From the NCBI GenBank assembly GCA_903813345.2, contig CAIIXF020000006.1:39025936-39089935 (forward strand): 64,000 nt of DNA, written 5' to 3'. Positions 1 to 64,000 of the stretch are shown here, piece by piece (position 1 is the first letter of the stretch; every line of letters starts with the position of its first letter). The notes under the pieces are model-generated. The model made no database searches. It was not told where the DNA came from and worked only from the letters and a program-made list of their open reading frames with translations. The translations under genes and the position numbers were made by a program. This stretch comes from Owenia fusiformis. Its lineage: Eukaryota; Annelida; Polychaeta; Sabellida; Oweniidae.

Positions 1-753
1 TGAGGAAAGTGCTTAAATGATTACGCAATGCTGAACCTTTCTTTGAATCTTCATTAAAATAATATTCATCGAGATTAGTGCTTTCGAGCAGCAAGTGGTG
101 GCCGTACCAACTACTAACAATCGGCTGTTAATCTGTAATATTATATCATACAAAGGTGAAATTTCCCAAGTAACTCCAGAATTGAATTGTCTTTAAAATG
201 GGATATGACACACGATGTAACATTAAGTACATTTTGCTGTAGAGGGGAGTGCTGTTGTTTTTTGACAATTATGTGTTATTTTTATTTTATTTTTGTGGTT
301 ATTTTATTTGGGAGAATTTAAACACTTTTCTCCCAAGTTTTCACTTTGAATCCCTTATATCTCTACAAAATAACACATCTCGGAGACTCGGATCCTAGGT
401 AATTTATACACTTTACGAGTATTACGGTATGATAGTAATTACTCTAAAAGTTTAAGTAAATCAATTGTTTGATTACAGTGACAATTCTATTTTTAAGGTA
501 ATACTCGGTATAGTATGTTATGACAAAGAGAAACTTTTAAATATATCACAGAAAGTGTACATAATGCATAAACAGAGACAACTGCTGTTAAAAAATGTCC
601 AATTTCTGTCCATTACCTACTCTTTTCTAATTTCTGTGTGATGTTTTTACTTTTTAATAAAGTATTGTGTAATAATGTGAATGTAACTGCATACATGCAT
701 GCATACATACATACCCACCTTGTGAGATAGTTGAGCTTGGCAATTTTACCCCA
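1..753. other. Upstream non-coding sequence
   Basis: AT-rich with many stops in all frames. A short (CATA)n/(CATG)n run lies at about 690-714. No gene or known repeat recognised. Confidence 0.5.
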
Positions 754-1301
754 AATTACATTAAAACAATATCAATTATCGTAATTGAAATTGGTAATAC
801 TAACTAATAGTACAATAACGTCATTTCAAAGGGCAATATTTCACTATTTTGCCCGCAGAAATGACGTTATTACTATTATTACCACCGTTAATGCCAAGGG
901 CTGAAATATCAAATTTGAAAAAGAAAATCTTACGCACTGAACGATATCACTTTTCCCGGGAAACATAGTCGGGCGGATAATGTCATTATTGCCCGACTAA
1001 AGTCATTAACGCCCGACACAATATTGCTCACGTCAATATAGCAATTTAAATGCCTTCTCAACTAGTACTAAAACCCCTAGAACAGGCCCTGCAAGGTGGT
1101 AATAATATCTTTTTGACTCACTTATTAATGCTACTTGCTTTGACAAATACACTCGTAACTCATTTACTGTTCAAATGAAGGTCATGATAACAAATAATGT
1201 ATTTATTTATTGTATTTGAATTATGCAAATTATTTCTAGTTCATTACAGGAAGTGAAATCGCATGTTTTCACTTTACACCTGATAATTGGACATTTACAG
1301 G
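754..1301 (+). promoter_or_regulatory. Upstream block and 5' UTR of gene A, with an insertion
   Basis: About 190 bp directly before the ATG (1113-1301) is recognisably shared with the sequence before genes B and C, including cacttattaatg, aaatgaaggtcatga and the cctgata..tggacattt segment. AT-rich tatttatttatt lies at about 1199-1211. A further homologous piece at 754-807 is separated by about 300 bp of foreign sequence. The transcription start is not determined. Confidence 0.5.
808..1108. mobile_element. Palindrome-rich insertion upstream of gene A
   Basis: Absent from the homologous blocks of genes B and C. Contains perfect 14-bp arms at 814-827 and 858-871, an inner GGGCAA/TTGCCC pair, and GTCGGGC (968-974) with GCCCGAC (991-997, 1011-1017). 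Boundaries are approximate; a MITE-type element is the likely nature. Confidence 0.5.
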
Positions 1302-1347
1302 ATGAAAACCGGTTGGGTCTTCGTTTGCATGACACTTTTGGAGTTTG
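1302..1347 (+). CDS. Gene A exon 1: signal peptide
   Basis: Reads MKTGWVFVCMTLLEF plus the first base of a Gly codon, then donor gtaagt. The start is chosen because the same ATG, at the same distance from the donor, occurs in the two paralogs. Compared with the paralogs, a Glu (E14) interrupts the end of the hydrophobic stretch and a Cys (C9) sits within it, so secretion efficiency may differ. Confidence 0.75.
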
Positions 1348-4300
1348 GTAAGTTGCAACATTATTTCCTATCATATATTGACGCATTTTGGCCTTAAGAA
1401 ATATTTGGAAAATCAAGGAACCGACATTTAAAATACAGTTATGGCTATTATTTTGAGGAAAAATATATTTTGTGAGGGGCATCATTCCCCGCATCATTCA
1501 TGGTATCTACCATGTCTTTTCGTAGCTTTAGCAATATCCAAAGTGATTGAATGTTGCTTAGCTTATCTTCTTTTCAATATGGCTGTTACTTGAACGATAC
1601 TACTTAGGGCACTTCCTGCAGTAGTTTTTGGTTAAGTATGTATTAGCAATATATCTAGTGCAGAGCGGTGGAGATAAGGTTTTGACAAATCGTTTACACG
1701 CAGTAAAACATATTTAATGTGATACCCAAAATAAACGAAAATTACTCCTTTTCTTGCATTGAAAAAAAAATAAAGTAAAAATTAAGAAAATTCATTTTCC
1801 AATAATGACATGATGTGCTCCGCATAACCTCGAATGAATGGGTGATGGTTTGCTCTAAAGCTAAACATTTAAAATTCTTAGACTTATTGAGTGAACTTGC
1901 TCTAAATGGCCTTCGTCGGAGTGAAATGTCAGTTGTGCTTCCTCTGGTGTGTTCGAGCGTTAACACCAGCTGCCTCTAGTCAGATCAACTGACAAAACAA
2001 CCTTTTTTTGGGGTTGTCAAGTTGGCCGAGAGGGCTTGAGCGCTGGTGTGAAAAAATGGATGGTCCCCCAGGGATTATGGTCCCCTTTCTTAACGGCCCT
2101 TACTGGCCCTGATTATGTATAAGATAATGAGGGAAAGAGTTGTATTTAGGTCACCATATAAATTAATGGAGAGTAGGACCATAATTTGATAGGACATCCT
2201 ACCCTTTTACACCGGCATGTTCGAGCTAGGCGATTGGGTGCCGTAACTACGAGGTTGCGAGTTCGAGACACATGTGGTCCTTGTGTTTATTCATTTTAAG
2301 ACATTTATGATAGATAATTGTCAGTCAGATAACTAAATTTCAAAAATGTTCCTTTGATCAAACACAGTGTCAGATAACTTAATTCAAAAATATTGATTCA
2401 TCATCAGAGTTATTTTATATTTGTTTCGGTGCGATTCATTTTGGGACAACCTGTATATATATGCACGAAATTTCTCATAAAATATATCATGGTAAGATGG
2501 CTCTCTATGTTTTATTTTCAGGATTAACATCAAAATATAGACCATGTAAAGCGAGATGCAGATCTCTAGGTCTACGGAAATGTTTCAAGATATGCAGAAT
2601 TGCAACAGTATGTTTATTTTAATCTTTTTGTGAGGTCGCATCTGGAAAATGGGTGAATGCATATTTGTTTTCATACAGGAGTTAACAATGGCGTCATGTT
2701 TTCATGAATTTATTTGCGTTTCAAGATTGATTGTGTATTGAAGTATCCATATATGTTATCACATTGTTCATATAATTACACACAACTGCGACAATAAAAT
2801 AAGGAAGTACCTATACCAGTGAGATCTTGTCAAATAGCCTGAAAATGTCTAAAATTAGTTTCTAGCCGACGTTGGCACATTGTGCAAAATGAGTGTTTAT
2901 TCTGTAGCGATCCTCACTCTGCGTGGTAAGCGCAAAAGGTAGTGGTAGCGTTAAAGGGTTGATGAGTGAGTGGAAGAATCGTCACATTATTACCGGGTCC
3001 GTGTTATGATTGTATATGCTCTCGAGGGTTTTACAGACATGACTGGTTGAATGGCAAAATGGCTGAATATGTCGCACTGCGACATAAAACATACACCTAA
3101 CTGACAAAACAGATGATTTAGTTTAAATATAAATGATAACATAATTATGGGTTTATTTACAATGTGATTACAAAGTGAGTATAGTAATTATGACAATTAC
3201 ACACATAGTGTGGAAATATATATATATGAATAAAAGTTCTGATATTGTGATACCTGAATGATATATGGTGCAGCGTTACTCAATGGCAACGGGTACCCAT
3301 ATTCAAGGATAATGCACAAAGGTGGATCGTTATGCAACTAAGATCCCTGAAATGTGGTTACGATAATATACATAGTATTTCCTATCAAGTACAATACATA
3401 CTTAAGTAAGATTACATAATTACCAAGAAGCTGATATTGCAATTACACATTATTGAGCTCATATTCATAACTTCTACATTGAATACACATATAACATACA
3501 ATACTTTCATCTGGGAGAGTGTGTGACACAACTGGTGACCAAATAAACATACATGGCAATAGGTATTACCATGACTTTGCAACAACCTATGACAATGAGA
3601 ACAACAACAACTGGCACCTTGGAGTGTACGACATGACGCAAAGAACCGAATTACAACCACAGACAAAATATAAGACCGACTAAAAATATCAACGTAACAT
3701 TCCTTATCACAAGCTTGGGTGAAACATACCAAATAATGACTATAACAATAACTTGTACAACATTTGATTCAACATACCAATTAGTGATAACAATGTATAC
3801 ATGACTGCTCATTATGTAACATGCTAGGAAAATTAATGTCATATAACATGTGGGTGCAATCACATGACATGGATATACATGTCACGTAACTAGTGGGCGC
3901 CTGCTATGAAACATGCCGACGCGTGCTACATGACATATGGGTGCGATTACACATCATGTGAATACATGCTATGTAACAAGTGGGTGCATGTTATGTAGTA
4001 AGTGATCAATCATGAACATGAGTAAAACTGTATACCCAAGTTGGTAGTAGTACATCACCAACTTATAATATTCCATGACACAACATAAGGGTGGGTGCAA
4101 CAACTTGTATTCCCTTTGGTAATATTGGGTGCAACAAATTGTATCTCCCTAGGGTGGCTTTGGGGAAAGCCATACATGCATACAGTATATAAATTATAGT
4201 ACGACCTTAACGCAACGATACAATAAAACCGACACTCCAACCATCGATAAACAATAGAACAGTTCAAGTTCAAAACTAGTATCAGGCTAGACCATAAACT

Positions 4301-7300
4301 AGGGTTCCATTAGGGTTTAACTCAACACCATCATCTATCTGACACTAACTGTTGCCCAACAGTAAGACTTGAACTCCATAAGCCGACTATATACAAGCGA
4401 GACATTACGTAACATACAGCTGCACAGGGTAGTTTGCAGTGTACCTAAACATGATCAATTTGGGTATTGATCATCAACAATGAAAGAAACTGACATGATT
4501 AAACTGGGTATGTTGATCATCAACCATGTAAACCAAATATGGGTCAAATAATTCCAATGTGCTTTTTAGCATTAACAAGTCAAATCCAAATCCAAATGTA
4601 ATACTTGCCAATTTGTCACACTCGATACATAGAGTGCTTACAGCTTGAAATGAGGTGTAGGGTGTCCATCCACATGAGGTATTTGCATCAGCATATGAGT
4701 GGTTGGTTGTTGGTGGTATGTAGTTCGCCATTTGACAGACGTGCTGACATTTGAAAATCATGCGGGAGGGGTGAACCTCAAACTTCAAGCTTGATTTGGG
4801 GGTCAGACTTCGTGCAGATCCTGTTGTAATCACCTCATGTGGACAGACGACTTACTGGTGTAAATCGTGAGACAGTTTAGACACCTCGACGGTCAACAAT
4901 TGCGACATTTTGAGTGAAGATAGCGGAGCAAATCACGAATGATTTACTCGAAAAACATAAGATGGCTACCTGTCTTCTGCGCATGCGCAGCGACCTACAT
5001 AAATTACGAACTTATGTAAATCCACAAAAACGGCCATAACTTCGCCAATACGAGACCGATTGCAAAGTTTAAACTACCTATAGAGAGCTTAATTTACGTA
5101 TTAAGTGCATATCCTACTAGATTAACGATAAAACATAGTAAACAGGGTGAAATTTAGACCAGAAAACTACGACAGTAACCTTTGACCTTGTTACGTCAAA
5201 AGTACGAACGGAACTAAGAATAGTTCGAAAATTACGCAAAAGTACGAACGGGAGCAACAATATCCACAAATTACTAGAATAGGACACTTTAGTGGATAAT
5301 AACGATCTAAACATGTATGTGAATATATAAACTACATTAAGTGAAACCCAACAGTGGTGAGACATCGAACTGACATTACTGAATAGCGGCAAACAAGAAA
5401 GTAAATCTGTTGGGTTATCACAATTCTGCCAAACATGACCAGATGTGCATAAATGACATATCATTGAAAAGGAGTATGCAAAAGGATACACCTGAAATAT
5501 CAAACACAGCGAAAAATGGTGTAATATCCTATAGTTTCCGTACGTATCGCAAATCCCGGATATTTGAGGTATCCTTGAATAACCTAAAATATACCGATAC
5601 TTCGAACATCCGGAAATATCCTCAAAGGGATATTTTTGGATACTCCAAGTTTCCAACTTTCAACATAACCGAATTAAGGATATTTCAGGATAGTTGACTA
5701 CCCTAGTATCCAGAAATTTTTTTAAGTATCCGGAATATTGATTCCTGGAAATTATGCTAGTACATAAATTATAACGTTCAATTAACAATTTTAGTGTCAT
5801 TGAAACATTTGTTTCGCCATATAGAATGTGGAATATCTTGTATGAATTTCTGCAGTGAAACAACATTCTCCTCGTGATATCTTAACTGCTCAAAATGGCT
5901 GCCATCGAAAAACTTGTGTTTGGGAAATTCAGACATATGTAAGACAGGAAATTCATGATGACCGAAGATTACATCGTCAATAAGCTGATCTTCGAAGAAA
6001 AGTTTGCTTCTAAGCATGGAAGATAATATTAAATAAAGTTCCTGGGATATTGTCTAAAATATATCTATTCTTAAATGTTAAGGTTTTAAGTTATATTCTT
6101 TTCAAATTCTATTACTGTTAAATCATATATCTGCTTCATATGGGCTTATGAGCCTTTTGCAGATTATCGACATAGACATAGACACCGATACTTCGAATAT
6201 CCGGAAATATCCTCGAAAGGATATTTTTGGGTACTCCAACTTGTGTTTGTTTGGGAAATTCAATCAACGATTTCATCGACAATAAGCTGCGCTTCGAAGA
6301 AAAGTTTGCTTCTAAGCATGGAGGGTATATTAACGTTTATAACAACTAAAGTAGAAACAACATTTCCTTCATGTCAACTGATTTGTTTCAATAATACCGT
6401 GAATCTGTCGAATTTTAGCTTGTACATTTCGTAGTTTTCTCATTATATCTGGCTTCGGTCGTACTTTCAAGATATAAACGTGAATTCATCTTGTAGAGAA
6501 TCTTATGAACTTTACTAGGAAACTTTTGTTTACTACATTTCGATATTCGTAGACACTGAAAATGGCTTTTAAATAAGGTAACAAACACAAATATTAGTCG
6601 CCATTAAAACATTGCAATCAAACCGGAAGTTTGCTCTCTGACGTCCGCGCGCTATCAATAAATTGAGACGAAATATCGTTACAACTTACAGCGTTATCAA
6701 TGCCCCTAATTTAAACATCGAGCATTTTCCTACAAGTCGAAATTCAAATTATTGAACACACAATGATCAGCATGGCAGCCACATCAGTTCCTAAGTGAAG
6801 AAGGACGTCAAGTAGGAGATGTAAAAGTAGCAGAACAGCCTAAGTACATCGATGTGGTCATTGTTATACATCCTTGTGATCAGATGTTTTAATGCTTACG
6901 CCTATCGTACATCTCATTTGTATTGATGAGATAATAAACTGTACGTATTTAAATGCGTCATTTCGTGTTTAGTTTGTTAGGTAATATGAACAAAAATCTC
7001 CTTGCAATCCCGACCGTATTCGTGAATATCTCAAAAATATTACGAACTGTATCCCTAAATATCCCGGAAAATTGTTGAATATTCAGCTATATTTGTGAGT
7101 ATTCGAATCATATATTAGTCATACCCCTAAGAATACGCGAAAAGACGTGATGTATATCAGTAGTATCCAGAACTATGGATATTTCAGGATACCAGTGTTC
7201 CGTCTCTCACTAATATCCGTGAATCTCCAAAATCGCGATACTTAGAGTATTTGTCACGGATTCTTAAGGATACGTTCCATATCACTATAATATTTCGCAA

Positions 7301-10300
7301 ATATCCAGGCAGGATATTGTATCATTTTTCGCTGTGAAAAACCATGACGTACTACATTAATAATTCCAAATAGCCGTCGATGTATGTGTGCTCAAGGAAC
7401 ATTATCAGAAACTAAAATTACCAAAATTAAAAAGATTTGAGACACTTAACTCCTCGATCTGATTAATAACCCATTCCCAGCAAATCTCAAAGACGGGAAC
7501 GGGAACGGGATAAATAGATTTCTCAAACCCACTTATCGACAGCAATGTATAGGGTGCTGGGATTAACCAGATTCTAAAATCAATTTATCCCAATTTTTTC
7601 GCAATCACACTGGGACAAAGCGATTTTAGAAAATGCTTTATCAAGCGCAACATTGAATGATTTACACCGGTGTGAAAGTATTTCTGGTCCTACCTAAATA
7701 TGGTCCTACGGACCATTATCCCTAGTAAAGATCTAATCTCCTGGGGAATACAGTCCCACCTGCTAGAGTAGGTGGTCCTAATCGGACCAAAATTCCTAGG
7801 ATTATTGGTCCTGGACCTAAATTCCTGGGGAAATTGGTCCTATGGCTTTTTTCAAGGGAATAATGTTCACTTTGGAAACGGGTTATATTATTTAATATCT
7901 ATTGAATAGAAAACGATTTAAGATGTATATCTTGTCAACTATTTTATTCTGTTATGCGTATACATGTCATTGCCACAAGTTGTGTGTTTTTTTTTGTGCG
8001 ATGACCATGAGCTGTGTGATGTTTTTGTGCGATGACCATGAGCTGTGTGGGTTTTTTTGTGCGATGAACAGCATGAAATCTATTAAAAATGTAGCATACA
8101 ACTAGCTAGCATAGTAATTCCCCAAAAAGATTCATTGAGCAGGTTACTTAATCCATAACAAATAATGTGAAAACACACGACCAGAATACAACTTTTGACT
8201 TTGACACTTAAATGAAAGAATTAATAAAAAAATCGAGCAAGAAATGAAAAGGCAAATTTAGCAATTATTTTAGATGTACTGGAATAGGATTCAAACTTTG
8301 TACCTGGCGGAATGAAAGATACACAATGGAAATACTATCATAATAGCAAGTACATACAATAACATATACATAAGCTAACAAGTCCAATGCCTTACCAACT
8401 GAGCTACACTGCAAACGATGCTGACCAACCAAATCGATGTGTCTATAAACTTAATCACCCGCTTAAAGGGACCACCTACTCTTTTACTGGTGTGAAAGAA
8501 ATTATGGTCCTACTCTAGTAAATGGTCCTACCCTCTATATGATATTTTAGGACTATTTTCCCTAGGGATTGTGGTCCAACAACAAGCTTAAATTATGGTC
8601 CGACTAGGAACACCTACCCTAGGAACCACGGTCCTTCGGACCTTAAAATGGTTTACAGAAAGAGATCTATTTACTTTCACGGTTTGGTTACATTTGTGCA
8701 ATCAAAGTAACAGGCACCAGGCCATTACACCTTCTCTACAATGTAATGACAATGTTTAATGTATATAGATCCTTCCGAATAAATTGAGTGCTTACTATAT
8801 TTTATTGATTCTCCCTTGCAAATAAATTGCTCACTACTTGTGATATTTTCTTCATTCTGACAGTCAGTGCTGTGGTATGAATTATTAATCAAATCATAAC
8901 TCAAACAAATAAAATAAATAAACGTTTTAAAGTCGATTATGACCTTGATATTCCCTTTTACAAACATTTGGATGTAGTAAACCATAAACTATTGTAATGA
9001 CCACTGCTTTCTATAGATATAACAATTGTTTTGATATATAGTTCAATTAAAACAACAAATATGTTGGCCTGTAGGGTGATACCATTGCTTTGCCTTGTTG
9101 GAAGAACTGCTCAGTCTCTATAAATGGTTCAAATGCTGCAAATGACCTTCGTGGATGTATCCAACAATGTAGAGTTGGGAAAACTTGTGAAACTGCTTCT
9201 AACAAAAGTAAACCAATAATAGTTACACAATATCTTATCTCTAACATGATCATGGACAGTTTAAGCATGTATTCGCACATGCAATTTTCGGTTAGCAGCT
9301 ACCGGATTGATTGCAATCTGATGTCAAACTCATTCAAATATGAATAAAACCTGCTATGTAGCTCGGTGACTGATTCGCTAGTTCACAAATTGATGGGTTA
9401 ACTTAGATGTACACTTAAAAGGCACCATACATCATAAGTAGTTGTAGTAACTGACAGCTGAACTTGAAATAAATATCCTAAGTGGCAACAGAATGCGGAA
9501 TTAAAGTTTTTACACTCTAATTAAATCAAAGTTGAAAAATCCTTTTAAGCCGGCTTCATCAAAATACTCAAAGACAAAATGCTTCGGGAAGGTCCAGTTT
9601 TCACAAAGGATGGGCACTTTTACATTGTTTTACCATTGGCGGGTGAGATCAGCAGAGTTGACTTGGAAAAAAAGCAGGTAAATATTTTCTAAATAACTTT
9701 ATATCACTTTTACCTTAATGGCTTCCATGAAAATCGAGACACTATTGACTATCTTATGACTGTTTAAAGGTGAAATACAGTTAATCACAAAATATTCTCA
9801 AATGGCTTTCTCTCCACGAAGGAGAAAATCACTCAAAAATCACTCAATAATTACCGTTGAATGTTACTAATTATAAATGTAAAACTTTTGTATTAGAATC
9901 ATGATTACCCCGCCCCCTTTCCAAACTCTAGATAAAATTTCCTATCTTCCTCTACCCCTTTCTTTCAATTTCACTTATTTGATTAATATTTCGTTGCTAG
10001 ATGGTTACTAGGCAAAATAATGGACCAACTTATAAGTTTTTACAAAGGATGATGAAAGATAAAGCTAAATTTAAGATTGCAAAGTGATTTATTTAGACAG
10101 ATAGATATAACGATTACCTGTTAAGAACAGACATCATAAAATTTAAAAACTTTGTAGATGAAACATATCCTGCTAAGCTAGTATTGAAAAAGACTAATGA
10201 ATCTAATATGAGTGCACCTTAGTTTGATCTTCTTACTAACATTGAACTAGACAATAGTATATATTGTAAGTTATATGATAAAAGAAAACAAGGGCGAAAC

Positions 10301-13300
10301 ATAATTTTAAAAAATGACCGAAGCTCTTTAATTTTTTATTTTAATGTTAACATAGTAAACTAAACACTTAGCAGCGAAAAAGGTTAGACAATTCATGATC
10401 AATTTTCATATGAAAATTCTTTTATATGAATCATTTTGTGAATACATATCCTGAAATCTGATTTGCCCAGAACCCGAAAATTTGGAGGAATTGGACTTAA
10501 GAAATTAAATTATTTCAGAGACTTTTGAAAAAAGTTTTTTATTTCTCAAATATGCAAATTTCCTGCCATTTTTCAAATAAAAGTTGACATATTTTAATTA
10601 TTAAATATTCCACCATACAGTGCAAAACACATTATCTTTTAACAGAAATACGACGATTGAATAAAGCATACATTGTTTCATTAATCAAATGTCATCTGTT
10701 TTAAATATGCCAAACAAATCAGGCTGAAAGGAAGAATATATTAAGTTTTAAATATTACTGTAATGTTGGTTTAGGCAAAACACGTTAGGATGAATACTAT
10801 GAATCGGTGTGAGTTATCTATTATTAAAAGATACTTGTGACCTCTATAAGTTAGTTTCAAAGAAATTCACGGTTTTCGAGCAAAAATGCCTTCAAAAACC
10901 GTTCAAAAACGTTTCGCACATCACATTTTGATAAAATTGGGTGAGACTACAATATAAGCCAGTGTTTAAAACTTTATATAGGGGATTCAAGTATTGACAT
11001 TGCATGACAGGTAAATAAAAATTCAAACATAGAAGATTTAACACGTGATCTTATTAGGGGGTTAACTGTTAACATTGCCAAACTTATGGAGCAGAGTGTA
11101 TCCGTATGAGTGGTATACAGGGTGTCCCAGAAGTAATGATAATTATACTTTAAATTTTTTATTTCACAAGGAAACAATGTAAAATTTACACAAATTAAAG
11201 ATCAAGATGTACGTTTCATTTTGCTATATTTCATTCTTTACGATACACAAACATACTCCATGTATGGTTGCCATGGCAACCCATATGCACGTTCTGCGGA
11301 GCAACTTAGTTTTCCATACATTTTTGAAAAACATTTCGTGTTTCCCTGTAATTCACATACCTCAGCAGTATTTCTAATTTATTTCTCAGTTGTAGATTCT
11401 TCTTTAATATGTGAAATATATTTGACTTTGGAATACTTAAATCATTGAATATTCCCCTCACTGACACACGGTTGTCCTGCTGTATCATTTCTCATACAAA
11501 CTGGCCGTGTCTTGTTTCTGGTGTGCCAGACCTTTTCTTATCATAAAGTTTCATTCTGCTTTCAGATCCAAACCATTTGTGCTTTCTATACGCAGTTGAG
11601 TTGGAAAGTTTTCTCTCACCATATGATTGCTTAAACTCCTTTATATCGTCACTGTGTTTACCCCCTGTCTTTTGAAGGAATTTGATTACTGCTCTCTGCA
11701 CTAATTTTTCATCTTGCTCAAAGTAGATGGGATAGTGTACACCTCTCTGGAAATTCCTATGTTGTGTTTCCCCGAGAGCTTTCTTTTGTGAAATCCTATA
11801 TACTGTATATATCTCTTTTGTGAAGCACTATACCATTATACAACAACATCAAATCACCAAAACAATGATTTAACATTTTTTTAAAATATCCAAGGATAAC
11901 TGCTTTCTACACGAGTTTGAACATTAATATAACATAGTGAAAATGCTCCGCAGAACGCACATACAGGTTGCTATGACCACCATAAATAGAGCATTGTTGT
12001 TGTGTTTAGTGATTAATGTGATATTGCAACACGAAGCCTACATCTTGAGCTTTATTTTGTGTGAATTTTATATTGTCTGCTTATAAATAAAAGTTTTAGA
12101 GCATAATTATCGTTACTTCTGGGACATCCTTTAGACCTTCTAATATCTAATAATAAGTCAAAATGTCAACGCTGTACTCGTCTATATGACATAAGTGTTG
12201 TTCCATAGTACACCCTATTTTGCCAAAAAATCAAGGGGAAATTAATTCAGAAAATACATGTAAAAAACCTTTGCATTAAAGGGAACGCATTGATTTAAGA
12301 TTTACTATTTTCACAGGCTAGCACGTTTGTTGCCCCATCAGTAAATGGGTTTGATGGCATACCAGCAGGATTACAATGTGACGCGGAGAACAATATTTGG
12401 GTTGCTGATGCAAGACTTGGCTTACTGAAAGTGATGCAAAATGGCTCTTTTCAACAAGTAAGAAAGAAATAAGAAAGTGTTTAACATAATTCTAATACAG
12501 GGAGATCATTAAGTTCTGGGAATTGGTCTGCCATTTCAAGATTTCTCTACCATTTGAGTTGAAATTTTCAGCAGGTTTACATTGTATAATTCTGAATTGA
12601 CAAGCAATGTTTCATATACATATCACATCTACGATCTATTTTATTGTAATTACAAAAAAAGTAAAGGTGGTCCGCGGGTCAGCAAATTGTGACTAATGTT
12701 AATCTGAGAATTTCCTGCCAAAACATATTCATCTTGCCTAGATGGTTGCTTCAAACTACTTGCATGGCAGAACAGTACTCTTGAAGTCATTTATTCAGGA
12801 GTATTCTTCATTGCTGAGAGGATCATTTCATTTATAATTGTTTCCATTAGCCTGGACGCACATGCCTTGTTGACAAACTTAGTCCATAAAGATGTATTCC
12901 AGTCCTCCTTTGGTATCCCTTGAAGATTTGCTCAAGCCGTTGAAAGCAGTCCCTTATCGGAATTAAACTTATGACCTCTCATATAATGCTTTAGCACCCA
13001 AAATGTAGTGAAGCCTAATGGTGCTTCATCTGGTGAATATTGTCTGGTGAATATTGGGAAGTAATAAGTTGTGTGAACCCTAATTCTTCAAGAGTACTAT
13101 GGGCAGCTTGAGTAATGGGAAGCATAGTCATAATGGAAGATAACTCCCCGCTATTTTGAGTCATGATTTTGACTTTGAGAGTCTGACGAATAATAAGAAA
13201 ATAGAGCAAAGTTCACTCTTATATATCACAATACAGGTGTTACTTTAGAAACTAAAGCTAGAAGTATTTGAAAATATGAAAAATCACAGAAATATGTCCA

Positions 13301-16300
13301 CCAAATAGGTATTTATTAACCATACTTTTGGATCAAGTAAAATTTGAATTCATTTTTATTTTACTTGACCCGCTACGACATTTGTCATGTTGCTATAGTA
13401 ACGACAATTATCCATTGTGACATCAGATGACAATGAGACAGATTAATTACCTACCCAAAATTACATTCCCCATTTACCTTAAAAAATTAAAGTAAATAAA
13501 TTTTAAGTAAATTGGTTGAAAAATAATGAAATGACAGATAAATTCCCAGAACTTAGTGATCACCCTGTATATACATGGATTGTAACCTGGAGAGCCCATG
13601 AATGTATTACACCCATTCTCAAATTTCAGGTCCAAACGCTGTCGCCGACATATTACATAAAAGATATGCATTGAACTAAGGAATGCTTGAAGTGATATTG
13701 TAGACATGAATTTACTCTAAAAAGAACACCTAAAATTGAAACGATTTCCATGAAGCCAGAGTTTTTCAAAGTCGTATTTTCTCATTTCGATACTGTCACC
13801 GATTAAACGTGCAAGTAAATATGGCGTTGAAATTCTATTTCATTGCCATGACTCATTGCCTTCGTTATTGAGACACCTCCTATGAGATGCAATAACTAAT
13901 TTGAAAGGGTACTTCTACATTGTAAGGAAATAACCAAGATGTGTTACAATTTAAAACGGTGTATGAAGATTTTAGTAAAACCATGGCTTTTGGCAACCCA
14001 ATTCAAATGTACTGTTTTTGAAGTAAAATGCATAACTTTCGTTACAGTGGTGTTTTGCTTATAATCCATACCCCATACATAATGTTTTTGTACCATGATA
14101 ACTGTTATGTCTTACTGATAAATAAAAATACATATGTCACAGTATTTCAACCGAGGCATAATATTCTAGTAAAATGGATTATACTGCCCATTTTTTATAT
14201 TCGTTATTCACACTTTCGTTACGCAATTTTGCACTAAACAAATAAAAGTACGAAAATAGCACAGAAAGGACATATATGTTTTATAACGGACACAGGGATT
14301 AAAGTTTGACATGGCTGGTAAATAAAGAACAGCAAAGCTAGCATGTTATGTACAAATACGCTGATCTTGTATCTGTGATTAACGAAAATAAGTCCTTGAT
14401 TGAGTAGATGAACCTGATGTGCATTTATTCTCGTTTTAAAGACAATCTTCACTTCATATCTCATCTATATGTTCAGATACAATGTGAAAACATGTGAAAG
14501 TTTTCTTGAGCTCAATTTATCATCACAACATTGTTATTTTCGCATTTACAACAGACATAACTTTCGTTACATGTTGGTAACGATGATTATACGATTTTGT
14601 TGCTCTACATTTCAGAAATGTATTCTACCAAAGTGCAATAATTATCCATCCTCTTGATAAAGGTTGTTTATAACATTCACCAGAATAAAACCACACCCAT
14701 TTATTTGATATAATTAGCCCATTGGACATGTTGGATGCTATTATGTTTCAAACAAAATTTTTATTTTTTATTTTTGAGACAAATGAATAAGTTATTACTC
14801 GTTTGTAGGATTAATTTGGAGAAAACACCTGATTGACTTTTGTAATTAACAATTGAAACATTTGCATTTTGCCCTGTTAAGAAAGTGGTAATGTATTCCT
14901 ATCATGGTACCATATAATCTCGGTTATACCTACATGTATACTTCTTCAAAAATAAGATATTTGTCTAAAAGAGTTGTTTTTGCAATTTTGTAATGCAAAC
15001 ACATTTTAGCTGTTCCTTCATAAGCGTTTATTTTTAAGAAAGTCAGTTTTGTACATTTCTTTGACGTTTTGATATAATTTCCATTACAAAATGTTTTTTT
15101 ATTGTATAAGCTAAATAAAATGAACCTAATTTGTTTGTAAGTTTGGAGGATATATTTTGATGGACTCACAGACACAAAGGGTAGCAACAAAGCATCTATC
15201 TCACTTTTGAAATAGTTAAAGTCCCCGTCTAAAGTTTGAAAATATTTTTTTATCATTCATTTACTATTTGTCATGACTTAAAAAGTTATTTTAGATATTT
15301 TTGAAAAAAAAATTTTTAGAGAAAAAAGTTGTGAGGATTTTATTTCTCAAATATTCAAATATCCCGCCATTATTCAAAAAAGTTGAAATATTTTAATCAT
15401 CAAATATTTCTTAATGCATTTCAAAAAAGATTATCTTTTTAATCCCAATGCAAAGATTGAACAAAGGACACACACACGACATTTTTTCTCACAAACGTAT
15501 ATCAGAATCATATGTTTTAGAAAATGTACATGTTTGCGAAAAAATAGCTCAAAAGACAACAGAATCGTTGATTTAATTCCTCACTTAAGTTACATAAACG
15601 GTTTGGGTTAAAAGTGCAGATCTTAACTGTTTTTCGAAAAATTGTTATGTAACTTAAGTGAGGAATTAAATCGACGATTCTGTTGTCTTCTGAACTATTT
15701 GTTCGCAAATATGTACATTTTCTTAAAGATATGATACTGATAGACGTTTGTGTTAAAAAATGTCTTGGAAATTCTGCCTACAACGCGTGAAATGAGGAAA
15801 AGAGAAAAATCGTACCTTCGATGTTCCGACATTTTGTTACCAAAACGAACCGTTTTGGTAACCAGCGTAATCGAGTGGATCACCAGTTACTTTAATATTT
15901 TAGCATATCAAAAATATTTTGAAACATTAGTGATGTCACTAAGGTAGCAAAAACTTTTTGAAAAAATTGAATTTGTTTTTTCAATGTCAATCTTTTCTAA
16001 ATATGCTAGACTTTAATAATAAACCAATGTTGATTGTCTAACAGGTTAAAAGGAAGAATATATTATGTTTTAGATATCATTGTACCATTGGTTTCTATGA
16101 AAACTAAAATTTTGAAATGCATTTTTCTCGGAACCATTTTCATGCACTGAGTTCATTTCTCGCTTATTTATGAACCGATTTTCTTATTTTTTTCGGCAAA
16201 AAACATTGGAGGATGAATGCTATGCATTGGTATGAATTGTGGCTAATTAAAAGATATTTGTGACCTTTAAAAGTTCGTTTTAAATAAATTCACAAATTTT

Positions 16301-19300
16301 GGAACAAAATGTCTATCAATAACCACTTTTTGAAATTAAAAAAAAAAAGTTTCACATATCATACTTTGATAACATTGGGTAAGACTACAATATAAGCCAA
16401 AGTGGTTTACACTTTATATGGGGCCTTTAAAGGTATCATAAAAGTTTACTTATAATCATCGTTACAGCCATACTCAATGTTATAAATAGACACTGATCAT
16501 TACAAACAGCTCCATGGAAGTTAGAATTGAGAAATTGTAATGCAAACTTATTAAAATTGTTATTAATTTGTTTCCCACTTGAGAGTCTCGTTTAAAAAAC
16601 GATAACTTGTTTTGTGACATTGAAGAATGGTAAATGAATTATAGAGACTGTAATATACACCATTCCCACACATTTTTTAAACAGTATAGTGTATTCAAAA
16701 CGTTTCTATATTGTTCTAAGGTAATGTAATATTTTTAGGAAATCAAATTAGTATACATATACTATCATTGCTTTTGTTCAATTAATTAGTAGAAATAATA
16801 TAAAAAGTAACGGAGATTTATTTAGCACAATTAATGAGTGTCCCTTCCCTTATATATCATGGTGTATCTCAGAAAATAAGATAGTGAAGCATGAGATATT
16901 TTGGAGTATAATACTTTCGACTTTGTTGATTACTTTGGAGGATGAGATTAACCGAAACACAACAGTTACTATTTCAAAAGTTCAAACCTCGAAATGGACC
17001 TGAAAATGGACGCCGAAAAATGTGACATTTATAAAACTTGCTAAGGTGGATAATTCATTTAAGGAAGTCATTCACTTACACATGTTTTTAAAATATAATT
17101 GTTTTGTTTGCCTAGCTGCGTAGCAAAGTACTTTTTATCATGTTTTGATATAGTTAGTATATTTCTTTAGATTAATTTCTTTTATTTTTCAACAAATTCA
17201 TAATTTTCTAGCACAAACAAAATAGATTATGATGTTGGTTTAAAGAATTGTTTATAACTATATGCACCTCACTTTGCGCATGAACGCTAATTTTCAAATA
17301 GCACACTTCCATTAACTTTTTTATTTACACTAATTTTAGGTAGCAACTAAAGACAATCAAAATGAAACCATACAAGGATGTAATGACCTTATATTTGACT
17401 ACCATGGTAATCTATGGATTACTGCACCAGTTGGCCCCATTGCCCCAAATAACTTAACAGATTCAAGGAAGGTAATATTTATGGCATTACGTATTCGACT
17501 GATAGTGTCCCCTGCCCTGAGGTGGCATGCAATTACTAATTTAGAATATTCCATGGACCTACTGACATTTTTGGTACAAAACGTGTTGCAATATAACGTA
17601 TCTAGGGAACGAGATGGATATTTCTGTGTATACAGTATCCCTTAGCCTTGCCCAAGTCGGTCTCTTTTACTATCTTGGTTTCTATTATGACCGCCTTGTA
17701 CCAAAGAGAAAGCCACGTGCTTTACCGACTCAATGTTTATGTCGGTAAAATTTGACCAATCAACGACGGCCCTGCAGCGTCAGCTCATTATTATGCACGG
17801 TCAAAAACAAGTACACTTTTTACTTTTCGCCGGGACTTTTCACGAACAAACTTGCATGATTTCATCATGAAAATACAAATATTTTATCAGATAAATATCA
17901 ATCAGAGTTTAGTGGATGTCGGAGCATCGATCGGTAACCGGAGGTGAGAAGATTTCTTAAATAAACGTTGAAACGATCGCTGAATTCAAATGAACATGTA
18001 GGCTGAGATTCAATCACTGATCGACTACATGACCCGATACATTGGACTCGGTCTTGCATTTTCATCGTGAAATCAGTTTTAAATCTATTGCATGATTTAA
18101 TTTATATTAATGACTCTTACATTCCCTATGTACATTTAATTACATAATATATTGTAACTCTAAAGAAACGATCGATCAGATCATCGGCATTGAATTTCAA
18201 ATCGGGAAGATTGCTTTGCTTATGCAGGTCAACCTGATAACGTTTTTGATTGGTCAATCAGCCTGAAGTCACACGTCGTGTCCAGACTGTCCACGCGTAT
18301 ATCTGTTAATCAATAAGGTTTCGCGATACCCCTGATAGCGTAGGTATTATGGAAATCTCGAAACCGTTGAATAACTCTGCATAATATCAGCGCAGGTGTA
18401 TTGGATTGTACAAGGCGGTAATAATTCAAGATCAGATAAGTAAAAAAATACCGACTTTGGCAAGGCTAAGTATCCCTCTTTCACCGAGGTTCAGGTCATC
18501 CAGCTGTGTTCATTCCTGTCCAACTCCGCAATTTTTATTTTTTGAGAAACTTTATTACAATCTTAATACGAAATCTTTCACTACTTTGAGAAAGTTGTTT
18601 AAAGTCACCTAGTTCTCAACTGGCTAGACTGCTATGATTCATTCTTATATTTCACAGTACAGTTGTTGTAATGCGTGTTGGTCTTTCATATGTTGGCATA
18701 TGTGCTCATATATTTTTGTCTGTCCTGCCACCTGTCCATCCATTAGCTAGATCCTTGAAACTAGAAAGGCACTTTTGTGTTCATTCCTGTCCAACTCCGC
18801 AATTTTTATTTTTTTGAGAAACTTTATTACAATCTTAATACGAAATCTTTCACTACTTTGAGAAAGTTGTTTAAAGTCACCTAGTTCTCAACTGGCTAGA
18901 CTGCTATGATTCATTCTTATATTTCACAGTACAGTTGTTGTAATGCGTGTTGGTCTTTCATATGTTGGCATATGTGCTCATATATTATTGTCTGTCCTGC
19001 CACCTGTCCATCCAATAGCTAGATCCTTGAAACTAGAAAGGCACTTTTTGGGTATGGGATCTTGAATGTAAGATAATCAGTGAGCTGCGAGCCTTGGTGC
19101 GCATAGTTGATATGTTAATATTGAAAACCTAGCATGCCATTGTGATAATTGTTTCATTTATTTCTATTTTCATTAACATCATTACCAGGATCCATTTGGA
19201 AGTGTGTACTGCTATAATATGACAACTAGCGAGATTATTAAAGTTGCCACTGGAATCCTATTTCCCAATGGTATAGCTGTGCAACATGATAGCAATGGGA

Positions 19301-19835
19301 CTCCGAAGAAACTAATTTTCGGGTCGTCATACAATATAACTGCCCTCTTATGGAGCTTTGATATAGTTGGCCCTTGTCAAATTGAGAACAAGCAAGTTTG
19401 GGGAAACCTTCCCGGTAAGTCTGATATCTTGAAAGCAAAATCATTTATATGAGAAAAATGTACTTGCTAAAAGGGATCTGATCCGATGTATAATTTAATG
19501 TAATGCTATAGAAATTACTGATTATCCTATAAAACTAGTTGTGAAGGTGTTAGTTACCAGTTCAATGTTCATTTCTACTTAAAGCCAAAAGTAATATCGA
19601 TGGTATTGATTATGATGAAAAGGGGAACCTTATAGTCACAGACTTTGGCTCTAGTATGCTGTTCGTCTTCGACCCAAATGGAGGTACTCCGACTTGTCAA
19701 TTAAAGTTGCCAACTACGCGTGCGACCAATATACAGTTTAGGCCTGACTCAAATGAGCTCTACATTACCGGAGATGCATTATTGAAACTACAATGGAAAT
19801 ACAATGGAATGAAACAATATTGGGAGATAGCTTAA
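1302..19835 (+). CDS. Gene A: secreted DFPase-like beta-propeller hydrolase with N-terminal Cys-rich domain (8 exons)
   Basis: Exons: 1302-1347, 2522-2607, 9075-9207, 9550-9677, 12317-12457, 17340-17471, 19189-19414, 19585-19835. Joined length is 1143 nt, giving 380 aa plus TAA; every junction is GT-AG and the frame stays open. Residues 1-16 form a short hydrophobic signal peptide, 17-88 a Cys-rich domain and 89-380 a six-bladed propeller. Seen motifs align with squid DFPase: LREGPVF (E102 = Glu21), QGCND (N193 = Asn120), FPNGIAV (N249 = Asn175), IDGIDYD (D303 = Asp229, D306 = Asp232), plus IPAGLQCD, DARLGLL and NLWITAP. These are the calcium ligands of the family. The second-calcium His274 position is Gln (Q348), and the His287 region is shortened. 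Six N-glycosylation sequons (N55, N186, N216, N232, N258, N271) suit a secreted protein. The native substrate is unknown; the family hydrolyses P-F bonds or lactones. Exon calls rest on frame, splice sites and agreement of three paralogs. Confidence 0.85.
2023..2275 (+). other. tRNA-like segment split by an inverted-repeat insertion
   Basis: Sequence gttggccgagagggcttgag (about 2028-2047) looks like an A-box region of a Leu/Ser-type tRNA, and gcgagttcgagac (about 2257-2269) like a B box. Between them lies an element beginning ctggtgtgaaaa and ending ttttacaccgg (2043-2215). More likely a tRNA-derived SINE fragment than a functional tRNA gene. Confidence 0.3.
2043..2215. mobile_element. Small inverted-repeat element (MITE-like)
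   Basis: Ends CTGGTGTGAAAA / TTTTACACCGG are complementary, and the interior contains repeated ATGGTCC-type words. Related sequences lie at about 7665-7860 and 8468-8690. Confidence 0.5.
2522..2607 (+). CDS. Gene A exon 2: first CxxxC hairpin unit
   Basis: The acceptor is tttattttcag and the donor gtatgt. Encodes residues 16-44 with cysteines C24, C28, C36 and C40 spaced C-x3-C-x7-C-x3-C, in a very basic setting (about ten Lys/Arg). The exon is the same length (86 nt) in all three copies. Confidence 0.8.
2608..5480. other. Intron 2 of gene A, proximal part
   Basis: Non-coding, AT-rich. Around 3770-4000 short ACATG-containing words recur (catgtaac, tatgtaac, acatgaca). No exon or transposon recognised. 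Confidence 0.4.
5480..7340. repeat. Region of recurrent ATCC-GGATAT words and a local direct duplication
   Basis: Variants of tatccggaaatatcctc and ggatatttcaggata recur at about 5540-5760, 6180-6240 and 7020-7330. A segment with cttcgaagaaaagtttgcttctaagcatgg occurs at about 5990-6020 and again at about 6294-6321, each preceded by ggatatttttggatactcc (about 5630) or ggatatttttgggtactcc (about 6220). Probably overlapping copies of one unclassified element. Confidence 0.4.
7665..8690. repeat. Two related MITE-like segments with ATGGTCC words
   Basis: Segments at about 7665-7860 (starting accggtgtgaaag) and 8468-8690 (cttttactggtgtgaaag) share the end word ctggtgtgaaa and multiple ggtcct(a) words with the element at 2043-2215. 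Exact ends are unclear. Confidence 0.4.
8283..8414 (-). other. tRNA-like sequence with a long spacer
   Basis: On the - strand, tgtagctcagttggtaaggc (A-box, about 8395-8414) is followed about 100 nt later by aaagtttgaatcctattcc (B-box-like, about 8282-8300). The spacing is longer than usual for a tRNA, so a tRNA-derived SINE or a tRNA pseudogene with an insertion is most likely. Confidence 0.4.
9075..9207 (+). CDS. Gene A exon 3: second CxxxC hairpin unit
   Basis: The acceptor is gcctgtag and the donor gtaaac; phase 0 in, phase 1 out. Residues 45-88 carry C52, C56, C72, C76 and C82 with spacing C-x3-C-x15-C-x3-C-x5-C, and the sequon NCS. Position 45, Cys in gene C, is Gly here. Confidence 0.8.
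9550..9677 (+). CDS. Gene A exon 4: start of the propeller, catalytic Glu
   Basis: The acceptor is tccttttaag and the donor gtaaat. Encodes residues 89-131, including KMLREGPVFTKDGHFYIV, which aligns with the first blade of squid DFPase; E102 matches calcium ligand Glu21. The open frame at TTG (Leu) is where gene B has TGA. Confidence 0.85.
10500..10985 (+). repeat. Dispersed repeat, copy 1 (intron 4 of gene A)
   Basis: Contains tttatttctcaaatatgc, the ggaagaatatattaagtttt segment and a 3' part ending gactacaatataagcc. A diverged direct copy with the same order of segments lies at 15290-16430. The family is not recognised. Confidence 0.55.
11118..12131 (-). mobile_element. Mariner-like transposon remnant
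   Basis: Terminal inverted repeats begin CAGGGTGTCCCAGAAGTAA at the left and, on the other strand, AAGGATGTCCCAGAAGTAA at the right, bounded by TA dinucleotides (target duplication). The interior carries a broken transposase on the - strand. Length is about 1.0 kb, so it is internally deleted and non-autonomous. Confidence 0.8.
11306..11740 (-). pseudogene. Broken mariner-type transposase N-terminus
   Basis: The peptide segment QRAVIKFLQKTGGKH and the following KRSGTPET resemble the helix-turn-helix region of mariner transposases. A second piece in another frame (DNRVSVRGIFNDLSIPKSN, 11306-11488) matches the second HTH (typically RxTVREIAEELGIS). Frameshifted, and no catalytic domain is seen. 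Confidence 0.65.
12317..12457 (+). CDS. Gene A exon 5: propeller blade with VNGFDGIPAGLQCD
   Basis: The acceptor is ttttcacag and the donor gtaaga; phase 0 on both sides, 47 codons. VNGFDGIPAGLQCD and VADARLGLL are almost superimposable on DFPase blade 2; the Met90 position of DFPase is Ala here. Confidence 0.88.
12498..13567 (-). mobile_element. Mariner-like transposon remnant 2
   Basis: Left end TA-CAGGGAGATCATTAAG and right end (other strand) TA-CAGGGTGATCACTAAG define about 1.07 kb with TA target duplication. The ends continue as aagttctgggaatt on both sides. The - strand holds a degenerate transposase C-terminus. Confidence 0.78.
12830..13209 (-). pseudogene. Degenerate mariner transposase C-terminal piece
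   Basis: LEELGFTQLITSQYSPDNIH resembles the YSPDLAPSD catalytic region of mariner transposases. Further downstream in other frames come FNSDKGLL and QGIPKEDW-like segments typical of the C-terminus. Multiple frameshifts. Confidence 0.5.
13568..15289. other. Intron 5 of gene A, unassigned part
   Basis: AT-rich, no exon seen; the word ctttcgttac recurs (about 14035, 14213, 14562). No transposon ends recognised. Confidence 0.35.
15290..16430 (+). repeat. Dispersed repeat, copy 2, interrupted by a fold-back
   Basis: Collinear with 10500-10985 (ctcaaatattcaaatatccc, ggaagaatatattatg, gactacaatataagcc). It is longer because of additional sequence including the inverted repeat at 15479-15764. Confidence 0.5.
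15479..15764. repeat. Fold-back inverted repeat
   Basis: Arms of about 120 bp (15479-15600 and 15645-15764) are imperfect reverse complements, including gaggaattaaatcgacgatt against aatcgttgatttaattcctc. The loop is about 45 nt. Confidence 0.7.
17340..17471 (+). CDS. Gene A exon 6: propeller blade with catalytic Asn (QGCND)
   Basis: The acceptor is aattttag and the donor gtaata; 44 codons, phase 0. N193 in IQGCNDLIFD matches Asn120, a calcium ligand and active-site residue in DFPase. Contains sequons NET and NLT. Confidence 0.88.
17643..18468. mobile_element. Terminal-inverted-repeat DNA element with 9-bp target duplication
   Basis: Begins TAGCCTTGCCCAAGTCGG and ends with the complement of TAGCCTTGCCAAAGTCGG. 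It is flanked by direct repeats AGTATCCCT (17634-17642, 18469-18477). The paralogous intron of gene B has a single unduplicated version of the site. An 826-bp non-autonomous element; the 9-bp duplication suits Mutator-like elements, with hAT (8 bp) the alternative. Confidence 0.75.
18506..19047 (+). repeat. Recent 271-bp tandem duplication
   Basis: Two near-identical direct units, 18506-18776 and 18777-19047, beginning gtgttcattcctgtccaact, differ by only a few bases. Located in intron 6 of gene A just upstream of exon 7. Confidence 0.9.
19189..19414 (+). CDS. Gene A exon 7: propeller blades with FPNGIAV
   Basis: The acceptor is attaccag and the donor gtaagt; phase 0 in, phase 1 out. FPNGIAVQHDSNGTP includes N249 (Asn175 equivalent) preceded by Phe, as at Phe173 of DFPase. 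WSFDIVGPCQIENKQVWG matches the DFPase segment between blades 4 and 5. Confidence 0.88.
19585..19835 (+). CDS. Gene A exon 8: last blades, catalytic Asp, stop
   Basis: The acceptor is tctacttaaag; the exon ends at TAA 19833-19835. NIDGIDYDEKGNLIVTDFG keeps D303 and D306 (Asp229/Asp232). ATNIQFRP has Gln at the His274 position. The C-terminus NGMKQYWEIA aligns with NGKKQYCE of DFPase. A candidate AATAAA lies at 19856-19861, close after the stop. Confidence 0.88.
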
Positions 19836-21560
19836 AGTGCCGAAGTATTTATTATAATAAAAAGCCTAAGGTTAAGCAAACAAGACCCTTATTGTTCGTT
19901 TATTAATGAAAAAATGACGCAGTTTTCAAAGTTCCAATATATTATATTTGGAATATGTGACGAACAGGATTTGGGTTGCTTACGGAAGTTTGTACTGTTA
20001 ACGACATTGTTGAGTAAAACATTTAATCACCAGGGAGATAAGTAAGTGACTTGCAAGTTCATGTCGACCTCTACATTACTGGAGATGCATTTTTTATAAC
20101 TAGCAATCTACCCGTTCGAGTAGGTCACCACGGATCACAGCAGTCCCAACATGGCAGCAACCCCAATGAAATGCTAAATAACTCTTTATTGATTGGTTGA
20201 CGTTGACTGATTCTTGAGGTTAACTTGTCGAAGGCCTTGAGACGACCTTGGCCCATAAAGATTGATTTTGACCTCATGTCACCCTAATCATGAGTCGCCA
20301 AGGGTCAGATTATCCTTCAATTGCCATAAAATGCCAAATGTTTAGATTTTGACCCCAGGTCAACAAAACACGGGTTGCCAAGGGTCACATCAGCTCCAAA
20401 GATCCTTAAAACGCTAGTACTCAGATATGGACCTTTGACCTTGAGATTACCTTGACCCAGAAACATAGACCTTGACCTCAGGTCACCTAATCATTGGTGG
20501 CCATGGGCCACAGCAGCCCTAAGTACCTTAAATCACCAAATACCTAAATCTTGACCTTTGCGTAAGAAGTTACCTTTCTCAGGTCAACTAATGACCTAAA
20601 CCCATAAAGTTGTTAAGTCAAATACTGTTGAATGCCCACTGACCCACTTAGTATGTTCACCATGTATGAGGGCCCAAGGTCAAACGGTCTAGGAGGAGAT
20701 TTCCAGAGTGACAGAATGAAGGACAGTCCATCGTGCTTTTATAGTAAGATGATAACACGCTTTTAGCTAAGCAAACAAGAGGTTTATAGGATCTCGGTTG
20801 CTTAGACTTTACTGGTTACGATATTATCCAATTAAATATTTAATCTTTAGGGAGTAACGTACATTCCCATTTATAAGTTTGATTTTCGATCACATTGGTA
20901 CCACTCGACCTTTTTTCTATCTGAAAAACAATTAAAGCAAACAAACAAACACACATCTGAATGGGCGCACGGGATTCAACGTGGATTTAAATGGGATAGG
21001 GCATGACATGGAGGATGTGTCCTATAAGTATAGAATGCATATTGAACAAAACTTGAATGTTACATTAAAGACGAAATTAGTGAAGAGTCATCACTCTCTT
21101 TGTACAGACAACTCCTTGATAAAAAAGGACGCCAAAGTTGGATATTGAGACTTTTGAACATAGATTACTGCATTGTAAACAATATGAAGAGCAAATAAAT
21201 GAATTTCATAAGAGCTTAAAGTAAATCATACCCTATCCAATGCTAGATACATATATCAAGACAAACTCCTCGACAAAGTGGTTATTGGGTGATGAGGCAT
21301 TCAAAATTGGGGGACATGAAGCAGAACTTAGATTTGATAGTGTAACTAAGAAGTTCTTACTGGCACTCTACAAGAGTAGTTGAAATTATAATTGGTTTTT
21401 TAACCTTTTTTAATCAATAATACAATGATTTTAATCAAGATTTTAGTCAACTTATTAATGCAATGTCTTAAATAATACCAACTACATTTTTTATCTTCAT
21501 GTAAATTAATCTTAAACGGAGGCACCAATTTTTGTGAGCCGCTGTTGTAAAAGCGTAGTT
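19836..21560 (+). other. 3' flank of gene A
   Basis: No gene recognised. About 19965-20055 (gatttgggttgcttacgg through caccagggagataagtaa) recurs after genes B and C. About 20200-20700 is full of ACCTTGACC/TTGACCT words, a dispersed repeat also seen at about 50450-50580, 58290-58430 and 59785-60080. Confidence 0.5.
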
Positions 21561-21584
21561 TATAAAAAAAATAAAATTACATTA

Positions 21585-22577
21585 AACAATATCATGACAT
21601 AATTGAAATGTGTATCACTAATTAATGCGTTTTTTGACTCACTTATTAATGGTATTAGCTTTGAAAACATACACTTGTCGTAACTCATTCGCTGTTCCAC
21701 GCCATGCAGACAGATCGCATAAAATTACAATCAAATGATGTGAGACTCGACAATAAGCAGGAAACTAGAACCATTTTGTCACCCACGTAGCAAATTATTT
21801 TTTAATGCTTAATAAGGGTGAACGACAGTCAAATTTAGTTCTATAAGTCTGAAAATAACATAAGCTTTGATATGTCAAGGAACCTCGCTTGATGGCCGTG
21901 ATTGACAATACGATGAAAAGACAAAACCGCAATGGAATTTTATAGATTTCTTTGAAAAACTAAGAAATACACATCACACATCAACGCTTTCAAAACAGAA
22001 AAATGTGTATGAATAATAAAACTTACATGTTCAAATCCCTCTGGTTGTATTAACATTTGTTTCGTATATGTCATACAATTAATATTTGAAACAAAAATAT
22101 TATTCAAATATATGATCTTATTAAAGCATAATGCGAACTTCAAATTAATAAAGTAAAATGATCATGCTTTTGTCCGATCATTAGTTTTGAAAACTTCGAA
22201 GACATCTACAAATATAGCGTCGTGGTTTTGTCTTTACATCGTTTTAATCACCACAATCACTTTTCAAACGAATTTCCTTGAAATATCAAAAAGTTATGTT
22301 ATCATCATACTTATAGAACTAAATGTGACTGATATTCACCTTTTGTTAAGCAGTAAAAAGTAATTTGCAACTTGGATGACAAAATGTTTCTAGTTTCCTG
22401 CATCATGAGATTGTAATTTTATGGAATCTCTCTGCATGGGGTGCTGTTCAAATGAAAGCCATGAAAAAAATATGTATTTATTTATTGTATTTGAATATTG
22501 TACATTATTTATAGTTTATTACAGGAAGAGGAATCTCATGTATTCACTTAACACCTGATATCTGGACATTTTACAAA
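21585..22577 (+). promoter_or_regulatory. Upstream block of gene B, split by an insertion
   Basis: 21585-21697 and 22444-22577 together match the upstream blocks of genes A and C (cacttattaatgg, then ctgttcaaatgaaa, tatttatttattgtatttga, cacctgatatctggacattt). The element at 21698-22443 separates the distal part from the region about 130 bp before the ATG. Confidence 0.5.
21698..22443. mobile_element. Inverted-repeat element inserted in the gene B upstream block
   Basis: Ends CACGCCATGCAG and (other strand) CACCCCATGCAG; the inverted repeats run for about 150 bp. Flanked by CTGTTC on both sides (21692-21697, 22444-22449). The gene A block has a single CTGTTC followed directly by aaatgaag. 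746 bp, non-coding. Confidence 0.78.
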
Positions 22578-22623
22578 ATGAATGCCCTTGTGGTCTTCGT
22601 TGCCATGACACTTTTGGGTTTTG
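22578..22623 (+). pseudogene. Gene B exon 1: signal peptide
   Basis: MNALVVFVAMTLLGF is a good hydrophobic signal sequence followed by donor gtaagt. This exon alone shows no damage. Confidence 0.75.
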
Positions 22624-22841
22624 GTAAGTTGCACCATTACCTTTTTTTCATTATATTGACATATTTGGGCCTTAATATATATATTCTCTTCAATATGAAA
22701 TCAGTGTAAACAGTATACGAATTGTTAAGAATTTGTTACAGACGCCGATCGCCAACCGCCGATCGCCAGAGACCATTGAAACATTTCGCCACTTTTTGGT
22801 GGTGACAAAAAATATAACATGGTAAGGTGGCTCTCGTATGT

Positions 22842-22913
22842 TTTATTTTTCAGGATTAACATCAAAATATGGACCATGTTAAGTGATATGCAAAACTTCA
22901 TCTTTATTTTCAG
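22842..22913 (+). repeat. Decoy partial duplicate of the gene B exon 2 acceptor
   Basis: A unit of about 60 bp with its own tttttcag acceptor (ends 22853) and the first codons of exon 2 lies directly upstream of the real acceptor at 22913. Splicing into the decoy would read LTSKYGPC and then TAA. The duplication is diverged at its 3' end. Confidence 0.7.
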
Positions 22914-22999
22914 GATTAACAACAAAATATGGACCATGTAAAGTGAAATGCAGATCTTTAGGTCACCGGAAATGTTCCAAGATATGCAGGATTGCAACA
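22914..22999 (+). pseudogene. Gene B exon 2: first CxxxC hairpin unit
   Basis: Full-length 86-nt exon between ttattttcag and gtaggt with all four cysteines kept (C-x3-C-x7-C-x3-C). Confidence 0.75.
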
Positions 23000-23295
23000 G
23001 TAGGTTGATTTCAATTTTTTGTGAGGTTTCATCTGGAAAATAGGTGAAAATGAAATGCACATTTGATTATTTGTTTTCATACATGAGTTTACATTTGCTC
23101 ACCGCTTGTAGCTTATTAATCAGATCTTAATTCCTTAAACAATTAAAAGTATGAAATGTTGATTATATACAATCTTGAAATTTCCGTTTATAAACATTTA
23201 CGATGAAGTAAATCATATTGTTGTGACCGCTGCTTTTTTTTATGAATATAACAATAGTTCAATTAAAACAATTTAACGACTGTGTTTGCCTGCAG

Positions 23296-23428
23296 GGTGA
23301 TACCATTGCTTTGCCTTGTTGGGAGAACTGTTCTGTCTCTATAACTGGTTCAAATGGTGCAAATGACCTGAGTGAATGTATTCAACGGTGCAGAGTTTGG
23401 AAAACCTGTGAAACTGCTTCTAACAAAA
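23296..23428 (+). pseudogene. Gene B exon 3: second CxxxC hairpin unit
   Basis: 133 nt between tgcctgcag and gtaata. Cysteine pattern as in gene A, Gly at the first position. GSNGANDLSECIQRC and RVWKTC show replacement changes but no frame damage. Confidence 0.78.
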
Positions 23429-23628
23429 GTAATAAACAGAATAATTAACATGATCTTGGACAGTAAATTAAGTTCTTTTCACTGAGTAGCATTGACTATT
23501 TAAATATATCATATCGAAAAATATATTATATCGACAGTATTCCGCATTAGCAGCTGTACGTTAAAACAGGACACAGAATTAAAGTTCTAACTCTCTTTAA
23601 TTCGATCATGAATGAAAATCCTTTTAAG

Positions 23629-23756
23629 CTGGCTTCATCAAAATACTCAAAGACAAAGTGCTTCGGGAAGGTCCAGTTTTCACAAAGGATGGGCAATTTT
23701 ACATTGTTTTGCCTTGAAAGGCTGTGATCCACAAAGTTGACTTGGAAAATAAGCAG
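23629..23756 (+). pseudogene. Gene B exon 4 with in-frame TGA
   Basis: Same length as in gene A (128 nt), with REGPVFTKDGQFYIVLP followed directly by TGA at 23715-23717. The region downstream of the stop still aligns (VDLENKQ) up to donor gtacac. Confidence 0.82.
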
Positions 23757-23985
23757 GTACACTCTTGTTCTTCATGTTCTATACATTTAATGTTAAAAAA
23801 GTGAACTGAACACTTTGCATGCAAAAAAGATAGACAATCCAATTATTTTTTTGTGAATCTTTAACTTAACAGATATACTGAACTCTGATTTGCCCCGAAT
23901 CCCCCACTTCTCATTGGTTTATAGGGGAGTGGAGATCTTTAAAACATCACCGTCGTCATCAATTATTTTCAACAATTAGGTTGAA

Positions 23986-24190
23986 CATTGATATTTACAT
24001 GAACTCTGATATTCAATTTTTAAAGTTGAAAAGGTGAAAATGTACATGAACATTGATATTCACATGAACTCTGATATTCAATTTTTAAAGTTGAAAAGGT
24101 GAGAATGTACATGAACATTGATATTCACATGAACTCTGATATTCAGCAATTTAACAATTAGGTTGAAAAGGTGAAAATTCACATGTACAT
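23986..24190 (+). repeat. Minisatellite, about 74-bp unit
   Basis: About three units of acatgaactctgatattcaa...ttgaaaaggtgaaaatgt in intron 4 of gene B; the last is diverged. Confidence 0.7.
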
Positions 24191-24687
24191 TATTGACTCT
24201 TGATATTCGACAATTATGATCAACTGAACTGATAGTTATCCAAGTTCTAAATCAGCTGATTGCAGGTTGAGAAACATTGACACTGTACTACACAGCTGTA
24301 TTAATTCTTGCTGATTCAGTGTGCATTGATAATTGAACTTCAGTTTATCCCCATTTATTGAATTCATATTAAAGTACATACAGGTATTATATCGTCTTGC
24401 ATATATGTACTGCTGACCAGGTATATTTTAAGCAGGTATTTGTGTATGAAGTACCCCAGTGTTATTGTAAACCTTACATGTGCAACTGTGTCATGCCGGT
24501 ATTAGTGTAAAAATCAAATCATCTCAAGTACAGGGTAGTTTTTAAATATTAGCTTCAAGGTAACACAAGGTGATCAAAAATTTTTTTTCACTTAGGCTAG
24601 GTTAGGTTTCATAGTTAGGCTCAGGTTGCCCAAACATAAAAAAAAACCTTGTAGTAGATTATTCAAATTCGGTTCCACTCTACAAAT

Positions 24688-25165
24688 ACAGGGTGTTCCA
24701 ATTTATTTCACACAGTTTACCTGGTGTCCTACATTTTCAACTCTGTTTATATAGAGATAGTCTTACAATTCTTAAAACTACAGGGTGTCCTAAAATTTTC
24801 AACTCTGTTGTCAACACTTACAATATTTATTGCTACAGGGTGTTCCAATTTATTTCATACAGCTTACCTGGTGCTACACATTTCCAACTCTGTTTATATT
24901 AGAGATACACTTACAATATTTATTGCTACAGGGTGTTCCAATTTGTTTCATACAGCTTACCTGGTGTTACACATTTCCAACTCTGTTTATATTAGAGATA
25001 CACTTACAATCCTTATTGCTACAGGGTGTCTCAATTTATTTCATACAAATATAAACTTATACCAGGTATCACAGATTTTTAACTCAGTTAATATATAGTT
25101 ATTCTTTAACTCTGGGGTGTTTCAAATTATTTCACACATCTTTAAACGTGTACCTGGTGTTACAA
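24688..25165 (+). repeat. Satellite-like tandem array, about 93-bp unit
   Basis: CAGGGTGTTCC-type starts recur at about 24690, 24781, 24836, 24930, 25022 and 25113, each followed by aatttatttcatacagctta and ccaactctgtttatat variants. One unit is shortened to about 55 bp. The apparent open frames here are repeat artefacts. Confidence 0.8.
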
Positions 25166-25239
25166 AAATAGGTTAGTTGTATGTATATACTACTATCATA
25201 CTTTATTGGTACAAATTGAGTACAATACGCACATAAGGA

Positions 25240-25579
25240 TGGCTACACCAACAAGTGAGGACAAATACAAAGAGGCGTACATGAGGCTGCAAAAGGAAAA
25301 GAAACAGCAAGATGAGGAGATACTCAGGTTGTAAATTTAAAAAACTTGAAGTTATATGCTACATCTAATGATGACACTTCGGATTCTGATGACGTTGACC
25401 ATGAAGTATCTAGTGGAAATGAATCTACAACTTCTGAAAGTGACAGTGATAACTCTAGTTCTGATGGCAGTTTTGAAATTTTACTTTTTTCAAAAAATCA
25501 GAGGGAGGAGGAGGATCCATCCGCTCTGCGAAGGTCAACAAGAATAAGACAAAAGCCTGATAGGTTAACATATACATAG
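25240..25579 (+). pseudogene. Acidic/serine-rich open frame resembling a retroelement C-terminus
   Basis: A short frame at 25240-25335 (MATPTSEDKYKEAYMRLQKE...) ends in TAA. It is followed by a 77-codon frame at 25346-25579, rich in Asp and Ser, ending LRRSTRIRQKPDRLTYT. That tail is common at the end of polyproteins of LTR retrotransposons. It sits in intron 4 of gene B. Alternatively a small unrelated gene; confidence is low. Confidence 0.35.
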
Positions 25580-25589
25580 TATTAATTGT

Positions 25590-25710
25590 ATGAGAAGATA
25601 TATCAGTAAAATTACTTGCCTTAATTGGTCGGTTATGTTAGTAAAATTACTTGCCTTAATTGGTCGGTAGACAGTATAATTACTTATCTTAATTGGTCGG
25701 TAATGTAGGA
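25590..25710 (+). repeat. Short direct repeats
   Basis: Three copies of aaaattacttgccttaattg / cggt variants at intervals of about 40-50 bp. Confidence 0.6.
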
Positions 25711-27368
25711 GTTTTTACATTAATAGTACTATTATTGTGTTGCCTAATATTACTAATTACAAATATGGACCACTTATACATGTAAGCCCATTTTTGAATT
25801 AATGATCTTAAAAATGCACATATAAAGTGTATGATATTATAAACCAATTAAAATGCACATAAAAAGTGTATGAATAACATATTACATAACACAACTTGCT
25901 CTTAATGTATTTCAATTTCATAAGTGGCCTAAAACCACAAATATATTCTGAAGCAATAGTGTTTTGCGCGCCGGTATGTACATAGTTGCACAAGTTAAGG
26001 TAGTTAAGGTATTTTTCTATTTTTGTATTTTGGGGTGTACATTTTGGGCTAAAAAGCCAGTAAATGGCAACACATTTTGTATTAAAATGTAAAATGGCAT
26101 ATTAAGGCATTATTTTGGCATTCATTTATGTAAAAAGCATTACTTTTAATGGCATATGTTTTAAAGGCATAATTCTCAGAATCCATTAACATTTAACTTT
26201 AGAATTGTATAACCATGTACACTTTTGGTCATAAAAACAAAGTAATATTTAACTGTGATGGTCTGTCAACGTTGTCCGCGTGGATGTGACCAACTGCACT
26301 TTAAAGTTTATAGTTGCATTTATAGATGGCACTATATAGATTTCATGTTTCAATTCACATAAATAGCTGGCACATAAATGTGCAACTTCCTCTTGCTTAC
26401 AGTCACTACAATAGCCACATATATATTTTTACCTCTCCAGAAAATCTACAAAATCATCCACAATCGTTCATATTGGTAAGCCATCCACTCTTTATTTTAC
26501 TTTTATATGCTTTATTAGATATTACTTGATTAAATACAACACATATTTCTGATATTTTACCAATCATTTATGGTATTTTTGTCAACTTAGAAATGTATTG
26601 TAATTTTTATTCAGGCAGTGTGTTAGGCCACAGATTCACCACCATTGGTTCCCACATTTCCCTCAAGCTCAAAGCAAGAGCCAGTTCTGTAAGTTAACAT
26701 GCCAAACATTCAATTAAGTTAGCATTCATGTTGTCAAATGTAAAATAGTCAAATTAGATTGTGTTTCAAATAAACTTGCCAATGCCATTTCGTACTGTAA
26801 TATTGATAAGCCTTGCCAATGCCAATGCCATTTCGTACTGTAATATTGATAAGCCTTGCCAATGCCATTTCATGCAATGTTATTATTATATTGTAATTGC
26901 TTGTTATGATTTGTTTCTAGCCCCTCTGGCTCTGTAAAGTGAATAAATTGACGTACACCACAAATCTTGTCGTTCGGTCGTTCACATATACTTGAGAATA
27001 ATTTTGAAAATTTGGAGGTATTGGAAAAAGTCAAGTTATATTTCCACATTAATCATATTAAGTATTTTCATGGGGAAAAATTGGAGAAATTAGGGATAAA
27101 GTGAAGTTATTTTCCCTCATTTATCACATTTAAGAGGCTTTGACACGTAATCCAATGGGGGAGGGGGGGGGGGTTAAGAGTTACCAAAGTTATGGGAGGA
27201 AGTGTAATTGTATGAGTGGTAAAGTCAAATTCAGATATAGACTGGTGATATCGAAAATCGAAATTTCAACGACGTATGAGATAAATGTTGTGTCAAAGTA
27301 CAGTTTACGTATAAAACGCCTTTGGATTAGAGAAAGGATGTTACTTTTTATATTTGCTCTTTTAGCAG
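25711..27368. other. Intron 4 of gene B, distal part
   Basis: Non-coding, AT-rich. A local duplication of the words ttgccaatgccatttc and gtactgtaatattgataagc lies at about 26775-26870, and a G-run at about 27161-27172. Confidence 0.4.
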
Positions 27369-27509
27369 GCTGGTACGTTGGTTATCCGATCAGCAGATTG
27401 GTTTGATGGGATACCAGTAGGATTACAATGTGACCTTGAAAACAATATCTGGGTTACTGATGCAAGACTTGGCTTATTGAAAATGAAGCAAGATGGGTCT
27501 TTCAAACAA
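27369..27509 (+). pseudogene. Gene B exon 5, conserved loop altered
   Basis: Open 47-codon exon between cttttagcag and gtaaga. FDGIPVGLQCD and TDARLGLL are clear, but the preceding APSVNG segment has become IRSADW, unlike genes A and C and DFPase. Confidence 0.8.
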
Positions 27510-28703
27510 GTAAGAGAGCATAAGAAAGTTATTAACATCATTCTAATATATACAGTATATATGGATAGTAGCCTGAAGAGCCCAGGGATGCAAACTATAA
27601 CATTCATATCGAAAAAGTGACATTTAAAAAACGTACATATAAGGGTGAACAATTCATTTTCGAGTTTCATTAACTTATAGATCTTTCAAAAACAAACACT
27701 TGTGTTGTTGGCCTAGATATGTACAAACGATTTTTCTCGTGTTTCAATATTCATGTGCCATTGATTTAACTATTTGCCAGCAAAAAACAACAAATTATGA
27801 TGTTACTTTAAAGAATGCTTTGAACAAAACAGTCATTAGAAACTTTTTTAATAAAAAATATTATAATATATGATAAATACCAATGTCCACTTGTGTCATC
27901 TTCACTGTTATGCATTATATCAATAATCTATGCCTGGCATGATGGTACTGGATAGTTGAAATATATCAAATTCGTAAATAGGGTGTCCCGAAAGTATGGA
28001 CCTTCCTTAGGCAGACATATACCATAGCCTTATGTGTCATATATCATTTTAAAGCTTATCCAAAGTTACACAAAGTTACATTGTTTTGCCAAGTATCATG
28101 GTTCAACTCGCAATTCTGAAACAAACTTACAGGCATTTCAAAACTTAGAGTTCAGTCAAATTTAAGTTCAGTTTAGTTCCCTTGAAACAGGTCTGCCTTG
28201 AATGCTAAAAATATAGGTGTTGTCGTCAAAGGTAGGACGGATATATTTAGTTGGAAAATGGAACGGTGAGTGCAACTACTCCAGGATTACAAAATACCAA
28301 ATACCTATATTGGGGGCGCTTTTGAGGGCATAACCGAAAGTATTGCTGCTGACAACATGGCCAAGGGGAAGACACTGACTATTAATTTGTTTTAAGACTG
28401 AACTTTAATTTTGGCCAAAAACTAAATTATGAAATTCCTTTTACTTTTTTTCGATTTGTGAGTTGAACCATGACTATTAACCACGCCCTCGTGGTCAGCC
28501 CTGCTTTCCCAACAGCGACTTATCAAACACACACGAGCGCAAAGGATACAATCAATGCTTTGATCCCACATCTGACATCAATGCAATGACCCGAACAGAT
28601 ATAACCATCTGAAATTTTATGCTATAACCTACATGTACGTTTATAATATTCATAAGTCAGTATGTACTTGAAGACAAATATTTTGTATTTGTACTAATTT
28701 TAG

Positions 28704-28834
28704 GTAGCAACTAAAGACAATCAGAATGAAACCATGCAAGGATGTAATGACCTTATATTTGACTACCATGGTAATCTATGGATTACTGCACCATATGGCC
28801 CAATTGCCCCACACAACTTTCATATTCAGAAAAG
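28704..28834 (+). pseudogene. Gene B exon 6 with 1-base deletion
   Basis: Begins GTA GCA ACT as in the paralogs and keeps QGCNDLIFDYHGNLWITAP. The last 23 nt correspond to 24 nt in genes A and C, so the frame is shifted into exon 7. Donor gtaata is unchanged. Confidence 0.82.
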
Positions 28835-28959
28835 GTAATATTCATGACATTAGGTGTACAGCTCAGAGACGGCGTACAACCAATCTAGAATCACGATGTT
28901 GTACTCCATAGACCTACCGGTTTAGCTACGGGAATATAACTTATCTAGGAAGCGGGATG

Positions 28960-30752
28960 GCCCAAATGCCCTAATACGTCACTTCCGCTGAATAGAAAAA
29001 AGTAGTTTTCAAAAGTGAATGTAGTCCCAACACAATTGTGATCATGACGAGTCAGTAAGCTAGTATGTAGGCACAGTTGTCATCTTTTTGCAATGACAAC
29101 ATGCCATTTCTTCTGAAAATGCGTTTATTTTGGGTTATCTGAAGGAAAATTTCGAATCAAGTGGCGCATTAATTTTGCCTCCATTTTTATGAATTTCAAT
29201 TACTGTCGGCAGAGAGAGCGGGGGTAGTGTCACAATTGACCAATTATTTCAAAAAGTAGATGATTGGCCCCTATTGAGTTTAGTGTCAAAATGTAGCTTA
29301 GACATAGGTTTAGAACCTCAGATAGGCCAGTGAGGCCACGTAAATGCATAACTCGAGATAAAAAGTCAGGCGTTTGCCCTTTTGCCCATTGACTAGTATG
29401 GTGACATGAATTAGGGCAGTTTGGCCTATTAGTCACAGTGAGAGTGACCAAAAAATTTTCAAAACTACTCAGAATCGCCCAGAATTGAAGTTTATTAGTA
29501 TGAAACATATTCTGGACGTAGGCAAAAGGGGAATTTTCATGAACAAATTTAAAGTTTTTGCTGAATCAGCAGTTTTCGCTTTTTACCCCCAAAACCACTG
29601 ATTTTGACGATATTTGGCTACAATTTCGTCCTTAATGACCCCAAGATGTCATCTGTTGTCGTAAATGGGGAAGCCAATGAGTTGCTGTTCATAATAAAGA
29701 TTGAATTTTCCATCTTATGGTTTCTAGTAAAGAATGAAGGTACATATCAGGGGTGCAGTCAGAGATTGGTCAGTTAAGTGTCAATTTTTGATGTATTTGT
29801 CCACTCTGAATGACCAAATTCGAGCTAAAACTATCTCAAAAGTCCCAATTTCAAGCCAGAGTCAAATCTGATCAAATTTGTCATCATTTTTCAAATCAGG
29901 AGGTTGTTGCATGGAATAAAATATCAAAAAAATGATAATTTTAGTAAAATTTTGTCTAAGTAGGCCAAATTTGCCCAATTTTCTGGTTCACGGCTCAGTG
30001 ATTTTGGCTAAAAATCGTAATATGCAATAAACAAACTCAATTTCTTGACACGACATTGTAAAATGTCACCATCAGGCAGTAGATTTCATGATGTAAATGA
30101 AAAACTAGTCAAATTTAAAGGAAAACCATTGGGTTCTTGGGAAAATGACCCCAGGGGTAATAAGGTAGCCATATTTTTCATAATTGCTGTCAGAATATTC
30201 TTAAACTGCACGAAACAATTTGAAAAACTCTAGTAAATTGGAAAAACGCAATTTCAAGCCAGAAATCATCCAACCATGTTGCTATTAGGCCCAAATGCCC
30301 TAATACGTCACTTCCGCTGAATAGAAAAAAGTAGTTTTCAAAAGTGAATGTAGTCCCGACACAATTGTGATCATGACGAGTCAGTAAGCTAGTATGTAGG
30401 CACAGTTGTCATCTTTTTGCAATGAAAACATGCCATTGCTTCTGAAAATGCGTTTATTTGGGTTATCTGAAGGAAAATTTCGAATCAAGTGGCGTATTAA
30501 TTTTGCCTTCATTTTTATTAATTTCAATTACTGTCGGCAGAGAGAGGGGGTAGTGTCACAATTGACCAATTATTTCAAAAAGTAGATGATTGGCCCCTAT
30601 TGAGTTTAGTGTCAAAATGTAGCTTAGACATAGGTTTAGAACCTCAGATAGGCCAGTGAGGCCACGTAAATGCATAACTCGAGATAAAAAGTCAGGCGTT
30701 TGCCCTTTTGCCCATTGACTAGTATGGTGACATGAATTAGGGCAGTTTGGCC
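28960..30752. mobile_element. Element with terminal direct repeats (about 465 bp each) and GATG target duplication
   Basis: Terminal units 28960-29426 and 30289-30752 are near-identical direct repeats, with an 861-bp centre. Each unit itself starts ggcccaaatgccctaat and ends attagggcagtttggcc, which are complementary. GATG flanks both sides (28956-28959, 30753-30756), and genes A and C have the uninterrupted site. No coding capacity seen. Could be a dimeric MITE or an LTR-like element. Confidence 0.7.
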
Positions 30753-30849
30753 GATGGATATTTCTGTGTATAAAGTATCCGTCTATCACCGCTGTTCAGA
30801 ACATCCAGCTGTGTCTATTCCGGTCTCACACCATATTTTCTAATTTTTC

Positions 30850-33800
30850 ACGCCGCATAGTCACTAGGAAATATATAGAGATTATCCTATATGGGGTTCA
30901 GAATATTGGGATTATCCTGAGGCCAATATAATATATCTGCCCGAGGGCCATAGGTCCCGAGGGTAGATATTGTGGGATTTTTTAATTCCCCCTGAGTAGT
31001 ACTAGGGCTTGTGATACATTTATTTTACTGGATTTTATGTTATTTCATCTTTATTTCATGTTCTGTTCACTGTAATTAAAGAATTGTTTAGTAAAGTGTG
31101 TACATGCAGAATCTCACGTAGGCACTTGGATGTTTACTTGATCAGCAGACTGTAGTGGAATAAATTAGATTCAAACATGACCGTGCTCTAATTGAATTTA
31201 TCAAACCAATCAGAATGCAGCATAGCCAATATAGAACGTTCTCTAATTCTCCATAGATGCACGACCGTGCTCTATCCAATCATCCGGGAATCTACGTATT
31301 GTATTTGCATTGTGACGTCACACCTGGGAATGGCGAAAATAACAGCGAGCTCGAGTTTGGTGTATCTCATGTAGCTCCAATCCCCAATTCTCTGAACAAT
31401 GTTTTCATTTTTTATATGTTTGAATCGGAATAAATAATGATAGGCCATTTAATATGGTGAAATTCAGCACTCGTTGGACAGAATGTCAGTACAAATGCAC
31501 TCACCTTCGGTTCGTGCTTTGTACGACATTCTGTCCAACTCGTGCTGAATTTCACCATATTGAATGGCCTATCATTATTTATTCCTTAAATAATTAAGTA
31601 CCCAGCAACCAGTGATCAGCCAATCAGATTCTTTTATTTGAATTTCCCTCCAACTTAAGTTGTATTTTCCCATGATGCAACCTGAGATGTCTGGGCTTCA
31701 GCGTGAGATTGTGACCTGTAAATCAGAGTAAACCAAGACTTTGCAGAGGAAGGACCTCGTCAGTTTGTATCATTTTATGTGGTAGCGTGTTCGATGTGAA
31801 TTGCGAACTATATTACATGATATTTGGATTATTTGCTGACATTATTTGCTGCAGTTTTGCGTCCGTTGTGACTGTGCGAGATAAAAGAAGATAACAGCCA
31901 GTTTTGGGTGAGTTGGCAATTTGATTATTGAGTTTGACGCCATATTGCTGTCCGCCATTTTGATTTCTTCTTCCCAGAATTCCTAGCGGTCGGCCATCTT
32001 TATTTTTACGGAAGTGACGTCATTTTAAGGAGTGATTACTCCTCCAATTATTTAAGTGTTATATCTCCCCCGAGTTATATTTGGTCCGAGTAGTTACAGC
32101 TCTGCCTCATCTCAGTTGTGATTGATATTCGAGAGTTGTATCTGCTCCGAGGATTGCCAGCTCCGAGTCCTTACTCCTCCATCTAGTTAAGAGCCCAATC
32201 TGCCCGAGGATAGCTAGCTCCAAGTAGTTATAGCTCTTGTCTAATCTCAGCTGTGATTGATATTCGAGAGCCATATCTGCTCTGAGGATTGTTGGCTCAA
32301 AGCACGCACTCCTCCATCTATTCTAGAGTGGAATTTGCTCCGAGGGTTGAGGATACAGCTCCGTCTAATCTCAGTTTAATGATCGATATTCGTGAGTTGC
32401 TCCTTCTCCTCCGAGTTATTGATGATCCGAAATTTATACAAGTTGCTGAACTTGACGCATCCTCCGAGGTGATTTGACTCCTCCAGAAGCTAGGTACTGA
32501 GGTTAGACTACCGGAACCAAAGTATCCCTGGGTTGCAAGGTTTACTCTCATTGGAGCCAAGGTTACACTCCCAGAACTGAGGTACTCCAAGATCGAGAAG
32601 TGGCAGCTCTGGTCTAATCTCACCATTTGATTGACATTCCAGAGTTGTTATTTCTCTGTAGAAGTTGTAGTGGTCTCTCTTGTGAAGTGGTGACTCCTTG
32701 AGCAGAAGTTACTCCAGAGCCTGGACTCCTTCTAAGAGACAGTGTGAGAGAGGTTGAGCAGAAGTTATTATAGAGACGAGAAGACTCCCGGTGCGGAAGG
32801 TACTCCCAATAGCCAGGGTTGCGTTCAAGAGCAGAGGTTTCTCCTGAGACGAGACAACTCCTAGAGTGGAAGGTACTCCAATAGCTAGGGTCTCGTACAA
32901 AAGAAGAGGTTTCTCCTGTGAAGTGGCGACTCCCAGAGCAGAAGATACTCCCGGAGCCTGGATCCCTTCCACGAGACAGTTTAATAGAGATAAGAGAACT
33001 CCTTGAGACGAGGTTACACTTCCGGAACCAAAACTCCTGGAGCCCTGATTCCTCCGAGGTGAGAAGACTCTGAGGGACATTGGTGTGTGTTTACTGGGAG
33101 CAGTTACATCTCAGGTCTTATCTCAGAGTATTGATTGACATTCCTGAGTTGTTCCTCCTCCATAGAGATTCCTATAGAGAAGAGTGTAGGTCAGTGCAGT
33201 GTGAATTACGTAGAGCAGTTACATCTCGGGTCTTATCTCAGAATATTGATTGACATTCCCGAGTGGTTCCTTCTCCATAGTATCACATTGAAACAGTGAT
33301 ATAGACAGACGATACCTAGAGCAGAAGAAACTCCCAGAGGTTGAATCCCAGTTGAGAGTGGAGAAAGCTTCAGAGGAGCAGATCCTCCTCAGGCCATTTT
33401 ACTAGTTGGAGCAGAAGGAACTCCAAGAGAGGGCCAAGAGCCTAATTCCATTTGAGGGTGAAGATAGTTTCAGAGGAGCAGATCCTCCTCCTCCTTTGAC
33501 CACTGAAGAAGGGTGTTATTTGTGTGAAGAGGAGTTATTGGAGTAGAGAGAAGACTGAAGAAACTAGAAGAAGCTGAACTGAACAGAGACATTGAAGCTG
33601 TATATAGACATTTTGAATTTACTTGTACTATTATTTTACGTTGAAATAGATTATAAAATCCCTGTATACCATTGTTATATTGCCATCTTTGAAAGGTAAC
33701 TGCCGTACCACCAAACCAGGTCGGCACCCGTGTATAACACCTCCAAGATCCCTTATATCGTCCCTGGCCTTTCCTGAAGTTTGCATACAGGGTACTCCTG

Positions 33801-33850
33801 GGAATCGGCCCTGCGCGACAATATATTAGCCCAGCCGGCTGGGCTGAGAT
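30850..33850. other. Insert of unknown type with CTCC-rich repeats (intron 6 of gene B)
   Basis: Homology to intron 6 of gene A stops at about 30840. The insert is less AT-rich than its surroundings. From about 32000 to 33500 it is built of degenerate repeats: ctaatctcag..attgatattcgagag blocks about 130 bp apart (32100, 32230, 32360), ggaaggtactcc about 73 bp apart (32795, 32868), and gtcttatctcag blocks about 120 bp apart (33115, 33231). The frames on the - strand are repeat by-products. Retroelement leader or untranslated region is one possibility. Confidence 0.4.
31427..31585. repeat. Long hairpin
   Basis: Arms of about 62 bp starting ggaataaataatgataggcc and ending with its complement at 31585, with few mismatches and a loop of about 30 nt. 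The transcript would fold into a stable stem. Confidence 0.8.
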
Positions 33851-34507
33851 TTTACTAATTATTGTTTCTATAAGATAAATGAAAAATACTCAGCGTGAAA
33901 CTATAATACAATATTCTACGACTATGAGCTTAGAGTACCATTAAATCTTTTTTTCGTTGTTGAAAAGTGGAAACAAATGATTTTGTCGCCCGATTAGCTT
34001 TGTGGGTTATGCGATTGGTCACCTGACACTGTCCTTCTTCCTTGCTCTTGAAAATATTTAATCATTTTGGGTAAACACAATAACTTCCTTCTAGATCATA
34101 CATGTTGTGAATACCTTTTGTCAACTCAATGTATTTTGATTTCATAAAAGATGAATAGCAATGAACATGTATCTTCAAGCTAATTAAAAAAAATTGAAAA
34201 ATCATAAGCGAAGTGTATATTTAAGAAAAGGTGTCCTTTCAAGTATTGGCTAGTAATGCATTAACTTTGAAGTTTGCATACACCTCACAGATAAACTATT
34301 AACTGAACTGACTGACTGAATTTTAGATGAGAAATAAATGGTCTGCATATAATTAATACATGTTCCATTTTTTGGACCACCCTGTATTTATTCTTATGTT
34401 TAACAAAGTATTTATTGTAACGCGTGGTTGACATGTTGATATTAAACACATAGTATGCTATAAGGAATATTATTTTTTATTACTATTTTCATTCACACAA
34501 TTTTAAG

Positions 34508-34733
34508 AATCCACTTGGGAGTGTGTACTGCTATAATATGACAACTAATGGGATTATTAAAGTTGCCACTGGAATCCTATATCCTAATGGTATAACTGTG
34601 CAACATGATAGCAATGGGACTCCAAGGAAACTAATTGTCGGGGCTTTTGCCAATATAACCACACCCTTATGGAGCTTTGATATTGTTGGCCCTTGTCAAA
34701 TTGAAAACAAGCAAGTTTGGGGAAACCCACCTG
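34508..34733 (+). pseudogene. Gene B exon 7
   Basis: 226-nt exon after atttttaag with LYPNGITVQHDSNGTP and WSFDIVGPCQIENKQVWG. The frame is intact; the acceptor AAG and start NPLGS (DPFGS elsewhere) are changed. Donor gtgagt. Confidence 0.82.
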
Positions 34734-35034
34734 GTGAGTCTGGTACATCCTTCTTCAAAGGACTTCATTTATGCCTAAATTCATATACTTGTAAAATACC
34801 CTTGCAGCAAGGATGGTCTGGTAGCTTAAACGCAAAGTCATTTATACGAGAAAAATGTATTTGCTGAAAAGTATCTAATCCGATGTAGAATTCAATGTAC
34901 GTTTATCTCAATACGCGTTGTCATATCTCGTGTCAAAACTTCGTAATGCAATTGAATTTTCTGATTGTATTATATTGAACTAGTTGTAAAGGTGTTAGTT
35001 TACTAGCACACTGTTCATTGCTTTCTAATTATAG

Positions 35035-35285
35035 CCAAAAGTAATATAGATGGTATTGATTTTGATGAAAAGGGGAACCTTATAGTCACAGAAAATGGTT
35101 CTAGTATGCTGTACGTCTTCGATCCAAATGAAGGTACTCCGACTTGTCAATTAAAGTTGCCAACAACACATGCGACCAACATACACTTTAGGCCTGGCTC
35201 AAATGAGCTCTACATTACTGGAGATGAATTATTGAAACTACAGTGGAAATACAATGGAATGAAGCAATATTGGGAGATAGCTTAA
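35035..35285 (+). pseudogene. Gene B exon 8
   Basis: Open to TAA, with NIDGIDFDEKGNLIVTENG, NIHFRPGSNELYITGDELL and NGMKQYWEIA. Unlike genes A and C it keeps His at the position of DFPase His274, the second-calcium ligand. Confidence 0.84.
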
Positions 35286-36160
35286 AGTGTAAAAATATCT
35301 ACTATAAAACAAGATTAAGTTGGGCAAACAAGAGCTTTATAGCTCGTTTATTAATGAAAAATGATGCAATTTGTCAAGGTTTCGATAAACCATATTTAAA
35401 AAGTGTAAATAACATGGTCATGACTACAGATTAAAATCTTGTCATGTTTTTGCCCAGTTGTTTTAGACCCAACTTGCATAATTATGTATAGCGTCTTGTT
35501 GCACTTATGATGTGCAAAATAAAATATTATCAGCAACATAAGCTTTCTTGTGTTATCATCTGAATGCAACGAGCAAGTACCTAACAGCAATCTGAGCGAC
35601 TGAATCATAAATAACAGGATATTGGTTGCTTATGTTTGTTTACTTTTAACGATAGTGTCCCATTAAACATTAAATCACTAAGGAGTTAAGTAAGTAAATT
35701 GATTTATATCATTTCAAACTTTATCTAAAATTATTGTAATAAAATCTTTGTCGTGGCCGGAGTAAATGTACGATAAGTATAGTTTGAAGGATTTATTTAT
35801 CTACCAGATTTGAAAGGTGGAAATATCGGGATCTTGGTTGCTTACGTAGGTTTACTGTTTACAATAGTGCCCAATTAAACATTCTATCACCAGGGAGTTA
35901 AATGAATGGATTAAATCATTATTTTTGAAGAAAAGGCAAAATAAAAATGCAGTTGAATATGTTAACTCAATACCTTAGTGCTTTAGGGGACTTTTCAAAG
36001 AGATACCGAGTACAAAAATGGGCATGATTCTTAAAATCAAATAAAATATTATGAGGCATTTCACATTGTATAATTTATTTTTCACACTGTTTTATGTAAA
36101 ATTCTCCATCGTTATATGAGGACGTGGATGGAATATAACACATTGGCAGCAGAGGCCAAA
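35286..36160 (+). other. 3' flank of gene B
   Basis: The ggttgctta...aatcac(ca/ta)(g)gag segment shared with the flanks of genes A and C occurs twice (about 35620-35700 and 35825-35905). A possible AATAAA is in gcaaaataaaatatt near 35515. No gene. Confidence 0.45.
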
Positions 36161-36161
36161 T

Positions 36162-36640
36162 ACCAAAGTCGGTATTTTTGTTAATGTGACTATGCATCTA
36201 CCCACCCGTCCATTGCCAAAATCGGTATTTTTGTTAATGTGACTATGCATCTACCCACCCATCCATTGCCAAAATCGGTATTTTTTGTTAATGTGACTAT
36301 GCATCTACCCACCCATCCATTGCCAAAATCGGTATTTTTGTTAATGTGACTATGCATCTACCCACCCATCCATTGCCAAAATCGGTATTTTTGTTAATGT
36401 GACTATGCATCTACCCACCCATCCATTGCCAAAATCGGTATTTTTGTTAATGTGACTATGCATCTACCCACCCATCCATTGCCAAAATCGGTATTTTTGT
36501 TAATGTGCCTATGCATCTACCCACCCATCCATTGTCAAAATCGGTATTTTTGTTAATGTGACTATGCATCTACCCACCCATCCATTGCCAAAATCGGTAT
36601 TTTTGTTAATGTGACTATGCATCTACCCACCCATCAATTT
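36162..36640 (+). repeat. 53-bp minisatellite, about nine units
   Basis: Units read ccaaaatcggtatttttgtt, then aatgtgactatgcatctacc and cacccatccattg. Near-identical in tandem, with one unit having an extra T and a few with single substitutions. Confidence 0.95.
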
Positions 36641-37684
36641 ACACTGCCACAACCGATATTATTGTCCCGAATGTCAAACTGATAATCAGGTAATAGGCTA
36701 TATCATATCAAGATAAAGTCATTCGTCTAATTCTACATGAATTGTACAATGAAAAGAAATGTTTGCAGATGGAAATTAATTTGACATGCTGTATTATATC
36801 TACACAATTTATATTAAATTATTTAATACACTTATAAATTACACTTTACTCTGTAAACGAACAATTTGGGTTTCCCTTTAAATGGGGCACATCAACGAAA
36901 CCGAATATTCGTTTATTCCGTATATTATGAGTGAGATGTTTAGCTCTAATAAAATATGACTACAAAGAGGGGAGATGATGTGGTACATGTACCCGAGGTT
37001 CACTTTAACTCTCATTGGTAAAATCGGTTTTTACGAGGGGGGGGGGTCAAAGAGAAGCGGATGCGGGGGGGGGGGGGGGGGTGTTGAAATCAATATACAG
37101 AATATAGTATGCAAACTCATCAAATAACTAGTGTAGATGTATGATTTATTTTCCGCGATATAAGAGTGGGAAAAGGGGGTTTGTTATATAAAGAAGGGGG
37201 GGGGGGGTCAGGACAAATTGGAATTCGCATGAGGTCCATAAACCCCCTCTCACTATGCCCATGCATCTAGAGTAGTAAATGTGGTCGATATTTTTGAAAT
37301 GGCTCCAAAGATAAAATTGTAGGGATTCATATCGGTTGATTTTTCCGGATCGGATGTTTTTTAAAATGGCCAAAAAATCGTCGCCAGACGAGTAGACCAA
37401 TAAAACGTAGTAGAACAGAGACATTGAACAAGTTAAATTGCACTAAATATGAGTTGAAATCCATGAGTTATTCTCATTTGTTTGGCTTACATTTTTGGCT
37501 CACCCTGTAACCGTCTCTCTCTTTTCTGTATTTAACTTTAACGATACAAGAAAGTCTGTAGGGAATTTATTCCTGACCATCTCTCTATACGGTTTGTTTG
37601 CTTGCTTACAATCTGATGTTGGCAATTGACTCATAATCCTGAAATTTAGTTAATCTACAGCATATTTATTTTTATTTTAGTGTT
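36641..37684. other. Intergenic sequence between genes B and C
   Basis: Several G-runs (about 37037-37046, 37066-37081, 37197-37208) make this stretch prone to sequencing error. No gene recognised. Confidence 0.4.
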
Positions 37685-37942
37685 ACACAAACAATTGATC
37701 ACATTAAACCAATATCAGTAATTAAAATCGAAATAGGAAAAACTAATTAATGTGTTGTATGACGCAATTATTAATGATACTTTCATACATCGTAAATCTC
37801 GATGCTGTACACATGAAGGCAGTGGAAACAATTTATGTATTTATCAGATTTACTAGTAAATCATATACATACTTTCTAATTTATAACTGGAAGTGATACC
37901 ATATGTTTACACTTTACTCCTGATACCTGGACATTTCACAAG
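37685..37942 (+). promoter_or_regulatory. Upstream block of gene C (uninterrupted)
   Basis: Collinear with the gene A and B blocks (cacattaaaccaatatcagtaa, acgcaattattaatgatac, acatgaagg, tttacactttactcctgata, tggacatttcac), with no insertion. Probably the ancestral arrangement of the 5' region. Confidence 0.5.
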
Positions 37943-37988
37943 ATGAAAACCCTTGGGTTCCTCGTTGCCATGGCACTTCTAGGTTTTG
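37943..37988 (+). CDS. Gene C exon 1: signal peptide
   Basis: MKTLGFLVAMALLGF with donor gtaagt. A Lys near the N-terminus and a clean hydrophobic core make this a typical secretion signal. Confidence 0.82.
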
Positions 37989-40900
37989 GTAAGTTGCAGC
38001 AATACTTCTTATTATATATTCACGTATATGAGCCTTTTACGACAAAATATATATCAGGGTTAATCGAGGAAACCAATTTTTAGCACAGTTATGGCGATAA
38101 TATAGAAGGGAAAATATTGCATTTATGATTTTGAGAGCGGTATATACAGGGTGGGCCAAAAAAAAACAATACCCAACTTTAAATCAGACTGAAAATAGCT
38201 ATGTTCAATATGATACACTCTGATTTATATATCATTTTAAAGGTTATCCAATTTCGAACAATTTGGTATATAACACTATGTCATGAAATCAATATTAAAG
38301 TTTTATTATGCTTATTTGGGAGGCCGGGTCAGTATTTAAGGTATCCAGATTATAGGGAGAAAATAGTAAATCTGCGGAATAATGTTAATTTTTTATCTAT
38401 AGAATATCATTTTGTTAGGTGAATAAATGCTTGTATATTTGCATATTGTGTGACTAAACTTATTGTTTATGAATTTTAGTGTTGTTTATTATCAATAAGT
38501 ACTCAAAGGGGGTCTGTTAAAAGACAATAAACGTATATGTGACGAGGATTTTATTTTTGCCCCGTACCATACACTTGGTGAAATCGATAAAATAATATAT
38601 AAAAATATGTTTTATTTTCGGATATTTGTGTAAAAAGATGCGTAATAATACAGTATTTCCATTCAGTATTGTAATTATTATATTATATTATGAAGGAAAA
38701 AAATATAATCAGCATAATATACTACATTATATAGAGATTAATATAATATAATTAGAAATAAGTGAGATCCAAATATATTATTTGTACATATAAACATTTA
38801 CCAAATCCGATTATCTCAATAAGAAAATGTAGCAGAATGTTTTATTCCCGGTATAATATTCTTTTTTAGAATTATTTGCGCCAATTTATATTTATTCTGT
38901 CTTTCTAAAATATTATTTGGTCATATTTATCAATCCAAACTGATTATTGCAGTCTATTTAGATTTTTTTCTATTCTAAAAAATATTATTTTCTAGTATTT
39001 TCCAATCTAAGCAGAATATATCAAATTATATTGTATTATTTGGGTTCTAAAAAATATTATACTCGATTATTCTCGTCCAACTTGATGTACAATCCATCTG
39101 GTTAATTACTTAACCAAACAAAACAAAGAATGCACAGCATGGCAGTTAATAGGATTAACCGTTCTACAGGCCTTCTCATCTCTATTACTTACACATGTCA
39201 CACATATTTTATTTTGACTGTTCTATTTCTATTTGAAAAATATTTACAAATAAATGTTTAGAAGAAAGAAATTTAACTTGTTTTAAATTAATGTTAACAA
39301 TGGAGTAAAAATGTGAAAAAGTCATCAATTGAAAATCAAATAATTAACTTTCCAATGGGTTAATCGATTCAATCCAAATTTTAACACAATGTTAATCATA
39401 GAAAGAGGGATTTTATACAATTAAACAAATATGAAAAACTTAATTTGCAACAATCGGCTCTAGATATTAATCCATTCACTCTAACAAACGGATTAACTCT
39501 AACAATCGGATTAGTTATCACTGAACAAAACTCATTTCATAGAAATTGAAAAAACTTAGAGATTAAAGTATTACTTATATTGCTCTGTCATCAATACATG
39601 TACATGTAAGTGAATGGTAAAAATCTTCATGATTTTGAAAGAATTGTTGGTCAAGGGGAGGGGATCGTTACTCGTTAGGTACGGGACTGTATAAAATGCC
39701 TAATGTTTTTAGCTAAAATTTGAGTAGTTCTGTGTCAAGACTATTTTTGTGGTTGGCAGAGTGAATACGGGTGGTTGTTTGTGCCTGTGTAAGAGTGGCC
39801 CTTAGATGTTGTTTGTTGTTAACTTTATATGGCAGAGAAACAATGGAGTAAAAATGTGAGGAAACCCATTTATTAAAAATTAACTTTCCGTTGAGTCAAT
39901 CAATTTAATCCAAATTTTAACACCATGTTTATCATAACATAAGGGACATTATACAATCAAATAAATATGAAAAACTTGGTTTTTAAATTATTTTTTGTGG
40001 AACTTAGAACTCTTGGCTGTAGGAAATTAATCCATCGCCTCTAACAAACGGATTAGCTTTCAGTGTTAACAAAACTCATATTAAAGAAATTGAATAATTG
40101 GGGATTAAAGTTTTACTTATCATATTGCTCTGACATACATGTACTGTATGTCAACATGTTATTTACATCAGTTTGTTCTACCATGCACCAATTTGCTCAA
40201 AGCGTAATCATCGCTATGTCAGATGAAACATTAGGAATTAAATTAAATTGGTCCAATTGTAGTAGAAACAAATATATTACATCATGGACTAATCTGTTGT
40301 TTATATCCCCAGTTTATATCTCAGATATATGGATAACAGAAAACGCATGAATTGTGAAATGTGAGAGAATACACGTTTTAATTTTGTTTTAGCATGACTT
40401 AACACCACTTGTATCAGTGAACCTAATGACTACCTTTCTTATTTATTATCAGCGATTTGCCAGAAGAAATCTGGGCAATACATGTACATTTGTACATCCA
40501 ATATAATACAGGCTCGGAATAAGTTTTAGCCCAGGAGATCAATTTTCAAAACAAACCAAGAGGTCACAATTGATCATTTTGGCCCGAAATCACTTAACAT
40601 TGCTCAGATTGGTAAAAAATGTAGGATTTTGAAAGAATTTTGGCAAGGGGGGGGGGTTACTTGACCCCCCCCCCCTCCCTGGCCATGGACCTATACCAAA
40701 TTCGTAATGTATTGATATATAGCAGTTTCGTGTCATAAATGTTTTGTGTTGTTTGTGAAGTGATTAAAGGTGTTTGTGTCTGTGTAAGAGGGGGCTTTAA
40801 ATGTTGTTTGTTGTAAACTTAATTTGACAGAAAAACAATTGAGTTAAATTGTGAGGAAACCCAATAGAGTAAAAATGTGAGGAAACCCATTGATTAAAAA

Positions 40901-43900
40901 TTAACTTTCCGTTGAGTCAATCAATTAAATCCAAATTTTAACACAATGTTAATCATACCATAAGGGATATTATACAATCAAATAAACATGAAAAACTTAA
41001 TTTGCAATTTATTTTTCAGTTGAAATTAGAACCATTGGCTGTGGAAATTAATCCATTAACTCAAACAAACAGATTATTTATCAGTGTGAACAAAACTCAA
41101 ATCATGGAAATTGAATAATTAGGGATTAAAGTTTGACTTATTATATTGCTCTGGAATGTCAATACATGTATGTGAATGGTGAAAAACTACATGATTTTGA
41201 CAGAATTGTTGGCCACGGGGAGGGGGTCCTCAGCTACGGGTCTGTATAAAATGCGTAATGTGTTTATTGAATATTGAGCAGTTCCCTGTCATGACTGTTT
41301 TTCCGGTTGGCAAAGTGAATACAGGTGGTTGTTTGTACCTTTGTAAGAGGGGATCAATTTAAATGTTGTTTGCTATTAACTAAGAGAAACAATGGATTAA
41401 AAATGTGAGGAAAACAAATTAATTAAAAATTCAAAAATTAACTTTACAATGAATTAATTGATTGAATCAAAAATTGAACACAATGTTAATCATAACATGA
41501 GGGACATTATACAATCAAATATGTATGTAAAAACCTATTTTGCAAATTATTTTTGTGGAATTAAGAGCCATCAGCTGTAGAGATTAATCCATTAACCCTA
41601 ACAAACAGATTAATTATCAGTATGAATGAAACTCATTTCATAGGAATTGAATAATTAGGGATTAACGGCTCGAAAATAACCGCGTATAATAGGTTTTTGA
41701 TTGCAAATGCCAACTTATTATTTGCTCCTGACAGGAATATTATTCTATATTATTTGGCATTATATGTTGTTCCCTTTAAATAATACACGAATAATATTAT
41801 TAAATCAAAAATAATTCTTAAAAATACGTATTATATTTTTTTCCGTTATAATAAAAGAAATAACTGCCTATTATACAGGAAAAAATATTCTCTACGATTC
41901 TCTCTTAATGCAACTTATTTAGCAGTATATTAAACATTTTATTCTATATTATTTTTACTTTTTTACCAAGTGATAGATCTCAAGAGACATTGGCATTCCT
42001 TTGCTAACAAGGTGTCAATTTGATTGATCTCGATGCTTGGCCACCCAACCCGCCCCGATGCTACATGTAATTTGTTTGATTACGATACATGGAGCCATCT
42101 CGAGGAAATGGTACAATCAAAAGCATCCAATAAACAGCTTTGATGTGCTGAAACAGAATCCTAAAGTGCTGAAATGAATTGCAACAGAAATCTCTCAATA
42201 AGGTTATTGATAGATTGCGCTACCACTTGAAGCTTATTGTTGATGCATAGGGGAGGGGTGGGGGTATATTGAGCAATTGTGAAAATTGTTTAAATAAATA
42301 AAGTGTAAAATGTTATTAAACAACACTGAAATTCATAAACAATAAATTTAGTCACACAATGATGAAAATATCAGTATCCAAGCATGTATTCACCTAACAA
42401 AAGAATGATATTCTATAAATAAAAAATTAACATAATTCCGCAGATTTACTATTTTCTCCCTTAAATCTGGAGACCTTAAATAGCTACCCGGCCTCCCAAA
42501 TAAGTATAATAAAACTTTTCTATTGATTTCATGACATAGTGTTATATACCACATTGTTTGAAATTGTATAACCTTTAAAATGGTATGTAAGTCAATGTAC
42601 CATATCGAATGTAACTATTTTTATCCTGATTTGAAGTTGGGTATTGTTTTTTTGGCCCAACCTGTATATATTTCCCATTTACAGAATATCTTACATTCCA
42701 AAATATCCTCAAGGATAACAAAAGAAATTATGAAAAGCGACACAATGTCAACATTTTTTTCAAATTGTTGAACCTACATGTATTTACACAAAATATGATT
42801 TTTATTGCAAGAAAATATTATTCAACAAGGGGTCCAAGGCTTATTCAGAAGTAGAATGGTATTGAAAGTCTAGTTAAGAAGATATCAAAATTATGCTGAA
42901 AACAATGGATAGCATAAAGTTTCCATTTGCAAAAATAACATGGGATATATGGTTTTTAACTTCCCAACACTGCAAATTTCACTACCCATCACCTTTTCAG
43001 AAGTTGTTAATTTAGTGTAGAAGAAACTTTGGGTATTTTTGAATTGAAAAAACAAGATCATCCTTTTATATAATAATAATATATAAAAGAAGCCTAATTA
43101 TTTTAAAAATTGACAAGATGGGGTCCTTATCCATCAGTTTCAGAGAGTTGCAATGATCTCTGTATTATCACGGGATATTACTTGTTTTTTGATACCAACA
43201 ACTATTATTTATGACCAAAAACTACTCATAGTGAAATATATTACTGTCCAAAATTGCTTGTCATACTATACCTGGCCATCTCAAAATACCCCTTTACCGT
43301 AACAGAGTGATTTTATGCTTGTATTAATGGACTTCATTTTGGGACACCTTGTGTTTATATACCCGAACGGTTTCATATAAAATATATCATGGCAAGGTCG
43401 CTCTCTTTGTTTTATTTTCAGGATTAGCATCAAAATATGGACCATGTAAAGCGAAATGTAGAGCTCTAGGTCTACGGAAATGTTCAAGGATATGCAGAAT
43501 TGCAACAGTAATGTTAATATTAAATCTTTTTGTGAGGTCGTATTTAGAAAATAGATGAACGTTAAGAACCTGAATTGTTTGTTGGCATTCTGGATAAATA
43601 TAAAGGCGGCCATTTTGTATTTTCCGTCCTGAAATCTTGTCTGTCGAGGCTTGTGAATAGATTCCGAGCCAACTTTTCAGGGATTCATCTGAAATGTCCA
43701 GGAGTGTTTCTACGTATAACATTTTAAAGACTGATTAGATTTTAGGTATTCTGGGTAAATGTTAAGGTGGTCATTTTGAATTTTTCATCCTAAAATCGTG
43801 ACTATCGAGGCTTGTAGGTTTCCAGCCAAACCATTTTAGGGATTCATCTTGGATATTCAGGGATGTTTCTACATATGACAGTTTACAACTGATTAGGTTT

Positions 43901-46900
43901 GGGGCATTCTGGGTAAATGTTAAAGCTGTCATTTCCCTCCCTTAAATCCTGTCTGTCGAGGCCTGCCTACAGGTTTCCAGGTTTTATGGATTCATATTAA
44001 ACTTAGGGCTGTTTTTGGGTATGAACGTTTTGAATTGATTACTCTTTGGACAGTCTGGGTAAATGTTAAAGCGGCCATTTTGGATTTTCCGTCTCGAAAA
44101 CTGTATTCTATTCAAGAGTGCGATTCTGTTCACTCTGTGTCGTGTTTTATTTGGCACCGTACAACAACTTTTAAAATAGTATAATCAAAGAAGACTAAAA
44201 TTGGAAAGAATATGTAAAAAGCTACACCTAAAATATAAAAAAAAAACTGTAGGGTACTTCTGAAACAAAAACAATAATTTCAAGTAGCTGTCGATGTTTG
44301 TGGCTTGAGGAACAGCATCAGACACTGAAACGAAACGCGCAGATATTTTGGGTTAAAAAGGTTTGGAGACTTAAACAATTAAAAGTATTTCAAGTCGATT
44401 ACGATCTTGAAATTCAATTTTACAAACATTTTACATAGAGTAAACCATAAACTGTTGTAATGACCACAGTTGTTTTTATTGATGTTGTGATTGTTATACA
44501 TAGTTAATTAAAATAATTAAAAGTATGTTTGCCTGCAGTGTGATACCATTGCTTTGTCGTGTTGGAAAACCTGCTCAGACTCTATAAATGGTCCAAATGC
44601 TGCAAATGATCTGCGTGAATGTCTTCAACAGTGTAGAGTTGGGAATACCTGCGAAACTGCTTCTAACAAAAGTAATTCAAAAAATTACACAATATCTAAC
44701 CTCTAATATGATCATGGACAGTTAATTAAGTTTTTGAAAGTTTGACCCTTTCTCCTACTAGTAGTGAATATAGGACATATTCAGGTGAATTAATGAAAGG
44801 GTTATCCAAAACGAAATTTGAAGAGTAGACGTACAGAAAGCAAACGACCTGCAGTTGAACCTAACCGTCTAAAATTTTACGTTAAAGCAGAAGAACTAAA
44901 GTTTTTACTCTCCTGTTATTCATGGTTGAAAAATCCTTTTAGATTGCTTCATCAAAATATTAAAAGAAAATGGCCATCGGGAAGGTCCAGTTTTCACAAA
45001 GGATGGGCACTTTTACATTGTTTTGCCTTTTGACGGTGAGATCCGTAGAGTTGACTTGAAACTTAAGAAGGTATATATTTTCTAAATACCTTTATATCAA
45101 GTTTAACTGTTCATTTTAGTGATAACAAATAAAGGGTGGTCCAAAAAGCGAACCCTCGCAAAAATATATATCTCATTTTTGACCAGCTTTAATGGGCTAG
45201 TATCCTTACATATTTTAGATGAAGTTCTAAAGATACTGTTGGTACTATAGAGGTCAACCTCTTACAGAAGTTAGATGACATCTCCAGACATGCCTTATTT
45301 ATGGATTGTGTGCACCATCCGTGCTACACGGTTCTGGATAACTGCCGCAACGCAAATGATGAAGTCGTTCGCTGCTCTATCCAACTTATCTGGACATACG
45401 TATACTCGTATCTAAAGTTTTTTGCAATTAACAATTTCAACATTTGCTCTACAGTTCTGAATAACTGCTGTAACAAGAAGTTGTCCATCACTCAAAAAAC
45501 TTTATATACAATTTTATCCTCAATATAAAGATAAATCCGAGATTCAACATGTCCATGGGTTGCTTCAAGTAATGAACTACTTCAACATTCGTGTTGTGGT
45601 AGTCATCCAGATCCGCGAAGCATGGATTGAACAAATCATCCAAAATCAGACATGTCTGTTGATGCCATGTAATTTCTGCTCGAATAGACCGACTGACATC
45701 TATGGTACCCACCAAACGTTCGAGACCTTCCACCTTTAGAAAATATAACAATATTATCCCATTAATGCAGGTAATAATAGTATGTATAGTAGTGGATATA
45801 GGACATATTCAGGTGAATTAATGAAAGGGTTACCCAAAACAAAATTTGAAGAGTAGACGTACAGAAAGCAAACCACCTCAGTTGAACCTAACCGTCTAAA
45901 ATTTTACGTTAAAGCAGAAGAACTAAAGTTTTTACTCTCTCGTTATTCATGGTTGAAAAATGTCCAACTTATCTGGACATACGTGTAGTCGACGTAGTCG
46001 TATCTAAAGTTTTTTGCAATTAACAATTTCAACATTCGCTCTACAGTTCTGAATAACTGCTGTAACAGTTGTGTCAAAGTACGATTTACATTTTCCCCGA
46101 AAATCAGTAAGAAAATACATGTTTAAAGGCTTTGAATTAGAGGGAACTAATTGATTCTATTTTCTCAGTCTAGCACGTTCGTTGCCCCATCAGTAAATGG
46201 GTTTAATGGGATGCCAGCGGGATTACAATGTGACCTCGAAAACAATATCTGGGTTGCTGATGCAAGACTTGGTTTATTGAAGGTGGACCAAGATGGGTCC
46301 TTTACACAGGTAAGACATAATCGATGTAACCTCATATTTCGATGACAGCCTGTATCCTACTGCTACATTGTTCATCACATTTGATAATAATTCCGGTGGA
46401 ATGTTTTGGATTTCTCTTAGGACGTTGCCCTTAAGTTGTTGTAGGTCCTTTTGATTGGAATGAGCATTAAAACACTCCTTCAAATAGCCACAGAGAAGAT
46501 GTTTGAGGATGACGATGGCAGAACATACACAGAACAGGATCTTAAGAGGTTCTGGACAAATCATTTGATTCTGGACTTGTCATATTTTTTTTTCAACGAA
46601 ATCACATCCAAGGGTTGAATTTTTATTAGCTATTTAGAGAGTGAGTCCTGCCTAGTATTAATTTCAATAAAAAAAGTTAAAATAGAACCCTATTTGAGAG
46701 TCAATCTAATACTTACATTACATTGTTAAATTAAGGCAAATCCTGAAATATTTTTAAAGTGCGTTTTTTAATGAAATATTATCCAGCAAGTATTTAAATG
46801 AAACGGTCTTATTTAAATACAAATCATAACATGATATTTTTCATGAAACATTTTTCAATGAAATTCAATTGAAGGGTCAAGATAAAACGAGTTAATTTAG

Positions 46901-49900
46901 GTGAAAACCCTTACATGATGATGTGTTTTCATAACTTCTTTCATAAAATTCCATCAAGGGGTGAAGATAAAATGATCGAATTTAAGTGATTTAAGGATCA
47001 CGAGAATATGTTTTCTTTGATATTTTCTATGAAATCCCATCCAATGGTCAAGGTAAAATTTTGATTTTGATTTTGATTTGGTCACGTGTTCGAAAGATCC
47101 ATATAAGGCCCATAGAACCATATAGGAACGTCATTTTGAATGTCACGTGATAGATCCATATAAGGCTTTTGGAACCATTTATGGAAAGATGAGGGAAGCC
47201 CCTGACACCTGTTTCACGATTTTTATGCACTTCATTATTGTACCGAAGTTTGCCGATTCGATTCGTCGTATTTCGGAATCCTGGTGACAATTTTATACTC
47301 CATTGGAGTATTTTTGACCTACTTCTTATGACGGAAATTCCCGAACCTTGTTCGGATTAATCCGGATTTTCTGACCTACTTTATCTACCGAGATTTCACG
47401 AGTTAACATTCGTCTCATTCCGGAATCCTGGTGACAATTTTATACTCCATTGGAGTATTTTTGATCTACTTTTTCTGGATTTTGCCCTACTTATTATATC
47501 TTGACAAGCAAATCAAAAAGTTCGACATGAACGGGTCTCGATCAACTAACCTAGACTATGGAAGCCAGGCACGCTAACCATGAGGCCAACGAGCTACCGA
47601 TATGAAAGAACAAAAGTATTATATATTTATACCGAGCGTCAATTCAAAATGATCCTCACTTTTGTCTCCACTTAAATACGACTCGTCAGTTGTATCCAGA
47701 ATAGTAGAACGCCTATGGCGCTAGTGAATAACCAAGTCCCAGGTGAGTGGTTCGTATCCCTCCGTGATATACTATTTTTGTTTTATTAAATACGACAGAA
47801 AGGAGCAAGGTGTTGGTTGAAAACAAGACGTTAGTTTGTTTCAAAACAGTTTGGAAACATTAATCTCTGGAACATTATTTTTTCAACACTGATACAAATT
47901 TCCCTGACATTTCCCTGACATGTCTACCGTTTCAAAATTCATCTTTGGCCCTTTTGACCTAATTTTAAAATTACCTGACATTTCCAGCACTTGGAAAATC
48001 AAGTCAATTTCCCTGACATTTCCAGGTGTGTATGAACCCTGGAAATATCCCACTGGTTCGCCCTATGAATCGCTAGCACAGATTGGATTGATTAGTGTTT
48101 CAAAATGGTGGACGAAATGTTTGATTAGATAATTTACATATTAAGCTTCTTAAAGGGGCAACAAGGCCTGTACATAGAAATTTTTTTACATTTTCTGAAT
48201 TTTTAGGGCAACATTTGGCTTTAACATCTTTTTTTATACATTTTTTCTTAAAATGTATGGATAAACAATAAAATTTCAGCATTAAGCAGTGCAAATTCAG
48301 TTCAAAGCTTCTATAAAGGGAGTCCAACTTATAGATTTTGAAAATCCGACTCGTTTAAAGAAGAATATCAGCAGCTTAAATCACGCCTTGTGATCATACA
48401 AAATGGATGGAGGGGGGGGGGGGGGTAGGCGATTTCTGCAAAAAAACTCAACAAATTTGGAAGATTTATTTTTTTCAAGATAAAATTTACAACTGAATTG
48501 CCAAATGAATAGGCGCAGTGCATGGCAAAATATGTAAGGTCTTCTAGTATTCTTTGAACTGATACGCTTCTAAGATATGAGATCCATTATAAAAGGCGCA
48601 TCATCATCATCATCATCATCATCATCAACGTGCAAAAGTCAATGTTTTTGCTATAAATCAGGCAACAATGGTCTACACGACCTGTAATAAATAGGTATGA
48701 GGGGCGTTATTAGAGAATTTTCGTTATAAGTTTTTTAAAAACTTATACGTATACTTATACTTATAAACCCAATAAACAAGGTGTTTCATAATTTCCAAAT
48801 CGTCGGGAAATATCTCCTAGGACGGTAATAAAAAGGGCCAATGGCATACCATCCGTACCCCCTTGATGTAAAGCATGTTTAGTTGTGTCATATGTGTTTT
48901 CTAGAATCAAATAGGCTGATATAGCACACGGGTTTTACAGATTTATCTACTCTCAAATATATTTTTTGTAGATGATCGTTTTGAATCACCTTGTAGAAAT
49001 AACGAAGGGAGAATTAGTTCAGCTAATGAATGAGTCGAGCTATTTGATTGGATACTATGCCTATTCAGCCGATTAATTTTAATAAGCCATTCTGGTCAGT
49101 AGGTCCACACATATACTATGCGGAGATCCAACTCTGTAAGTTTATAATCTGCGTATAAAGGCCCTTTTATACGTAAAAACTTAAAAATTGACCTTATAAT
49201 TTCATGAGAACTTTGAAATGATCGACTCGTTCGTGTAGTGATTCACTTTAAAGGGTCTTGTTTATCGTACACTACAAGGACCCGTCAACTAGAATTTAGT
49301 TTATCGTGTTCATAATTGACACTAGCAAAGGACATTGTATTCGCAGTCCCTAGTTGATGATGAAGCTTGACTATATCGGGAATAGTTATGCCCCACTTGG
49401 TACAGATTAATGATGAAAATCAATTTGAATTGATTTTAGTTCGACAAGACCCTTTAAAATATAAGTATACGTATAAGTTTTTGAAACAACTTATAACGAA
49501 AATTCTCTATTATCACAACACTGACATTGCTCACTTTTTAAAGTTGTTCAAAGCGTTATATGTAAATGGGCGTGTGGAAGGCCCGTGGGTGGCAATAAAA
49601 TAACTCGAACTTCAAATTAAAATATATATAAAATAGTATATTTCAAACTTCAATGATTAAAATACAATGCTCTGTAATGTACAACATGAACTCTTACAGC
49701 AACTACTGACAAGCCAACACCCAATGCAAACTCAGCTACCACATATTGGGGAACAATAGATATATAAAACTGACACAGTTTGCATAGTTGAATAACTCAA
49801 GGTGAAAAGTGAACATGGTATTAAAAGAGTAAAACTGCAAACAACCTACTTAGGGACCTGTTATATTGAGATTTTTTTTTTTATTTATAAATTTATTTCA

Positions 49901-52900
49901 ATGGCTGTGCCATACTGGCATTACTAGCCATGTCTTTATATATATTGAAATGACATATGTATGATATAAATAATATAAATAGATCAAAGATACAAAATAA
50001 AAAATATTGAGATGAATAGGGATTGATTAATATGAACAGTAATAATATAAAATGTGAAAATGACCATATTACATATACAAAAAATAACCCCATTGTTACA
50101 AAATCACAAAAAGTGAAATATCTATTCTTGTATTGCATTTTCGTTCACTGGACATATTTTAATTGCATTGCTATTAGATACATTTTAAGGGTGATATGAA
50201 AATTGAACCACGAAAACAGATGTACTTTAAGTTAAAGGGAACTTTCTACCATACCCGCCATGCTATCTGACCCGAACGAGCCACCTTGTGGTGAGATTGG
50301 TAACTACCTGCTCGCATCTGCGTTATTACGCAGAGACATAAACGTATACACAAGGAAACGATAGGAGATAACCTATTTTATCTCTGTATACATTTTAACT
50401 TTAATACATCGTTGAATCGAATTTGTCCAAAGGTCTTGAAACGTAAAATACCTAAATATTTATCTTAGACCTTGGGATGACCTTGAACAAGAAACATTAA
50501 TGTTGACCTCGGTTCATCTAATCATAATTCGCCAAGGGCCATAGTATCATCAAACGCCAAGTACCTAGACATTGATCGTTTACTTGGATTTAAATAAGGA
50601 GTATGATTTTAAAATTGGCTAGGTCGTGGTTAAGCAACAATAGTATGTTCGAAATACCGCTGTGTCATGCCTGGATCACATTTGCTGCGAGTATTTTGTT
50701 CAAAATTGAATACATTTCTGAACACAATACTCAATCGGCCGGGCGCCGTAGTGAAAATCGGAGCAAATGTGACCAAGACATAAAACAATTGAATAATACT
50801 GTATCAGTTTCACATTTACAGCGGTCAAAAGCATTTACAAAAAAAACCGCCAGAGTTGGTAATCATATAAAATGAAACCAATCCCGCTGTGATTCATAGA
50901 AATAACTAATTTACTGCATTGAGTTCAAAGTTATAACCTCGTCGATTTACATGAGTGTCCGATTCATTGTACCAAATTTAAACCTTGACTGTTTTCCAGA
51001 AAGCAATAAGCTGACATATATCATATTTTACATTTTAATACAACTGAAAAGATAATAAATGTTTTAATATAAAGTTGACGTAGTTATAAATGTTTTCAGC
51101 GTAAAATCAAAGCACAACTATATAATTAAAAACATAACGCTGGGATTCCAACTGGATACAACTGACGAGTTGTATTTAGGTGGCCTAAAGTGCTGCTTAT
51201 TTTTTCGTGAAGCCACTCAGTAAAATTACGATTTCTCTCAACCCTGATGTTCAATCAACATCATTCGAGTATCTATATGTTCCTGACACGTTCGGGCATC
51301 CGGTTATGACAACGTCTACCCAATGTTTGCACGAGAAATTGACGTAATTCATGACTGAAATCGGGAAGACAAAAATATGTGATATTCTTTCAGAATTGTT
51401 TATAATAACTATTAACAAAAACGTTCCCGAGACACAATCCATTTAGGTAGGGTTTGTTTTAAAGTCGAAAAGCCCCAATAAGACAATACAAACCCAGATT
51501 AAACCCAGAAGAATGCAGATTTCATGTAATGATTTACGTTCATGTAAACAAGGAAAGTACATATAATCCCCATATAAAACACTGGCCTACGTGACATGTA
51601 AACACAGGTTCAAATTGAAATATAGAACATTTTCAACATAGCATTTGCTTCTGTGTTCTGTATGCCCCTCTACCTGCTAATAAGGCAATGTATCTTCAAA
51701 TAAAACCTTAGCCAAGTAGGTAAGGGTCTCTGGAACACTTTTGTAAATAGTTTTCACAAGCAATTTTATTCCCGGACGCCCAAACGTGTCAGGAACACAT
51801 ATATATTTCAATGATCTTGATTGGACATCAGGTTGCAGAGAAATCGTATTTTTACTGAGTGGATTATTGAATTTCATAGATCTAGAGGCCCTTCAGGAGT
51901 GGAAAACCTTAAATTATCAGAGATTAATGTTTCCAAACTGTTTTGAAACAAACTAACGTCTTGTTTTCAACCTACACCTTGCTCCTTTTTGTCGTATTTA
52001 ATAAAACAAAAATCACGGAGGGATACGAACCACTCACCTGGCACTTGGTTATTCACTAGCGCCATAGGCGTTCTACTATTCTGGATACAACTGACAAGTC
52101 GTATTTAAGTGGAGACAAAAGTGAGGATCATTTTGAATTGACGCTCGGTATAAATATATAATACTTTTGTTCTTTCATATCGGTAGCTCGTTGGCCTAAT
52201 GGTTAGCGTGCCTGGCTTCCATAGTCTAGGTTAGTTGATCGAGACCCGTCCATGTCGAACTTTTTGATTTGCTTGTTGTCAAGATATAATAAGTAGGGCA
52301 AAATCCAGAAAAAGTAGATCAAAAATACTCCAATGGAGTATAAAATTGTCACCAGGATTCCGGAATGAGACGAAAGTGTTAACTCGTGAAATCTCGGTAG
52401 ATAAGGTAGGTCAGAAAATCCGGATTAATCCGAACAAGGTTCGGGAATTTCCGTCATAAGAAGTAGGTCAAAAATACTCCAATGGAGTATAAAATTGTCA
52501 CCAGGATTCCGAAATACGACGAATCGAATCGGCAAACTTCGGTACAATAATGAAGTGCATAAAAATCGTGAAACAGGTGTCAGGGGCTTCCCCTCATCTT
52601 TCCATAAATGGTTCCAAAAGCCTTATATGGATCTATCACGTGACATTCAAAATGACGTTCCTATATGGTTCTATGGGCCTTATATGGATCTTTCGAACAC
52701 GTGACCAAATCAAAATCAAAATTTTACCTTGACCATTGGATGGGATTTCATAGAAAATATCAAAGAAAACATATTCTCGTGATCCTTAAATCACTTAAAT
52801 TCGATCATTTTATCTTCACCCCTTGATGGAATTTTATGAAAGAAGTCATGAAAACACATCATCATGTAAGGGTTTTCACCTAAATTAGCTCGTTTTATCT

Positions 52901-55900
52901 TGACCCTTCAATTGAATTTCATTGAAAAATGTTTCATGAAAAATGTCATGTTATGATTTGTATTTAAATAAGACCGTTTCATTTAAATACTTGCTGGATA
53001 ATATTTCATTAAAAAACGCACTTTAAAAATATTTCAGGATTTGCCTTAATTTATCAATGTAATGTAAGTATTAGATTGACTCTCAAATAGGGTTCTATTT
53101 TAACTTTTTTATTGAAATTAATACTAGGCAGGACTCACTCTCTAAATAGCTAATAAAAATTCAACCCTTGGATGTGATTTTTCGTTGAAAAAAAATATGA
53201 CAAGTCCAGAATCAAATGATTTGTCCAGAACCTCTTAAGATCCTGTTACAGATAATCGGGTCAATTATCGGCAAATGATTCAGGAGTTACCTTCCAGAGT
53301 TAGGCAGGCTAGCCTGGAGAGACTAAATGATATCCAAATGAAAACACAGAAGTCTCAAATTGATACACACAGCAAAGGCTATACTAAAATCCCAACCAAT
53401 GCAGTTTCTTTAACCTCTGACCTCTCTGTATAAGGGGGGCTATAAGACATTGTGAGGGCCTCCCCATTCACCACATTTGGCGGCCCATACTTTTTTCTCT
53501 GAGGCTATTTGAAGGACCATTTTTATTCTAAACCCAAGCATGGAAACCTAGAACAACTTGAGGCCAGCATCCGAACAGAAATCAAAACATTCCACCAGAA
53601 ATACCATATGTGATGAACAATGTAGTAGTAAGGATGCTGACTGTCATCGAAATATGAGGTTACATTGAAAATGTGGTGGGAAAGGTAGCGGGTTAAAGTA
53701 TCAAAAAGGCAAAACTGAATTAAAAACTGTGTATAGGGGAAAAAACCTTCATCTTTTATCTACAAGACCATGCAAAAAATGTCTGAAAATATTGATTAGT
53801 TTGTCTATGCTGTTGATATACTTTTTGTTACACTTTTGAGACACCCTATATACATGGGTTGTAACATGGAGAGCTAAGGCATATATAACATTCGCGAGAG
53901 AAATTGTGACATCCAAAATTGGAATTGCATTAAATATTTTAAATGGAAATAGTTATTCTATTTTATGACACGTGAATATGTATTGATCAATCAGAATCAA
54001 TGTTACATATTGAGTATTTAATAAAATCAATTATTGTTCAACATTATTTAGAAATACACTTTTTGTGGTTTCAGTTTTACGATGGTGTCTAAACCGTTGG
54101 CGTCATTTTTTCAGACAGTCTTTTATTGTTTCACCTTGATCATGGACGCCAACTTTCAAATAAAATAACTTTTCATGATCAGTTATAGCAAAAATCGTAA
54201 AATAACACACAGAAAAATGGCCGCTCATTAGCCAAATTGTCATAAAAAGTGTAATAAATGATTCTATGTAGGCACATACAAAAGATCAACAAAATCGCTC
54301 CATTTTCCAAATGGCTGTCTTCTACCAGCCAAAGTGCATAAGACAGTGTACCATGTTTATGAGTATATGAATACAATCGCTCCACTACATGAGTCGTAGT
54401 AAAAAACGTAAAATAAGGCACCGTACCTACGTGCCAAAGTGCCATTTGCCAGTGTGTCATGCTTATGAGTCCAGATATCAAATATGAACAAAACGCTCTA
54501 CTTCTTTTCCAGTTACAGCAAAATTCGTAAAATATCGTGCAACGCCCGCCATTTTCAAGATGACCACCATTTTAGAAATATGTTTAGATTTTAACTTAAT
54601 CAATATCCTATATTTTATTTTATTGCATTAAATTACAGTTCAATGTATTGTACCTAAAATACAGAAAACTTAAAACTAAAATGGCGGTCATTTTAAAACC
54701 GATAGCCATTTTTAAAATCAGCTTTCGGGTAGTACTTGTATCCCCATAGGGCATATACATATACAGTATAAACACTATTGGTGTAATTTTATTTGAGTTA
54801 TTGTCCGGACGGACGGACGGCAGGGGTAAGTACGAACTGACGGACGGAGTCGTTCTCTACATTCCCCTACAATTATGACGTTGGCCTTACGGTTATTGGA
54901 TAAATGAGTCTTTTCATATTTACTTAAGAAAAAGTTTATTAAAAGTAAGCATACACACTACGACAATTGTATTATTTACACTAATTTTAGGTAGCAACTA
55001 AAGACAATCAGAATGAAACCATACAAGGATGTAATGATCTTATATTTGACTACCATGGTAATTTATGGATCACTGCATCATTTGGCCCCATTGCATCCAA
55101 AAGCTTTACAGACTCGAGGAAGGTAATATTTATGACATTAGTACAGTCAATCTGGAATCATGTTGTTGGGGGATATAACTTATCTAGGGAGTGGGATGGA
55201 TATTAATGTGCATAGGGTGTCCAAAAAAACAGGACCGTAAGAAAGTTGAATAACTCGGTCAATTGTGCATATTTTGCCTTGGAATTTAAGAATTATTTAG
55301 TTCATTCAATGAGAATTTTGCTCTAAAAGTTTGATGATAATCTATTTATTGTGTTAAAAACTACAGTCCTTTACAAAACATGCCCAAAGTGGGCACTTCT
55401 CCTCTCTATGCACAAACGAATCCTGCGAACAAAGTTGTTAATGACCCTAACCTATACACATTAATGTGGATGGTAAATATTGGGGTAGTTATTGGGCTCT
55501 TAAGATTGTTAGGGGCCTGTCAGTACACAGTGGCTTTGAGAAATCCTCAAAGATAAAAATTTGGGGGATTTAGATCAGGCAAATGAGCTGCCCATATGGT
55601 TTGCATTCTGCAACTGATGACCTAACCACCAACGCATTGCCTAAACCATTTCAGCATATCATTTGCAGTGTTGGGGTGGTATTGGTGTGTTGAAACCACT
55701 GCTTAATTATCTCCTTAGATGTCCCTTCTGGTGCTTAGTGACCTCCAAAACTTGGCGAGAACTTACTGGTCCTTGTTCATGCTGATAGCAAGTCCCAAGT
55801 CACCTTCGACCCAAAAGGGACTGATGATTCCATGTTTCCTCATTGCCACCCAGGGAGTGCATTGTTCAGAATGCAATGGATGCTGTAACACTTCATCAGG

Positions 55901-57403
55901 AGGATGTAAGCCCCAGTAGCAATTGTTGTTAGAAAAACTTGTCCATTCAGAAAGACATGTGTGTAGGAGGATCATCAACAGCTTTGTTCGCCGGATTGAA
56001 TTGTGCATAGAGATGAGATTTGCACATTTGGGGCATGTTTTGTAAGGAGCTGTAGTTTTTGACTCAATTGATAGATTATTATCAAACTTTCACAACAAAA
56101 TTCACATTGAATGAACTAAATAATTCTGAAATTTCAAGTCAAAATATGCAAAATTGACCGAGTTATTCAACATCTTACGGTCCTGTTTTTTGGACACCCT
56201 ATCGCCGAGGTTCAGGACATACATAAGGGTTGTGTACTGGGAGGTTTTGGATATGGGGTTTATCCAGCGGGAGATATGCATATCTACCTGAGGGACCGAA
56301 GGTAGATGTGCATATCTTACGAGGGATGAACCCCCTATCCAAACCAACCGTACATAAGTGCTTTATCCTATACCAAGTAGAGTTTTCAGGGGCATATGGC
56401 CATTTCAATAGTACAAGGTCTAAAAATAAACAAATCATTCATATGCAAAGTCATTTTATTACATTTCCACCACTTACCGGAAGCGGGAAGATATGCACCG
56501 AAGCGGGAGATATGGTGGTTCTGGATATGGAAACCTCAAAATCAGGATACGGGATATATCTTACCAACTTATCTCACTAAAACTCTACTTGGCATAGGAT
56601 AAAGCTGTTTCTATTCTGGCCCCACTCCAATTTCTTTGATCTCTCACTGTTCCATTTGTTCATTCAAAATCTAAACAGAAAATCTTTTAAAATGGTTACA
56701 AATATTGTTTTATCTATTATCATTTTCATTCACATAATTTCAAGGATCCATTTGGGAGTGTGTACTGCTATAATATGACAACTAATGAAATCATTAAAGT
56801 TGCCACTGGATTCCTATATCCCAATGGTATAGCTGTGCAACATGATAGCAATGGGACTCCGAAGAAACTCATTTTCGGGTCGTCGTACAATATAACTGCC
56901 CCCTTATGGAGCTTTGATATAGTTAGCCCTTGTCAAATTGAAAACAAACAAGTTTGGGGAAATCTACCTGGTAAGTAATTATATTTATGAGAAAAATATA
57001 TTTGCTGAAAAGGTCTGATCCGATGTTGAAATCAATGTTCATCTCAAAACATTGTGGTGCAATTTTCTCCTCTAAACCTTACATACGTACAGCTAGTTTT
57101 AAAAGTGTAGTTTACCATTTTAATGTTCATTGATTTCTACTTATAGCCAATGGTAATATAAATGGTATAGATTTTGATGAAAAGGGGAATCTTATAGTCA
57201 CACTCATAGACAATGGTTCTAGTTTGCTGTTCGTCTTCGGCCCTAATGGAGGTACTCCGACTTGTCAATTAAAGTTGCCAACTACGCGTGCGACCAATAT
57301 ACAGTTTAGGCCTGACTCAAATGAGCTCTACATTACTGGAGATGCATTATTGAAACTACGATGGAAATACAATGGGATGAAGCAATATTGCGAGATCGCT
57401 TAA
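37943..57403 (+). CDS. Gene C: secreted DFPase-like propeller protein with Cys-rich N-terminus (8 exons), Asp229 position changed to Asn
   Basis: Exons: 37943-37988, 43422-43507, 44539-44671, 44943-45070, 46169-46309, 54991-55122, 56745-56970, 57147-57403. Joined length is 1149 nt, giving 382 aa plus TAA; all introns are GT-AG. The signal peptide MKTLGFLVAMALLGF is the most canonical of the three. The Cys-rich region has 11 cysteines, two more than gene A (C45 and C90). The propeller keeps E102, N193 and N249, but the residue aligned with DFPase Asp229 is Asn (NINGIDFD, N303). The His274 position is Gln, and two residues (LI) are inserted after NLIVT in exon 8. The open frame with a substituted catalytic ligand suggests altered, non-catalytic or binding function; this is inference. 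Introns 1 and 5 are expanded by large inverted-repeat elements. Confidence 0.83.
38147..42664. mobile_element. 4.5 kb DNA transposon with long terminal inverted repeats
   Basis: Ends CAGGGTGGGCCAAAAAAAA and, on the other strand, CAGGTTGGGCCAAAAAAACA, each next to TA. The inverted repeats extend for about 330 bp (to about 38480 and from about 42310). The interior is very AT-rich and has four related blocks with (c)aatggagtaaaaatgtga and ttaactttcc near 39290-39360, 39840-39890, 40865-40915 and 41390-41450. No transposase frame is seen. It fills most of intron 1 of gene C. Confidence 0.75.
39230..41700 (+). repeat. Internal degenerate tandem blocks of the 4.5 kb element
   Basis: Four direct blocks share aatggagtaaaaatgtgagg, ccaaattttaacac(a/c)atg and taatccatt(a/c)ac in the same order, at intervals of about 0.5-1.0 kb. 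No coding potential. Confidence 0.65.
43422..43507 (+). CDS. Gene C exon 2: first CxxxC hairpin unit
   Basis: Between ttattttcag and gtaatg. C-x3-C-x7-C-x3-C is kept in YGPCKAKCRALGLRKCSRIC. Confidence 0.82.
43580..44110 (+). repeat. Degenerate tandem repeat, about 155-bp unit
   Basis: Four units containing attctgggtaaatgttaa(a/g)g, ccattttg, ctgtcgaggc(t/c)tg and gggattcat lie in intron 2 of gene C. Confidence 0.7.
44539..44671 (+). CDS. Gene C exon 3: second CxxxC hairpin unit with an extra Cys
   Basis: Starts TGT directly after tgcctgcag, giving CDTIALSCWKTC, so C45 replaces the Gly of genes A and B. The remaining pattern is C-x3-C-x15-C-x3-C-x5-C. Donor gtaatt. Confidence 0.82.
44757..44935 (+). 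repeat. Segment duplicated across exon 4 of gene C, copy 1
   Basis: Intron 3 sequence from ggacatattcaggtgaatta up to tcatggttgaaaaat, stopping just before the exon 4 acceptor. A near-identical copy lies in intron 4 at 45783-45962. Confidence 0.85.
44943..45070 (+). CDS. Gene C exon 4: start of the propeller, extra Cys
   Basis: The acceptor is tccttttag. The split codon gives Asn and then Cys (NCFIKILKENGHREGP), so C90 replaces Gly. E102 is kept. Donor gtatat. Confidence 0.82.
45132..45760. mobile_element. Possible inverted-repeat element remnant in intron 4 of gene C
   Basis: Starts with agggtggtccaaaaagcg, a mariner/Tc1-type end. The segment around 45350-45420 and the complement of about 45545-45610 are imperfectly alike (gaagtcgttc / gaagtagttc; tctggacatacg / catggacatg). 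The right end is not identified. Confidence 0.3.
45783..46065 (+). repeat. Segment duplicated across exon 4 of gene C, copy 2, joined to a second duplicated piece
   Basis: 45783-45962 copies intron 3. 45963-46065 then copies 45376-45475 (tccaacttatctggacatac through ctgaataactgctgtaac). The chimeric junction points to a local copy-and-join event. Confidence 0.8.
46169..46309 (+). CDS. Gene C exon 5: propeller blade
   Basis: 47 codons between tttctcag and gtaaga. PSVNGFNGMPAGLQCD and VADARLGLLKV are conserved; Asp to Asn (FNG) and Ile to Met changes sit next to the conserved PAG. Confidence 0.88.
46320..46564 (-). pseudogene. Transposase C-terminal fragment (IS630/Tc1-mariner type), left side
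   Basis: LLCGYLKECFNAHSNQKDLQ and REIQNIPPELLSNVMNN resemble the FFLWGYLK...I..IPPEMLRRVM end of this transposase group. Truncated at the arm boundary. Confidence 0.65.
47529..47605 (-). other. tRNA-like sequence in the left arm
   Basis: On the - strand, ttggcctcatggttagcgtg (A-box-like) and ttgatcgagacccg (B-box-like) have tRNA-like spacing, but acceptor stem pairing is not convincing. A tRNA-derived fragment rather than a proven gene. Confidence 0.4.
48712..49508. mobile_element. Nested inverted-repeat element
   Basis: agagaattttcgttataag at 48712-48730 is matched by its complement ending at 49508. The arms continue with cttatacgtatacttata. About 0.8 kb, no coding capacity seen. Confidence 0.6.
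51246..51850. repeat. Imperfect inverted repeat
   Basis: atgttcctgacacgttcggg (about 51278-51297) against cccaaacgtgtcaggaacac (about 51779-51798), with the outer pair tcaatcaacatcatt / aatgatcttgattgg. Probably an old fold-back inserted in the spacer. Confidence 0.6.
52180..52255 (+). other. tRNA-like sequence in the right arm
   Basis: Inverted counterpart of the left-arm copy: ttggcctaatggttagcgtg followed by ttgatcgagacccg. Near-identity of the two copies follows from the identity of the arms. Confidence 0.4.
53400..53667 (+). pseudogene. Transposase C-terminal fragment (IS630/Tc1-mariner type), right side
   Basis: In shifting frames reads GPPHSPHLAA, then FFL-stop-GYLKDHF and a piece ending SSKYEV, matching the PPRSPDLTP...FFLWGYLK region; the Trp codon of the motif is TGA. 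An inverted, diverged partner of 46320-46564. Confidence 0.65.
53668..54990. other. Intron 5 of gene C, distal part
   Basis: A mariner-like end (gagacaccctatatacatgg) lies near 53842 without a found partner. About 54170-54720 contains loose repeats of caaaaatcgtaaaata and ccattttcaaaatgg words. A (GGAC)n run at about 54807-54822. No exon seen. Confidence 0.4.
54991..55122 (+). CDS. Gene C exon 6: propeller blade with QGCND
   Basis: 44 codons between aattttag and gtaata. IQGCNDLIFDYHGNLWITA keeps N193. The following loop reads SFGPIASKSFTDSRK, so the gene A sequon NLT is absent. Confidence 0.88.
55215..56199 (-). mobile_element. Tc1/mariner-like element in intron 6 of gene C
   Basis: Ends GGGTGTCCAAAAAAACAGGAC and the complement of GGGTGTCCAAAAAACAGGAC, each next to TA; inverted repeats of about 180 bp. 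The - strand interior carries a peptide with GIISPFWVEG (about 55763-56008) resembling the mid-region of Tc1-type transposases (G..G..FFEG). 985 bp, degenerate. Confidence 0.75.
56252..56345. repeat. Imperfect palindrome
   Basis: atatggggtttatcc, gagatatgcatatctacc / ggtagatgtgcatatct and gaaccccctatcc form an imperfect stem. A similar word set (tatatggggttcag, tctgcccgagggcc, cccgagggtagata) occurs at about 30890-30970. Confidence 0.5.
56360..56605. mobile_element. MITE, about 246 bp
   Basis: Starts gctttatcctataccaagta and ends with the complement of gctttatcctatgccaagta. It lies in intron 6 of gene C, just before exon 7. Confidence 0.7.
56745..56970 (+). CDS. Gene C exon 7: propeller blades
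   Basis: 226 nt between tttcaag and gtaagt. LYPNGIAVQHDSNGTP keeps N249, with Tyr at the DFPase Phe173 position. VSPCQIENKQVWG has Gly to Ser. Confidence 0.88.
57147..57403 (+). CDS. Gene C exon 8: last blades, Asp229 position is Asn
   Basis: 257 nt, six longer than in gene A. NINGIDFDEKGNLIVT is followed by an inserted LI and then DNGSSLLFVF. The end is NGMKQYCEIA and TAA; the Cys matches squid DFPase where genes A and B have Trp. Confidence 0.87.
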
Positions 57404-57479
57404 AATGTAAACATATTACGTATAATAACAAGTTTTAAGCTGAGCAAACAAAAGCATTATAGTTTGTTTATTAATGAAA

Positions 57480-58090
57480 AAGTTGTTACGCGGTAAACAC
57501 GATAGAAAAATATGCCATATTCCGCAACGAGTATGGCATATTCACTTGCGGTGTATGACAGATTCACCTGCGGTATATGGCATACACACTAAACAATGAG
57601 AACGTGATACGGAAGTACGCAATTGTCAATTGCATCGATTGAATGAACAAGTAAAACTTTATAAATTATTATAATGATTACTGAATCAACAATACAGTTT
57701 ATCGAATATATCAACGTATACAGAAGCATCACTCACCAATCTCACGTAATAAACTTACCCAATCAATCCAGGATTCATTATATTAGTACTCGACGCACTA
57801 ATCATATTGGTAATCCAGCGTAGTTTTACATTTAGAGTCGATTCTCGCAACCAATCAAACCAAGTCTTTCTGTATCACGTTTTCACCTGCAGAATATGTC
57901 ATATTCACCTGCTGTATATTGCATATTCCGCAAGTGAGAATGACATATTCTGCAGGTGAGTATCGGGTATTCACTGAAATCAATGTATCGCATATTCACT
58001 GTGGAATATCGCATACTCACCTGCGGAATATGGCATATACCGCAGGTGAGTATGGCATATTCACCCGTATCACAAATACCGTACAACCAT
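57480..58090. repeat. Cluster of short palindromic GCATATTC/CACCTGC units
   Basis: At least eight alternately oriented copies of (g)catattcacctgcggtat(a) and its complement at irregular short spacing (57510-57590, 57880-58075), interrupted by about 280 bp of unrelated sequence. Confidence 0.7.
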
Positions 58091-58164
58091 GAATGTATGC
58101 CAAATTCGGCGTAACAAAAATAACACAATTTTCAAGGTCCCGATATATCATATTTGGAATGTGT

Positions 58165-58430
58165 GACGAACAGGATTTGGGTTGCTTTCGGAGGTTTACT
58201 GGTGACAATATTGTTTAATGAAACATTTAATCACCATGAGGTTAAGTAAGTGACACTACAGGCTCATAATCTCTACAATCCACCTGTTCGAGTGGTTCAT
58301 CAAGGGTCAAATCAGCCCCCATATTGCAGCAGCTCCATATAACCCCAAATAAAATGCTAAATACCTGTATAATGACCGGCTAACGTTGACTGATTCTTGA
58401 ATTGAGGTGAACTTGTCCAAAGGCCCTTAG
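58165..58430 (+). repeat. 3' flank segment shared by the tandem genes
   Basis: ggatttgggttgctttcgga through aatcaccatgaggttaagta and the following caagggtcaaatcagcccc match the 3' flank of gene A (19970-20230) and the first part matches gene B, showing that the duplicated unit extends beyond the stop codon. Confidence 0.65.
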
Positions 58431-58436
58431 CCGACA

Positions 58437-59782
58437 GGTTTTGTGTAAAAAACGGGTGACCAGGTACCTTACGTTCCTAGCAGGGTTATGAGTTTATTTA
58501 TTACGTTGGATCTAAACCATACATGTACGTTATTTTCGACGTCACGTTTTGAGGTTATTTCACATCGTAAGAACGTTTTGACGACGTTAACTTTTATCGT
58601 TAAAATAAAGTCGGTAATGAATCGATTTAGTGAGAACATAACGTCTTTGTAACGTTTTCTTAACTTACAAATATTTTGAAGCCATTTCCACAATGTTGAG
58701 ATTAAACGTTTGTGTTACGTCGAAAATTAACCAATGTGGTAAAAATGAAACGTTCCTGTTACGTTTTCTACACTAACAAACTTTACTAACATGTTTCTAC
58801 AACGTACTTTTTATACCATCCATCGACGTTTTGCTGAATATTTAAATAACGTCAGATCAATACGGTACATGAACGTCATTATGGACGTCACGTTTTGAGA
58901 TTATTTCACATCGAAAAAAACGTTTTGACAACGTTAAATGTTAACGTTAACAATAAGTCGGAAATGAACCGATTTAGTGAGAACACAACGTTTTTATAAC
59001 ATTTTTTCCTTCAACAAATATTTTGATATTAAAGGGGCAACAAGGACTGTAGAGAGAAAATTTGAAAATTAAATTTTTTTCTGACCTATCAGGTCAATAT
59101 TTGACTTTAATTAACACCTTCTTTGACATACCTATTTTCATAAAATGCATCCAAAACTATCAATTTCAGCATTAAGAAGTGTAAATTCAGTTCAATAAGC
59201 TTCTATAAAGGTAGTCCCTCTCATAGATTTTTAAGATTCACCACGTTTCATATCAGCTGAAGGGGGTTTCTTTGTAGATAATGAAAATATATGTTAGTCT
59301 TGAAATATCCAAACTTAAATATATGTTGACACTGGACGATGATTGTTGAATTGTTGCAGCTTTAAAAGTCTGTTTCGACAACGTTGAATTTTAACGTTTG
59401 ATTTACGTCGCATATGGACCGATGTGGTAAAAATCAAACATTCCTGTTATGTTTTCCACACTAACGAACTTTATCGTTACCGTGTCTCATGTTACGTTGG
59501 CTCGACGTTTAAGGAACGAAAATATGCAACGTCTTCTAGGAACTTATATGCAACTTATGAGCAATGTGACATGGACGTCACTGTTTGCTGGATCGATTAT
59601 TTTAAAAAGTACTGTCTCTTATAGCGTAAAAAATATCGAGCAGTAGTGCACTCGGTAGGCTAAGTCTGTTAAGTCAATTCGCTACTATATATCGCGAAAA
59701 ATGTGAAACTTTGAAAGTTGGTAACCCTGCTAGGAACGTTAGGTACCCGGTTACCCGGTCACCCGTTTTTTTACACAAACCC
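58437..59782. mobile_element. 1.35 kb inverted-repeat element
   Basis: Left end GGTTTTGTGTAAAAAACGGG and, on the other strand, right end GGGTTTGTGTAAAAAAACGG; the arms continue to cgttcctagcagggtta. The interior is rich in AACGTT words, and 59030-59255 is related to 48150-48350. The paralogous flank of gene A (at about 20235, aaggccttgagacgacc) lacks it. No coding capacity. Confidence 0.75.
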
Positions 59783-60639
59783 TGAGACGACCTTGACCCA
59801 TAAACATTGACTTTACCGCAGGTCGGCTAATCATGAGTCACCAAGGGTCATAGTATCCTTCAAGTGCCTTAAAACGCTAAATATTTAGATTTCGACCTTT
59901 GACCTTGAGACCAATTAAACGCTGACCCTGACTTCAGGTCACCTATTCACCACAATAATCCCCAAATGCCTTTAACTCCAAATACAAAGATATTGACCTG
60001 TGACCTTGGAATGACCTTGACCGATTAAGTTTTAAAGTCAGATACTTAGATATTGACATTTTACCTTTGCATGACCTTGACCTTCGCGTTTCAGCTTTTG
60101 ATTTGGGCTAGAGTTCCATTCACTTACATGCTAAAATCTTTGAAAAGTGGCTTAATTTCATGATTTATCAAAAAGTGTTAGTTGAATCTGCATTAAACGT
60201 GAATGATATACCACACGATGGCCATATTTATGTACATGTTGTGATTAAACATGCTAATGTTGGTTGACATACAATTTATCCAAGGTTTTAAAGAATTTTA
60301 GCATTGCATCTATGGAGATTTGGCCCAAGTTTTTTTTAAATTGTCATAGAAAATTATTCAAAATTACACAACTGTGTAAATCAAAGCTATTATAGGAGAA
60401 AACATTTCACTGAATTCAAATATGCCATTTAAAAGAAGGTGATGGAAGTCATTAGAGGTTTAATATGCGAATCTCTTAAAAATTCACGAAAACGAGGTTT
60501 AGCGATATTTCAAAAGCTATATTGAAACTATACTATTGCAAAATCAAGGGGTTGCACTCTTACCACAGACACATACATATTAGTTGTGTAAGCGAAATTA
60601 TGAGCAAACTTTTGTGATTTAAAATAGAGTCCGCATCTT

Positions 60640-60916
60640 ACTCTGTTTAAGGTAATTTCTTGTTTTCGGGAAATATGAGTTTAGAAGTTGAATTGAAGTC
60701 ATTAAAGTTTGAAGATTTGTTTTTGATTTTACTTTTGAACATAGAGATGGTGGAAATAGACAGGAGAATAGACCTCTCTTCTGGAGATAACCTATTCCAT
60801 TCACAGATCAATCTTAGCAGTGGTCCATTGATTAGTCGTGCGCTTGATTTAACAGGTATTTGGAAAGAACACGAAAAGATGGAACTATTAACAAGACATC
60901 GTCGGAGTCCCCACAT
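60640..60916 (-). pseudogene. LINE-type reverse transcriptase 3' end remnant
   Basis: On the - strand, LICEWNRLSPEERSI followed by MFKSKIKNK resembles the WNxLPxxI...FKxxLK end of non-LTR retrotransposon ORF2. Short, and no catalytic motif present. A run of G/C bases at 60926-60935 lies just upstream of it. Confidence 0.45.
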
Positions 60917-60935
60917 GACCTTTTTGGGGGGGGGG

Positions 60936-63230
60936 GATTTTGTTTTAATTTTTTAAATACCTTTTTAAAATCAACCAAACATTTCTTTGTATAACTATAA
61001 TATTGAGAGGTCTAAAACATGTTGTATATGCTATTTTGTTCCAACAAGGAAAGACATTTTATTCCATTCTCAAGAATTGGTAGAAATGAGCAAAAAAAAT
61101 TGCACTAAAAAAACAAAAAATGTTAACAAAAACAGTTATATAAAATATTTCTAAATAATTTTCGCATTAAATTGTTGTCAATCAGTCAACATTACACAAA
61201 ATACCGTGTTTTTTTACAGAATGTTTTCAATGACTGGTTTAAGAGAAAAACATTGTTGAATTCAGTTCTCCATATCGATACCAATCCTTTTCCCAAACTT
61301 GTTTGTTCTAAATCTGGCAAGAGCCAAAAATCAGATTTTTTGAAGTGTTGCTATTGTTGTACAACCTCAATGTTATTATGAGAAATAAATTGATTAGACG
61401 AAAAAATAACTGAAGTGGTAGCGTAAAGGGTTGAGTGAAAGAATGTATTGCCATATAACAAAAATACAGATTTTGCATTTGACTGCTGCCGTAATGCCAT
61501 TTTTTCACCAAACATCCTGATGTCACAATGGAGAATTTACATGAACAGTGCGAAACATTAACTAAAAATATAATGTGAACTCCCTTACACACCCATTTTC
61601 CCTCTCGGCATATCTTTGAAGAGGTACACTATCTTATGTATGAAACTTTAAATTCCAAAAGTTGATGTCCCAACGATCATGGAACTAGTGTTAAAATATC
61701 GGGTGTCCCAAAAGTATTTTTCTGGAAATGATGAACCAAATGAATTAGAAATTTCAACAAAATAGCCCAAGAGTATCATTAGCAAGTTTTCAAAATATAA
61801 AAAATCAAGTAAATATTCTGAGACCTCTGTAGTGTTTGTGACTGCTATCGGGTAAAAACACCTGTCAATCAGTCAAAATAGCTTGTCTGTGTGGCATGTA
61901 TATATGTCTAATTTATTTGTTTCATTCTCAAAATTCATTGGAGGCGATATTGTTAGAATACATACGAAAAGGTTTGCTTGGTAATGGATCAATAAGTGAC
62001 TTTAACTTTGATATTGGTTATTGTGACATACTTTCTTTAATTCAAATACACACACATAATATAAGACCAATATCTACATATTCATAGCACTAGCGGAATA
62101 TACCCTACAGTGCCTCAAATAAAATAATTTGGCTCATCCATTGCTGAGAAATTACTTGTCGAAGTGCTTCCAATTTTTGATACATACGCAATGAAGTTCT
62201 CATGGCATTGCTCCGATATGGGTTCTTTTGGCATGATATCTTGAATTAATTAGTACTCATAACTAATTCACCTGAACTATTTTCACGTTTTCGTACCTTG
62301 ATACTCTTGGGCTACGTTGTACAAATTTTAGTAAAGGGGGGCGAGTTGTTTGTAGAATGAATCGGGGGATTTTTTCATGAATTTCGCTTATGTTTTTTAT
62401 CCAAAAAACATCAATACATTTTAAAACATTTTGTTTACTTTAAGATTACACCATGTAATCCAAAAATATATTTCTCATTTTCAAAGGTAATCCATGGATT
62501 AACACCCAGGTATTTTTATTATTCAAACTTCAGAGGGCTGGGAATCATTGATGCTCAACGCTTTTGAATACGATAAATGCTGTTTTAAATAGGTTTTACG
62601 TATGCCAATGATTTCTCAAATAATTATGTAAGCTGAATGCATTCCTTAATCCCTAGAATGCCTATCATATAACATTCTTTTGTCTTGGCCACTTAATATG
62701 TTTTGTTGCTGTCTGATCATCAAATCAAATTGTTGTTATTTAAAGATCTCAGTCAAATCTGGTGAAACAGCACAACATTAACCTAAATAGCACAAGTACA
62801 TATTATGTAACTCATCCATAATATTTCATGCATCAGGTATTAAGGCTTAGGGGATTAACTTTTACACATAAACTGAACTGACAGATGTGTATGCTTCCAG
62901 GATTGTAAGAATTCAAAACTTGTTGATAGCCATATTTTCCTGAATGTGACATCAAGATATTATGGCATTTATGAGTGGTAAAACATGAAAAAAAGCATTT
63001 TCATTTAAAATTAGCATATGATTTGAATTGATGTCAAGAAATGTATTAGTTAACTGTATCCGTTTTACATCCATTGCAGTTGGCTACATTATAAGACAAG
63101 GCATTCACATGCAAAATGTCAACACCTGCCATTTGTTACAGACACCAACTGCCAAATGATAAACACCAACCACTGAACACCGTCCACAAAAAAGTTTGAG
63201 ACCATAAAAAAATTAGTACCGTGGGTACTG
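60936..63230. other. Intergenic sequence
   Basis: No gene recognised. A possible old inverted repeat, atagcccaagagtatca (about 61763-61779), has its partner tgatactcttgggctacg at about 62298-62315, and a gggtgtcccaaaagt mariner-type end lies at about 61701. Otherwise AT-rich. Confidence 0.35.
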
Positions 63231-63269
63231 GGCTCACATGGTGTTGCTCAAAAGTGAAAATAAAAAAGA

Positions 63270-64000
63270 CGGGTATAATTTCTTGAAGATTTTTTGTGAC
63301 AAAATTATTTCATACAACTACTCTTTACAAAGACATGGCTTTTTACAATGCAGGACACCTGAACTTATTTGTAAAGCTAGAAAATGGGCCAAAAGTGAAT
63401 TTCCCGAGACAAAAATGGTGGCCATTTTGAAATTAGGCGAGATTTTGAAGCAGGAGTCGCAGTTTTTTTTTCTTTATTGATGTTGAACAAAATTATTTTA
63501 AATCGGGAATCCTATCTATACAGAGGATTTAAAAAGTGTTGACAGAGGTTTAAAACTTGCCACTTTTTTGGACTGACTGAGAGACAGATGGACGAATCAA
63601 TGTTAACTAAAATGGCTGAAAATTAAAAAAAAACTGATATAATATTTTGCCGATTTTTTGTAACAAAATTATTTCATACAACTACTCTTTACAGTGACAT
63701 GGCTTTTTACAATGCAGGACAGCTGAAATTATTTGTAAAGCTAGGAAATGGGCCAAAAGTGAATTTCGCGAGACAAGAATGGTGACCATTTTGAAAATAG
63801 GCGAGCTTTTGAACCAAGAGTCATAGGAGAGTTTTTTTGTATTGATGTTGAACAAAATTAACTTAAAACAGGAATCCTATCGACAGAGGGTTTAAGGCAA
63901 ATGGTCCAAAAGTGGATTTTGCGAGACAGATGGACAAATCAATGTTAACTAAAATGGCTGAAAATAAAAAAATGGATATAATTTTTTGCTGATTTTTCGT
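63270..64000 (+). repeat. Tandem repeat, units of about 330-370 bp, running off the window
   Basis: acaaaattatttcatacaac / tactctttaca, gggccaaaagtgaatttc and atcaatgttaactaaaatgg recur in order in two units (about 63277-63640 and 63641-63975), and a third begins at about 63976. The 80-codon frame at 63238-63480 is part of the repeat. Confidence 0.75.

What the first reader, a model, noticed from the sequence alone, without database searches (positions are those of the whole stretch)
1302..57403. Tandem triplet of secreted DFPase-like propeller genes with an added Cys-rich domain
Seen: three collinear eight-exon genes with identical exon phases, each with signal peptide, a Cys-rich N-terminal module and a propeller whose metal-ligand motifs align with squid DFPase. 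Known: the squid enzyme as described is a single-domain protein of 314 residues without such a module. The combination of secretion signal, small disulfide module and phosphotriesterase-like propeller may be an undescribed architecture of a secreted enzyme or binding protein.
Basis: partly seen in the sequence, partly recalled or inferred. Interest (0 to 1): 0.8.

Follow-up and report, generated by a model that had tools for sequence, protein, structure and literature searches.

The report
Secreted DFPase propellers with shuffled Cys-module
An animal genome, probably a worm's, carries a family of secreted relatives of a squid calcium enzyme, most of them led by a small cysteine-rich domain that the same genome also joins to two other kinds of secreted protein and that matched no named domain family searched.

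Summary
The window holds three collinear 8-exon genes (A 1302-19835, B 22578-35285, C 37943-57403) of one plan: signal peptide | Cys-rich exons 2-3 | squid-DFPase-like propeller (E 2e-85). B is broken (in-frame TGA, 7-nt deletion). C has lost the catalytic Asp229. The genome has 19 such loci; module exon 3 precedes the propeller at 18. The locus without it, C1, groups with squid DFPase and can start inside the propeller exon, without a signal peptide. Catalytic-calcium ligands are mostly kept (E21 18/19, N120 18/18, N175 18/18, D229 16/18); the pocket is changed. The module is under purifying selection, bounded by phase-1 introns, without Pfam or PDB match. It also ends a multicopper oxidase inside a sister cluster, and module exons precede TSP1-like repeats at five loci. 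So the architecture is real, but is one use of a shuffled extracellular module. Best reading: secreted calcium-dependent propeller hydrolases of new specificity, held in place by a cationic disulfide module. The host is more likely annelid than mollusc. Activity, expression and distribution in other animals are untested.

The parts
1302..1347 (+). gene A exon 1, signal peptide MKTGWVFVCMTLLEF, ends phase 1
2522..2607 (+). gene A exon 2, first half of Cys module (C-x3-C-x7-C-x3-C), phase 1 to 0
9075..9207 (+). gene A exon 3, second half of Cys module (C-x3-C ... C-x3-C-x5-C), phase 0 to 1
9550..9677 (+). gene A exon 4, propeller start, ligand equivalent to Glu21
12317..12457 (+). gene A exon 5, propeller
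17340..17471 (+). gene A exon 6, propeller, equivalent of Asn120
19189..19414 (+). gene A exon 7, propeller, equivalent of Asn175
19585..19835 (+). gene A exon 8, propeller, equivalents of Asp229 and Asp232, stop codon
22578..22623 (+). gene B exon 1, signal peptide MNALVVFVAMTLLGF
22914..22999 (+). gene B exon 2 (a partial second copy of this exon lies just upstream, 22855-22892)
23296..23428 (+). gene B exon 3
23629..23756 (+). gene B exon 4, broken by in-frame TGA at 23715-23717
27369..27509 (+). gene B exon 5
28704..28834 (+). gene B exon 6, 131 nt, 7-nt deletion against Z2, frame lost
34508..34733 (+). gene B exon 7
35035..35285 (+). gene B exon 8
37943..37988 (+). gene C exon 1, signal peptide MKTLGFLVAMALLGF
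43422..43507 (+). gene C exon 2
44539..44671 (+). gene C exon 3, begins with an extra Cys
44943..45070 (+). gene C exon 4, extra Cys as second residue
46169..46309 (+). gene C exon 5
54991..55122 (+). gene C exon 6
56745..56970 (+). gene C exon 7
57147..57403 (+). gene C exon 8; Asp229 equivalent is Asn (57161-57163); 6-nt insertion against A; stop codon

Best explanation
The genes encode secreted, probably N-glycosylated six-bladed-propeller proteins related to a DFPase that, in the C1 copy and in squid, lacks leader and module. Shown by sequence: in front of exon 4 of the propeller stand module exon 3 at 18 of 19 loci, module exon 2 at 16 and a leader exon at 11, with phase-1 borders; the family then multiplied in tandem and across contigs. 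Shown: 16 of the 17 loci readable at all four places keep the four ligands of the catalytic calcium, including Asp229, while many pocket residues are changed. Inferred: intact copies such as A are extracellular calcium-dependent hydrolases (esterase, lactonase or phosphotriesterase chemistry) with a new substrate. Inferred: the strongly basic exon-2 half and the twin-CX3C pairs form a disulfide-locked module that docks or oligomerises the enzyme at an acidic extracellular surface, which would fit its reuse on a multicopper oxidase and on TSP1-like proteins. Gene C is probably a catalytically dead or altered paralogue; gene B is a pseudogene.
For: Squid DFPase match E 2.2e-85; SGL PF08450 E 1.6e-26. 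Module exon 3 at 18 of 19 loci, exon 2 at 16 of 19, one of them (K2) incomplete. Hydrophobic exon 1 with a phase-1 GT donor at 11 of 19. C1: ATG inside exon 4, no signal peptide, no module match better than chance in about 12.3 kb upstream. Tree separates squid+C1 from the 16 module-bearing propellers used, 95/88. E21 18/19, N120 18/18, N175 18/18, D229 16/18. Median dN/dS 0.41 for the module (32 pairs), 0.27 for the propeller (59 pairs). Propeller sequons 6 in A against 2.3 in shuffles; 1 in C1, none in the aligned part of squid. Exon 2 net charge +4 to +9 in the 16 loci that have it. Module on a multicopper oxidase and before TSP1-like repeats; profile match Prob 99.4, E 1.3e-21.
Against: No transcript evidence and no biochemical test. 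Pocket positions 146, 148 and 287 differ from squid in A, so DFPase activity itself is not predicted. His274, a ligand of the second calcium (recalled), is kept in 9 of 18. Signal peptides were judged by hydrophobicity only, and none was found at 8 of 19 loci (some because the stretch was not fetched). The exon-boundary script accepted only AG and GT at the expected phase, so it is not an independent test of phase outside the window genes, which I also read by eye. C1 keeps an AG at the exon-4 acceptor place, so a spliced upstream form is not excluded. AlphaFold of exon 3 alone gave only pLDDT 66.6. C4 and C9 show little or no sequon excess. The fifth Cys of exon 3 is not conserved in all copies. 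The anchoring role is inference.
Confidence: 0.62

Rival explanations
1. The secreted copies are non-catalytic binding or structural proteins that keep calcium for stability.
For: Pocket residues changed and the H287 segment deleted in A and C; D229 lost in C and M2; many paralogues.
Against: The four catalytic-calcium ligands are kept in 16 of the 17 loci readable at all four places (C is the exception; B counted by residue although broken; E and M2 not readable at all four). Keeping the nucleophile Asp229 is not needed for a mere scaffold.
Confidence: 0.3
2. Exons 1-3 make a separate small secreted Cys-rich peptide, and exons 4-8 a separate intracellular DFPase-like protein.
For: Large introns (up to about 8.7 kb in C); C1 can start its propeller within exon 4; no RNA evidence.
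Against: Exons 2, 3 and 4 recur in that order at 16 loci on four contigs; exon 3 of A, B and C runs open to a phase-1 donor and exon 4 starts at phase 1; seven of nine module-bearing propellers tested have about twice the expected sequons.
Confidence: 0.06
3. The module was present ancestrally in all these propellers and was lost in C1 and in squid DFPase.
For: C1 keeps an AG acceptor-like site at the same place and phase (L002:2798-2799).
Against: Squid DFPase and C1 both lack it and group together; one gain is as short as one loss, and the tree root is unknown.
Confidence: 0.25

Closest known systems
Squid (Loligo vulgaris) DFPase, PDB 1E1A/2IAS
   Same: Propeller aligned end to end, 49% identity for A and 58% for C1; the four catalytic-calcium ligands.
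   Different: Squid enzyme is a single-domain chain of 314 residues in 1e1a without module; the window proteins have signal peptide, module, shortened blade-1 loop, changed pocket, deleted H287 segment, gained sequons.
SMP30/gluconolactonase/regucalcin (PF08450), paraoxonase, Drp35
   Same: PF08450 match E 1.6e-26; same four-ligand metal site (PMC3551927, passages read). PON is also extracellular (recalled).
   Different: Lower similarity than to DFPase (next PDB family, gluconolactonase, E 1.5e-9); no such Cys module in those families (recalled).
Twin-CX3C helical hairpins (small Tims; vicilin-derived hairpinins)
   Same: C-x3-C ... C-x3-C spacing; two helices in the exon-3 model, residues 8-11 and 21-33.
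   Different: No significant sequence match: TIM8 E 0.05 and 0.13, vicilin-like E 0.5; secreted here, mitochondrial there. Likeness only.

Membership tests
DFPase / SGL six-bladed propellers (PF08450) | profile match over the propeller | tested here: met
   PF08450 93.8 bits against cut-off 26.3 for A; 1e1a E 2.2e-85
DFPase / SGL six-bladed propellers (PF08450) | four catalytic-metal ligands Glu21, Asn120, Asn175, Asp229 | tested here: met
   met in gene A; in gene C Asp229 is Asn, so not met there; gene B has the residues but is broken
DFPase / SGL six-bladed propellers (PF08450) | six-bladed fold | not tested
   spliced protein not sent to the fold tool, whose rule asks for letter-for-letter translation of the DNA; inferred from 49% identity to squid DFPase
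squid-type DFPase (orthologue) | single-domain, no signal peptide, no extra domain | tested here: not met
   18 of 19 loci have module exon 3; only C1 fits
squid-type DFPase (orthologue) | phosphotriesterase pocket (R146, M148, W244, H287) | tested here: not met
   146 and 148 replaced and 287 deleted in A and C; 244 is Phe in A, as in the crystal variant used, and Asn in C. Wild-type W244 and the role of these residues are recalled; a His287 contact is in a passage of PMC5979579
Twin-CX3C / alpha-hairpinin domains | sequence homology to a known member | tested here: not met
   no Pfam hit for five module sequences, best PDB hit E 0.05
Class 1-1 shuffled extracellular module | phase-1 introns on both borders and occurrence in unrelated secreted proteins | tested here: met
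   phases; partners. In the multicopper oxidase the module ends the protein, so only its upstream border is testable

The most novel reading that the evidence does not exclude
The two-exon twin-CX3C unit is an undescribed mobile extracellular domain that addresses enzymes to one extracellular structure, for example tube, cuticle or mucus. It may have spread within a gene cluster between a multicopper oxidase and a DFPase propeller, turning a cytosolic phosphotriesterase-fold enzyme into an expanded family of secreted calcium hydrolases.
Probability: 0.35. Interest if true: 0.68.

Novelty: new variant of a known kind. Interest (0 to 1): 0.52.

Why it matters
Squid DFPase has been studied for decades as a nerve-agent hydrolase without a known natural role (recalled). 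A family of secreted paralogues with the catalytic calcium site kept and the pocket remodelled gives natural substrates and partners to look for. The module is an unannotated domain found on secreted proteins of three kinds in one genome, so naming it would help annotate them and allow a test of exon shuffling in this lineage.

Tried and rejected
Gigasin-2 as a possible DFPase-like shell protein: rejected, the passages describe EGF domains (PMC3374290 and PMC3361287). Littorina oviduct propeller: fish-egg-lectin type, not related (passages of PMC8614816). Biomphalaria resistance paper: only a gene name in a table (passage of PMC11699755). Known Pfam or PDB identity for the module: none. Mollusc origin: molluscan haemocyanin PF14830 gave nothing, but its control rang in none of 14 genomes either; an APGWamide-like query gave no convincing match (12 matches, best E 8e-4 at 26% identity); an annelid haemoglobin-linker model matched three places, all over cut-off, one with a stop inside, and rang in none of the 14 controls. 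The 498.3 Mb size with large contigs seen among C1-C12 resembles Owenia fusiformis (505.8 Mb, 12 scaffolds; passage of PMC9977687), which is a guess, not an identification. PMC6409789 on ShKT domains was seen only as a listing.

Not done: RNA-seq, searches of animal proteomes, folding of the spliced protein, Foldseek, a dedicated signal-peptide predictor.
Full report
WHAT IS THERE. The window lies at C6:39025936-39089935 of a 498 Mb genome. Exon mapping gives three plus-strand genes of eight exons. In A and C the seven introns have phases 1,0,1,0,0,0,1 with GT-AG joins; B has the same joins, but its exon 6 no longer holds the frame. C-x3-C-x5-C), and exons 4-8 the propeller. Protein A residues 91-379 match squid DFPase at E 2.2e-85 and Pfam SGL at 1.6e-26; five module sequences scanned alone match no Pfam family.

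Gene B is disrupted twice: an in-frame TGA in exon 4 (23715-23717) and an exon 6 of 131 nt where the closest paralogue Z2 has 138, a 7-nt deletion. Gene C has Asn at the place of Asp229; A and C have Gln for His274. Gene C also has one extra Cys at the start of exon 3 and one as second residue of exon 4.

THE FAMILY. Whole-genome searches with the full protein A (E up to 1; 108 of 125 candidates scored), with the C1 protein (E up to 0.001; 78 matches) and with exon 7 (18 matches) all fall in 19 loci: seven in the window's cluster (Z1, Z2, A, B, C forward; D, E reverse), five at C6:27.17-27.26 Mb (K1-K5), and singles at C6:34.88-34.90 (M1), C6:35.19 (M2), C12:31.23, C4:9.01, C7:14.99, C9:26.28 and C1:51.33. 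The tool calls such counts lower bounds. I fetched stretches from the 16 outside the window. Exon 3 of the module is found at 18 of 19 and exon 2 at 16 of 19; exon 2 is not found at C9 and C1, and for M1 it would lie outside what I fetched, with a weak match just upstream (E 0.23). A leader exon is found at 11 of 19; a further leader-like frame lies upstream of K2. Several copies look damaged or incomplete besides B: K2 lacks an intact exon 2, E has three exon-3 copies and two exon-6 copies but no exons 7-8, M2 has a 500-N gap and no exons 5-6, C4 and C9 have doubtful exon-3 ends. Outside the window genes the boundary script accepted only AG and GT at the expected phase, so equal phase there is compatible rather than independently shown; the small shifts needed support it.

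THE MODULE-LESS COPY. The C1 gene can begin at an ATG inside exon 4 (MATKTEMNFFAADFVKIL...), which gives no signal peptide. In about 12.3 kb upstream no module match is better than chance (best e2-like piece E 0.04 with other Cys spacing). It has the squid-like loop EVEVDGKPAGQI and His at 274 and 287. It still has an AG at the same place and phase as the exon-4 acceptor of the others, so an upstream spliced form is not excluded. In an ML tree of 17 propellers and squid (E and M2 left out; B with its stop sign dropped) squid+C1 are split from the 16 module-bearing copies with 95/88 support, C9 branching next (98/97 for the other 15). The root is midpoint only, and squid is a long branch.

IS THE MODULE REAL CODING SEQUENCE? 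Of 15 loci compared, with equal-length exons only, dS 0.05-1.5, and pairs with B or K2 dropped, the median dN/dS is 0.41 (32 pairs; range 0.18-0.60) for the module and 0.27 (59 pairs; 0.14-0.73) for the propeller. Pairs share branches, so they are not independent. In 12 joined modules four Cys of each half, Tyr6, Pro8 and Trp38 are invariant; the fifth Cys of exon 3 is not shared by all. Unequal dS between parts of the same gene pair (A-Z1: module 0.02, propeller 0.12; B-Z2: module 0.36, propeller 0.12) suggests conversion or exchange among copies.

CATALYTIC SITE. The four ligands of the metal in DFPase correspond to Glu18, Asn103, Asn154, Asp204 of SMP30 (PMC3551927, passages), and Asp229 is held to be the nucleophile or water activator (PMC5979579, PMC3737025, passages). 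Here Glu21 is kept in 18 of 19, Asn120 in 18 of 18, Asn175 in 18 of 18, Asp229 in 16 of 18 (lost in C and M2); Asp232 in 17 of 18; His274 in 9 of 18. Residues at 144, 146, 148, 195, 244, 248 and 287 vary. I read this as conserved metal chemistry with a changed substrate, not as conserved DFPase activity.

SECRETION. Besides the leader exon, propellers of seven module-bearing copies (A, C, Z1, K3, K4, C12, C7) have 5-6 N-glycosylation sequons against 2.2-2.9 expected from shuffles; C9 has 3 (2.1 expected), C4 1 (1.8), C1 1 (1.4), and squid none in the aligned part (10 of 19 loci tested). No dedicated signal-peptide predictor was available.

THE MODULE ELSEWHERE. Searching with exon 3 and exon 2 found module-like exons outside the family. 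At C6:27.243 Mb, inside the sister cluster, an exon with the C-terminal Cu-oxidase_2 domain (E 2.3e-16) ends in a phase-1 GT donor and is followed by an exon 2 (phase 1 to 0) and an exon 3 that ends in a stop. At C12:22.54, 23.69, 21.79, 6.48 Mb and on contig C62, module exons precede TSP1-like exons. One such TSP1-like exon was given to Pfam and scores 21.4 bits against PF00090's cut-off of 21.6, so just under. Exon 3 was not found at 6.48 Mb. C62 may be another copy or allele of the 22.54 Mb locus. That these exons belong to one transcript is inferred from phase and order. Single searches are weak (for the 22.54 Mb and C62 loci, exon 3 E 0.039 and 0.0028, exon 2 E 2.3e-5 and 6.4e-4; for the oxidase, exon 2 E 0.0025), but the paired order, the phases and a profile comparison of 12 family modules with 4 outside ones (Prob 99.4, E 1.3e-21 for one comparison) make homology very likely.

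HOW IT MAY WORK. The exon-2 half carries net charge +4 to +9 in the 16 loci that have it. The exon-3 model, folded alone, shows two helices, at residues 8-11 and 21-33, but at pLDDT 66.6. I infer a disulfide-locked, cationic helical module that docks or clusters the protein on an acidic extracellular surface, with the propeller as a calcium-dependent hydrolase. Sharing it with a multicopper oxidase and TSP1-like proteins would fit proteins acting at one extracellular site. This is inference.

ORGANISM. Not named by the tools. An annelid haemoglobin-linker model matches three places over its cut-off, best E 5e-7; molluscan haemocyanin was not found, though that control is uninformative. Size and contig numbers recall Owenia fusiformis, unproven.

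LITERATURE. Nine searches in open-licence PMC papers; none of the titles and abstracts listed concerned a secreted DFPase with such a module, but several hit lists were cut (for example 25 of 5,856, 5 of 12,252). Subscription papers and protein databases were not searchable, so automatic database entries of this architecture may exist.

Noticed in passing
L038:1-3301 (C6:27240500-27243800): Multicopper oxidase with the same Cys module at its C-terminus, lying within the sister cluster of DFPase-like genes.
   Followed up: partly
L035, L036, L037, L031-L034: TSP1-like repeat loci with module exons, some with more than one module exon, and an extra Cys-rich domain (CPxxxDPRYGGNPxTxCC...); the one copy scanned has no Pfam match.
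   Followed up: partly
L015 (C6:39150500-39152000) and L013: Three tandem copies of module exon 3 in copy E, and two copies of exon 6 nearby; possible alternative exons or decay.
   Followed up: no
window 36122-36705: Tandem array, 53-nt unit, about 9 copies, between genes B and C.
   Followed up: no
window 18505-19048: 272-nt near-perfect duplication in intron 6 of gene A (98% matches).
   Followed up: no
window 11492-11827 (-): Open frame that looks like the N-terminal part of a mariner-type transposase (recalled likeness, not searched; frame).
   Followed up: no
genes A/Z1 and B/Z2: Uneven synonymous divergence along gene pairs, suggesting gene conversion or module exchange.
   Followed up: partly
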